Below are positions 1 through 64,000 of a stretch of 64,000 bases of DNA, one piece after another. A program made the translations under genes and the position numbers. The DNA is from Paramacrobiotus metropolitanus (Eukaryota; Tardigrada; Eutardigrada; Parachela; Macrobiotidae). The notes below the pieces were generated by a model that had not been told where the DNA came from, did no database searches, and saw only the letters and a list, made by a program, of their open reading frames with translations. The DNA is taken from NCBI RefSeq assembly GCF_019649055.1, contig NW_026570266.1:806001-870000 (forward strand), in the 5' to 3' direction. Positions within the stretch are counted from its first letter, which is position 1. Every line of letters begins with the position of its first letter.

Positions 1-296
1 CCGATCTTTTGTCTCATGGTGTTCTCCATGGTAAGGACAATTTACACTTTTAGCGATTTATGTTTTCTTTCTTACATATACCTTTCTAGTTGATGCCAGC
101 TTACGCGTACGGTGGGAAGCGGCCTTGCTGCATTGAAGCAACGGGGCGATACGGATGTTACGAAAATGGCCTCCCATATGTCACCGATCCTGACGGAAAT
201 ATCATTGATAGGCCCGGCTTAAGCGCCCTACTTCGCACTATTTACTTCAACAGATTCTATAGCGCTCATCCCTGCAACAAGAAGAGTACCAGATAA
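1..296 (+). CDS. Small secreted Cys-containing peptide, 3' part of gene (5' end outside window)
   Basis: Two exons are visible: 1-30 (partial) ending at a good donor (ATG|gtaagg), a 59-bp intron, and 90-296 after acceptor tttctag, ending in TAA. Joined in phase 0 they read a hydrophobic stretch (PIFCLMVFSMLMPAYA) and then YGGKRPCC. This looks like the end of a signal peptide, with cleavage probably after AYA, followed by a mature chain of about 63 residues with four cysteines: CC, C in GRYGCY and C in HPCNKK. The split of the signal peptide over a short intron supports the model. I do not recognise the family; a secreted peptide or the C-terminal end of a small secreted protein is the inference. 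The end of the gene and its 3' flank are duplicated at about 2.26-2.96 kb. Confidence 0.5.
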
Positions 297-1486
297 GAAG
301 GAATGGTGCATATCCTTTTTGCCATCGTCGCCTTCTATGCGATAAAGGATTAAGGAGTTTTCCGTCGATAAATGAATCATCAACACAGCATAATATAATC
401 ATGTCTACATATTATGGCCACGTGCTGTTTGGCAGTAATTGCGCTGTCTGTGTCTAACGCTAATTAAGATGCTGGTTTCAAGTGACCAGACTACTCTGCA
501 AAAGATTGTATTATCCGTGCTTTTTAAATTCATAACCAACATGTTAATGGGCATATATTTTCAGTTTAAGAGAAGCTTGTGTAGACAGAATTACTTGCTG
601 ATGTAGATTAAACTCCTTACGACGAAAGTGTTCTTGGTAAATAGCAATCTAAAACCGCTGATAGTCATAACAGAATTTATTATTAAATTTTCGCCGGTAT
701 TTATAGAACAATGGACGGCAGGTATAATAAAAATCGAAACTGCAGCCGGACTTCGTACAAGCTGAGCAGAATCAATTTTGCGGCTCATACAGCAATCCAG
801 TGAGTAACGTCCGGTAACATGGAATGGAAGAATATGTGAACTAATTTTGTGGATACAGTTAATGGGACGAATAAAAATAATTCCTGTATTTATTCTGTCT
901 TTTAGGTTCAGTACATATCTGCGAGTATTTTACCGTACGACCAGTACCCCTCAGTCCCTCACTGATCCAAACTAATTAGTTACAAGCTTACAGCCGCACT
1001 GATACTCATTTTCGTCGCTCATTCCATTCTACTGTCTGTGGCTATCTTCGCAAACCTCCTGGCTGGTGAATCTTCCGAGCTCTGTGTACTGGCGAATGGG
1101 ACGTGGAAGTCTGGAGCGGGATTTTCTGCTTGTTGCGCCCAGTGTGATCTGGGGTTATTAATTCAACGCTTTGCGTTTCGACCGCTAACCAGTGACCTAG
1201 TTTGTGTAACATGTGGGGAATCTGCCTTTTAGACTGCTCCTTATCTCGTTTACCATGTTTTCAGGATTGGTAGATTTGCTGCGTGCGAATTTTTTGTTGA
1301 AAACCCTGTATTCCATGTGGTTAATCATTAAAATTGTTCACCACTGATCCTTAATCATCGTCATTACGCAGTTTAGATAAGCAACCGGCAAATTTGTATA
1401 CAGCAGCATGCTTGAAAGCTGTTCTTTGTTTTTAGTTACATTGTTCAAAGTGGTTTGTCATATTAAGTTACGAGATGAATTATTAA
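297..1486. other. Intergenic, no gene recognised
   Basis: It holds the 3' flank of the peptide gene (shared with the downstream duplicate) and then AT-rich sequence. Short open frames such as 1038-1232 show no recognisable domain or splice context. Confidence 0.5.
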
Positions 1487-1490
1487 ACTT

Positions 1491-1940
1491 TGTGACAACA
1501 TCGTCACTAGTCGCACCGCACGACCATTAGTCACCGGAAGCCTACGTGCAAGTATGCCCTGCACATTCCTGCGCGGTCATATGACGTAACGCTGACCGCA
1601 TATTAAATCATCATGCCGTCACGCACTCTGTCATTGACTTGTCGCCACACCAGCCCCACCCATGGCACCGGAGCCCATCCGGACCCGGACCATATATAAA
1701 GTACCCCTGCACACCGTACCAGTCAGTAGTCTGACAGCAGTCTACCAGCCGACTCTCAGTCAACTCCCAGGCTGCACCTGGATTACCTAGCATAAGCATT
1801 GTTATTGTGGGCATAGTGTTATATTGAATAAAGGTCACTGTCTTACGGGTGCGCTGCCTAATCGTTATAGGGACACATAGGTAACACGTAAAGGTCATCG
1901 TCGACCTGAACAGTTGTAGCGCAGGTGCACTTACGCGACA
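1491..1940 (+). mobile_element. Solo LTR of an LTR retrotransposon
   Basis: The 450-bp block starts TGTGACA and ends GCGACA, i.e. TG...CA ends, and is flanked on both sides by ACTT (1487-1490 and 1941-1944), a 4-bp target duplication as is usual for Gypsy-type elements. It contains a TATATAA box at 1693-1699, an initiator-like TCAGT about 30 bp downstream, and an AATAAA signal at 1827-1832, which is the U3-R-U5 order of an LTR read on the plus strand. No gag/pol or second LTR is present, so it is probably the product of LTR-LTR recombination. Confidence 0.75.
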
Positions 1941-2261
1941 ACTTCTGTGAGCGCCGAAGAAGTGATTAAGCCGGACAACTTTGTGTAATGTAAATGATTG
2001 TCACTTTGCCGATTTTCTCGCTGCGAATTGTTTCCCTTAATACATTTTTAAGTCACATCTCACTTCTCGTTATAACCATTGCTCGCAGTGGTTGTTAACA
2101 TCACTGCACCAGCGCTGGCTCCAGTACACTGGAAATCGGTACTGGATCTGCTGGAACAAGAAAATTGTTGCGCGACGCTCTTTCTGGCGTGAGGCAGATT
2201 CTATCTGTATGCTCTTTTCGAAGGCTTATTGCAACATCTGGCTGCACTCGTTGGAAATTAA

Positions 2262-2387
2262 GCTTCAGTACGGCAGACCTTAATTAACTTACCCGTCGAA
2301 CTCTCGTTCCTGAGTCGTCGCAATACTCGCATGACCAACTTCTGGTACTCTCATCCTTGCAACAAGAAGAATACCGGATGGGAATGA
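2262..2387 (+). pseudogene. Decayed duplicate of the peptide gene's last exon
   Basis: In this frame the end reads FWYSHPCNKKNTGWE then TGA, matching FYSAHPCNKKSTR of the gene at 90-296; the preceding LSFLSRR matches LSALLRT. An in-frame TAA lies just upstream (2259-2261) and the cysteine-rich part of the exon is not recognisable. It is a relic, unless a new splice arrangement uses it. Confidence 0.5.
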
Positions 2388-3630
2388 GTGTTGCGCGCTG
2401 ACCGTACCATGACGGCCCTCTGTGCGATTATTGTCCAGGGATTGTTCCGTCGATTAACGGATTCTCAGTCAACATACATATGAGCTTGCGGCATATTATG
2501 GCCACGTACTGCGTGGTAATGTTTGGGCACCCTGTGGTCACCATCGAACCGCTATGCTGCTGATTGCAAGTGCCCGGACTACTCAACAAATAATTATTTT
2601 TTAGTATAATTCACGCTGTTCGCATTTATGCATTTACCTTTTATTGGTCAAATCAAAACACGATGCACCAATTTTAAATAAAAACTCACGAAAAACACAC
2701 ACATTTACATTTCTTTAACTTGTTCGCGGGCATATACTGTATTTTCAGCTAAAGAGGGGCTTGTGTAGACGCATCTATACTACGTAGGGAAGTAATTATT
2801 TACTGAAGCTATACCTCCTGTAACGAATGTGTGCTTGGTTAAAAGTAATCTGAAACCGCTAGGTCATTACAGAATTATTATTATGAGACTACTTACTTCC
2901 GGTAAATGGTATTTATAGAACCCTGGATGGTAGATATAATAAATTAGCACAAGTAATTACGGATAATTTAGCTAATTATATCTTATGTCATCCGCCCCAG
3001 AGCTGCTACAAAATATTATGGACCGGCTGATGGCAGCTACCTGGCTTACTTCCTCTGCTTCACTGTAGATGAAACTATCTGCGTGCGAACGCGTGTACAT
3101 ATGCAGTTTAATCTGGCATTCGTCAAGATAATATAACGAAACGGTTTGCATACTCGTATTTTAACAAAAAGATGCACTTTCCGGGGAATTTTGGTACATG
3201 TCGCCATACTGCAAAATTTCTACATGAATGGTGAAATGCAATTCAGTTTGTAAAAATATTGCGCACCTTCTAAAATGTGCGAGCTGGAAGCACTTTCTAG
3301 TATCTAGGTCGACCGCCTGCTAACAGCAACTTGTAGACAACATTCAACAGCGTCAAGCGATTATGCAAGGCTACAATACCTTCTGGCGTGGAATTAGCAA
3401 TGAAAGCGCGTTTTAAACGGACCGAACATGTGGAATCAGCATTGAGCAAACGCTATGCAGGCGATTTATTCAGTTCTTTTGTACTCAAACTTGTATAATC
3501 CTGGCAAAAACGATGGATGCCATTGCTTAAAATTTACTGTGGTTATAAATTTCAAGGCCTTTTGTAAAAGTGTACAAGCACAATTTAACAGCTAAACAGT
3601 GAACACCATCGCGTTAATTTGATGGAGAAA
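2388..3630. other. Intergenic, no gene recognised
   Basis: It carries the duplicated 3' flank of the peptide gene to about 2960, then the upstream region of the 12-Cys gene. I see no open frame with domain or splice support. Confidence 0.5.
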
Positions 3631-4684
3631 ATGCAACTCGCTTTCATAACATTTACGACGTATGCATTGTTGGCCAGTGCCGTAGCTGCTAAAACCTGTG
3701 AAGAGCAGAAAGCACACTGTGACGAGCTGGACAGGGACGAAGAAAGCTATCTTCATCGTCTGGTGCCAGAGAATGGCACGCAACTATGGCCGGTATCCGC
3801 CGCGGACCTGAAACAATTACAAGCGACTGCTGATCAGTTTTGCCGGTATGTTATAGAAAAGGCTGACAATAGCGCAGCGGACTTATCCAGCTGCGCCGCA
3901 GCTGGATAAGTCCTGTATCGCGATCTGCACCTGGCTGCTGAATTACAAGGCGGCTCAAGATCGCGCTGAAAGCGTGGCGCGGTAAACAGCTGCCATGTTA
4001 ATAGTCGAAGCGTCGTGCATGCATCAACGCTGATTTGAATGCTCTAGAAGGAGTACGGCTCTGCAAACAAGGGCTTTTCAGATGTGCAGTTACTCGCCGT
4101 TTTCATTAATTTTGTAAAAGCAAAATGTGGCCTTAGCAGGTAAAACTCAAAGGCGCTTTGCCGGCACGCTCTTGATATGCGTAGGTGGAACGTCGACGTG
4201 AGCAACTGCAGGAAATCCCTATATGCGCAGTGCCCCGCTCTTCTTAAAGATGATGGGGATTGGGGTGGATGGTATGGTGCTGAATTTCGGCTTTCCCTGG
4301 GTACGCTGTGCAGTACCACAGTGGGACCGGTGAAATATTTTCGTGCTATCGCTCACTGTATTGACAAAGACGAGGATGCGTTAGATGGCTGTTGCGAACA
4401 CCTTGATACTGCAGCCAACAGTGGAGAGAACGACAGTGCTTCTGTTGCCCACCAGAGTTTTTGCAAGTAGGTTTCATAAATTTAGCACGTAACTTGTCTC
4501 ATCTTTAAGGGCTGTATTATGGATTTTCTGTCATCAAATAACTGCATTCTTTTTCAGCAAACTGAAAAAGAGTGTGAATTATTTCGACGGCGCCCACGAC
4601 GTAGCTGTAACATGCGGACAAGACGCTGAACAAACGCTTAAAGACGCATTTAAGCAGGTGCACACCGCATACTGCAAAAAATGA
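3631..4684 (+). CDS. Secreted 12-cysteine protein, 207 aa, three exons
   Basis: Exons 3631-3845, 4185-4466 and 4558-4684 join with phases 2/1 and 2/1 to 624 nt (208 codons). The donors are GCCG|gtatgt and GCAA|gtaggt; the acceptors are gcgtag and ttttcag. Residues 1-20 form a signal peptide (MQLAFITF...SAVAA) with predicted cleavage before KTCEEQ. The mature chain has 12 cysteines including a CC pair, so six disulfides are possible. It is small and soluble with no membrane segment. The spacing recalls invertebrate secreted Cys-rich families such as DUF19/T20D4.11-like proteins, but I cannot assign it. An ATG nine bases upstream (3622) is also in frame; 3631 is preferred because both relatives at 59348 and 60431 start there. 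This is the only member of the three that is intact. Confidence 0.75.
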
Positions 4685-5648
4685 TCGCGAAAAAGACTTT
4701 GCCAGATGTTGTAGATTAGCTGATTGATTGTGTTTCCTGATAAGTCCTAGAGCATCAGATTATTATGCGTATTAGAAAAATTAATCACCTAGCATCTAAA
4801 TCTGGACGACCTTGAACTTTGATGCACACGTTCCAATGTCGCACGAGACGGCTTTGCCGTCCGCCTAACCGCTATGCTGATGCAACTATTGTAAACTGGC
4901 ATTATTTACAGACTGTTATACGCAAATTTAAAAATAGTTATTTTGTTCGAACATGCTGCACCTTAAAAAATGTCACTCAAAACGTTGTGCAACTTGTTTG
5001 ACAGACAGCGCTAATTAACGGTACATACTGCACTTCTGTACTATACGACGAGACTTTTTAATAGAATTTATACAGTACCCGGGTAGCCAAAAAAGTGCAG
5101 TTTATCTGACATAGGCTGACAACTGCGAACAACGAAAACGCTGGAAGGGCTTATCACATCTGCAGATTGCTATTTAATGTTCCCATAATCACGGACGAAT
5201 TGTATACATTCTCTACAGTACAACTGCAAGTACTTATTAGTTTGCACGTGCAACAGCTACGAGTGCATGAATGCTTTTTTTTTAAAACAACGACTATTGA
5301 TATATTTTTCTGTATACTAGAATGTTTTTTCGCATCGGCGGAAAATAGTCTGGTATTCACACTTTGCGCTGCGGTCTACAACATAGTGTCCAATGCCAAT
5401 TACGAGGAAGGGCTAACTGTGTAACAGAATTATTTATAATCAGACGTTATTAAAATAAAATTAATTATTGGTGAACTAGGTGTACTGTACAAAAAGGTCT
5501 TTATGACCACGTAGAAAATATATACACAATTTACAAAATATATACTCGTATATATGTAGCTGCGATGGAAATGTGCTTGTTTGAATACATTTCCTAAAAT
5601 ACAATCAATACTGAAGTTAACAGTAGAATTCGAAGTTCCTTCCTGTAC
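4685..5648. other. Intergenic AT-rich stretch with a short dispersed repeat
   Basis: I see no convincing gene. At 4838-4857 the 20-mer GTCGCACGAGACGGCTTTGC is repeated in inverse orientation near 30719-30740, marking a dispersed repeat family. Overlapping open frames at 5154-5424 on both strands show no domain. Confidence 0.5.
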
Positions 5649-6093
5649 TAAGATAGTCGACCGGAGCGCAGCGAAGGTCCTCTAATTCACACAAAACTGA
5701 AAAGTGTCTGTCTGTCTGTACGTTACGGAAGTAAAAAAATGACGTCATGCAAGGAAGCAAATGACGCAATATAAGGAAGTAGGGCTATCGCATAAGGAAG
5801 TACAGTAAACAGTTAACCAGTTTTACTATTATTACCTAGGATACCACAAATTATTATTGTTGCAACTTACAAGTACGCCAACAAACTAGGAAACCCCAAC
5901 AATATCAAACATAAACAGCTGCATATGCAGCTCTCCCGTATAGTATTAATTAAAGTAAATTAAAGCTTAATAATTAAAGCTCTCCCGTATTAAAGCTTAT
6001 TAATTAAGGCTATCGTATAGTAATAATCATTGCATTTAATTAAAGGAAAAGTTCACTTATGAAACTGGATTTATTGTTGTGGTTTTCTCTAAA

Positions 6094-6775
6094 ATGAAAC
6101 GCAAGGTTCCTCATTCCAAGCGGCATCAGAAACGAAAGAAAAACGAAGAAAGCAGCCCAGGTACAGAATCTGCATAGTTCGCTTAAGACTATCCCCTTTC
6201 ACACATCATTTTGTATGCGCGTGCTCCAGGGAACCCCGACAAAACTCAGCAGCCAGGCACATCTTCGAATTCGCCGAGAACTCGCATGCAACATAATCGC
6301 CAAAAATCTGTAGGTAACAATGTGACCAAAAGAAAGAAAAACGAAGATCAAATCGCAGGTAAGCGTGGCTTTTCAAGTGTCAGGATAATTCGAATTATTC
6401 TTCTTCACACATAAGTGCACTTGTACACGCGCGTAGCACATCTAAGGATTCTCCCAGAACTCGCATGCAGCGTTACCGCCAACGAACTGCAGGTGGACAT
6501 AGCGACGCACACAAAAAAATCAAGAACGAGTTGCTGCAATACGTGCGCGAGAAACGGCTTCGCAGCAGTCCCAAAGACGCCGAGAAGATCGCAACAGACG
6601 TGCAGAAAAACGAAATCAGCAGACTGAAAGTGAAAGGTCACGTAGACGACAAAACGATAGAGTTCGCCGTGCAGCTAAAAGAAACCAAGAAACCAGAAGC
6701 CAAAGATCTCGCAGACTTACAGCTGACAGACTTAAGCGGGCAGTATCACGAGCAACAATATCTGAAGGTGCACAA
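6094..6775 (+). CDS. Basic 5' exons of the Helitron protein (frame uncertain)
   Basis: Open segments 6094-6160 and 6230-6358 join across a 69-bp intron (CCAG|gtacag, ctccag|GG) and read a Lys/Arg-rich chain (KRHQKRKKNEESSPG, then SPRTRMQHNRQK). A further basic segment from about 6440 repeats the SPRTRMQRYRQR motif and runs to TAG at 6788. The 6358 donor (GCAG|gtaagc) is good, but the phase to the next homologous segment is off by one, so either an exon boundary is misread or the copy is frameshifted. The basic character suits DNA binding; this is inference. Confidence 0.4.
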
Positions 6776-9469
6776 ATGTTTATGCTAGAGAAGAGGATGG
6801 CAGAACTTAAGTGGAATTCGTGTATTGTATGCAACGAAGGTTGGCCAGGTCTCAAAGTCGATGCGCAGAGCAGATGTTTTCACTGCAAGAAAGGAAACCC
6901 GAAATACTCGCAAACCAATAATATGGACCCTGGGGAAGTACCACCAGAACTGAAAAATTTAACACCACTTGAGGAGCAGCTGATTGCCCGTGTTCACCCA
7001 GTGCTTTCTGTTTATAAACTACGGAAAGGTCAACAGCTGGCTTATTCGGGGAATGTTATCAATTTTCGCCAAGATGTGACAACATTTGCCAAAAGTTTGC
7101 CCCATCACCCTTCAACACTGCTCTCAGTAATAGTGGTTAACCGGGATGACGCTGACAACTATTCCACGTTCAACGTTTCCGCCAGTCGAGTAAAACGGGC
7201 ACTTAACTTTCTCAAGCGAAATAATCCATGGTACAAGGACATTGTCATAAACCAATCGATTCTGTCACAGCTCCCGTGTACCGGAAACGCTCATTCCGTA
7301 TTGCCAACTATACAAGTGGCTGCTGAAACACAGGTTCAAGCGGACGATCAAAGGTTGCACGACACTGGTGTTCCTGTTCTGCAGCAAGTGCAGCAGTCGG
7401 ACCAAATTCGTGATTCAGTGGGAATTGAGCCGGCAGTTGTCCGATATCCCGAAATGTCAACCCAGCCTGTAGATGAATTTACAACAGCGGGCTATATTGC
7501 CTGCGCATTTCCTTGCCTTTTTCCAACGGGCAAAGCTGACCTTCGAGATTTACGAGAACGAAACCAGAAAGTTACGGAATCGGAGTACTTCAGACACTTG
7601 ATGAAGTACAAGGACAGGCGGTTTGCATCACACCCGACTTTTCGTTTTTTTGCACTCAACAGCCTAATGCGATGGCAAGCTATGAGTATTGGCCAGTTAT
7701 TCGTGAGGAAGAACATCTTCGGAACAGTTACCGTAGCTGAATTGCGCCATAGGCTGGAAACATCACCCAGCCTGATAAAGCAGATTACAAGCTTTGGGTC
7801 AAACCTTCGTGGTACTCGTTCTTATTGGATGAAGCGAAGCGGCGAATTAGTAGACATGGTCCACGATATCGGAATGCCTACACTATTCTTTACTCTCTCG
7901 GCCGCAGATCTATACTGGCCAGAACTGCTGGAGTTAATGGCAGCGGATAAGGAATTTGTAAACGACAACTCCGCGCAGTCGTACGCAGAAAGAAACAAAA
8001 TGCTGCAGGAGAATCCGGCTTTAGCAGACTGGTTCTTTGTCGAACGGGCAAAAATCTTTATTCACGACGTTTTAAAGCCGCATTTACACATTGTGGACTA
8101 CTGGTATCGATTTGAGTTTCAACACCGAGGGAACGTTCATTTACACGGATTACTGTGGTTGGAAGATGCGCCGGACACAGCAAGACTGAGTGAAATGGGA
8201 CCAGAAGAAAGACAGATTGTCGTCGATTACTTCGACAAGCTGGTTACGTCGATAAATCCTGGACTAAATACTCCTCCATCTAACATCCACCCGTCGTCGC
8301 AGAAACTGTCTGAAATTACTGATAGCAAAGCGGACTACATCAGTCTTGTCAACCGTTTGGAGCGACACACCATTTGTAAACTGGGAGCCTGCCTGCGAAA
8401 GAAAAACGGACAGCTGGTTTGCCGCTATGAGTTCCCTAAAGATATTAAGGAGATTTCTGAATTGCTGGAACTTGCAAGCAAATGGAAACTAGAGCTAAAG
8501 CGCAATGATCCCAGGGTTAACCGGCATAATGAATTCAGTTTACGCATCTGGCGGGCTAACATTGACTTTTCCCCAATTGTTGACCGATTTGCAGTTTTAA
8601 ACTATGTGTCCAAATACGCGTCGAAGTCTGAACCTCGATCTGCGACGTATGCCGAAATTCTGCAAAATATTATTCGCGCAGAAGTGACGGATGCAGATCT
8701 TGGGAAGAAAGCCGTACAGAAACTTCTGATAAAATCCATATCCGAACGAGACTATTCAGCACAGGAATGCTGTCATTTATTACTTGGTCATGACCTTTAC
8801 AGCAGTTCCCGTTCGTTCGTTTCAATTGTCCTGAAATCTGATGAATGGATACCAGTAGCAGACTTGGAAAGAGAAGAAGGTGAAGTGAGTAAGGAGAACA
8901 AAACCATTCTTCAGAAATATTCTGCCCGGCATCCTTCTCTGGAAAATGTTTCTCTGCTGGAAATCGCTCAGAAATACCGGTGGATAAAAAACGGATGGAA
9001 GAAACGAGTTCGCGGGAAAGAGGCAGTCGTGCGGTTATTTCCGAAGTTACATTTAACCGAAGAAGCTTCTACAAGGGAAGAATATTACCGCCAGAAGGTA
9101 TTGCTGCAAATTCCATGGCGGGATGTTTCCAGCATTACCAACGGGCAAACGTGGGAAGAAATATATGAAGACCATCAATTATTTCCTGAAATTAATATTC
9201 CCGAAGCCACAGACGAGCTGAATACTGACAGCAGTGAAGATGAAACCGCTTCCCAAGAACAGAACTACGAGCAAGACGAGTACATGGTTGTACAAGGACT
9301 TGGGCCCAGATCTGCTGTACCAACAGTAGAACTGGGTACGCGACAAATCGACCGTGAAGCCGACTGGACAGCAGCTGCGAATCAGTATGAAAACATCGGT
9401 GAAATGTTCTTTCTTGGAAACGGCTCGACAAAATTCCGACACTGTAAAAGGTGTTCCGGCAGTGCCTAA
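6776..9469 (+). CDS. Helitron Rep (HUH endonuclease) part
   Basis: The 897-residue open frame begins with a zinc-knuckle-like C-x2-C...C-x2-C (CIVCNEGW...RCFHCKK, about residues 15-45). Around residue 371 it has the Helitron_like_N sequence FFTLSAADLYWPEL. At about 447-460 is the HUH-type metal site FQHRGNVHLHGLLWL, and at about 609 the tyrosine motif YVSKYASK, with the two tyrosines that nick and join DNA in rolling-circle transposition. The last ~20 codons (after about 9412) leave the ancestral frame; the helicase continues in another frame. The frame is open upstream of the first ATG only briefly, so the real N-terminus may lie in the basic exons before it. Confidence 0.85.
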   Translation: MFMLEKRMAELKWNSCIVCNEGWPGLKVDAQSRCFHCKKGNPKYSQTNNMDPGEVPPELKNLTPLEEQLIARVHPVLSVYKLRKGQQLAYSGNVINFRQDVTTFAKSLPHHPSTLLSVIVVNRDDADNYSTFNVSASRVKRALNFLKRNNPWYKDIVINQSILSQLPCTGNAHSVLPTIQVAAETQVQADDQRLHDTGVPVLQQVQQSDQIRDSVGIEPAVVRYPEMSTQPVDEFTTAGYIACAFPCLFPTGKADLRDLRERNQKVTESEYFRHLMKYKDRRFASHPTFRFFALNSLMRWQAMSIGQLFVRKNIFGTVTVAELRHRLETSPSLIKQITSFGSNLRGTRSYWMKRSGELVDMVHDIGMPTLFFTLSAADLYWPELLELMAADKEFVNDNSAQSYAERNKMLQENPALADWFFVERAKIFIHDVLKPHLHIVDYWYRFEFQHRGNVHLHGLLWLEDAPDTARLSEMGPEERQIVVDYFDKLVTSINPGLNTPPSNIHPSSQKLSEITDSKADYISLVNRLERHTICKLGACLRKKNGQLVCRYEFPKDIKEISELLELASKWKLELKRNDPRVNRHNEFSLRIWRANIDFSPIVDRFAVLNYVSKYASKSEPRSATYAEILQNIIRAEVTDADLGKKAVQKLLIKSISERDYSAQECCHLLLGHDLYSSSRSFVSIVLKSDEWIPVADLEREEGEVSKENKTILQKYSARHPSLENVSLLEIAQKYRWIKNGWKKRVRGKEAVVRLFPKLHLTEEASTREEYYRQKVLLQIPWRDVSSITNGQTWEEIYEDHQLFPEINIPEATDELNTDSSEDETASQEQNYEQDEYMVVQGLGPRSAVPTVELGTRQIDREADWTAAANQYENIGEMFFLGNGSTKFRHCKRCSGSA

Positions 9470-10932
9470 TTTTCAGTTGTCCGACGAACAGCAGAATGCG
9501 CTTTCATTTTTTCAACGACAGATATCGAAACAAGTTATTGATAAATGCTGCATCGTGCAAGGGAAAGCAGGTAGCGGAAAGTCTGTTCTCTTATCCGCCA
9601 TGCAAGGATTACTATGCACAACACCGGACTACGGGAGCAATTCTTACCTCCTACTTGGACCAACTGGCGTTGCCGCTGATAACATTAATGGCACTACAGT
9701 TCATTCCAAACTGCGAATTCCAGTAAATCGTGCTTTCCGAGAACTTGAAGGAGATGAACTGCATCGTTTTCAAGAGGAAATGCTCAGCGTCAAAGTTATC
9801 CTGATCGATGAATTCAGTTTGATTGGGTGCAGTTTGTTAGGAAAAATTGACAAACGGCTGCGCCAAGCAAAACCCGATCAATGTGATCTTCCGTTCGGTG
9901 GCTTGATAGTTTACTTTTTCGGGGATATTAAACAGTTGCCCCCGGTGTTGGATCGTCCGCTTTATGGCGATGGATATAAGAGTGACCTCGCCGACCATGG
10001 ACAGTTGATCTACCGAACAGCGTTTACCAAAGCCTTTGTATTTACCACGTCTCAGCGGCAAAGTGGAGCAGAACCGGAACAAAAACATTTTAGAGATGCC
10101 CTTGACCGGCTGAGCTTAGGAGAGTCCACTAAGCAGGACTACGACAAAATGATGTCGCGCAATTACGGCATGCTCCCGGAAGAAGAACGCGAATCTTTTA
10201 AAAATGCTATTCGGCTGTTTACTGAGCGTGAGCCAGCGCGCCAGTATAACATTAAAGCCCTCACAGACCTGCGAATGCCGGTGGCAAAAATAAAAGCCAA
10301 GCACAACAACAAGGCGGCCGCCAGGGGTAAGTGCACAGTGCTAGCCCTGTATCCCATTATCCTACACTGTTTATGTCTGATCTTATACAGGCAACGACCA
10401 GCAAGCAATGGGGCTGGATTCAATACTTTATTTGTCTAGAGGATCTCGCGTAATGCTTAAGCGTAATCTCTGGACGTATAAAGGTTTGGTGAACGGCGCT
10501 TTGGGCTTCGTTCGGGAAATCATATATGCGCCCGGCACGTCTCCAGAAAATGCAATGCCAATTGCGGTTCTTGTGGAATTCGATAAATACAAAGGCCCAA
10601 CATTTGCCAATAATTGCGTGCCAATTTGTCCGATAACATCAGAATGGATGGACGCTGGTCAGAAGTGCCTCCGCACTCAGTTCCCGTTAGCGCTGTCGTG
10701 GGCAATAACTGTACACAAAGCGCAAGGTATCACCTGCGATCGGGCCGTTGTTCACCTCGGTCAGAAGGAATTTGCATCGGGATTGATCTACGTCGCTCTG
10801 TCACGTGTAAAATCATGGAAGGGTTTAGCTCTGGAACCAACGTTTCCATTTTCCCTCCTCTCCAACATCAAGACAAAAAAGACCACCGCTCAAAGAATCA
10901 AGGAGGAAGAGCGTTTAAATCGGTTAAAATAA
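9410..10932 (+). CDS. Helitron PIF1-like helicase part
   Basis: The frame from about 9410 to 10326, a 64-bp intron (GCCAGGG|gtaag...atacag), and exon 10391-10932 encode a superfamily 1B helicase. Visible motifs are Walker A VQGKAGSGKS, Walker B VILIDEFSLIG, FFGDIKQLPPV, and near the C-terminus VHKAQGITCDRAVV and IYVALSRVKSWKGL. The protein ends KEEERLNRLK. It unwinds the donor strand during transposition and in intact elements is one polypeptide with the Rep part. Here the join needs a single-base frame change near 9412, within TTCTTTCTTGGAAACGG. Confidence 0.85.
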
Positions 10933-11107
10933 ATATCTTAAATTCAGTTTCTCCATACGTAATTATATACCAAGTAATACTGTACCTCCCAAACCTCGGA
11001 CACACTGATGCCCTAATACAAATGTAATACTGGATATTTCTTGGGTTAACGCGCTCGAAATTCAGTAAAAAATGTAATTCTTTCAATAAGCTGCGCTCCG
11101 GTCTGCC

Positions 11108-11134
11108 AATGCACGCAAAAGTGCATTTTCCTAG
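11108..11134 (+). other. Helitron 3' terminal hairpin and CTAG end
   Basis: A perfect 7-bp stem AATGCAC/GTGCATT with a 6-nt loop is followed after TTC by CTAG, fitting the CTRR consensus of Helitron 3' ends. The host base T follows directly. Confidence 0.85.
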
Positions 11135-12334
11135 TTACTTCGACTTTTTCACATAGTTATCATTACACGATGGGCTAGTACTAGAAGTACCTTTGATGAA
11201 CTACATAGCAATATTGATAAATCGTTGTCAAGGTACGATAAAAGTTACTTTTAGCATACCACGAAAAAATTCCTAGTGTGCCTTGCAGATGGAATCTGAA
11301 TCGGTAATAGTAGGTGATACTGCAGACAATTGACCCATACGCATTGTGGTTTTATGGAAAAATCGCACTAAAGTTAGGGCGGCTCACTGACGATATGCTA
11401 CCCGCTATTTTGCAGACGTTTTGCTGACCAGCAAAATATTTATCGACAATTCGTTGAGCGCTGACATTTTGCTGACAACACTCTAATGCCCGACAAAACA
11501 GCTTCCCCAAACCCAGTAAAAATTCTTTGAGATCTAAAATCAAATAACACCTAAGCAAAAATAAGAAAGTATGAGAAACATAAAAAAAACCTTATGTTAC
11601 ATACACCACCGGGATTACAAAAACTAAACCTGGGCAAACTGGTAATTCTATAAAACATGAGCACCGACGGAAGCACTTTGAGCCCTAAGCAACAAGCTAT
11701 CCAGTAAACACGCACCGGTAGTTGAGAACCCCAGGAACCTGACCGCTGAGCAAGTGACCCCAGGAACCTGACCGATGGTCGGCCAACAAAATAGTTTCCA
11801 CAAAACGTCGCGCAGTGAAGTTGTAGAAAAGCGAACTTAGGTAGCAATCTGTCGGTTAGCAACTCGTGGTAGTTAACAACATTGTCGTACAGCAAATTGT
11901 CGGAAAGCAAAACGAAAATTAGTAAGAAAAGCGACTTGTTAACCTGAGCTACACGAAACACTGAAGCTAGCCATTGTCATCTCCAGTTTGTTATCGCAAT
12001 CTATATGGTGACACGCCGGCCGTATGAACTGTTTTTATCTGCGCTTAAGAAGACAAATAAAAATTTTATTAGTTCTCCAGCAGCGCGTTTTTCAAAGCCT
12101 GTACGTAAGTTCAGCTGCTTCTGAGCTAGGTCTGGCATCAGCCACTGCAGCCGTAAACTGTATAGCAAGAAAAATTTTATAACGTTTTGACAATCATAAC
12201 ACATTGACACTGTTCTGCGTTCGAAATTTTGCGAACACAGCGATTAGCAGCTTTTGTTGCAAATTGCAGAAAATCACTTGTTACGAAACGCCAAAAAAAT
12301 TAACAACAATGCAAAGATATTAAGGTTAGACCAA
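11135..12334. other. Intergenic, no gene recognised
   Basis: Sequence between the Helitron and the first F-box-family copy. It holds short imperfect repeats: ACCCCAGGAACCTGACCG-like at about 11728 and 11757, and TTGCTGAC-like at 11420-11480. The open frame 11551-11961 (minus) crosses these repeats and has no domain, so I leave it out. Confidence 0.5.
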
Positions 12335-13096
12335 CTAAACCAGCAGCGTTGCAGCAGCCCAGTGCAGCATACGGGCTAGCACTGTTGTGGCCCGTTGCTG
12401 CTCGTTGCGGCTTATAAGCCGTGTTGCGACTGTTGCGGCGTTGCAGCAGCCCAGTGCAGCATACGGGCTAGCACTGTTGCGGCCCGTTGCGGCGTTTGCA
12501 GATGCTTTGTCGGACGCTACGAAGAGTAGTACTGCCGTCTTGTTGCGGCGGATAATGTTGTCGGAACCGCAACGCGCTGCGCAACATGATCTTGGTACGG
12601 ATTGAGCCAGTCCTATAAGGGGCCCCAATGGTCCGTTTCGGCGAGCACGCTTCAAGGCGGCATTATTACCGTCCAAGACGCGGTAACTTTTGACTGCCTC
12701 ATGCGGCAGATAAACCTCGACATTCATGAGCGTAATATTATCATAACAATATAGCTCTGCGGAGCGTACGGGCTGCCATGATTCCGGATGATCGTCATCA
12801 ACTCTGACCAAGGTATACATCCCATTCTTGATTTCAGTCTCTTGGATGCTGCAACTTGGTCCGGCCCATACACCCACCCTGCGCAGGTTCTTCATGGGTA
12901 TCAGCCGCAGTTGTTGTTGCATACAGCCGATGCGCACCCAACAGTGATCCTTTTCCAGTCCACAGACATACCCGCGGTATACGGTCCTATTGTCGCCCTC
13001 ACAATCAGTGTAGTCCACAATATCGACAACAAACCGGCTGTAAATTCCCGTTAGCAGTGGCGTTGTGTATATTCGCGCAAACAAAAAGTCTTCCAT
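12335..13096 (-). pseudogene. F-box-family copy A, truncated to the N-terminal exon
   Basis: From ATG at 13096 the frame reads MEDFLFARIYTTPLLTGIYS, the family N-terminus, and follows the family through the YRGYVCG...CWVRIGC block and YRVLDGN to GPLGP. At about 12615 similarity stops: the expected PVTKESFRRVLIPF block is missing and the chain runs into low-complexity sequence made of a 92-bp duplication. No F-box, C-terminal or tail exon is found downstream. It is a 5' fragment and could make at most a short N-terminal-domain protein. Confidence 0.75.
12346..12494. repeat. 92-bp direct duplication in the tail of copy A
   Basis: GCGTTGCAGCAGCCCAGTGC starts at 12346 and again at 12438, and similarity runs over about 57 bp with one or two mismatches. 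It forms the unrelated 3' end of the truncated F-box-family copy. Confidence 0.8.
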
Positions 13097-14604
13097 GATG
13101 GATGCACCGGGCAATTGGGCTGAACCTGCAAGCTTCACAAATTCTTCACATAGTTTGACTCACAAGGGCAAAGGTACTCTTTTTGGGGAAACTATACTTT
13201 ACAAACAGTAGCAATACTGCCTGACCTATATGATTCGGTTTTTTGTACGTTTGCAGCTTTGCACTGTTGGATTAAATTTTAGCATAGAGAATTATGGACT
13301 GCAGTTCCTTCCGCTGTATATGGTACTGACCAGGATCAATACATATGCGAGATCAGACACGAATGGACAGAGTGGAAATAAGGGAGGCAATCAATCGATA
13401 CTTCATAGTCCATGTGTTGTTTAAGTGATTCACCGCGCAAGTGGCCATCCATTAAAGCGGCTAGCAACCAACTGAACCAAGCCATGCGGTAGTACATGTT
13501 GCCGCCCCCGTACGTACTCCGGGGCAACAGTACAGCAACCGGCAAGAGGTCCATAGTAATCTACTAATTACTGAGTTAAGTACATGCGATTGCAGGTTAA
13601 CCTTCATCAAATATTTTCAGGTTAACCACGAACCATGTTGCTACTACAACCCTTTACATTCCTAAACGGTTATACAGTTTAGGGCTCCTAACGTGTACTT
13701 AGGCAATATCGCACAAAATCAATCTCTGCGTAAACCAACGAGTGTCACTGTCACGATATGATTGTGATATAAAGAAAAACAGGACTTGTGATAGGTGAGA
13801 AATGGCAATAAACTGCTAATAATTTCTAGTGGCTTTTCTGCGTACGGTATAAGGGTGACTGTTCATATTTTGCAGTGTCTAGAACGATATTGTTGCTGAT
13901 ACAGACCTTGCTTTCCTTTAGATAACTTTTCCCAGTTGTCACTTCCTTGTTGTAATAACTACGAAAATTTTTTTTTTATTTTAACTCGACCAAACGAAAG
14001 ATCAACACGGTGTAAATGCTGTGGCATTGATTGTTAACCGTAGTCGTAGAATATGCAGATGGTTTTCAAACTGCATTTCGAAAGCCTGCTTAGCGGATCT
14101 CACGAGAATCGAATGCAAATGAGAGCAGCTCTTTCGTTTCTCATACATACAAAGGTCATTAGAATGTCGCAGGTTTCACAGCAAAAATCAAGCAGAAATC
14201 TCGCTACACGAAATAAAGAAGTAACGTGATACGCTGCATATATTTATTGTTAGTTACACAAACGTGAACATCAAAACATGAGCGACACAAGCACTGCAGT
14301 ACATATTCGTACAGTACGCTATTTAACTCTCCACTGTACTGTATCCTTTAGACCTTTACCAAAATTAATGCGGTTTCAAAAACTGTACGTTATTACTCGT
14401 AATGCAGATTGACTGGTCGAAGTTATGAAAACCATGAAAGTTACAAAAACTTACATTTGAGTCTGTAGCGTGTACTAGATAAAAACAGTACATACTAATC
14501 GTAAATACTCAATGGAAATACTCAATACTCATGCGTTTCTTGATGGACTCTGCCGCACTGACGCCATTAAAAAATCGGTTTTGGCTTTAACGTTTGGCTT
14601 TCTT
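13097..14604. other. Intergenic; upstream module of copy A
   Basis: About 13255-13460 matches the 5' flank of the other family members: TTAGCATAGAGAATTATGG, a purine-rich stretch, AATCGATAC, and GATTCACCGCGCAA. The rest to 14604 shows no gene. Confidence 0.6.
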
Positions 14605-17347
14605 TTAGTCCTGGTCGTTTGACTCTGCTTCGACCGCAGACGCTTCCGGGACGGGCACCAGCAAAGCAAGTGTTAGCATGAGCAAACACTTTGGAGACAA
14701 CTTTGTGGCAACATCCTTTTTGACGTCGTCGATGCTCCTGGGCTTTTCCTTTTTCCACCTACACAAAGCCATTGTCACGTATCGTTTTAATTTTCATCAT
14801 ATTACAATTTGCATCGTCCTTTAAGCTTAGCTTTGAACATTCCACCTCGTTGCCGCACTCACAGTTCATAACACAGCGGAAAAAATGGCCAGATACCAGA
14901 ATACTTGTCATGTAAATCATCCTCCGTCAATGAATTTAGCCAGGTCAACATGGCTCTGATCTTGCTATCTGGAAGTGTTGGGCACAACTCTTCCAGCGTA
15001 GATTGGAAGGCTACTGATAACGTGTTTGTTGATGATTCCGTACAGCTGTACTTAAAATAGGGAACGGCTAGAAGGAACGGCTCGTAACAGCAGGCCAGAC
15101 GACGACGGCGCGGGATGTTGCGGATTCGATTATCATAATCACTCGAATACGATGTCGCAGCGAAACAGATGGAAAGAGTGCTGTCAAAGCGGCAGTTCTT
15201 CAGTAATAGCTGGCGCAGCACGTTGGCATAAATAGGCACCGGCTGATACGTTCCTTGGAACGAAACGAAGTGATCTTCCGTATGCAGCATGGGGCACTGC
15301 TTAGTGAATACTACAAACTCGTGGAACGTCAGTACGGAATTGTCAGCCATGATCAACCAGTCGAGTTTCACGCCCATAAAATGCAGAACAAGCGCCACAT
15401 CGTGCAAACATCTCTCCCAGTTACCGATGAGGTAAACGATTTTGGTGTTTACTGTTACCGTGCTGTACAGTACGTAATGTATTGCAGCGCGATGTCCCAT
15501 AAATGAAGTGCGCTGCTGCAGTGAGAACTGTTTCAGAGCATCGAGGACATCTATGGAATGGAGTGGTAAGATCAGGCATTGCTGGATTAATTCGGAGCAT
15601 AATAAGTGACGGAACCATTTACACGTTCTGAAAACACATTAATCAAGATTGTCAGTGACGCTTAATGGTAACACGGTTATACAAGAGAACAAAAAATTAA
15701 ATTATTATGCCTTGTTTATAAGCCTGTTACAGGCTTACAGCAACATAATGCTCGCACAAAAAGACTTCTGATTCTTGTCCAACTTCCTGGGTTCCAAACA
15801 ACGTTTTTTCTCTGCCCAGATACAAAAGGGCTTTATTGGATATTAAAAAAGCTAGTGTTTACTCTCGTCTCGGTTCTAGGCGAACGGGACCAGCAGAATC
15901 ATTACATGCCAGGAAATCAACCAATTATCGTACCTGCGAATTTGATGCTGATCAAAGCTATCCATACAGGAAAAAATAGTCAGATGTAGCTCCACATACA
16001 GGTCACTAAGACGTAGCTCACTGGGGTCGTCCAGGCCTACAAAAGACGCAAATTAATGCAGAGCACTGGACAGCGTTTAAGTCACTTCTAAGTGCGGTAT
16101 TATACGTGCCAGTTGCTCAACAATGGTGGTTTAATTCCGACGTCATAATAATCATAATTTATTTTGCTACTTACGCAGTGTACACGCAAGCGATTTCTAT
16201 TGGATGTAACTGAAATTCAGTCGTGTAAAAATATCAGAGAAGCTGAAGCATACTGATGGAGACATTTAAGTAAGGCTATTTTGGGTTTTTTTTAACAAAA
16301 CGGTAGATTCCCCCTCCGAAGAACCCCTATTTCTTTGCCATATTATTAGGAAATTGTACAATCCTGCGGAAATGGAAGATATTATGAGCAGACACCATGC
16401 GAACCAAAACCAATTTGTTGTTTGTTTTCCAGATTTTGAAATGATCCTAAAACGCTTTAATTTGGAGTTCCGGAAAAGGCTGTGACGGCAATATAAAGGC
16501 TATTTTTTACTGCATTTTCCAGCCTTGACTTACGTTCCATGCCCACAATCACGCTCACAAGTTTGTCCAGAATTCTTTCTACAGTCTCCGTGGCTCTCCT
16601 GGTCAGCAATGTTGCAAACCGCTTAATGGCGTAGACGACGTTCTTAAATGTAACCCTATCGTCGGGAAATTTGCCGCGACCTTTCGCGATTAACAAGGCA
16701 ACACACCCGTCCACAACCCCGAGAAACATTATCTGTTTGTTTGTACCACACCTCCACATAAACTGACTACGAAAGTGTGGCATGTCCTTTATGTGATGCA
16801 GTAGATCAGCTATATTAGGAATATCCCTTGTGAATTCAGAAAAAGGAATTAGCACGCGACGAAAGGACTCCTTGGTCACGGGCAGTCCCAACGGTCCCGC
16901 TGAACGAACTCGCTTTAGGGCGGCATCATTGCCGTCCAACACGCGGTAAGTCTTGATCGTGTCATCGGGCAGCATAACCTCGACGTTCAAGAACGTAAAG
17001 GTCGGATAGTAAAGGAACTGAGCGGAATATGCGGGCTGCCATGATTCCGGTTGTTTGTTATCCAAACTGACCAGAATATCCAGTCCGTTTTTGATTTTTT
17101 GTTTCTCTTGGATGCAGTATCCTGGATGTTGACCTGATAAACCCACCCTGCGCAGCTTCTTCATGGGTATAAGCCGCAGCTGCTGCTGTCTGCAGCCGAT
17201 TCGCACCCAACATTGATCGTTCTCCACTCCGCACACGTATCCACGATAAACTAAATCATCGTCATCCACAATGTCGACAATAAACCGGTTATAAACACCC
17301 GTTAACAGTGGAGTTGTACATATTCGGGCAAACAAGAAATCCTCCAT
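14605..17347 (-). CDS. F-box-family protein, copy B, intact, 611 aa, four exons
   Basis: Exons (minus) are 17347-16534, 16036-15934, 15627-14863 and 14758-14605, with donors gtaagt, gtacga and gtgagt and phases consistent; the total is 1836 nt. The N-terminal exon (residues 1-271) has a small beta-rich block (YRGYVCGVENDQCWVRIGC, then LRLIPMKKLRRV) that could be an SH3/Tudor-like barrel (inference), then FRRVLIPFSEF and a helical end. Exon 2 and the start of exon 3 form an F-box-like helix set (about 273-320: LSDLYVELHLTIFS...FDQHQIRR|TCKWFRHLL), matching the F-box pattern LP...IFSYL...L..R.VCK.WR. Exon 3 (307-560) may be degenerate leucine-rich substrate-binding sequence. Exon 4 has a hydrophobic CLLMLTLALLVP and an acidic end. 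An SCF ubiquitin-ligase adaptor role is inferred from the F-box only. It is the sole open copy of six. Confidence 0.75.
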
Positions 17348-17741
17348 GATGGATACTGGATTATCGGGTAGCTAGGCCTGAACTACTTTACAAATCGTTT
17401 AAAAGGTTTTATTCAGTATAGCGATGCAAAGTTAAATTAAAGTAATTTTTGCTCTTACTAAGGTCTGGTAATACGGCTCGATCGATATTCTGTTAGCTTG
17501 CGCGTGCACTGTTGGATTTTACTCGTATTTGGCATAGAGAAATATAGGCTGCGATTCCTTTGGCTGTATAGTATTCGCTGGCATTGAACAAGATCTACGG
17601 GATCAAACAATAACACTGATGGACACCGAGAAAATATGGGAGGCTACGGGTTATAACCAATCGATACTAGCTGTACTAGTATGTGTCCTGCTGCTGGATG
17701 CTATCGACTGACCGCGCGATATGAGCATACGTGGTCAGTTA
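17348..17741. promoter_or_regulatory. Conserved 5' flank of the F-box family (copy B)
   Basis: About 17505-17715 holds the module shared by all copies: GTGCACTGTTGGATTT, TTGGCATAGAGAAATA, CAATCGATAC and ACTGACCGCGCGATA. Conservation of non-coding sequence between old copies suggests promoter or 5' UTR function, or simply the extent of the duplicated unit. No clear TATA box is seen. Confidence 0.45.
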
Positions 17742-18246
17742 CCGTAATTATCGAATTTGTGGCCCTGGGGTGCAAATAGTTCGAATGCCATGGCGGAGGG
17801 GGGCTTATTTCGGGGAGGGGGCGCAATTTCGGGGGGTGGCATTATTTCTCAAACGGTACATTTTGGAGAGGGGCATTATTTTTCTAACAGCTGCGCATCG
17901 TGTTCTAGCAAAATTGAACGCAGTAGTTACCGGTATTATCGGCGGTATATGCAACTGCACTACCTTGGGAAGTTGGGAGCAACATTTTGGAGTGTATACC
18001 TCCTTATACAGCTGTTTGCCACCGAACACCGCATTATATTGATGTCCGTTAACTGTTTCTCATTAAATTACAACAACTTCTGCGGCTAAATTTTGCGGTA
18101 TACCTATCATTTTGCGGCGCTCGACATTTATTAACGGCCACCTGGGGCGTAATTTCGGGGGGTGGTCTTATTTTTCAAACAGGGTCGGGAGGGGGCTCAT
18201 TACGGGCGGGGCTATTATTGCGGGGGGCCAAATCCGATAATTACGG
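17742..18246. mobile_element. 505-bp TA-flanked MITE with G-rich interior
   Basis: The ends CCGTAATTATCGAATTTG (left) and, inverted, CCGTAATTATCGGATTTGG (right) are near-perfect terminal inverted repeats, and both are flanked by TA (17740-17741, 18247-18248). That suits a Tc1/mariner-type non-autonomous element. Both sides of the interior carry G-runs (GGAGGGGGGC, TTTCGGGGGGTGG, GGGAGGGGGC) separated by T-rich TTATTT blocks, so G-quadruplex folding is possible. No transposase is present. It sits just upstream of intact copy B's 5' flank. Confidence 0.75.
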
Positions 18247-18248
18247 TA

Positions 18249-19340
18249 TATTCTAAATTACCGTATATTACTGCAGTAGCGCTGCCCGTCCCAGTACTTG
18301 CGTATGTACAGTACAATTAAATACTACACAGTACACACTACGTACTTCAACGGACAACTGTAGTGATGGTTATTTGTGAGTCTTTTGTACATACCTAAAA
18401 TTTCGCTGTACTAATGCTGTAATGTTTTGAGTGTAATAAATACAGTAAACTTCGGTATTTCGGAATTGTAATTTGCATTTTTGAAAATATTGCAATAAAG
18501 ATTCTAGCCGTAATTTTTGCTGCGTGCTTGCTGATCCTTGCCTGCAATGTTCGTATATGGGGGGTTCATTGTCGCATTATGCCACTTCCCTGTGCTTCTT
18601 GAGCCATTGGACCGAAATATGGCTGCAGTTATGCTATGCGCAGTTTGCAGCCATATCAGGAAACTAGGGGAGTAGGTGCATATTGCGACACTGAATTTCC
18701 TTTATGTGATTAACTGCAAAATATTTCCGGACCCATTCACATCCTTCACGCCACCGCATTGACAAGCAGCAATAAGCAGGAAACTGGGTAGCTCTGTTTT
18801 AGTTTTCTGTGAGATGAGAGTGTGCTCAACCCCTCCGCTGGGGAGACCCGGACGATGGGGGATTTCGCCGAAGCTGCGAGTACAGTGGTGTGTAACCTTG
18901 GTGTAATTTAGGAAAGCTTAGACACAAGCAACTCGACGGCACTCGTGAAATATCACTTTGGTTAGTCGCTATCACGAGTAATTTGATGTCGCTAACATTT
19001 ACCGGGCAAACGCGATGATGATTCCCCCTCATTAAGCAGGTTGTTAGCCCAATCGTCTGCTCTTGTATTTACGGGAATTAATGAAATACAGTGATAACCC
19101 AATTTTGTCTAACTTAACTACAGTTAGTTGTTGCAAGTTCGCTTGGTGTTACCAAAACTGGGAACGTTGCAACGTGTACGAAAATTTAGGCGATGAGGAG
19201 TCAGGAATTAGCAGACCACAGCTGCTTTCGGAAAGTTTTGCTCACTTCGACGTTTTAGTTTTCGTCCAACTTTACTGGGCTTCGAATACAGATCTTCAAC
19301 CAGAGTAATGCTTGTCGTGAGTTTCGGTTCGTGAGTGAGT
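18249..19340. other. Intergenic, no gene recognised
   Basis: Sequence between the MITE and the tail exon of copy C. The open frame at 19063-19308 (plus) lacks domain or splice support. Confidence 0.5.
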
Positions 19341-21894
19341 TTACCGCGGTTCTTCGAAAACAAACGATTTCTCAATTGGAACCAGCAAGGCTAATGTTAG
19401 CATGAGTAAACACTTCGGAGGTAACCTGATAGCGACATCTTGCTTGACGTCACCGAGATCATTGGGCTTTTTCTTCTTCCACCTACAAATGAGTTTTTTA
19501 TCACCATGGTCAGGCTTGTTGTTAGCTTCACGCGCATCATAGCTGTTTTACTCACAGTTTATAACACATCGGTACAAATGGCCAGATAAATGCTTTCCAT
19601 TTTAAATCGTCTTCCGTCAGAGAATCCAGCCACGCTAGCATGGCTCTGATCTTGTTATCTGGAAGGGTACCGGTGGGGCATAACTGTTCTAGTGTTGCTT
19701 GAAAAGGCTCGGCCAACGTGGACGTCGTTGCTTTGGTGAAGTGGTGCTTAAAATAAGGAAACACAATACGGAATGGCTCCTGACGACAGGTCAGCTTTTC
19801 GTGCCGCGTCGCGAACCAAAGGCGATGCTTGTAGGGAGGATACAATATCGACGTGAAACATATTGAAAGCTTGCTATTAAAACAACAGTTCTTTAGAAGC
19901 AGGCGACGGGCAACGCTGGCATATTCAGGCGCCGCATGAACTATTCCTCGAAACGTAACGAAATCGTCATCCGTACGCAACATGGGCCACTGGTCAGGAA
20001 AATCCAAAAATTCTTTGAACACCAGTACAGAGTTGTTGACGATAACCAGCCAGATGATTTCCACACGCAGAAATTTCAGTAGCAGGACTAATACGTGCAA
20101 ACATTTCTCCCAGTTACCAATGAGATAAATAATTTTAGTGTTTTGTGTAACCGTGTTGCACAGAACGTGAGTCATTGTAGCGCTGTGTTCGCTGCCGTCC
20201 AAACGCGGTTGCTGCGAGAACAGTTTTAGAGTATCGAGAACATCCATAGAATGGCGTGGTAAAATCAGACACTGTTGGTTAGCTGCGGAGCATAACAAGT
20301 GTCGGAACCATTTACACGTCCTGAAAGTAAAAAGAAGCGGCAAATCAATTTACAAAACCGGCAAAAGTTGCTCTCCGAAAATCATACAGATACAGCAAAA
20401 TAATAACCGCATGTTATCAGTTAGCGTTGGGGACGTTGTGAGGAACCGTAGATCCTACGGGTAGTTGCTGACTTACTGTAGAAGTATACTTGATAGCCAA
20501 AAAACAACCACATAACAACAACGAAGACATATACAAGAAAGTTCAAATTAAAATCTTAATTGTTATGCTTCATGCATCAGTAAATGGCCCGAATTCCCGA
20601 CTAGCCAGACATGGTTAAACAAGAAATTAGTCAAATGTTATACCTGCGAATCTGATGTTGATGAAAAACATCCACATATGAAAATACAGTCAGATGCAAC
20701 TCCACATACAAGACCTAGTCATCCAGTCGTAATTCACTTGGTTGGTCCAATCCTAGAAACCACATGGCTAGTGGCTACACTGTATTACACTGTTAGCTCT
20801 GTCCATTGTGCCGTGCAAGGGAATTTGCTATTGTAAATTAGTTTTGTGATTTTGAATATTGTAAGACTGCGTCATTTGTTGGTTGTTGCGGACGGCGTAA
20901 AAATATTATGATTCACGCGCTTCATAAACAAAATTTTCTGCTTTTTAAAACTGATAATTCTAGTGTGAAGTTTTTCACCTGCACACATTAAATTATATTC
21001 TGTCTTGAAATGTACGTTTACTTGGAAGTATTTTACTTTGATGCAGAAAGCACTGTTTTCTGTCAGCGCTAACGCAAAGTAAAGTATAAACTCACCATCC
21101 ATGCCCATAATCACGTTTACAAGTTGGTCCACAATTCTGGCCACGGTTTTCGCAGTTCCTGTAGTTAGCGATGTTATGAAACGCTTAATGGCATTGACCG
21201 CGTAGTAGACAATTTGTTTTTCGGTAGTGCCGGAGGTTCCGCTGCCGCAGGTCCCGGCAGCTAATAAGGCGATACAGCCATCGATAACCCCGAGAAACAT
21301 CATCTCCTTGGCCGCACCACATCTCCAGAGGAATAAACTGCGAAAATGTGGCATGTCCTGTACGCGTTCCAGCACCTCCGCAATGTTGGGAATGTCGCGC
21401 GTGAATTTGGAGAGGGGAATCAGCAAGCGACGGAAGGACCGGGCGGTCACGGGAAACCCTAGCGGACCCGCCCGACGAATGCGCTTCGTGGGAGCGGTAT
21501 TACCGTCCAACACACGGTAACGTTTCAGCGTTTTATCTACCTCGACATTCACGGCCGTAAAGGTCGGGCTCCAAATGCCGGTACCAACCATCCACGCGGG
21601 TTGCCATGATTCTGGATGGTCCTCGTCAGTGCTGACAAGGACATCGATGGCTTCAACGACATGATCGCGGCCGATTTTTCCTGATAATTTCACCCTGCGC
21701 AGCTTCTTTCTGGGTACCAACCGCAGTTTCTGCTGCCTGCAGCCGATGCGCACCCAACATTTATCATTTTCTAGCCCGCAGACGTACCCATGGTACCGTG
21801 TACCATCGTCATCCACAAAGTCGACAACGAACCGACTGTAAACACCCGTTAACAGCGGAGTTGTGCATATTCGCGCAAACAGAAAGTTCTCCAT
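19341..21894 (-). pseudogene. F-box-family copy C, stop codon inside the F-box exon
   Basis: All four family exons are present: 21894-21096, 20752-20644, 20320-19556 and 19482-19341, with intact donors and acceptors and correct phases. Exon 2 is 109 nt instead of 103: a 6-nt insertion brings an in-frame TAG directly after RLDD, in the middle of the F-box. The other exons are open (ENFLFARICTTPLLTGVYSR at the start, CLLMLTLALLVPIEKS near the end). Translation would stop at about residue 278, leaving only the N-terminal domain. An unannotated alternative splice skipping exon 2 would shift the frame (109 nt), so I call it a pseudogene; an N-terminal-only protein remains possible. Confidence 0.75.
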
Positions 21895-24800
21895 TTCAGA
21901 TAACGGCGTGAGTGTTTAAGCTGGGCGATAAAAGGTTATACTGTAGAATACCGGGCATATGTACAGCCAATTCTGCCTATCAGATGTCGTAAGACGCATA
22001 CAGAAAAGTAGATTTTTCCAATTTCATCACCCACTTTCCAAATTCCCTGTCCCAATTTTATTTGACAAGGTAAAATGAATGTATTTCCATCTACGAAAAA
22101 GTGTACTTTTACAGTACAATATACCGCTGCAAATTTGTCATTTAAAGAAGTGTAGATGTAAAGTTATAACTATGCTGGTGTGCGCGTAGACTGAATTCTA
22201 GCATAGAAAGTTATTCTGGATCGCACTTCCGTTCATTGTTAAAGTATGGGTAACTGATAAAGAGTAATGTCTGGTCGTTCTGCACTTGAGCAGCACGAGC
22301 GCCGGAGCGAATGGAATAACAGCGATGCTTCCAATCGATACCGCCTCTTGTGGTGCTCGATGCAATCCGCATCACGCAAGTGATCGTACGTGAACTAGAA
22401 AGAAGTAGTACTGACCATGAGCACATAATTATTATATTATAGCATATTAGATTGCAATGTAATCACCAAATTATTAGGTTGGCCAGGAATGCTGAAGCTG
22501 TTCATTTCTGAACCCTTTAGGTTAGTTTGATTACGGCACAATATGTCCGCGGTTAAAGCCATTAGATAAGTTGAGCTAATGAAGTACAGTTTTCCGTCGG
22601 CTGCACACAGATGCAGACTTAACACTATGAAAAAAGAAGACTAGTCTTCGCATAGGAATAGTGTAAGTTTTGTTTTATGTTTATGGAAATTTGTAACCAA
22701 AATGTTACGCGCCTTTGATTCGCCCATTTTAGGGGAGTGGGTTAGGATTTTCCGGAGAGCAAAACCCTGCAGAGTGCACTGAGTTATGCATACATAAAGA
22801 TACTGTATACGTTATAATACAAAGACTGTAAGTATATACGGCTTGTTTTTGAACGGTTAATACCTTATAAGAGGATCGTTTAGCATTGCTGGCAGTGTAA
22901 CTGTGCAACCATCCACAGTTTTTAGTTTAGTTATTTAAGTAAGCCGCTGACCGCTGGTTGTGTTCCAGACAATATCGACTGAAACGCTAGCTTTGAGTGC
23001 AATCGACTCATTTTGCTGAATCTCTCAAGCATGGAGTTCGTAAGGATATTAGCAATTACATTTAACGCAAAAGCCCTATATACATGCACAAAGATACAGG
23101 ATCAGAAATTCAGCAAATTTTCTAATTTAGAATATGCCTTTTAAATTGAAACCGGTCAAGGCAAAATTCTAATTACCGGTTCCCGAGCACCAGAGAAACT
23201 TTAGGCGGCGGTTATGGAGTAAAACGTACAAAATCGATTTTGCATTCTTATCACTTACTCAAAGTGAACTTATAAAGTTTCATAAGCGTGTTTCCGCATG
23301 TACTGAAATCTCTTGACAGCAACAAAAGTTGTCACAGAAAGCAGTTTGTTCTCCTAAATTTTTGAAGTTGGTTTGGTTTAAACAATAACTGATCGAGACG
23401 CAAGAGCTGGAGTTATCTTGCAAGTCCGAAGGAAACAACCAGCCGTCAGAAACTGCATTAAACCGTCGCCTGTTTGCGGTTGCATCAGTTACAGTGCGGC
23501 TGTTAACGGGTTTTTCCAAATTTTTCAATTTTTTTGGTTCAATGAGTGAAATTTTTCAATTTTGGTTCAATCCACACAAGTGGCTAATTTCATGGAGGAA
23601 ATGAGTGTTAGAATGAGCAGATTCTCATTCCAGCAGCACGCTGCTGGAATAAAAATGATCAAAAATTCGTAACTTTGTTATTTTTCGTGCTAAATTTTTT
23701 TATGGGCTTAAAAAATATAAAATAATGCATACTATTAATCAGAATAACTGATTCTCTGGCTTCGTCTCAAGCTTTGGCTTTGAGAGCATACGCGCTTAGC
23801 ATAGCTGCCTGTTTGAAACCTCGAATGAGTCTTCCATAGACAGTAATGTTAACAGCAAAGGCACTCAGGAAATTACCCGAAAATAAAAACGAAAAATCAG
23901 TTGTTTTGCCTAATGGTATGCGTTATTTTGTATTTTTTAAGCTTATACAAAAGAATTTAACACGAAAATTAACAAAGTTGCGATTTTGATTCCAGATTTT
24001 GATTCCAGCAGCGTGCTGTATGGGCCACCACACGCGTACTTCAGCTACGTTGCTGCTAGACAGCTGGCAAAACTTTGCCAGCAGTATGGCAAACAAAATC
24101 GACAATAAATTCAAGAAATAATAATGGACTGCTCTGTAAATAGTATGCTCTCGTCGTACGTTGTATAGTACTTAACCATCCTCCAAAATTGTTGCAATCA
24201 GGTGCGTGTCGCAATTTGGTAACAGACTCCCGTACACGTTCAGAAACAAGCCGTATATAGACTATAGAAAGTCTCATGTATTCTCGATATATACCACAGC
24301 CGACGGAACTATTTCCGCGAGGAAATGCCACGAAGTGTTTTTTTTGTAGATATGCGAATTATTATTACGAAGTCTATATATGCGGCCACTATTATCGGAT
24401 AGAGCCAATGTTTCTGTAATCAGCCACTGATTATACAGTCTGATCGATATTCTGTTGGTGTCGGTGCTACTGGATTGAAATTTTGGCATAGAGAAATAGG
24501 GACTGCAATTTCTGCCGCTGCATAGTATACAGCGGAATTAAGCACGACTCCCGATATCACAGAGTATTACCGCTGGACACAGGAGAAATAAGGAAGGCTG
24601 CCGATCGATACTGCACCAGCATGTGCACGTGCTGATGCGTCGGTGTCATCGATTTAACGGCGTAAGTCGTCATGTGTGGTCATTGGATTCTGGGTTAAAC
24701 CCTATTCCTATACGTATAATATATATTATGGTTGCTGCGCGGGCCGTCCCTGTACTTGTACGTACTTAGAACAGTACAGATACTACCGAGGCACCGACTG

Positions 24801-25486
24801 CGCACTTTTATGCGCAACTGGGTTATGGGCACTTTTCTATGCGGCATTTTCTATGCTTAATTCTAGACGAAATTACGATGGTCAGTTTGGTGTGTGACAT
24901 TTTAAATCTTTTAAATTTGGCAACAGTCATCGCGAAGAACAATAAGAAAAGCATGCCTGAGACACTTGTGAGAAACACGAAGCATCTCATTTTCGAGTAG
25001 CAAGAAATGGGACACTACTTTAAAATGATTTGAATTTAGATGTTAAAAGAACAACCGACGTTTTCATTACTTCGTTTCAAAAATATGACGAACACGATGT
25101 TATTAATATGACGTTTGTTGCTCCAGAGTTTAATGTGACTTTTTTATTGTAATAAATATTTACATTAATTGATGTTAGAACACAGACACACGTGCAAGCA
25201 GAAATAGCTATATGCACAGCATCTCTTCGGAAGTAACGTCTTTCATCGTCATAAAAAGCGATAAGATCGGGTCTTCCCAATGTTCACAGGAAATGAAATA
25301 CACCTCACGGAGTAATAATAGCATTGCATTAGCAAAAGGAGTATGTTTTAGGAATATACGGAACAAAGCTTTTGCGTTTCAGTTAGAGTGACATTAAAAT
25401 TTATTTTTAATTTGAGTGTTCTTCGAAATCAGAGTCTGTATCAGATTCAGATTTGGAGTCCGTATCAGATGGATGATATGCTGTAT
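21895..25486. other. Intergenic; 5' flank of copy C and an orphan family flank
   Basis: About 22180-22420 is copy C's upstream module (CTAGCATAGAAAGTTATT...). A second, orphan copy of the module lies at about 24465-24680 (TTGGCATAGAGAAATAGGG, GGACACAGGAGAAATA, CGATCGATACTGC, ATCGATTTAACGGCG) with no family exon next to it, probably a relic of a deleted unit. A near-perfect palindrome is at 23627-23650. No gene is seen. Confidence 0.5.
23627..23650. repeat. 24-bp palindrome
   Basis: ATTCCAGCAGC, two spacer bases, then GCTGCTGGAAT: an 11-bp perfect inverted repeat. The half-site ATTCCAGCAGC recurs at about 24001-24011, followed by GTGCTG, so it may be the tip of a degraded inverted-repeat element. 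Confidence 0.7.
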
Positions 25487-28400
25487 CTAAGCTAGAGCTT
25501 GAGGGCGAGCTTTCGGGCGTAGGCATTTTCGGAACGGCACCAACAAGGCGAGTGTTTGTATGAGCAGATACTTCGGAGGCAACCTGATAGCAACATCTTT
25601 CTTGGCTTCATTCAAATATTCTGGCTTTTTCTTCTGCAACCTACACAATAATTTTATAACATGGTCAGTATTAGATTTTGAGCACATCATACATCCTTCG
25701 CACTCACAGTTCATAGCACAGCGGCACAAACGGCCAGGCATATGCTTTCCCTTTCAAGTCCTCCTCCTCCAGAAAATCCAGCCAGGTTAAGATGGCTCTA
25801 ATCTTGTAATCCGGAAGTGCAGGACAAAATTTTTCTAATTCTGATTGGAAGGATTCGGCCAAGGTGACTGCTGTTGATCTCTCAAAGCTGTACTGCCAGT
25901 GAGGAAGTACAACACAGAATGGCTCTTCACAGCAAGCCATGGGGTATTCCCAGCGCGGGGGGTAGAAAACTTGAAAGCGATGGCGAGGAGACTTAAAGGG
26001 TATTGACGCGAAACAAATTGAGAGATTGCTTTGAAAGCAGCAGTTCTTCAACAGTATGTGACGGGTCACGCTGCTGTAAGGCGCCGACTCAAACGTTTCT
26101 CGGAAGGTGGCAGAAGCGCCAACTAAATGCAACCTATTCCAAAGGCCAGGAAATTCTAGAAATTCGTGGAACATCAGCATGGAATTGTCAGCGATGGTCA
26201 ACCAGTCGAGTTTCACGCGGAAAAAGTGCAGAAAAATCACCAGATGATGCAGACATTTCTCCCAGTTACCAATGAGGTAAATGGTTTTGATGTTGGCTGT
26301 TACCGTGCTGCACAGCATCTGCATTACAGTAGCGGGGTGTTCGCTGAAGTCCGCAAACTGCTGCAGAGAAAACATTTTTAAAGTGTCCAGGACATCCATA
26401 GAGTTACGTGGTAGGATCAGACATTGTTGGATCGTTGCAGAACATAGTAAGTGAAGGAACCATTTGCATGTCCTAAGAGCAAAGGAATCTGGATTGAGTA
26501 CCACAATATCACTACGATAAAACTGTAGCAGAACATCAGCGCCTGACTGCAGCCTCTCAAACACGCCACCTATCTGTCAAATTATAGGCAAACTGCTTGT
26601 TACCCTCGTTACGTGTTACCCTCCAGTGGCGCCACATATATCACGCAGTGTAATGCACTGTCACATCGTTGTGACCTTTGTGGTCCGCATTAGAGATATG
26701 GCAGTTTTAGAGCCAACATGCCCTTGGTTTTTCTGATGACAGTATTATTGAGGTTGTTTTGTCCGCTTTCAGTATGGAGTTACGGAATAAACATATTGTT
26801 ACTACTACCTCAAGACATGAAATAGCCCTCATACTGACTTGTTATCTTAGCTCACAGCAACAAGTTGCAACCAACATCCGATCCCAGACAAGCGAGACTG
26901 GATTAAAAAACTCTGTAAAAATGAATTCACCAAATCGTACCTGCGAATCTGATGTTGATCAAAGACATTCAAATAGGAAAATACAGCCAGATGTAACTCC
27001 GCAAACAAGCCGCTAAGGCGTAATTCACTTGGATTGTGTAGGGCTGCAAAGAAATCATACATCATTGGAATGTACTGAAAAATGTGAAGACATTATTTTT
27101 ATATGCAATGAAAATTTCCTACAAAGTACACGTATGGTTACGAGTATTCTTGTATCCTTTGACGTTGCACTTTTTTTCTTGCTCAGTTGCAACGCTCCAT
27201 TTTGTTCCTGTGGAACTGTACAGGTACTCCATAGAATACCTGAGTTGGGACAAAGCTTTTTCCAGCATGCCACAGCAAGTATAGAATATGCGAGTTGGGA
27301 CATCGCTTTTTTTAAACCGCTAAAGCGACAGCTACACGGATTTGAGAAATCCAAGAAACAACAGGTTATCATGCTATGTGAAGCATGAAACAAGATACAG
27401 GAACTGTTTAACAATGGTACCCACGATTTCTATGTACGCATTCTTAAGCGATGTAATGAACTTTTCAAAATGCTTCAAAAACTCTGTCGACTTCTTTATC
27501 AAATACTATCTGGGGGTTATTTGGCCTGCCTTGGTATTACTTCTTCACCTTTGGTATCCTAATAAAACCATCGCAATGATCGCAATGATTAACTGCGCGA
27601 AAGACGGTCTGGATCTGCCCCAGCGTAGGAGCCTTTACCATGCTTGTGTGCAGCCACACTTCGACTACGGGTCGGATACGTGGTCACCGGCATCTTTGGC
27701 TTTGCGCGGCAAACTGGCAAAAGCACAGCGGAAAGCACTGCGGGCGATTTCTGATTACAAGGAGCGGGTAACCCCCGAGCTGTACCAGAAACTGCGCATC
27801 CTGCCGGTGTACGGCCGTTGGAAGCAGTCCGAGGCAGTATGGTTGTACAAGATCTACAACCACGAAGCGTACCATCCTCCACAGTACCTGGTCGACATGA
27901 TTGACTTCACGGATGTTACAGCGCGGTATAACCTCCGGAAGCCAAAAAGAATCGAAGCCAAAGCGAAGAAGAAGATCGGGGAAGGCACGTTGGCCAAGCG
28001 TTTAAGGGACATTTTCGAGCGCATACAAAACGTTAATATGCAGATACTCAGCGTTGATGGTGTTGGTTTTTTCAAATTTGCTCTCCGAATGGTGGATCTG
28101 TCGTAACGGGTTGTCTGCTCTTGATGTAATAATAATAATTATAAATATGTACACGAATTCCGTCGCTATCCCGGTCCTTCAACTTTACCGAAACAGCCAA
28201 AGGTGAATAAGGAAGATAGGTTTGTATTAAAACTAGTTTTCTGAAGTGGTTTTCTGATTTTACATAAAACGAAGCTTAAACGTTTGAAGTTTGAGATTTA
28301 GAACAGCACAGCCAAGCGCTTTACTACCATATACTCTGTACAAGAATATGCGTTACGGCCGTCTATAGTGCAACCTTCAACTAACCTTCCATGCCCGAAG

Positions 28401-29218
28401 TTACGCTCACGAGCTTTTCCAAAATTCTAGCCACCACCTGCGTGGCTCGCGTGGTAAGAAAGGTTCTGAATCGCCTAATTGCATAGGCCGAATTATTGAT
28501 AACGTATCTATCGGAGGGAGTTCTGCCGCGCCCTTTCGCGACTAACACGGCAACACACTCATCCTCATTCCTCAACCCCGAGAAACATTATATCTTTCGC
28601 AACACCACGCGAACATCTCCACATAAATTGACTGCGAAAATGTGGCATGTCCTTTATGCGCTCCAGTACAACAGCAATATCGGGAAAATTCCTTTCGAAC
28701 TCGCAGAAAGGGATTAGCACGCGACGGAAGGACTCTTTGGTCACGGGAGGTCCCAGCGGTCCCGCCCGACGAGCACGCTTCAGGGCGGCATCATTCCCGT
28801 CCAACACACGGTAACTTCTGATCGTGTCATCTGGCAGCATAACCTCGACATTCAAGAGCGTAAAATTATCATAGCAAAAGACTTCAGCGGAACATACGGG
28901 CTGCCATGATTCCGGATCATTCTCATCGAGACTGACCAGGATATCTAGTCCATTGGCAATTTCGGTGTGTTGGATGCTGAAACGTGGACCTGCCCATACG
29001 CCCACCCTGCGCAGCTTTTTCATAGGCACTAGTCGCAGTTGCTGCTGTCTGCAGCCGATGCGCACCCAACAATGATCGTTTTCCACCCCACAAACGTACC
29101 CACGGTACACGGTCCTGTCGCCGCCCTCAGTGTCGTCCACAATGTCCACAACAAAGCGGCTACAAACATTCGTTAACAGCGGAGTTGTGCTTATTCGGGC
29201 GAATAATAAATTTTCCAT
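25487..29218 (-). pseudogene. F-box-family copy D, 7-nt frameshift, LINE in intron 1
   Basis: Exons are 29218-28386, 27043-26941, 26472-25708 and 25640-25487. Exons 2-4 are open: F-box AELHLAVFSYLNVFDQHQIRR|TCKWFLHLL, then the family C-terminal part ending PFVPLCYEL and a tail with RLPPKYLLIQTLALLVP. Exon 1 is 833 nt, seven more than a multiple fitting the phase. The extra GAATGAG lies after FLGVE at about 28570, so the frame stops at TGA there and resumes in family sequence (DECVAVLVAKGRG) in the next frame. Removing seven bases restores the phase exactly. Intron 1 (1.34 kb) carries a LINE 3' fragment in the opposite orientation. Only the frameshift speaks against function; a polymorphism or assembly error is possible. 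Confidence 0.75.
27540..28106 (+). mobile_element. 5'-truncated non-LTR retrotransposon (3' end of reverse transcriptase)
   Basis: The open frame reads LPQRRSLYHACVQPHFDYGS, WSPASLALRGKLAKAQRKAL and on to a TAA at 28104-28106. This is the thumb/C-terminal region of Jockey/CR1-type reverse transcriptases, where a Y..CVxPHxDY..xxW motif is followed by LxKxQxxALR. The catalytic FADD region is missing, as expected from 5' truncation during target-primed integration. It lies antisense in intron 1 of F-box-family copy D. An AT-rich TAATAATAATTATAAATA tail follows at about 28127. The left boundary is approximate. Confidence 0.75.
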
Positions 29219-31463
29219 GATGGACACCGGATCCGCTTTGCAATTCAGTCCGATTTTTAACAAAATCTTTTTGCTTGATCCCAATCAGGATATGGAAATA
29301 TCGTTGTTTCCGGAGGGATGTACATTGTCATTGCTTTTGCAGATGGTCCTAAATATCTGTTGGTGGCCGCCTGCGCTTTTGGACTGGAATTTGGCTCAGA
29401 GGAATATACTCCTTTTGCTGTGCTTTTACTCGTATTTGTGGTTAACGTGAGCCATGTGAGTAAAGTCAGTGGCATTGATAGACCGAAAGGACAAAACGTA
29501 TAGGACTGAGGTGTAGTGTTGCTGCAGAATGCAATCGATTTATCACGTATGATTGCATCGATTCAATTCGACTGCATGCCGTCGTTTGGACCATAAAATT
29601 CACAGTAGTGCACAGCATCTGTACACATATATTATATGTATATATAAAATGGGCTTATTTCACCAGTCTCAGTACTGTACTTGCTATGGTCATCCGGCTA
29701 GAGTGTGGCGCTGCGGCAGTACATGCGTTTAAATCAGACGCGGTACATTAGCACCATGATTGTTTAGCCACAACGTAAAACTCCAGTCGGTTAATAACAG
29801 CCAGTGAAATGTTGTTTCATTAAGCATTCAGTGTCAATTGAGCGTTACCCTTTGTGTACAAATTATGGTTTTGCAGGATGCCACTAGATAGCGATTTTTC
29901 AATAAGGGGACCGCTAGCAGTATAGTGTTTTTGGGAAAACGGGAATAGCTCAAAAACAGTGACCGGATGTGAGTTTTTGTAGTGTATACTGAATAGTGCA
30001 CGTAAACGTACGTACAGGTGCAGCGATGTATATTCTCGTGAATGTGATTATTGTCGGATGTCCATTGTGGCCTAGCAACAGGTAATGGTAGTACCGGCGT
30101 TGCTATGTTATGTCGATTTAGTTGCTTGTTTGCTGCTTTCCCGAGCGGACGTAATAAAAGATTATGCCGTGCGTCACATATATTACAGTTTTGCTTGACA
30201 TGTTTTGTTTTGTTTTTTGCTCGTATTGCTTAACATCGTCGAAAAAAAGCGCATCTGGGTCAGCTTACGCGCATTCCAGATGCCATTCAGTTTAAGCTTA
30301 CTTTTGAACTGCAGTTTTTTTACCACATTAATTTTAGTGTAGTTTTGAAGTTTGCGCAGTTTTGTACGCATAGTTTAAATGTATGGGATGCTTCCATAAT
30401 TGTATAAACAATAAATTGCAGCGACAATAGCCGCCAGCAGCATGGTTGCTGTTCGACGTTTTCTGTCAGTATAAGCTAAACGACACTCTGTTTGACCACT
30501 TTTGCACGATCAAAACACATTTTACGAAAATCCGAACTCACATGCAGCCTGTCTGACTTACACAATGTCTGCACTTGGCAGTGACATTTTCGAAGGTGCG
30601 GCAATGATTTTACAGAAAGTTAACTGTGAAATATTTCTGCACTCACTGCCATGAAATTGATGGCAGCCTACCAATATCTCATAACCACTTTAACAACCCG
30701 CCAATCACAACGGCTTGGCAGATGGCAAAGCCGTCTCGTGCGACCTTGAAACGCTATGATTGTGGAGTGATCTAATTATTTAAACATTATACAGTATCGC
30801 TACAGGAACGTGAAAATATGTGTCACCATTTTTGCAAGTGTACAACATGTGGTGTTATTGATATTACAGACAACTTTGAAGCACTGTAGCGACTCTGTAA
30901 AAGTGTTACAATAATATCGACATTGAACTGCTCTGCACTATCAGACGACTACCTAGTAGGCTAGTATCTATCTGTAGTATGGGCGCTGTAAATGTGTTTC
31001 GCGTTAACTGATTAATTTGTAGAATACGAGCAAGGGGACATTAAAACGCTACAGTTTCCGAGATGATAGAATTTATGACCTTTCTACCTGTTACTGCAGC
31101 AGACAACCGGGAATCCGGTGAGTTTACGTATTTCACTATAGGAATTTACTTTGTAACTTTAATTCCACACAAAAGTCTACGGATCTTACGTTGCCTTCAG
31201 CCAGTTACCAGTATATCTGTTTTTAAACCAGTAATAACATCAATTACCTGCACCTGCACATAAATTATCCATAATTCACGAAAAGCCCAGAAGCGGATTC
31301 GATTACAAATCGGCCCTACCCTAATATTTTGTTGAATTAACTCGATCGCCAACACTGTCTACAAAAACTGCTGCATAATTCCTTCAACTTCTTGTCGCAG
31401 CAGGGGAAGCCACATTTGTCTTAGCCGGCTGTACTGCACTAAAGTCTGCAATCTTAAGCAGCG
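29219..31463. other. Intergenic; 5' flank of copy D, no gene
   Basis: About 29375-29560 carries a diverged family upstream module (TTTGGCTCAGAGGAATATAC). At about 30719-30740 GCAAAGCCGTCTCGTGCGAC is the inverse of 4838-4857. Other short open frames have no support. Confidence 0.5.
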
Positions 31464-34400
31464 ATGCCGGACCTAAGTCCGACGATCAACAATGTCTCAC
31501 TGGCTCTCTATGGAGGCGCGACGTCGATGGTGGAATCGGGAAATTTCTTAGTGTCACCCATCAGCATTCTGTACGCTATGGTGTTGGTCTATCTTGGAGC
31601 ACGCGGTCCCACCCGGGATAATTTATATGATGCGCTGGATTTCAAGGAATTCTCCAAATCGGGAGCGGATGCGGACGTGGTCGGGGCGTTTGGGCAGTTG
31701 ATGAGCGACTTGAAAGTGAAGGCGGCATTAGCAACTCCCGTGAACACCAAAGGAAAAAATAAGACATCTGCCAGCTCGAAGGCTCCGAAACTAAAGGATG
31801 ATGCCTTCCAGTTAGCACTGGCCAATGGGGTAATCAATGCATTGCGTACAGTAAACTTTCAATTACTCTCACTCTCATAATACTTCCAGTTTATTTGTAG
31901 TGACAGCAGTAAACTTCAGTTTTCAAAATGTACGAGAAATATGTAATTATAAATATCCTATTTTTTTATTATAAAACTAGTGGACCCCGCGCAAATTGCG
32001 CGGAGTAAATTGGCATTTAGCAGCCGCGCAAATTAATTATTTACTTGACCACTCCGTTCACCACTTTTCATTGCCTTTCACTCGGTACTGCATCTGTACA
32101 CAAACTTTTGGTACTACTTTTCCCTACGTTCATTACTTTTAATGGCTCGTCCAAGTCGAATATTTCCCTTCGTTTGATATATGCATTTGCTTTCACCACA
32201 CTGGCTTGTTTTTAAAATTTTTTTGTACTATACCTTTACTTTCATTTTTTTAAATAAAATTATACAAACAATAGTAAGTACATGTGTCGTAAATATTCGG
32301 AAAATGACTTTAATTAGTTGCAGCAAAGTACCAATTATGAATTATCTTGTCTCCGTAGTGAATTTTTTGACATCTGGAATAATTTCTAAAATTCAGAGGA
32401 ATTTTTAATTTGTGGAATTTAAAGAACATTAATTTCTGGAATTTGCGTATGTTTACAATAACAATACCACGCAATCTTCTCAAATACTGCAAAATTATGG
32501 TGCCGAAAATACACCAAAGTGTCATCCAACGTCGGACCATGAGAGACGGTAAAAGGCGAAAAGGTAGTTCACCGAGTAAGTAGTACGCAGTGTAGCACGG
32601 CGTGAACGTAGTGCGAATGGTAGTGAGCCAAACGAAAGGTAGTAAAAGGTGATAAACGGAGGCCGTCACCTTTACTGTTTAGCTTTTGAATTTTTCACGT
32701 TTCTTTTGGGTTGAAATGCGCAATTCCGGGAACACAAAGCAGATCTAATTTTACGACTTTTGCTGATTTTGGGACTCTTGTGTAAATTTCGATTGTGTAA
32801 ATTTGGGCTTTGGCTATTACTGTACAACGGAAATTACGAACCCCTACGCAGAATGTCTAGGTTGTTGTTCCGCGAGCTCCGCTGGTGTTCCATGCCTGTG
32901 AAGCTATCAATTGGACAACTTAAAGTTTGAAATCCCGAACGCGGTCTATCTCGCACATTTCCAGTCTTTCAAAAACTGAGCATAACAAAACAAAATTTTT
33001 TTCGGTAGTTCCAGTTTCCGGTTCCAGTTTCTGCTTGTAACAATTTCCACAGATTTGCTACATTGTGAAACTATTGCAGTAATTGCACAAACCTCATTAA
33101 CGGGAATAGCTGTGTGTGAAATTTTCAACAGTACGTTTTTCATGACCTGCAGAAATGACAACCGCACATACTTTAAACGTATGCCTATTAATTTGTGAAT
33201 GATTTTACCTTCAAAAATTTAAACGTTATTTAAATTGAAATTAAACGAACCCGATTTGCTGCAAGTTGCAACCGCACTTTTCCTCGCCGTAGTAAACTCA
33301 CCATCAGCAGAGCCCCACAACCTACGCAAGGTGGCGTCTACTTACTTGACTGCGCAGCGTTAACTGGTTTTTGACGTCCCGTAGACTTTGCATGTTAGAG
33401 TTTTGAATTTTTTCTCAAAACGTGTTTTGGTTTTCTGAAATCTGATTGTTTTGTACAAAATTACAAATCTACACATTCAGGGCTATCGAATGGTACCTTG
33501 AGATCTAAGTTTGGTTGAGCATATCTATGACTTAGACCCTGACAGACACAAATTTTGTGCACCTTCTTAATCTTTTATTATAAAGGATATTTTTATTATA
33601 AATTATTTTTGCATAGTAGTGTTTAGTGTATTTAGTTGCATCGTTGTGTTAAAATTTTTTTAAAGGTGATTATTGCTTATAAAATACTGCTAAAGCAATG
33701 ATGATTTAACAGATGCGCTCTATTTTTGGTTTGGCTGCAAATATGTTTTCAATTCTACAAATATGTTTTCAATTCTATCTACGCATCAACCGCTTTAAAC
33801 GAGCCGGCATAGAAAGAAATGTAATTAAGCACGAACATCTTTGCTGTATTAAACCGTCATATAACAGCGCGAATCAGCTCTGGTGTGAAATAGATGTAGG
33901 GTTGAAAACGTTTTAATTTCTGACTACAAAAAGGGCGATGTTTTAGGCTTTCGTCTAAATACTTGCGGTTACGCAACTATTGCATAAGAATATTATGTAC
34001 AGTATGGTAGTGTAAATACAGTACTCTGTATATTAACCGGAATACTGTGCAGCTGTGTGCACTCGCTGTTTTGCAGGTGTTTCTGCGGAAGGGTATGAAC
34101 TTTGATCAGAATTACCTGTCCATGGCCAGCCAGCAACTCAAATCCTCCATTCAGACCGAGGATTACGCGGCTAACCCGGCAGCAGCGGCCAAAGACATTA
34201 ACAAATGGGTCGCCGAGCGGACCGGCGGGGAAATTAAAGATCTGATCCCCGAAGGCGCCTTGGACGTGGACACCCTGGCTGTTTTAGCCAATGCCGTGTA
34301 TTTCAACGCTCAGTGGAATACCGTGTTTCCTCCCGAAGAAGTCGACACGGAAGCTGAGTTTCAGTTACTGGACGGATCTACGACGAAGATGTCCATGATG

Positions 34401-35290
34401 TATGTTGTGGATAAATTTAGATACGTGGAGGATGACCAGCTGGATTTGAAGTACCTGGAAATTCCCTATGCGAACCACGAAGCATCTATGCTGGTGTTCT
34501 TGCCCAATAAGGACACCGGGCTGCGTAGTCTGGAAAAAGCCATAACCGCGGAGGTCTTGCAACGTCTGCAGAGTAAAGCTGAAAAAGGAGCGCTGATGTT
34601 AGTCCAACTTCGGTTGCCGAAATTCAAGCTGGAGAGCAGTTTTGATCTGCTTCAACTGCTGAAAATCATCGGTGTTACAAACATATTTACAGCAGAATGT
34701 GACCTTTCGGGATTGGTGCCCCATAGCCCCGCACATGTTGATGGGGCTTTCCATAAAACCTTCATTGGTAAGGGAATTCTGACCTTAACAAAAAACGGCT
34801 GCTTTATTAAGTAGTATTTCTAGCTGTTAAGTTTATTTAGAATTTGTTCGATGTTAGTAAACAATTCCACGATAAATAGTCAGCAATAATCCCAACTTAA
34901 AACATAATACCCTTTCCGCCGTAACTATAGAATAGTCAATAGTTTATCGAAACAAAACTTGCGAAACCTGTGAATGAACACGGAACCCTTGATTATGCTT
35001 TAAACGATAAGTGGCGTATATACAGTAGAACACTGTCTGTTGCAGTGCGATGTAATAACTGCTTGATACGTGATTTTTCCACATTTTTTTCAGAGGTGGA
35101 TGAGAAAGGAACAAAAGCGGCCGCAGCCAGCGCAGTGATAACCGCCGGTCGCAGCTCTGGGGGGCACACTCCTGATTACCGGAGGTTTTTTGCCGATCAC
35201 CCGTTTCTGTACGCCATTCGTCACAGCCGTACCAAGGCTATCTTGTTTATTGGACGCTTTGAATCTCCAGCCGACTCACCGCAGCCATAA
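31464..35290 (+). CDS. Serpin, 424 aa, three exons, predicted P1 Arg
   Basis: Exons 31464-31850, 34077-34767 and 35094-35290 (donors ACA|gtaaac and ATTG|gtaagg; acceptors ttgcag and tttcag) sum to 1275 nt. Family features in order are [20 protein letters not shown] (helix A/B region), [28 protein letters not shown], a [19 protein letters not shown] strand, [12 protein letters not shown], then the reactive loop [15 protein letters not shown] and the C-terminal [20 protein letters not shown]. The hinge (Gly365 at P15, Thr at P14, four Ala at P12-P9) is of the inhibitory type, and counting from it puts Arg379-Ser380 at P1-P1' (AGRS). That predicts inhibition of trypsin-like serine proteases. No signal peptide is present at this ATG, so it is either intracellular (clade B-like) or lacks an upstream exon. 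A Lys/Ser-rich insert lies at about residues 90-112. Intron 1 is 2.2 kb. Confidence 0.9.
31851..34076. other. Serpin intron 1: repeat-derived sequence
   Basis: No exon is seen. Near the start is CCGCGCAAATTGCGCGG (about 31987-32003), a 17-bp perfect palindrome with GGACC before it, of the kind found at ends of short transposable elements. Imperfect inverted similarity between about 32045-32110 and 32575-32655 (TTCACCACTTTTCATTGCCTTTC-like) suggests a degraded ~600-bp inverted-repeat element. Confidence 0.45.
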
Positions 35291-35602
35291 GTGTCTTCCC
35301 GGCTGTTTGTTGCGCCAGTACAGATAGTGTGATTACATACAAAGAAAAAAGCAGCACAGTTAATGTTTTCCATAAACTTTCCATATGCTCTGACTTTGAT
35401 TGATGGAATCTTTTATTACGATATTTCGGTTATAGATTCTATGTTTTCGCAAAACTACGATACAAAAGTTAACTGGCCATCTGCAATAAATAAGCAAGGA
35501 ACAATTATTAAGAGCCGTTAATCGAAATTCAATATTTTCTAAGGAATGTACAAAGGCTCATTTAGACATTTGAATTGTTACAGCTTGACAGTTTTCAGAC
35601 GT

Positions 35603-36200
35603 TTAGTCAGAGTACGAGCTCGGGCTTTCAGGCACAGACGTTTCCGCAACGGGCACTAACAAGGCGAGTGTTAGCATGAGTAAGCACTTTGGAGATAATC
35701 TAGTGGCAACATCCTTTTTGACGTCTTCGAGATTCTTGGGCTTTTCCTTTTTCCACCTATGCAATAATATTGTCACATCGTTTTATTTCTCATTGCATCA
35801 CATTATTTTGGAAACATAGCTTCTGAGCACGTGAAGAATTTGCCGCACTCACAGTTCATAACACAGAAGAAAAAACGGCCAGATACCACAGTATTTGTGT
35901 CGTACATCATCCTCCGTCAATGAACTCAGCCAGGTTAACGTGGCTCTGATTTTGCTATCTGGAAGCTCGGGACACATCTGCTCCAGGGCTGATTGGAACG
36001 ACGCTGCCAACGTGCATGTTGTTGATTCGTAAAGGTATACTTCCAATAAGGGATCACAACAAGGAACGGCTCGTGACAGCAGGCTAGGTGACGAGAGCTC
36101 TTGACGGTTCGGTTTCGTTTATCCTCAGGACACTTATACGAGACCACCGTTAAGCAAATTGAATGTTTGCTATTGAAACAGCAGTTCTTTAGGAGTTAGG
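35603..36200 (-). pseudogene. F-box-family copy F, 5'-truncated
   Basis: Only the 3' part of the C-terminal exon (about 36200-35853, beginning LLKNCCFNSKHSICLT) and the tail exon (35756-35603, WKKEKPKNLEDVKKDVATRL...CLLMLTLALLVPVAE) remain. Within the fragment the frame slips by one after YWKYTFT; the next frame continues ESTTCTLAASFQSALEQMC. The N-terminal, F-box and first half of the third exon are absent. A relic of the family 5' flank survives at about 36730-36880, so the missing part was deleted internally and a dispersed repeat now fills the gap. Confidence 0.8.
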
Positions 36201-36329
36201 TTACATGCACAGGCATAGGTAATTCTTCACGGAGAGGGAGCGCATTTCCACTGTTATTGATTTTGCAGCTTGACCTACACAGTTGTAGGGACCGAGCGCA
36301 GATGCACTGTGATAGGATTGCATTTGGTC

Positions 36330-36720
36330 AAAGAGAAGGAATAATATACAAGCCGGTCCGGATGATGAGCACGATAAAGAACAGTGAAAAATGTAAATTT
36401 ATGGGTTACGCCAAACGCCTCGCTACGCCACGCTACGCCACACTGTTTAAACACGTAACATGCGTTTCGCTGGCTGGTGGCCTGCTGCGCACCTGATAAT
36501 TTAATGGGAATACTTGTAATTGCCTGGCGGATGGTGGCTAGAAAACGGTCGGTGCAGTAAGGGACACTAACTGCGGAGCGCGTTTACGCATTGTGGTAAA
36601 CGTAGTGTAGTGGCCATCGTGCTCAGCGCTAATATCGCGCTAAATATGCATTAGCTGTAACTTTACGTGCTCATTACACGGACAGGCTTGTACACTGGAA
36701 TTCCATTCCGTGCAACGGCG
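36330..36720. repeat. Dispersed repeat, copy 1 of 3
   Basis: This block contains ATACAAGCCGGTCCGGATGAT, TTACGCCAAACGCC, GCTACGCCAC, TTTAAACACGTAAC, AATTGCCTGGCGGATGGTGGC, TAACTGCGGAGCGC and AGTGGCCATCGT in this order. The same order occurs at about 40240-40640 and 62805-63110. No coding capacity is seen. It replaces the 5' half of F-box-family copy F. Confidence 0.75.
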
Positions 36721-38319
36721 TGCATCTTTCTGGCTCTGACTGACCAAGAGCAATACACGACACCCCAGTAGCTAGGGATGGACTGAAAAAGAGTATGGAA
36801 CGATACTAATCGATATCATGCTTGCTGCTGCGCGATGTTATCGATTCACCGCGCAATTGGCCATTTGGACACCGAAATGCATTAGTCCAGCAATTGCACT
36901 TCCCGGACTGTAACTCGCAAATATACCGATGAGACTGCAGGAATCTTCAAATGTTAGTATTATTGCGGTTTCCGGCAAGTGTTTGAAAATAATAACTTTA
37001 TATGCAACATTCACCGAAGTAATAATAACTGCAAGCTCTGATATACTACGTACGAATTTTTCGGTAAATCTTATGCATCAAAAATGCCAAATCTCATCAT
37101 CATCATCTTATGCAAATCTTATGCCTTCTCTCGCGATAAATGCCAAAATTTCACAAAAAATTTTTGAAAAATTCAAAAATGTTGTGAAATTTCAGCATTT
37201 ATTGCAAGAAAAATTTAAAAAAAACACTTGAAATGCTCCAGAAGATAAAGTAACTGTTAGTAAATGCCGTTTTTTCTTTTTTTCGTTTATTATTTATCGC
37301 AACTTAAATGACATTTGCTACCACGATATAAAAGAGAAAATCCTTTATCCTTCTCCTCTATACCGTGCCGCTGCCACAAGCCGTTACTTTCGTTAAAAAC
37401 AAACGAAAACCTTTCGTTAATAAAAATTTAGATTCAGTTTTCTTCGGGGTTTCAATATTTTTAGGACAGTACACTACCGGTCAAAGTGGCACGCACTAAG
37501 ATTGTGTAAGCTGGCATTGTATACTTTCTCTTAATTATTACATAATTATCAAATAAAATATTCACATAAAATCGCACTGCACGTCAGCAGGGCAGTTGCA
37601 TTTTGAAAATAACTATAAGCCTGCTAGTTCAAATGGTAAGCGAGTCAACCAGTGGTAAGAAATAAAACTGTTTAAAAATATTGACCGAAGCGGGCGCACC
37701 AGTACTATGAGACATGTGTCCTGCATAACAATTATGCTTTGTGTTAAATAATGCATGCCCAAGCAGAATATTCCGAAAGTGTTGCCGGATTTTCTGAGGC
37801 AAGTAATATATCTTTGATTTATAGCGCGCCACCGAGGGAGTATGAAACAAACTACATCTACCATTTTGACGATATTGCCATATACTGCTACCGCAGTTGC
37901 CATGCTGGACACAGAACACAAAGGTCACGAAAACAGCGATCTCATGACACCACACTACGATAACTACGCCCCACTTCGAAACGGTGTCCTACCTGTTACC
38001 GGTCAGTGGCGCGCAAATGAGCCCTTTCAGCAGCGGCTATGTCTCAAAATCCAGCAACGATACTTTGGCTGCTTAATGAAAACTTTTTGCGATATAAAGA
38101 AATCATCGAAGGAAGAGTTTTTTCCTGTGACTTTATGTTGTTGTTTGTTGTTGGCTGTAGTTCATTATTTGCTATCACGGATTTGAGGGAAACAATTAAA
38201 GCATGAATACGGAGCATCCTTCAGACGACCATCGAAAATTTTGCAAACACGCTTACCGCAAGACGGCACCGTACAAGACACACCCATAGCATTGCCATGC
38301 ATCATTTCCAAGGTTGAAC
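36721..38319. other. Orphan F-box-family 5' flank, then intergenic
   Basis: About 36730-36880 (ACTAATCGATATC, CTGCTGCGCGATG, ATCGATTCACCGCGCAATTGG) matches the upstream module of copies A and B and marks the original start of copy F. The remainder is AT-rich, with no supported gene. Confidence 0.5.
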
Positions 38320-40229
38320 TTAATTTTCAAACTTGCTTCCAAACTTAAGCGAGACAATCTGATTGTAATCTATAGAGTTCAAGCCATAGTCTGAGTATGC
38401 GTCGGGATCGTCTTTCGCAGATGTTTCTGAATCGGAATCTTCTGAACCCGATTTGGTGTCTTCTTCCGCAGACGGTTCCGCAACGGGCACCAACAGAGCG
38501 AGCGTCAGCATGAGCAAACAATTTGGAGGCAACCTTGTAGCGACATCCTTCTTCACGTCATCGAAGTGCTTTGGCGTTTTCCTCTTCCACCTACCCAATA
38601 AAATTGTCATATCGTCGTATTTGCCATTACCACTGCACGTTTTTTGAGTTCTATTTTTGAGCATTCCACCGATTTGCCGCACTTACAGTTCATAACACAG
38701 CGGAAAAAATCGCCATACACCATAGTATTTGTCTCTCAGATTGTCCTCCGTTAGAGAATCCAGCCAGGTTAGCAGAGCTCTGATCTTGTTGTCTGGTAGT
38801 GTGGGACAAAATTATTCTAGAGCTGACTGGAAGGATTCTGCCAAATTGGGAGTTGCTGATTCCGCAAAGTTGTGCCTGAAATAAGGCAGTAAAATGCGGA
38901 ATGGGTCCTGGCAACAGGCCAGAGGGGGATAGCGCAAGCGAGGGACGGTGTAGATTCGATTGTCGTCATGACATTTATACGATACCGACGTTAAGCAGAT
39001 TGAACGCTTGCTACCAAAGCAGCAGTTCCTCAACAACAAGTGGCGTCAGATACTGGCATAATCAACCACCGTCGGATGGTTTGGAACGTAACAACGATGG
39101 ATGGTTTGGAACGTAACAAAATCGTCATCGGTACGCAGCATGGGCAGATAAGGGTCAGGGAATTCAAGAAACTCGTGGAACTTTAGCACGCCATTGTCGG
39201 CGATGATCAGCCAGTCGAGTTTTATGCGAAAAAAATGCAGGAAAATCGCCAGATGGTGCAGAGATTTTTCCCAGTTGCCAATGAGATAGATGATCTTGGT
39301 GTTGGCTGTTACTGTGCTGCACAGTATGTACATAATGGTGGCGCGGTGTTCGCAGAAGTAGGCCCACTGCTGCAGTGAAAAAAGCTTTAAAGCGTCAAGG
39401 ACATCTATAGCCTGACGTGGTAACATCAGGCACTGTTGGATTATTTCCGAGGATAATATGTGACGGAACCATTTACACGTCCTGTAATCAAAGAAAACTT
39501 GATTGTGAAAGAAGCGAATGGAAAATACGTGAATACAGCGGAAAAAATTAATGTGAGTGACTAACACACCTCGTTCTGGGAGGGTTTTCGATATGGTTTT
39601 CGACACGCAGATTTTACTGTTAATCTTCAACAGGCACGGCTATCGATAAATCGAATCTTGCATTCGTTTAGTAAGCCTTCCGAACCGGCTAGTTTCTCTA
39701 ATTTTTCTTTTGCACCCCCGTGAGGCTATGGCCAAAGTCACCAAGCCACTCTGATTCCGTATTACCTATTACTTTGTGCATGATAATGAGTCGCCATAGC
39801 TAAATTATCGCTGAAAATTATAGTAAATACAGCCAAGATGTCTGCAGTACAGCAGTTGTACTAATGACGCGAAATTGTCCTTATAGCGACCGCTGTCCAC
39901 ATCCTGCTGGCAAAATGTTTCTACTTTTTTTGTTGATTCCGATTCAATAACCATGGCAAGCCATGCCCGATCCGAACAAGTACAGTATTATCAAACTCAT
40001 TAATTATAACATTAATCATCCAAATATCGTACCTGCGAATCAACTGCTGATCAAAGACATCCAGATAGGAAAATACAACGCGGTGTAACTCCATATGCAG
40101 ATCACGAAAGCGTGATCTGCTAGGATAGTCCAGGTCTACAAACTCTATGTGTCATTAATGCAAGATCTTTTTAGACACTTAGAACTACTAAACTAGTATT
40201 GCAAATCACGGGCAACTACCAAGCAAAGG

Positions 40230-40640
40230 TTCCTTCATTACATATACAAGCCGCTCCGGATGATTTAGCACGAAAGAAAACAGCAAAAAATATAAATTCG
40301 TGGATTACGCGAAGCTGCATAGTGCATACTACGGCGCACGCTATTTTACGGATTACATGGATTTTCTAGCCTGTTGCATGCCAAATATTCAAGAACACTC
40401 GTATTAATGGATCATAATAACCATAATCGCCTGATGGATGGGGGTTACAACTGAAGTCGGTGCAATAGAGGCAATCTACTGTAACTGCGGAGGACAGTTT
40501 TCCGTTGCAGCAATTGTAGTGCAGCCGCCATCGTTCAAAGGGATACCAGTGCTCTCACATGCACTAGTTGCACTTTTACTTGTTGAATTTCCGGACCGGC
40601 TTGTAAATTGCGACAATAAACAAGTATGTGACATAACGAT
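40230..40640. repeat. Dispersed repeat, copy 2 of 3
   Basis: It shares ATACAAGCCGCTCCGGATGAT, a CTACGGCGCACGC-like run, CGCCTGATGG, AACTGCGGAGGACAG and GCCATCGTT with copies at 36330 and 62780, in the same order and orientation, but is more diverged. It lies in intron 1 of F-box-family copy G. Confidence 0.6.
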
Positions 40641-40730
40641 CGATACAGAGTACTGATCAGATTTACCCAGGAGACTGCTCCGTTAAATCGCGCGTGCCGA
40701 TGAAAGCATAAGGCAAAAAGTTAAGGCTAA

Positions 40731-43700
40731 GGCTATTTTGCCGCATTTTTTCCCAGTGCGGCAAAATAGCCTTTTGCTATTTTGCCGCACACTGCGTTAA
40801 AATAGTCTTTAGCTATTTTGCCGCAGTATGGTAGGCAAAATAGCCATTTGCTATTTTACCGCACACTGCGTTTAAACAGCCTTTTGCTATTTTGCCGCAC
40901 TGTGGTCGTATCTAACTTGCCACAGTAAAGAGTACGGCACGGCCATCTAGACACATTTTGTGTTGGATTTGAGCTAACGCCTGAACCCTCCAGCGGGCGG
41001 TATCCGAAGGAGTGCGAGTATCACGAAAAAATTCAATTAAAAAAGTGAATTTTTTGTGAGCTTGTTATGACCATATGTCTGTGGCAGTGACTGTATCGCT
41101 TGCCAACGCCAATGGACATTGACAGTCGACAGCCTAAAAACGTTTATTTTTGTGATAACTTGCGAAGTCTAATTACGTAAAGCGATACTTCGTTAAATAG
41201 CATAAAAAAATATTTAAAATGAAAGTGTAGAAGTGTTCAAGAAAATGACCGCGGTTTGCAAAAAATAAAAACTTCCGATTCCCGTTTCCATGTGTTGTGA
41301 CCACGACCACAGATAGAATACTGAAAATAGACGATGCCAGCGATGTTTCTTCCCAAGGCTTTCATTATGCTCTCATATGAGACTGCACGAGGCAATATTT
41401 TTTGGTTTAAGATTACATTACTGGCCATTTCTACTGCCCGCATTGTCCGCGCTTACATTTTTCTTGGGTGTGTCCGCAGGTGCCACTGTGAAAAAAAGGT
41501 GCCGATGCTCCAACTGCAGTGGTCATTAGTGCCAAATCAAGTATTAGAGGTCGCTAACACTTTTTGGAACGCTTTAGCGGCCGAAAGTAACTAATAAGGC
41601 TGCCGTTAAGGTCAACATAATTAATGTGCACACTTCTGTGTGCAGTTACGTACTGTACACATAATCTGCAACCGCCCGTGGCTGATCAAAACTCAAAACA
41701 CACATTCTTCAAAGCTGCGCAGCGCTCTTCCCTAGCGTGCCCAAGCGATGCATTGATATGTAAAAACGCGGCAAAGTGCTATTTCACAGTGTTATTGCAA
41801 GGGCGGTAAAATTGCAATCAGGACGGTTTCCCTAAACGTTCTGTTTTTTTTCGGAAGCAAACGAATTTTGAAACCATTTTGTTTTCCGCCGCAGCGCCCA
41901 GGTTGTTCATTTGCAGTGGGACAGTAGGCAAACAGAGGTTCACGACCGTGAGAAAGAAAGGATTTATTGTGGATTGCAATAATGCACCAGAAACCAAAAC
42001 ACAAAGCCTGTGGAAAGCTCGGTGTGAGCGCGATGATGAAAGACCTGTTAATGATATTGTTAGCGCATGCTGCTGATCGGCACATCGAGCCAAACAGAGA
42101 AAAAGGTCTAATGCGGCATTGGGCAGATCCCACACGAGCGGGACAAACGCTGGCTGAAATGTAAAGCTTTAGGAGTGGCTAGGCGGAGTCAGAAACAGTG
42201 ATAAAGCGCTTGTAACTGACCAAAACGTCTGGACAACCAAGACGCCCGGCGAAAGTTTTGGTCCTTAGACCGACTAAACCGTCCGGCGGCCAAAAAAAGC
42301 GTCCGCCGGAAATTTCGCCCACCCAAATTTTTTGCGTTCTCGATGCGACTCTGACAGCTATTTCAGCCCGAGCACTTTGGTCGGAACAGTGTTCAGCCCG
42401 GACACTTTGGTCTGAGTACTATGTCTGCCCTGACACTTTGGTCCGAGAATATGTCAGCCCGGACACATTGGTCGGAGTATTTTTACAGCCTGGACACTTT
42501 AGTCTGAGAATTGTTACTGCCCGAACACTTTAGTCGGAGTAATATGTCAGCCCGGGCACTTTGGTCGGAGCATTATTCCGGCCTGAGCACTTTGGTCGGA
42601 GTAATATTCCAGCCCGGACACTTTTGTCTGAGCACTATTCCAGCCCAGACAATTTGATCGGAATACTATGATATCTGAGGCAGCCTAATAGTTTGCCTGC
42701 GCAGCCACGTTTATATCGATGCGCTGCGCTTTGTATACCGCTGCGTCATCGAAGGTTATAAAACCAAATCTTGGATTTTTAAATTTTTAAGCCTTGCGTG
42801 CGGCGCGTCGTTTTATGGGAAAAACTGCGCTATCCATTAACACATTCCTGTGAGGTGTACCAGGTTTTTGTCGGGCTTCTTTTGTGGAAGAGATCATTTT
42901 CGAAGGCCGCCGTTGAATGCCCGCAGTCAACCGCATTTGCCTCGCCATAATTAAACCAATTATCGCAATAGAATGCAGTACTGAATAAAAAAATGGTAAA
43001 TCAGCTGAGGACGAAATTATATTGCAACGTCTCTGAAGAAATCGTACGGCAACTGAAGGTGCCTCTTCGCCAGATTTCTAAACCTAAAAAGTACCAGATA
43101 GTACCATGATCAAGCTGTCTGGGCGCATTGACAAAAGTGTCCGAGCTGAACTATTGCCCCGACCAAAGTGTCCGGGCTGTAATGGTACTCCGACCAGTGT
43201 CCGGGCTGAAATAGTGCTCGGACTAAAGGGCCTTGGTTGGAATAGTGCTCTGAACAAAATGTCAGAGCTGGAACAATGCTTCGACCCTAGTGTCCGGGCT
43301 AAAATAGTGCTCCGACAAAGGGTCCAGGTCTAAATCGTGTTCCGATTAAAGTGTTCGGGCTGGATTAATGCTTCGACCAAAGTGTCTGGGCCCACATAGT
43401 TCTCCGACCAAAGTGTCCGGGTTACAAAAGCTGTCAGGAGCTTCTGGTCGCATCGAGAACGCAAAAAAATTTGGGTGGGCAAAATTCACGGCGGGCGTCT
43501 TTTTGGCCCCAGGACGGTTTGGTCGGTTTAACTACCAAAACGTCCGCCGGACGTCTTGCTCGTACGGACGTTTTAGTCGGTTATAGGCATGCGAGTGCAT
43601 GCGTACGGGAGTGAGTGCCATTGTATACCTCATTGCACCGTGCACCAGTAGCGGGACTGTCGCTGGCTGCCGTCTCGTATGCACTGCCATAGCAACAGGC

Positions 43701-45067
43701 CCAACATGCCTCTGGGCGGAAGTTCGAGCTCGTGCGAAAGACATCGGCCTCATGCCATCGGTTCTCGGGCTACCCTACGGCACCGGTTCAGTTCACCGAG
43801 GGTGGGGTAAGAAACTGGCGCGAAACTTTCTTCCGTCCAAATTACTTCGGGTAAGGTATAAATCTCCGTAGCCTGGTGAGAAAACGGGCTTGAAACTCAC
43901 TTCCGACCGGGGATCTTCCGGTCAAATTTGACCGGAACCTTCGTATCCAGGTAATCCAAGTTTGTGCTTGCGTCCAGCCGAGGTTCATCGGCTAAGGTGA
44001 GTAGAGAGGCACTGTCGCATCCGCGAATGCCGTGAGGCATCCTTTTTGGGTAAGCAATTGGACCTATAGAGTTACTTGATCAGTAGATCTTCCGGTAAAA
44101 TCCAGTAATCCGTGGTTTTGTAATCCAGCCCGAACTGTTATTTCGCGTCCAGTCGTCTATTGGGCAACCAGGACCGGGCAACTAGGACCGGATTTCTCGG
44201 CCGTGAGCTGCTTGCCTCTCATGGGTCTGGAAGTGAAGAATGGGACGGTCAACCAGACACCATACTTCCACTGCAAGAGGACGCGTACCGGCAAACCCAC
44301 ATGGGACCAACCGGATAGTTGTGCGGTACACTGATGCGGCACTGAGTCTGAGCTTCCCTCGCGGGAGTTCGGATTCCCGCCCATAGGCATATCAGGCGTA
44401 CGAGCCTGCGCGTGGTGCTCCGCCCATACTTGGGGTACTTGCACTCACTCACATGCCGTATTCGCCTTTCTCTTATACGCACGGGTGCTGCTGCACTGCA
44501 CTCTTCGCTGAAGCGGATATCCCGCGTGCGCACATTGGGCTGTACTTGCTCTCTCGTCCCTCTCTCGCAATACCACTCAGCGTTCATACGCTCGCGTTGG
44601 ATCGAGTCCAGTATGCGCATCACACACAGCTGATACATCTGGCCGCGATATGCCGCCAGCATTCTTTCACGCCTAGACAGACGCTCAAGAACTGACTTGC
44701 GTGCGTGTTCTATATTTAGCCCAGACTGGCATTTTTGTTCTTCCCGCATATCACGCGGTATTTGTTCCTTTTATTTGTCAATAAAGCACTATCGTGAGTC
44801 TTCGGCACTTGTCCGTTACACACAAAAAAAATTTCTTCCTTTAGTTATTCCTTCCTCTAGCCCAACCACATCGTCAATTTTCCTCTCTATTAACAGGAAT
44901 CTGCGGCAAAATAGTAAAAGGTTATTTCGCCGGTCATACTGCGGCAAAATAGCTAAAGGCTATTGTGACGCAGTGTGCGGCAAAATAGTGAATGGCTATT
45001 TTGCCGGCCATAGTGCGGCAAAATAGCTAAAGGCTATTTTACCGCAAACACTGCGGCAAAATAGCCA
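40731..45067. mobile_element. Outer foldback-type element with tandem-repeat inverted ends
   Basis: Both ends are arrays of a 36-38-bp unit: GGCTATTTTGCCGCA...TGCGGCAAAATAGC, left about 40731-40905, right about 44899-45067 in inverse orientation. Long inverted ends built of short tandem repeats are typical of Foldback elements. The 9-mer AAAAGTTAA occurs just outside both arms (40716-40724 and 45073-45081), the target-duplication length of FB and Mutator-like elements, although six bases at each end outside the clear inverted repeat do not match. The interior contains open frames (41334-41594 plus; 44249-44749 minus) without a recognisable transposase. A second foldback is nested inside. Confidence 0.65.
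42213..43583. mobile_element. Inner foldback-type element (1.37 kb) with ~30-bp minisatellite arms
   Basis: The left end TAACTGACCAAAACGTCT and the inverted right end TAACCGACTAAAACGTCC align, and the match continues through CAAGACGCCCGGCG and ACCGACTAAACCGTCC. Each ~490-bp arm then holds about ten copies of a 30-31-bp unit around GCCCGGACACTTTGGTCGGA, inverted in the other arm. A central segment of about 430 bp (42680-43110) is unique and has no gene. A long hairpin would form when single-stranded. Confidence 0.75.
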
Positions 45068-46132
45068 CTTCGAAAAGTTAAATGCGAATAAATATCTGGA
45101 ACTAACCTAGCAAATATAGTTGTTCTTTTCATATTTACTGATTATTTGAAACCAGTTCTATTAATTGCATTATTTGCATAGATATTTCGAATTTGAAAGT
45201 GAATTTCATGAGACGGTTTTCGTAAATTCGAGTTTCGGATCGTTAGATCAATTAATTTTACGACAAAAGAACAAAAATATGCGCTGCTGCAAGCAATCTG
45301 AAAGGCACATTTACCTTCCATTCCCACAGCCACGCTTATAAGCTTGTCCAAAATTCTTCCCACAGTCTTCATGGTTGTCCTGGGCAGCGATATAACGAGC
45401 CGCTTAATGGCATGTACCACGTACTTGACGGTAACCCTATCATCGGGCAATTTGCGACGACCTTTTGCGACTATAACAGCAACACACTCATCTTCAACCC
45501 CGAGAAACATTATCTGTTTCATCGCACCGCATCTCCACAGGAACAGACTGCGAAAGTGTGGCATGTCCTTTATCCGCTCGAGCACATCAGCGATATCGGG
45601 AATATCACTAGTGAACTCGCGAAAGGGGATCAGCACGCGACGAAAGCAATCCTTGGTAACGGGCGGTCCAAGTGGTCCCGCCCGGCGAATACGCTTCAAT
45701 GCGGAATTACTGCCGTCTAACACACGGTAACGTTTGATCGTGTCATCCGACAGCAAAACTTCGACATCCAAGAACGTAAATTCCGGATAGCTGTGGACAT
45801 GCGCGGAACATGCGGGCTGCCAAGATTCCGGATAATCCTCATCAAACACTGACCAAAACATCGATTCCATTATCGATTTCAGTGGTTTTGATGTGATAAC
45901 ATTTTCCCGATAAGCCCACTCTACGCAACTTTTTCATAGGTACAAGACGCAGTTGCTGCTGCATGCAACCGATGCGCACCCAACAGTGGTCTTTTTCCAC
46001 TCCACAGACATACCCACGGTTTACAGTTCTACTGCCGCCCACAGTGTCGTCCTCAACGTCCACAACGAATCGGCTGTAAACATTCGTCAACAGGAGAGTT
46101 GTATATATTCGCGCAAACAAGAAGTTCTCCAT

Positions 46133-47545
46133 GATAGGCAAAGGATTTACCCAAATTCTGCTGGTGTGCACCTGTCGCTTGGGCAGTGAATCGAGGTTTA
46201 CCACATAGAGTGGAGAAACTCAGAAAAATACCCAGGCTGTTAGTTAGATGGGTGCATAGTGACGTACATTGACGATGCGCAACTGCACTGATGATTGTAC
46301 AGTAAATAAACTGGCGAAAGATCCGTAAAAATGTATTTTTTAGATAAGTTCTGGATTCATTGTATTTATCAGAGAACAGCCACTGTCATCAATCAATAAA
46401 ACCTATCCGAGGCGCATTACTTAGAAAGTTAAAAATCCTGACATTTATTTTAAATGTTAAAACTCACAAAAAAATTAGGAGTCGTGACATTTGTTCTACA
46501 TGTTTGAACTCACAAAAAAAACACTAGTTTTTATATATCTTGTGCTGGTTTCTTCGCTAGCCTTGTGCTCTATATTTTTATGTATCCTATCCTTATGTAT
46601 CCAATCGCCAATTCCTATGCGGGCAGTTCCTATGCTTGTTTAGTTCTGTGTTTTGCATAAAACAAATGCATCGCGGCACATCTGTTACTTAATATTTCCG
46701 CCAATTAAGTTATGATTACATTTTGCACCAAGTTGTCACCTTATCGGATAAGCAGCGAAATTCAAAGAACAGAATTTTCAGACATTTTCACGTGAAGCTA
46801 AGAAAATCAGATCTGGAAAACAATCTCGAACCACAGCTGTATTACCTTTTCAAATTTTAAAATGAATTTAAAAGTTTCAGAATTTATTTTAAAACGAAAA
46901 AACCGTGGATCGATGTAAAATCGCTCTTCATACTTACGCGCATTCATGTTCAGAATTTAAGGAAGGTCGTTCCATAATAAGAGTTTTGCTTTGCCTGCAT
47001 GCATTTTTAGCTTCTTCGAATTTGCTTACCGCCATGACTGCCGGACCGGAAATTGCGCGCACAAACGGTTTTCGTGCCAATGTTTATAAATCATCTGACT
47101 ACAGCATATCACAAACAGATAAAAAAACTGTTTGGGAGTGAGCGAAAGTGAACGCTTTCGTGCGCACGAAAGCCTGCTTGCATGCTTGTATACAGTACTA
47201 ACTTTGTGCTATGTACCGGGTCAATTCTTAAAAGGACGATACGGGCATCATACAGTTGTCAACGTCAACTACTGTAGCGCATGTCGAATTACACCGAAAC
47301 CACGCGAAAGGTCGCGAAATTGTTTGCCGAGGTTGAAAAGGCAGTCACCGGTATTTTTTAATGACTTTTATTTGTTTTTCTACGAAATCGGCCGTTAAAA
47401 TTTTCTACATGTACATAGCACAGTTAATTAGCATGAACATTTCAGTCAGAAAATTTTACAAGATGTATCAGAGAAGATTTAGCGTAGAGTGCGTCAGAGA
47501 CTCAGAACTAAACAATCCTTACGTGGCGTCAGTAACGTTCGGCAG
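46133..47545. other. Intergenic, no gene recognised
   Basis: AT-rich. Two near-identical short stretches lie at about 46425-46465 and 46484-46520 (TGACATTT.TT..ACATGTT..AACTCACAAAAAAA). No supported coding sequence is seen. Confidence 0.5.
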
Positions 47546-48401
47546 TTATAACTGCACAGCAAAAGCTTGACGCAAAACAGCATACTTATCGGACAGTATC
47601 GTGTGCTGGCGGTAATGAGCAATAATATTATGCAGCGAAGTAAACTGATAATTGACACTGCCGATGGTGAATTTTCCCGTCTCCGGCACTCTCCGTATGG
47701 CGAAATGGTGTACCTGTTTTCCGTGCCGCATGCTTAGCGTAAATTCGCCCGCCTGTAAAAATATCATTACCTTATTTCACAGCACTTAATTGTGCTACGC
47801 AGAGGCAAGCACAAAACAATACGATAACAAGAATTATAATTAAGGCTATTTAAATGCAAACGCAATAACTGGGAACATAAAAAACACAGTGAAAAAATTA
47901 AGGTAATGCAGAAACAAGATTTTTTCAATTTCAAAAATTCGGTGTTTCAGTCTGGATGCACCATACTACCGGAAACTCGCTTCAAGCAAATTATATGATT
48001 AATTTTTATTATTAAAGATTACCATAATTACAGAGTACTTTACGAGTACTTTTTGTACGAACCCGTATGGAACTATTTCGCAATAAGAAATCCCCTTCTT
48101 GCCCGAACTGCAGCAGCAGAAACTCGCTATCCGGTCGGCTAATCGGTCCCAGGTACCAGTCATCCAAAAATTCATTCCGGTCAGCATTACCCCGCGCTCG
48201 CATCCGTTCCCTTAACGCACTTCTCAGCGGCTGCCAATAATTCGCCGGTGCCCATCCCTCTTTATCACGCATACAGATATAACACCATCCTCCAATATTT
48301 GTCCGCATCAGCACTCCCGTCTCGCCGCTCATAAACGACAAGGTTCCCGGCATGGCGCTGGACAGGGGATACAAGGAGCGGACGATACTGCCTTCGCTCA
48401 T
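47546..48401 (-). CDS. SH3-SH2 adaptor protein, Nck-like C-terminal architecture, 181 aa
   Basis: Exon 1 is 48401 to about 48063 and exon 2 is 47752-47546 (acceptor tttttacag). With donor ACGG|gttcgt the phase is 0 and the CDS is 546 nt; a second phase-0 donor (AAA|gtactc, about 48036) would add nine residues. Residues 8-60 form an SH3 domain (SLYPLSS...LSFMSGE...GGWCY...GWAPANYWQPL). About 80-175 form an SH2 domain: WYLGPISR, GDFLLRNSS with the phosphotyrosine-binding Arg, FTLSMRHG, HHFAI, then HNIIAHYRQHTILS. The order SH3 then SH2 with SH2 at the C-terminus is that of Nck/Dock, which has two further SH3 domains. An in-frame TAG lies directly before the CAT-ATC triplets upstream of the ATG, so either the protein is short or tttctag is an acceptor for an upstream exon (an open stretch around 48862-49000 would fit). 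Confidence 0.8.
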
Positions 48402-49324
48402 CTTCTGGACACTTGTGATATGCTAGAAACAACCAACCATACAATTCTGTTGTGTGGCAAAATTTTACGCTGTGTTTTATACCGTTATTTTACACCGAAC
48501 GTATTTTTTTTCAAGCAACGAAGTGCATATAAAAACGATTCATTTTTACTGCGTTGAATACGCTGCTCTGTGTATCGAAGTTTGTTTGATACGGACCCAG
48601 TTAAGAAGCGAAAATCAAGCTAACAGTCAGCGTAGTGGAACTGATTGGTTTGTAACCGTATTGACTGTTACGCGCTCATCTGTATCGACATTGTGTAATC
48701 CATTTGATTTTAACGGTTATTTCTCACACTCAGCTGCGATCCGTAGCCTTCCGAACCCCGATTGATTTCCCTGACGACAAACTTATGGCGTATCGTAAAA
48801 CCGGCGAAATGATCTTGACGTCGCCTCATTCCAAACCCATATAAAATTCCATAACATTTTACAACCCTTGTTGCACTTTTTTGCAACCGCTGCTTTTGGT
48901 CGACGAATTCGTGCTCTAAAACGTTTAGTTGTAACCTGATCAGCTGTTCGGCGTACGACAAGGCTTTGAATCGTGGAAGCGGTTGTACTCGTTTGTTATT
49001 TCTCGTACAACGAGTAACACAGCAAATAAAGCGGCTTTGTCACACCGGGCAATAAAGCGGCTCATCAACCAGCCAATCAACAATCATCCTTTGATCAATC
49101 GCTGACATAAATCCCATAAAACGCTGTATTAACCGGCGATCGAGTTACACGGATGCGCAAACACCATGCACAAATTTCCCTTTGATGACGATTAAACCAA
49201 GTTCAACTGGACGCTTTTTCCATGAAGGATGAGTCAAGTTTAAAGCTTATATTGACAACTATCCGACAATACACTAACCGGTGAATAGCGCTTATTAGTC
49301 AAGTTCAGTTATTTGTTGATGTGA

Positions 49325-52300
49325 TCAAACGCCGATCACGTGACGTACCGGTTCGGTGTACAGGGCGTCCTCGCTGCAGCCGTACGGTGTGGCATAGACG
49401 TCTTCTTCCTGGCGGAAATGCGGCTCAAAACACGGTGACCGCATCCCCAGGGGTGATTGCTCGCGAATGCGCTGCATGCGACCGCCCGGATTGTCACGCG
49501 AACCGTCGTGAACGCTGCGCTTGGGTTTGTTCTTGGAGATTTGCGAGTAGAGAACGTGGAGGGGGTCGCGCGTGCGCAGTTTTTCTTTTTCGGTTAGTGA
49601 GGAGGCTTCCGAAGGGTGTGGCTCGTCGTCTTTGACGTCCCAACTGAAAAAGAAGCTTACAATCAAATATGCGCTCCAAGATGTACGAAGTTTTACTGAC
49701 GTATAGGAATAAATTTAATACTGACGAATAGAAATAAATTTAATTTTATGAATCAGTTTCTTTTATGAAAGACGATTTTATGGACGTTGTAATTTCTTTA
49801 AATCTACAAACAGTAGATTAGGTCCCAAGGAAAACTATTTGCGGAAAATAATTATCGCCATCAATAATATATCCATTTAGCTGTGCTGATTTTGCTTGTG
49901 AAAATGATAAGAATAACATTCGCTTTTCAAACAGCGGAAAACGGAAAAATCGAGGAAGAACATTTTAAAATTCGAAAAAATAAGAGTGTACTTTTCTTTA
50001 TTATTGCCGGATGCCAGCTCCGGTGTAAACTGCAGCTGAATATAATTCAACGTTGAGATATCCACATTCCGTGACGGCAACAGTGGGCGTGGTGCATGGA
50101 TAATCGGCGTAATTAAGGGGTCTTTGACGATCATCGGTGTGATAACACCCAGTTGATCCGAGGGCGCCGATGCCAGTTCCGGGTGGTCATCCTCGCGGGT
50201 AGGCGACAAACTGTTGTTGGAGCGACCGTCCGGGTCCGTGTCGCCGGGGTCGGTGGTGGGCGAGCGCGAGTGCTCATGCTCCGGCCCGTCACCGTCGCCA
50301 CCTCCCACGCACACCGCTGAGTCGTCAGACTGTGAGCCGGAGCCGGACCGGCGGTCCAATTCGGTTTCGGGTTCGCCAGCCTGGCATCCGCCGGATACCG
50401 ACAGTAATTCGTGCTCGGTGATTTCCGAATCTCTGCAATCAAATAATTGCTCAAGTGCCTATATAAAAATTCAATTTACATACACCATATAACTGATTAC
50501 TGTATATGTACATGTACATCACTAAAATAATAATTTACTGGATTACACAAAAGCACGTATTTTCTGCGGAATTTTATTCCAGTACTAACACAGCTTTTAT
50601 TTAGGTGCTTTGATTGGTAATATCAGCTTTCTCTAGAAGTAAAATGACTTATGCGATTTATGAAAATTAAACCAATACTTCTGATTTCGCAAATACGTTG
50701 TGAAACGGTTATCGTCTGTATTTTAAGAATATATTTATCATTCTGTTGTCAACTTAATTCGGCATTTCTGACAGAAGCTGTTTAAAATTCGCACGCTCCA
50801 TTCTTTCTCGAAGAATTATGGAAATGCCAGAACATCAAAGCCCCTAACAAGACGCATTTATGTACAATTGACCAGAAGCCGACCGGCGAGTTGTCTTTCA
50901 ACGCGCATATGTAATTCTCTTGCATACCCATCAGCATGCAGACTGACCCACTTCTGATGATGTAGCGCTGGTCCAACAACTCGGTCACAGTGCGTACCAC
51001 CGATATATATTATTTTGTCTCGTTGATGAGCATTAATTTATGCATAACCACTGGCGTAAGATGTTTTTCCAGCCCATACAGATTAAAGACGGCGGAGGGT
51101 ACTTTTTAACACTTTAACGATCGGCGCGATCGGCCGTTGAGGCGGCCCAACGAACGCCACGCTGCCCGGATTAGCATAAAATGCCGGTCGCTAATAACTG
51201 TATATTGTCATATGACAGTAATTATAATTAGTCTGTTGCAAAACGTTGCATAAAATTTTTCGCACAAATGCCGATATTTTGCTCTGGTACGCGTATTTAT
51301 TAATAATTTTATTTTAATTATTCCGTGCTGGAATTTTCTGTGGCAAGGGCTAGAGTTTGTGCGAGGTATTGAACATGTAATACTCGTAACGTTAAATGGT
51401 ACTTACGGCTCGTCCAGCCAACCGTTGAGATAGGAGAACATTTCGTCAATGTCCTCTTGAATACGCTTGGTTTCTTGATAATCCATCGAATCTGCAATCA
51501 ACATAACAAGTCTTTCTGTAATCTTTGAAGGCACCATAAGCAAAAACTACCCGCGAAAAAAATTGTTTTACCGAGCAAAAAAAATCGCGCAACAATTTAC
51601 GCAAATAAAAATTATAGTATGTTAATTAAAATTTTGCACAATCATACTACAATTATACATAATATAAAAAAACGGAAAAATTACCATACAAAAAGAAGTC
51701 TGAATAAATAATGGTTCAAAAGAATCTAAAAACTGCAAACAAGCTTTAAAAAAAAATAAATTCAGTTGTTGACGTCCGTGCTGCGAAAAAATGCCAACGC
51801 AAACTGCATAACCATTTCCAGCGAAATTTTGCAAGAAAGCCAACCAAGTGTAGAGAGCGCGGAAAAACTTGCGAAACCGTTTTTGTATTTTCCTTTTCCA
51901 AATAAGCGAAAACGAACGGCGCTGACCATGCGAAATCATTAGCGCCAAAATCAAGCATTATTCTTGGCTACGCAATATCGCTCACCGGCCTCCTCAAGCG
52001 GAACCATGATTTTAAAACAGCAACAATACAAGCCCGGTCCAAAAAATACACCGTTAAAAAAAAGAATAAAAATATTCTGCTAGGATTTGCATGAATTAAT
52101 GATGCTGCTGCGCAACTCTCACAAGTATACCGGCGAAATGTATGTTGATAGGTCACAGTGGCCGGCGCGCATATACAGTCTGTACAGTGTAAGCAGAAGA
52201 GCAAGATGATGCAATGCGGCATGCAGCCTGCGCATGATGCGGAAATTGGGTTGTGACAAAAGAAATCGAGGGGGTTGTGAATCAACAATAATTAAATGCG

Positions 52301-55300
52301 CCACAGCAATTTCCTAGCGGGGCCATCTTAATTACTCGATCACGATGCTGTGCCGCGCGGCGCGCTGCTTGATTTCACATTCTTCACACTGTACGCGCGC
52401 ATGGCTAACTTTCCTTTTCGCTATAACGATTAGCCAGGTGATTATCGGATTAACACGTATCAAAACGATATAAAAACTCTATCTAGAAGCAATTCAAGAA
52501 AAACTCGTTCGAATTTGCGGTTAAAAATCTGCAATAACATAAAAAGGTAAATCGGTTGCACCTGAAAACTAAATTTCTAATTTTTCTGCCAATATTACAT
52601 GCGAAGTTTTTCCAAACTAGCCGAAGTCAAAATTATTTTATTCATTTTGCACCCTTTAATTCGTTGTTATTAGATAAAACCGAATAAAAATTATTATTTT
52701 GATAAAAATAAAGACTAGTACAAGTACGTATAAATAATAAATCTATTTGTTCTCTTAAAAGAAATAATTAGTAAGAATAATAAAACTACAAATTTAATGA
52801 CACAACTACTGTAAAAGACTTTACGTTATAGATTAACGAGTAGTATCTGTAGTATATGTATAAGGAGATATACTAAATGTATTTATTTCTTATTTGGATC
52901 GCCAGTTTTTCGTTCAGCTTTTTTAACCACCTGTTGATGACAGATTCGACCGACTGGTCGCTCCATTACTCAGATGTTTCCTCGGCGGTTTCTTCCTTGG
53001 CGGCTGCGTCCGGCGCTGACTGCTGGCGGCGGAATGTGACTCGGCCGACTGATGCATGGCGGAATCGGGTGACACACTGTCCCGGCGTCGTTCCTCCTCC
53101 GTCTCTCCATCCTCACCCTCCACCGAGCGGCAGTGCTCGGCCAGCGCCTCCAGTGCCGCAGACGGGTAGCTGTCATAATCCACTCGACTAATCTCCGAAC
53201 AATCGGTTACACCGTCTTCGGAGATGAGGGTGTCTTTGCGGCTGCCGGTCTCGCTACAAAACGCATCAATGCATGAATATAACGTAACAATCGGTATCGG
53301 ATGATAGCGGCGATTATCGTTTATTAACGCTAACCGCCATTTACCGGTGATATCCGCTTTAACGCCAAACCACAGAAAGACTATCAAATGTTATCGGGGT
53401 TATGTTTCGCGGCGGATTCGGTGTCGCATCGCGTTAGTGTCATGAGTGTAAATCACGAAATACACAACATATGCACAATAATTTCTTTTTCGACTGTCAT
53501 GTCAGTCGGTGAAATACCAATCAAAATTATTCCGTTGCTGAATTTTCTTAGGAAATTAATTCACTAAGTTTTTAATACGATAAATTTTCTGCGGGAATTG
53601 TTTGTATCAGCTTTCTGCAGCAGTTATTTATTTATAGCGCCTGTTTAAATCCCGCTGCTTAAATTATTTCCGAGTAATTACTGTACTTTGAAGATTTTCT
53701 TTGAATACTTTGAAGATTTTCTAGTAAAAAAATCTATTAATTTTGTAGTTTATAACTCGCCTTAAATATTTATATATATTTTTGTACAATTTGTAGTACA
53801 ATATTTTAGATATTTTCATTACAGTATCTGTAAATGTATATACAGTAATTGCACTCTGCTACGAAAGTCAATGGTTTCGAAAACAACAGATCGAATGTCC
53901 AACAATTTTTTCCAAGCATTTGTGGTGTTTAATTGAGTTATGATTTTTTGCCGGCAACGAACTTTCCTTGTACGGCAGCAGAGCGGCCACATCATCGTTT
54001 AATTAGCACCTGAGTGGTGGTCAGGGCAGCGTTAAGTAAAAATTAACCGGCGGAGCTGCTGGGTGAGCCTGTTATTTGCCGTGTCCATAAAGCAGCTGTA
54101 TACGGCCATTAGGCACGCTTTAGCCGGTGTTGATGCGGCTGTCTCACCACTCTGTATCTAAAGATTCTAAAGCCTATCCGGTCAAACCGTGCGTGAAAAC
54201 GAACGCACACTATCAACAACACACAAACAGCGCGTTTTTTACTCGTCTCTCTCCCGGATAAATAATATGCTAAGTGGCTGACAATTACGCAGCCCGGCCT
54301 CACCGCTGGCTGTTGTGGCTATTTTCTCAAGTCAGAAAAAAAACGAAAAACTGCCGTCGCTAGCTGGAAAGTGATATTCATAACCGTCAGGCTGTAATTG
54401 TCGCTGGTTCGATCTTCCGATCGCCGAACAAGCGCAAGCAAATGTTGTGCTGCGTTTTTATATGCAAAACAAACATCGTGCAACAAATCTTAAAACAATT
54501 TTTTATGATGATGTAATTTTTAAGTAGTATTTTGAATGTAGCTACAACTTTTACCCAGTTTAGCTTATTACGATAAATATGAGCAAAAATATGACTAAGT
54601 ATCAGAATTTTATAATTATTGCATATTATGTTCTCATTGCAAAATTATTTACCTACTCTGTATACTGAATTTAAAGCGAAAAGTGAAATACTTATAAAAT
54701 AATTTAAGATGTTTATTTAAAATTTTGTGACTCGCTTTTCGCAGTTTTGGTTTATGTCTATGTTCAAAAGTTAATAAGCGTAAACAAGCCTCACAATTTA
54801 TTTTATAACCGTCTTGATTTTTGAACGAAAATTTGATTTAACTGATATGCTAACTTTTGGACAAGGTATAGGTTCTTTTTTGTTATGTCACATTGCCATT
54901 CAAAGTTATTAATGGGCTCCAAAAATTCCCATTTCACGGTTAATTATATGCCACAAAATCCTCCACGGGCACTGTTGCAACGTTTACACAAATTAACAAG
55001 AGCATAACGAAAAACAAACGTTATGTCACACCGCAGCATGTCGCTAAACTAGTTATGCTAATGCTGCGTAAAATCCACCTTTCATCGAAGAACAATGCGG
55101 TTTTATTAGCTCTGATTCTTGCATAAGGAAAGATATAAATGCCAAGAATCAAATATACTCATTCGGTCATGTTTACAAGTGATAAACAAGACCAAATAAA
55201 TCATCGCTAATTAATTGTCGTAAGGGTTATGCAATCGTACAATAAAAAAGTTTATTATTATTTCGAAAATGCATTGGAAAAATAGGCCACATTATCTAAA

Positions 55301-55614
55301 GTCGCTGTTGCGGATTTTAAAATAAATGGCTTCTTGATGTATTAATCAACGCAAAAAATAATTCAAATTAAGAACTAAAAAGCGTGATTAATTCCATTAT
55401 TTGACAATAATTTATATTTATGACAATAATAACTCATAATCTCGTACTACTGAAAATATGTATAAAACCACATATATGTTCAAAACTCAGACCTGAAGGA
55501 CAAAAATCTCTGAAATAGAAAATTCTTCGAAACAATAAGTATTAATGCACTTTTTCAAACCGAGCCTTACCTGATAACCGACTGCGGTGCGGCTCGTGCC
55601 TGTTGATTTCCCAT
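49325..55614 (-). CDS. Putative N-myristoylated tyrosine-motif adaptor, 403 aa, five exons
   Basis: Exons (minus) 55614-55571, 53253-52931, 51491-51407, 50432-49992 and 49643-49325 join in consistent phase to 1212 nt, ending TGA. The splice sites are good (gtaagg, gtggtt, gtaagt, gtacac; ttgtag, ttgcag, ttgcag, ttttcag). The protein starts MGNQQARAAPQ, a possible N-myristoylation signal (Gly2, though residue 6 is Ala rather than Ser/Thr). There is no folded domain that I recognise; the chain is Ser/Asp/Glu/Pro-rich and probably disordered. Likely docking sites are PPRKKPPRK (99-107, SH3-type), Tyr143 in YLNG (Grb2-type YxN), Tyr281 in YIQL, and Tyr381/385/393 (YATP, YTEP). Such layout resembles membrane-bound scaffold proteins of the FRS2/Gab/LAT kind, but homology is not established. 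The next gene downstream encodes an SH3-SH2 protein. Confidence 0.65.
50433..51406. other. Intron 3 of the adaptor gene
   Basis: No additional exon or RNA gene recognised; AT-rich with scattered short open frames. Confidence 0.5.
51492..52930. other. Intron 2 of the adaptor gene
   Basis: Nothing recognisable. The open frames at 51622-51958 and 51968-52304 (minus) have no domain and are not needed by the exon phases. Confidence 0.5.
53254..55570. other. Intron 1 of the adaptor gene (2.3 kb)
   Basis: AT-rich. The exon phases on either side (AG|C gives Ser) fit direct splicing, so no exon is required here. A regulatory role is common for first introns but no site can be named. Confidence 0.5.
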
Positions 55615-58600
55615 TGGATAAATCGCAATTCCCACGCCACAACGCCCAACACAATACGCAACACCAATATAATAATAAAGAACAATAATACCCCGTACAA
55701 TAAAATAATTCACCCAATATTACAGTACAAATCACAATCACACTACAACTGATTTCCACCGAGAGCAACACCAGCCACAACAAACGGCGCTAAACGCTAT
55801 CGATTAGCCAGACAAAGGCCGCTCACTGCACATGCCACCGCATAATATCTGTGTCAAAGATGAAGCAACATCTTGGTTGTGTTTTTTTGCCGGCGTCTCT
55901 CGTTTTCTCAACTACCACAGTCAGTAGCAGCTGCTATGATGGAGAGCGCAATAAGCACAACGTGCAACTGATCGCCGCGATGATTAATGCCTCCTTCTCG
56001 TACAGCGAACCAGATCGCCACGTACAGGTAAAGCGTATTCACCGGCTGCTGTTATATTATTAAGCCATTAGATCAATTCGCCGGCGATCAACAGCGCAAG
56101 TGGACTATCATCAAATCACATCGAACTGATGCAGCTGAGCGGCGCAAATAGAACCGGTGTGCGCTGGACAATGCAAGGTCTCCTCGGCTGTCTTGTGGCT
56201 TTTTCCCTTGACATTGTTTGTCCGGTTATATCAGCTGTCCACTTTCTCAGGTAAACACGGTCTTGACTGTATTGTCAAGGAATTTGTCGGCATACGACAA
56301 ACAAATAATGTAATTTTCACGCTTTACAGTACAAGTGTACAAAACCATGTGTATATGGTTTGAGCGGTGTTATTTATGCTTTCGTGCCGTGCGCAGTAAC
56401 GCCGTTCTGTTATACCAGGCTTCTCTTACTGGAAGCCATCCGGATTACCATGTTTTCTTATCTTCCGGATTCTTGTATGAAAGTTTAGGGGTTTTTTGTT
56501 GGGTTGAAAGTTAGAAACGCATGACAATCGGTCAGAGTGCTGACGCTAGCGTTCGCAATGTACTCTGTATGTGGTGAATGTTACATTTTGGCGTGCACAC
56601 AACACATACACACACACACTGACGCACACACACTCTAATAACCGGTTCCCCAATCTGTGCACGCGGTTCCTGGAGTCTGCCGCTGCTGCTGGAGTTTTAT
56701 ACGTTGGCTAAAATGGCGGGACATATTGTTGAAATTCTATACACAAGCGCCACGAGCGAGTACATATACATAGCATATCAGACTTGTGGTGTGGGACGTC
56801 GTACATCATAATCCAATATTCAAGAATGCCAGTTATCGGCAAATTTTGACAAGCATGCGGGAAACAAAGGTTGACCAGGAGCCTTTAAACCAGAGGCAGA
56901 CGTTAGGGGCTGGCTGCATGATACTTCTGCCAGTCGCAGAGAGCTTGCGTGTTTGAAAGGGTGTTTAAGAGTTGTACAAATCCCCGTGCGGTTTAAAGGG
57001 CAACTTTGCATTTTAACGCAATCACTAATTTTCTTAGGAAAAGGATGGTGATCGGCAGAAGAGGTGAGGTTACCATGTACTACAAATCGAAATGTGACAG
57101 AAGTTCGCTATCCAGTAGCAAATCACAGAAACATTATGCCTATACGTGCACAAAAAATAATTTTGGCACCAAACTTTACGCAGTAGCCATGAAAACCCAC
57201 CCCCATATATCCCTTTAATTTTATCAGATCATTTAGGTTTTTTATGCCTTATCTTGTTTTCTTATGTTTGTTAAATTTTATTGTGCATAGGTTTTCCTGT
57301 GTTTTGTAAAGTTTCTTAGTAGGATACATTTAGAATACGTAAAGGATGCTTCACAGATGCGGTGGGATACAGCAATGAATGGAAAAAATTCAAAAAATTG
57401 TGAGGATACAGGGGGATACGCAAAAGATACCGTGGGATACGGCGCGATACTGTGGATACCGAAAAAGAAGACATGCCTCGAAAAATTTAACATGTACACA
57501 GTCGTACATATCTTTTAGATAGGTTAATAAAAAGCATACTGAGACATAGCACAAATGAAGGTCTGTTATATTACATACATGCGCCTTCATTCCTGCTATG
57601 ACTGAGAGCAGAATAAGTAAAGGTCTGTGTTATCATGCACTAATACAGTTTCTCTGTATTATCTGTCGAAGTCTATCGCAGGCCTCAATTTTGCCGGTTT
57701 TCTGTGCGGTTTTGGATATGATCAAAACCGGCTTGAATATTTATGCTTCTCTAATCAATCTTACAAAGCCCGTGACGCCTTATACGTACATCACCGCTGC
57801 AGAAGAATTTGGGTGCATAATTTTAAAGAAGAGTTTACAGATGAGAGGGGCTATGTAAGGGTCAATGAGACCAATGCAGTATCTGGAGAAACCGTCGAAT
57901 CGGTACTGACTACTGATTGATACGGATGACGAAAGCCCATGTAGCATACGTGAGTTCTAAGATCAACTGCCTGTCACCCTGGCATCTTCGTGGAGATAAT
58001 TAGAAATCACATATTTGCAAACCGGCAATGAGTTCGTTTACATAACCCTCCCTTTTGAACTGCAAAGGCTAAGTGGCCATTAAACAGTTCAAACCAATAC
58101 ACTTTACTTCTAGTAAGTTTAATAATTTTAGCGACAACAGGATGGCATACAAATGTTACCGTATTTCAAAATTAACAGCAAAACGTTTTTTGCTGCAGAA
58201 ACCAGTCGGTTGCTCCAGTAAGTTAAAACAGGACGATTAGATTAAAAACTGCAGTACTCGTAGCAGAAAGAACTTTTCCGTGGTCCAAAAATATTATGAA
58301 CGGTGGCTCAAAGAGGCATATACTTGTACGTTGTACGGAGCCAAAGGTAAATGTTTCGGTGTTATTATTAACATCTTTCTTGTATACGTTGGAAAAAGAA
58401 TAAGATAAACGCAATTTACGTGTCTTTTCTCGACCACTGCATTATTTGCCAGGCGATCTACCGACCTTTGGAAGAGCACGCAAACCCTATTTTCCGGTAA
58501 TCTGCGGTAATAACCACTGCGATCACGATCGCTATCTGAGGCATTGCGTTCTTCACCCTGCTAACGTGCAATACAAAAACTAAGTAGCTTATCGTGAATC

Positions 58601-59347
58601 GTAATCGCGGTTACTGTTTAGCTTGAGCTGGGCGTTCGAGCGCACCCCATGTGTACGTGCGAATGCTGAGGGACGCATAATGTATTTTCACAAAATTAAG
58701 AAAGAAACAGTTCCTCATCCACCGTAGTAATAGCCCTCGGGCGGACGGTCACATTCAGGACGGTTCACATATTCGCAACGGTAAATTCTGCAGTTTCATG
58801 TACATACTTGCAGCCCAACCTTGCGTTGCAAGATAGAACATAACGGTTTCTCTACCATTAGCTGTTGTTTGCTGAAATTTTTGGCAAATTGTCATACTGT
58901 TTAGGATCGACTGGCCGATGCCCAAATGACTTTATAAGTGGTTGCCGCACCTTTGGGAATAGGCAAGCTGGCACCTTTAATTAAATCGATTGACAACAAA
59001 CAACTGACTCATACAAGTGTTACCCAGTTACTTCTGCACCAAACTTCAAAATAGTGCTAACGCATACCCACCCGTTTGTATAGTGCTCTCGCTGTGGGTA
59101 TTCTCACCTTTATGAAGCCCACTGTGCAGTTTTACAAAAGTAAGGCTAGGATGTCTCGTGGCGTATAATTAACGATAAAGCGTATTTCATTGATAGTATA
59201 TAGTGCAAACCCTGGGATTGGCCGAAACGCTGCAGGGTGCAAGTTGTGTGTTGCAACTTGAACTTATATAATCAAGGTAATAGCTTCTGTATACTCATTC
59301 TCATAGCCACGGTTACAGAATCTCCTTAGCTTGCATTTGGTTGGAAG
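55615..59347. other. Intergenic, 3.7 kb, no gene recognised
   Basis: It contains a CA-rich microsatellite (about 56594-56635), a loose GGATAC repeat (57364-57460), and two overlapping plus-strand open frames at 57598-57920, one ending EEFTDERGYVRVNETNAVSG. Those look slightly protein-like but have no splice or domain support. The last ~250 bp are the upstream region of the 12-Cys relative, duplicated at 60125-60425. Confidence 0.5.
56594..56635. repeat. CA-rich microsatellite
   Basis: Imperfect ACACACAACACATACACACACACAC-type run with interruptions. Confidence 0.8.
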
Positions 59348-60425
59348 ATGCATCTCCTTGCTGTAGCGTTAACGACGTGGGCGTTGTTCCTCAGTGCCAT
59401 AGCTGCTAAAACTTGCGAAGAGCAGAAACAATGTGCCGAGCTGTTTAGCAAGAAAGACGATTATTACGGCCGACTGCTGCAAACAGGAAATGGCTCATTC
59501 TGGTCGGTATCCGCGGCGGATCTGCAGCAGTCTAAAAAGTCTGCGGATGAATTTTGCCGGTATGTAACTGCTTGTAAAACTGGTGGTAACAGCGTGCTAG
59601 CGCAACTGACCGTGGATTGCTAATGTATCTGTCAGTCGTACTTAGGTACTCACCGTACGATGCATGTTCACTTAATAATAGGTGGAGCAGCGACTCGGGA
59701 AACTGTATGCAGTCCCTGTATACCAAATGTCCCTCATTCTACAAAAGCGAGTCAGGTTGGGGGGACGGTTGGTACCTCTGGATTTATCGGCTTGCCATGG
59801 GTGGACTGTGCAATACAAAGGTGGGACCGGTGAAATTCTATCGCGCTCATTCTCAGTGTTCTCCATTCGTGGAATTACTAATTCTGCTGTAACCTCCAAG
59901 AAATGGGCGAGGTTTTGAGAGACCAGAATAAGTCAGACGCCCAAAAAAACTTCTGCGAGTAAGTGCCGGGCAGTTAACGACGATGTACTGTAAAACTCGC
60001 AAACAAATGCACGCATGTAATTCAGAATCACGATAAAGTACTGTTCTTCCCTCCTTCTGCATCAGAAATTTCTTACGCTCTCTCCGCTTTTAAGCCGGTA
60101 AACTAATGCGCATACAGCTTGTCATGGCGGAACGCAGTGTACAGTTCTACTAAAGTAAGGCAGGGATCTCTCGTGGCGTAAAATAAGCCACAGAAGCGCA
60201 TTTCATTGGCAGTACATAGAGCGGAAACTGGGATCAACCGAAATGCTGCAGGGCGCTGACGGTTTATTGCAGCTTGAAGTTACATAATCATGGTGGAAAC
60301 TGTGTATAATAATTCTCATCGTTACGCTTATAATTACTCTTAAAACCTTTTTACCGGCGTAGCTCTGCGTCAGCGATAAATTACATATTAATTAGCTCAC
60401 AAACTTCGCAGCTTGTATTTGAGAG
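59095..60425. repeat. Tandem-duplicated upstream regions of the two 12-Cys relatives
   Basis: About 59125-59340 and 60145-60425 align: TAAGGCTAGGATGTCTCGTGGCGTA/TAAGGCAGGGATCTCTCGTGGCGTA-like runs, GCATTTCATTG, GCTGCAGGG, TTGCA(AC/GC)TTGAA and ACTCATTCTCAT. The duplicated unit therefore includes promoter-side sequence as well as exon 1 and is about 1.05 kb long. Confidence 0.75.
59348..59958 (+). pseudogene. Relative of the secreted 12-Cys protein, frameshifted and lacking exon 3
   Basis: Exon 1 (59348-59559) encodes a signal peptide (MHLLAVALTTWALFLSAIAA) and KTCEEQKQCAEL, ending at the family donor GCCG|gtatgt. Exon 2 begins at 59682 (aatag|GTGG) and follows the paralogue through CMQSLYTKCP and CNTKVGPVKFYRA. 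After SQC the sequence is 25 nt where the intact paralogue has 30, so the frame shifts and ends at TAA; the other frame resumes CCNLQEMGEVLRDQN and FC before the donor GCGA|gtaagt. No third exon is found before the next copy. The truncated secreted product of about 130 residues could still be made. Confidence 0.7.
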
Positions 60426-60430
60426 AGAAA

Positions 60431-60698
60431 ATGCGCCTCTTTGCTGTAGCGGGAACGGTGTGGGCGTTGTTCGCCAGTGGCACACCTGCTTAAACTAAAA
60501 CTTGCGAAGAGCAGCAAAAACTCTGTACCGACCTACGTCACAAGGAAGACGATTATTACGGACGACTGCTGCCATCCGGAAATGGCTCACTCTGGCCAAT
60601 ATCCGCGGCGGATCTGCAGCAGTACAAAACGTTTGGTTGCTTTCAGGACCATTCAAGACGGATACAAGCAACTACAAACCGCCAACTGCAAAAAATGA
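60431..60698 (+). pseudogene. Relative of the 12-Cys protein, exons 1 and 3 fused by deletion, stop in signal peptide
   Basis: The frame starts MRLFAVAGTVWALFASG and hits TAA after TPA, then continues KTCEEQQKLC, YYGRLLPSGNGSLWPISAAD as in the relatives. Directly after DLQQYKT the sequence joins to the end of exon 3: DGYKQLQTANCKK and TGA (in a shifted frame), matching FKQVHTAYCKK at the end of the gene at 3631-4684. Exon 2 and both introns are absent. A genomic deletion, or a partly processed copy, explains this. Confidence 0.8.
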
Positions 60699-61433
60699 TC
60701 ATGGAACTGGCTACATCAACCGTATTCCATATTTTCCACTCGCTCCCGTTTTTTCCACAAGCGTTACGTAATCAGTCTAAAATGCAGGTAAAAAAATTCA
60801 TTCGCTGTCCAATTTTCGAAGAGTTTAAATGATGGAGCGAAACAGAATCTCAACAGAATTTTATACTGAGCGTCAGTTTTAAATTGGTGTTTTCCTGCAC
60901 GCCTGCTTCATCCAGTATTTCTGTTACGGTATTCGTAATGAAATTATAAAACTGCATAAATATAAAATTGTCTGGAACATTGTGCCAAATTTGCATAAGA
61001 TACCGCGACTTGCAATACTTCTCAATCAGCGCTTTGCTTTTCATCCAACCGCTTATCAGCCATTGTTAGTTTGGTTTGGATTGGAACAGAGCCGCTAAGG
61101 TAATGAGTGAACGAACGATCTAGGAACCACGAAGTAAGAAATGGGTGGATGGTTATTATGAAGTCTAATGAAACCGTAAAGGGTAGTGGCAAGCCATAAT
61201 GTTGAGTCGGTCGATGAAGTGACATCCGGCCTTGGTGTAAGGAACTCTGACCGAACGATCGATACCAATATTCAGCCACTTCTTCGTATGCCAGCGACAT
61301 CCAAACAAAACAAAATTGAAACTACTTTAGCCCTCGCGATGGTAGTGAGGGACTGCAACTCAGGTTAACACTGTGTACGCCAGTTTGTATGCAGCAGCTT
61401 CTCTGATGCCTCCGTAGACCACAGTTCGCATAG
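60699..61433. other. Intergenic between the pseudogene and the GPCR
   Basis: No gene recognised. Short overlapping frames on both strands at 61022-61368 lack support. Confidence 0.5.
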
Positions 61434-62516
61434 TTAGGTGACAGCTTCAGTCTTTGGGTTTCCGTGCGCATCGCAACCAGTTGCGGCAGTCGGCACCGAC
61501 TTATCTCGGTCGCTTGTTGCTTTCACCGGCCCAGGACTCTGTAGCTTGTATAATCGCCACATATATTTCCGTAGATTAATGGCTGTCAAAACAAAGAAAA
61601 GCGGATCCAGGACCGGTTGCAGGCTGTACATGGTCTGCTGGGCCTGGTACAGCGCTGCTCCCAATTGCACAGTAGAGAAACTGCTGAGGAGGGTATAGTA
61701 GAAAAAACTCGGTAACCAGCATACCATGGTGCTACAGGTGTACAGTGTCAGCAGTACGAAAGGACGGTAGAAGGCTTCCTTCTTCCCATCGGGCCGTTGT
61801 ATCACCTGGTTGTTGTCCGTGCGATTTCGTCCCATTACTCGTCGACGTGACCACATCTTCCACAGCAATAACGGATAGGCAGCTGGAATCCCAACAGTCG
61901 GCACGTTGAACACCCAGATAGATGTAAATGCAGTCAACGTCAATACGCTGGCGCTGTTTAACCGGCAGCCATTCTCCATAGGGAGGCGATAGTTGAGATG
62001 ATCGAGCAGCACCTGCGGTAGCATTAATATGTGCACATACGCCACCACACCGCAAGATATTAGGGCAGCGGTAAGGCGACTGTGCCGGGCGCGATAAGAT
62101 ATCGGCCAGAAGAGCGCCCAGACACGATTAATAGTGATCATTAAATGAGAATTGTAAACAAGCGGCGCGAGGACATACAGTGCATACAGGCGTAACGTGC
62201 AGCCTGCATAACCGATCCACGATGGTCCGTACACATTTGAAAGAATGATCAATGTGTAGTTGGTTCCCACAAATGCGACATTGCTGCACAATAATGCAAT
62301 AATGTAAACGTTGAACGGTGTCCGTAGCGATTTATTGGCCACCGTCCAGATTATGGCCAGAGAGTTGAAAATCACGGCCAATGCCCCGGTGGTGGCAAGA
62401 CTGGCCGAAACAGTACTTTGTGGTGGACTGCCGGTTAATGCCACAGTCGGGGTGATGTTTGTCTTGTTCATGATAAAAGCGGACAGATTTTGAGCATTTA
62501 GCATCTTCGGATCCAT
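61434..62516 (-). CDS. Rhodopsin-like (class A) orphan GPCR, 360 aa, intronless
   Basis: The single open frame gives seven hydrophobic segments. The extracellular N-terminus has Asn-glycosylation sites (N10-L-S, N17-K-T, N20-I-T). TM1 contains Asn51 in VIFNSLAI. TM3 is preceded by Cys106, with a likely partner Cys in loop 2 (ENGCRLNS). At the TM3 end NRVW (130-133) replaces DRY and is followed by ALFWPISYR. TM6 has CWLP (a CWxP variant), and TM7 has LDPLFFVLT in place of NPxxY. The C-tail is Ser/Thr-containing and about 45 residues long. The start at 62516 is the first ATG; the frame is open about 18 codons further up but only with TTG. The altered DRY and NPxxY motifs point to a diverged, probably lineage-expanded receptor; the ligand is unknown. 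Confidence 0.9.
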   Translation of the reverse strand: MDPKMLNAQNLSAFIMNKTNITPTVALTGSPPQSTVSASLATTGALAVIFNSLAIIWTVANKSLRTPFNVYIIALLCSNVAFVGTNYTLIILSNVYGPSWIGYAGCTLRLYALYVLAPLVYNSHLMITINRVWALFWPISYRARHSRLTAALISCGVVAYVHILMLPQVLLDHLNYRLPMENGCRLNSASVLTLTAFTSIWVFNVPTVGIPAAYPLLLWKMWSRRRVMGRNRTDNNQVIQRPDGKKEAFYRPFVLLTLYTCSTMVCWLPSFFYYTLLSSFSTVQLGAALYQAQQTMYSLQPVLDPLFFVLTAINLRKYMWRLYKLQSPGPVKATSDRDKSVPTAATGCDAHGNPKTEAVT

Positions 62517-62779
62517 TACCAAAAAAGTGGAATCGGCCAGTCGGTCCGCCGGTAAAATCTTATAATCCAATTGTTAAACGGTGTGCTACAGCATCTCATC
62601 CAGGGAAAATAACGAAGTATCGACTTTTATGTCATAGATTGTGGTTGTAGTGGTTGATCGAGAAGAAAAGAAGAAGATTACTCCAAGGCATACAAATTTC
62701 AACCATGGCAAAGGTGTATATCGGTACGCAATATGTACTGAGACAATTGCATAGAACTGGGTACAAGCTTGTCCGGTAA

Positions 62780-63120
62780 TTTCTGACGAGTCAGTACAGC
62801 GACTTACACAAATTTGCGTGTTACGCCAAACTTCACACTACGGCGCGCCACGCCACTCTGTTTTAAACACGTAACTTGCATTTGGCTGGTGGCTTGGTAC
62901 ACGCCATATACTTAATTTAGTGAGAACAACAGTAATTGCCTGGCGAAAGGTGGCCAGAAAATGGTCAGTGCACAATCTAACTGCGGAGCGCAGTTAGAGA
63001 TTTTGAAAAACGTAGTGAAGTGGCCATCGTTATAAGGGCAAACTTCGCGCTAGCTGTACCTTTACGTAGGAAATTACCGGACAAGCTTGTACAATGTGCG
63101 GAATATGCACGAAGCTTGAC
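62780..63120. repeat. Dispersed repeat, copy 3 of 3
   Basis: GTTACGCCAAACTTC, CGCCACGCCACTCTG, TTTAAACACGTAAC, AATTGCCTGGCGAAAGGTGGC, TAACTGCGGAGCGC, AGTGGCCATCGTT and CCGGACAAGCTTGTACA parallel the block at 36330-36720 closely. It lies 5' of the GPCR gene. Confidence 0.75.
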
Positions 63121-63383
63121 ATTTGTCAGAATGCATTGTAACTGGACTTGTAATTGGCGTTGTAATTGAAATTGTCATTTGTCAGAATGCATTGAAATTG
63201 TAAACCTAGGTCATTTTCTCCATTAGAAAGGCTATTCGAGTAAAGGTTAACGCTTGTCTTAGTTTACACAAGAACATGTACAATGAAGCCATTTCATTGA
63301 ATTCAGTACAAGGTAAAACGCTTGTGACACAGGAACCGGAAAAGTTATATGTGGCTCTAGCAATGACTTGTTCCAAGATCGTC

Positions 63384-63521
63384 AAGTAATTAATTTTATA
63401 ATTATTTCCTGTTGATTCTACTCACAACCAGTTTCAAAGCGCACTTTTCGTAAAGTAATTAATTTTATAATTACTTCCTGTTGATTCTACTCACAACCGG
63501 TTTCAGAGCCCATTTTTGGAA
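63384..63521. repeat. 69-bp tandem repeat, two units
   Basis: AAGTAATTAATTTTATAATT begins at 63384 and at 63453. Both units continue through TCCTGTTGATTCTACTCACA with a few substitutions. Confidence 0.9.
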
Positions 63522-64000
63522 ATGAAAGGCACCCTGTGCGTTAATACTGCAGATTTCTTGATAGGTCTGTGAAGTGGGAAACGCTCCCTAATTGGGCTGA
63601 GTGCTAAACTAATAAAAAAGATAATTTTTATTTGGCCTTGCGGATGGTACGTGTAAAGCAGACCTGGCACTGGGCAGCGTTATCAGTTACAGTAATTACA
63701 AGTAACTTAACGCTAATGATTTTTTAGTTCCAACGTACAAGTAACTCTGAACAGTTAATGACACTGTTGATAATGAGGATGTGTTGTTTTGCTTTTAAGC
63801 TTGCTAATCATGAATAATGGCAAAGACCTAATGTGATCAATATCATACTACTATCAGTAACTCTGAAGCGTATGTAGACGCCGCTTTGCCTTGTTGAGTT
63901 TCGAAGCTAAACCGTTTGCGGAAATTTTCCGTACCCCATTTTTTTCCGTTTCTTATTGAATCATCCTTTAACAGCCGGAAAACACGCATAAAACGCTTCA

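Follow-up and report, generated by a model that had tools for sequence, protein, structure and literature searches.

The genome of the eutardigrade Paramacrobiotus metropolitanus probably encodes a lineage-specific superfamily of putative SCF substrate receptors with an FMRP-derived amino-terminal head. In the window analysed here (the whole stretch of 64,000 nucleotides at positions 806,001 to 870,000 of contig NW_026570266.1), a single four-exon branch is represented by a short array in which most copies have decayed. A search for CAHS genes, a eutardigrade-specific family, gave 20 matches in the genome, the best with 65% identity and E 3e-69, and identifies it as that of a eutardigrade. Neither COX1 nor a tardigrade telomere motif had a match in the assembly. 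The predicted architecture, an FMRP-type head followed by an F-box and a C-terminal domain, is well supported by sequence comparison. Members are presumed to be expressed, to bind Skp1 and to act in ubiquitin ligases on the substrates proposed below, and we infer a single origin by descent from FMR1 rather than from another FXR-like gene.

Six units, all on the minus strand, are located between positions 12335 and 46132 of the window, in agreement with a preliminary description, which had assigned a four-exon plan with intron phases 1, 2, 2 to all of them. Splice-aware alignment with the 611-aa product of one unit as query recovered this plan in four (17347-14605, 21894-19341, 29218-25487 and 46132-38320); the other two (13096-12617 and 36195-35603) are fragments. 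Only the gene at 14605..17347 (minus strand; hereafter U2) is intact as assembled, and its four exons (17347-16534, 16036-15934, 15627-14863 and 14758-14605) are as first listed, with GT..AG introns in phases 1, 2, 2. Exon 1 (16534..17347) encodes the FMRP/FXR-like head, consisting of two Tudor/Agenet-like domains and a KH0-like part, exon 2 (15934..16036) the first part of the F-box, with its intron at an Arg codon in phase 2, exon 3 (14863..15627) the end of the F-box and the C-terminal domain common to the superfamily, and exon 4 (14605..14758) a tail with the motif LLMLTLALLVP, which is common to the family as originally noted.

The remaining units carry a variety of lesions. The unit at 19341..21894 (minus strand; exons 21894-21096, 20752-20644, 20320-19556 and 19482-19341) contains an in-frame TAG at 20717 in exon 2, the F-box exon, and the unit at 25487..29218 (minus strand; exons 29218-28386, 27043-26941, 26472-25708 and 25640-25487) a frameshift in exon 1 at about 28573. 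The unit at 38320..46132 (minus strand; exons 46132-45315, 40135-40033, 39481-38687 and 38590-38320) has a first intron of 5.2 kb, a frameshift at about 45844 and stops at 39048 and 38814 in exon 3. The fragment at 35603..36195 (minus strand) retains exon 4 together with the last part of exon 3 and carries a frameshift at about 36033, and that at 12617..13096 (minus strand) is limited to residues 1-157 of exon 1, beyond which the sequence is unrelated. Some of the frameshifts may be assembly errors, as one genome locus (L007) has nine within exon 1 alone. One intact and several broken copies in the array, together with six intact relatives among the 20 genome regions modelled, are in line with the birth-and-death evolution suggested earlier for this F-box family.

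Profile comparison identifies the N-terminal block as a divergent copy of the amino-terminal module of FMRP/FXR, comprising the tandem Tudor/Agenet domains and a KH0-like start. It had previously been regarded as a novel domain without relatives, and no match had been expected for residues 1-271 of the 611-aa product; Pfam alone indeed identified no head domain in exon 1 of U2 (0 families) or in nine family members, yet exon 1 of U2 matches an FMRP-seeded profile with an E-value of 9.5e-13. All 12 of the family heads match this profile with E <= 1.1e-5, compared to 0.67 or worse for reversed copies, and one non-reversed decoy reached 0.092 against an FMRP-containing profile. When used alone, the profile built from the family did not recover the FMR1 locus (L034) at E <= 1. 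In direct profile-profile comparison, the window-family heads align to FMRP/FXR with Prob 78.9, E 1.6e-5 and 14% identity, and intermediates from the same genome bridge the two, matching the window-family heads with Prob 98.5 and E 3.6e-15 and FMRP/FXR with Prob 97.3 and E 2.7e-11; five decoys gave 0.34-0.63 in the same comparison. Likewise, sampled superfamily heads match FMRP with Prob 98.0 and E 1.9e-13 and the window family with Prob 97.1 and E 7.5e-11, and an ordinary protein search with one sampled head finds the host FMR1 (E 1.1e-7).

Alternatively, the head could derive not from FMR1 but from some other Tudor/Agenet pair with the generic Royal-family fold, resembling FMRP through convergence or through the fold alone. 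The low identity (14% in the direct alignment, 26% between locus L055 and the host FMR1) is compatible with such an origin, as are the weak Pfam Agenet matches (0.013 and 0.014) in two of six heads of other branches and the restriction of the Pfam KH0 model (KH_9) to FMR1 in this genome. Of the other four heads, three have no match and one passes a head cut-off. The KH0 part is thus assigned tentatively, by an alignment that reaches KH0 both for L055 and for the superfamily profile. A different origin is nevertheless improbable: the FMRP-specific Tudor model of Pfam passes its cut-off in the intermediate L026 (Tudor_FRX1, 28.0 vs 25.9 bits) and at three places besides FMR1, and L055 aligns to positions 5-189 of the FMRP profile, across both Tudors and into KH0, with an E-value of 4.3e-18. 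In the 611-aa product, KH1 and KH2 are absent (Pfam, E <= 10), as is an RGG region, judged from the sequence. Of the methyl-pocket residues, F32 has been lost from the window branch but is present in the head of L055, and Y96 is kept in none of the heads examined.

As first proposed, exons 2 and 3 each encode part of the F-box. A Pfam F-box match at residues 281-317 of the U2 product falls within the location predicted for it (273-320), but at 16 bits it is below the cut-off of 20.5 (E 0.012). The F-box or F-box-like cut-off was passed by four of the six other intact members, and at E <= 10 the 611-aa product matched three F-box families in Pfam and nothing else. A PDB sequence search with the U2 product returned nothing useful (best E 0.034). 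The C-terminal domain is common to the superfamily, with Prob 93.8 and E 1.7e-7 when profiles without the F-box are compared. Pfam detected no FTH, FBA or similar named C-terminal domain in the whole U2 product or in six F-box-plus-C-terminal parts, and on the missing FTH/FBA match a nematode-type F-box family was ruled out. Only four Skp1 loci are present in the genome, a point against the receptor reading.

The family is not only a local one: genome-wide searches place it as a divergent four-exon branch within a large FMRP-head/F-box superfamily. FMRP-like heads were identified at no fewer than 276 loci on at least 74 contigs, broken copies included, by two protein searches in which the best 150 of 664 and the best 150 of 1056 first-look candidates were scored; the resulting list combined 149 matches (FMR1 removed) with 150 of 158, and same-strand matches less than 400 bases apart were merged. 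From a list of F-box matches (the best 150 of 1080 first-look candidates), 17 loci were systematically sampled at ranks 1 to 129 in steps of 8; ranks 137 and 145 were omitted, and the sample represents the strongest F-box matches. FMRP-seeded iteration recovered a head upstream in 14 of these 17 loci and no match among reversed ORFs. The superfamily profile also matched one ORF in antisense orientation at locus L051 (E 1.2e-34), perhaps a neighbouring copy.

Head and F-box lie in different exons, and the gap between them has a median of 1115 bases among the matches listed genome-wide, as would also be expected if they belonged to two genes that are neighbours by chance and make no fused protein. 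This reading is slightly less probable still than a different origin of the head. Among the best 150 of 1080 F-box matches, 40 are preceded on the same strand by a head no more than 5 kb away, compared to 5, 12 and 1 for the other three arrangements, so the order is specific for strand and side. Distances between the heads correlate with those between the F-box/C-terminal parts (Mantel r 0.897, p 0.0001, 11 loci); the two parts diverge in step and therefore travel together. Furthermore, the phase-1 donor of exon 1 meets a matching exon 2 acceptor in 19 of the 26 regions modelled (six window units and 20 genome loci, with splice models guided by the U2 protein). In these 19 regions, all three introns are located at query residues 271-272, 306 and 561 in phases 1, 2 and 2, with one extra modelled intron each in L017-L019. 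One odd model (L008) has the first and third introns only, and the remaining six regions are fragments or truncated by the limits of the modelled region. At the sequence level the splice plan is thus conserved, including in intact members only 40-45% identical to one another, and the F-box intron of L026, which belongs to another branch, matches that of U2 in place and phase.

The family is, as judged from substitution patterns, under purifying selection. Between U2 and its nearest relative fetched (L005), exons 1-4 are 93.4, 86.4, 94.8 and 95.5% identical, compared to 77.1, 84.9 and 93.3% for the introns. Of 14 pairs tried, the 11 with dS < 1 gave dN/dS ratios of 0.21-0.49, one further pair gave 0.17 with saturated dS, and two gave no value. 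Chance ORFs were ruled out by the splice plan and the exon/intron contrast. Helitron-like ORFs beside the array at 6503-10932, the broken state of five of the six window units and the scatter of heads over at least 74 contigs might indicate mobile-element cargo with mostly dead copies and no cellular function, but this least probable explanation was set aside on the purifying selection, with exons mostly more conserved than introns and a splice plan kept by diverged intact members.

The preferred reading, a superfamily of putative SCF receptors with an FMRP-derived head, implies genes encoding, in order, two Tudor/Agenet domains, a degenerate KH0-like part, the F-box and the common C-terminal domain. 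Most likely, the head originated as a copy from the host FMR1 that was fused to an F-box gene, and the resulting gene would then have multiplied by duplication and loss. The F-box is predicted to attach the protein to Skp1 within an SCF ubiquitin ligase, with the substrate bound by the head and/or the C-terminal domain. In most animals, FMRP/FXR is a single-copy or few-copy RNA regulator; as the head of such a large F-box family, its N-terminal module would have acquired a second role in selecting substrates for protein degradation. The family would also provide natural variants of a disease-relevant fold by the hundreds.

FMRP, FXR1 and FXR2 (PDB 4ova, 4qvz, 3kuf) share with the window product the pair of Tudor/Agenet domains, in matching order, and after it the segment aligned to the start of KH0. 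In contrast, the window product has no Pfam KH domain and possesses an F-box and another C-terminal domain, its superfamily has many copies, and the window branch has lost F32 of the pocket. According to the available text of PMC5430443, residues 1-200 of FMRP bind methylated RGG/RG proteins, e.g. FUS and LSM14A, via a pocket for which F32 and Y96 are required; with this pocket mutated, the same residues also bind FXR1. Substrates of the tardigrade proteins could therefore be ribonucleoprotein components, with methyl reading less likely in the window branch because F32 is not kept. We tentatively hypothesize, as a possibility that the sequences raise rather than favour, that a eutardigrade put the fragile X reader head on an F-box and grew several hundred SCF receptors destroying FMRP partners or other, possibly foreign, ribonucleoproteins, and that some branches, including that of the window, lost the methyl pocket and took new targets. 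If true, this would constitute an FMRP-derived degradation repertoire with rapid turnover, of which we know of no counterpart in other animals.

Tardigrade genomics would gain a large gene repertoire, of which no description was found in the literature searched. Titles and abstract openings of the open-access literature revealed no prior report of a family combining an FMRP-type head with an F-box, and the term F-box does not occur in the available text of a tardigrade comparative-genomics paper (PMC5531438) or in that of PMC11191345. F-box gene expansions are described for Caenorhabditis in the available part of PMC8665587 and resemble the tardigrade superfamily in their lineage-specific growth and loss; the tardigrade genes differ in their FMRP-type head, which the Caenorhabditis genes lack as far as described there, and in the absence of a Pfam FTH/FBA-type match from the C-terminal part. 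Caenorhabditis F-box genes have also captured a Tc1/Mariner helix-turn-helix, as far as presented in the accessible text of PMC12062965, so that in both cases an F-box family gained an unrelated domain and became multicopy, the captured part being derived from a transposase in Caenorhabditis and apparently from the host FMR1 in the tardigrade.

All units of the array are encoded on the minus strand, and the one at 17347-14605 (U2), singled out in the preliminary description, is an intact four-exon gene (17347-16534, 16036-15934, 15627-14863 and 14758-14605) with GT..AG introns in phases 1, 2 and 2 and a 611-aa product. This product was aligned to the six window units with a purpose-written, splice-aware protein-to-DNA aligner that tried three phases and allowed frameshifts. 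The exon plan and phases of U2 recur in three further minus-strand units, each broken in the assembled sequence: U3 (21894-19341) by a stop at 20717 in the F-box exon, U4 (29218-25487) by a frameshift at about 28573, and U5 (46132-38320) by a frameshift at about 45844 and stops at 39048 and 38814. The earlier observation is correct in outline, but the common four-exon plan ascribed to all six units holds for four (U2 to U5) and not for two minus-strand pieces, one comprising exon 1 (U1, 13096-12617, 157 residues) and the other the end of exon 3 with exon 4 (36195-35603).

No Pfam family was identified in exon 1 of U2, and the N-terminal blocks (heads) of nine family members yielded four single-member matches (best E 0.048). 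As a likeness to the N-terminus of FMRP was noticed by eye, homology to FMRP was put to the test. Searched against the genome with an E limit of 10, Tudor_FRX1, Pfam's FMRP Tudor model, gave 27 matches; four exceed the cut-off, including the animal's own FMR1 (C5:3433812-3433952), whose open reading frame matches human FMRP at 1e-36. Among the weak matches, one (E 0.33) hits exon 1 of L031, a member of the window family on contig C242, and further matches point to F-box genes in other branches (L026, L027, L029 and L033, here termed intermediates), with L026 over the cut-off. In profile-profile comparisons, the window-family N-domains matched the four intermediates (Prob 98.5, E 3.6e-15, 225 columns), which in turn matched FMRP/FXR (Prob 97.3, E 2.7e-11); the direct comparison with FMRP/FXR gave Prob 78.9 and E 1.6e-5, spanning both Tudors, and five decoys gave E 0.34-0.63. 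These comparisons tie to FMRP/FXR a block previously taken for a novel domain. Against such a link, a profile built from the window family alone failed to recover the FMR1 locus at E <= 1, and the sole genomic match to the Pfam KH0 model was FMR1. The N-terminal domains of host FMR1 (L021, on C5) share a single open frame of roughly 600 codons, with no intron separating them, which parallels the F-box genes, where the head occupies one exon.

The U2 F-box remains under the Pfam cut-off (16 bits, E 0.012), and four of six other intact members pass that for F-box or F-box-like. The intron splitting the F-box lies in phase 2 in the Arg codon preceding T-C, and L026, from a different branch, carries it at the identical place and phase. 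Furthermore, with F-box columns removed, the window family and sampled F-box loci have a C-terminal domain in common (Prob 93.8, E 1.7e-7; whole reversed control 0.26).

The extent of this head/F-box superfamily was estimated from a systematic sample of 17 loci among the genome's F-box matches. A profile seeded with three FMRP/FXR sequences and iterated over sense-strand ORFs at E 0.001 converged on 14 of the 17, including L055, which aligned to FMRP profile positions 5-189 (E 4.3e-18). L041 resembles, by eye, an ordinary F-box leucine-rich-repeat gene, and no head was found within the stretches fetched for L042 and L054. Reversed ORFs at the 17 loci gave zero matches, and antisense ORFs one (L051 2905-3753, E 1.2e-34), perhaps a neighbouring superfamily copy on the opposite strand. 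For a profile of 11 sampled heads, comparison with FMRP gave Prob 98.0 and E 1.9e-13, and comparison with the window family Prob 97.1 and E 7.5e-11. Against the combined profile, all 12 window-family heads scored E 1.1e-5 or better and their reversed copies no better than 0.67; decoys in four comparisons gave 0.092-0.47. Two protein searches with sampled heads as queries, merged and with FMR1 left out, located at least 276 distinct loci on at least 74 contigs, a figure that includes broken copies and best matches only and is not the number of working genes; one query also found host FMR1 itself (E 1.1e-7). Of the 150 F-box matches listed, 40 are preceded by a same-strand head no more than 5 kb away, compared with 5 that have one upstream on the opposite strand, 12 downstream on the same strand and 1 downstream on the opposite strand. 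Head distances correlate with F-box/C-terminal distances across 11 loci (r 0.897, p 0.0001), and a single fusion followed by expansion is the simplest history for the superfamily. At least 17 FMRP-like heads occupy about 115 kb at C77:540638-655122, and contigs C137, C92, C52 and C19 are likewise rich in them among the matches listed.

The four-exon branch was surveyed by protein search of the assembly (169.8 Mb, 533 contigs; the genome is given as 170 Mbp in an excerpt of PMC11191345) with the U2 product, which gave 99 matches (E <= 10); the matches listed fall on 13 contigs. Twenty regions were fetched and modelled and joined with the six window units; in 19 of these 26 the full set of three introns is present, at query positions 271-272, 306 and 561 and in phases 1, 2 and 2. 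Six of the 20 genome regions and one of the six window units are intact to query residue 590 or beyond, with identity among intact members down to about 40%. Of 14 pairs compared, some involving broken copies, the 11 whose dS was under 1 had dN/dS of 0.21-0.49; another reached dS 2.9 with dN/dS 0.17, and the remaining two yielded no estimate. Compared with L005, the closest relative among the regions fetched, U2 is 93-95% identical in its exons (exon 2, 86%) and 77, 85 and 93% in its introns. Judged from its sequences, the window family is a protein-coding family that is losing copies. Copies of array units also occur on small contigs (L005 and L006 on C468, L007 on C369, and L002 and L003 on C471) and could represent either alternative haplotypes or segmental duplication. 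L005 and L006 are 87-91% identical to U2 and U3 in conserved order, and L007 is 92% identical to U1 across 666 bases; base quality at L007 may be poor, since its exon 1 contains nine frameshifts.

F-box expansions are known from nematodes and plants, as are F-box genes capturing new domains. Among the open-access papers searched, judged by titles and abstract starts, none was found to describe F-box genes with an FMRP-type head, present at hundreds of loci. Superfamily proteins carry the FXR N-terminal module; however, unlike FXR proteins, the U2 product lacks KH1/KH2 in Pfam, and they are therefore not considered FXR-family members. F-box proteins link substrates to Skp1-Cul1 ubiquitin ligases, Skp1 is represented by four loci in this genome, and superfamily proteins would putatively act in degradation. 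According to excerpts of PMC5430443, FMRP residues 1-200 bind methylated RGG/RG-motif proteins (FUS, LSM14A), which F32L and Y96L weaken, and bind FXR1 whether or not these substitutions are present. All 11 sampled full heads keep F at the F32 position, so a modified ligand could still be read by the first Tudor in the main superfamily; the window-branch heads (12 of 12) have I, V, L or N there, and this branch thus probably binds something else. None of these 23 heads retains Y96, and neither does host FMR1, where the matching residue is I.

Helitron-like ORFs adjoin the array on the plus strand (6503-10932), with DUF6570 and Helitron_like_N in 6503-9469 and a PIF1 helicase in 9330-10439; they are perhaps frameshifted, as the frames overlap. 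Within the array, a serpin gene lies on the opposite, plus strand (31458-34814; Pfam Serpin in 31458-31880 and 34011-34814). A plus-strand ORF overlapping the first intron of U4 (27324-28106) resembles, by eye, a retroelement reverse transcriptase end and had no Pfam match at E 0.01. The genome also carries CAHS genes, known from eutardigrades (20 matches to a CAHS query, best 65% identity). The window also encodes a rhodopsin-type seven-helix receptor (Pfam 7tm_1) in one open frame on the minus strand (61434-62573).
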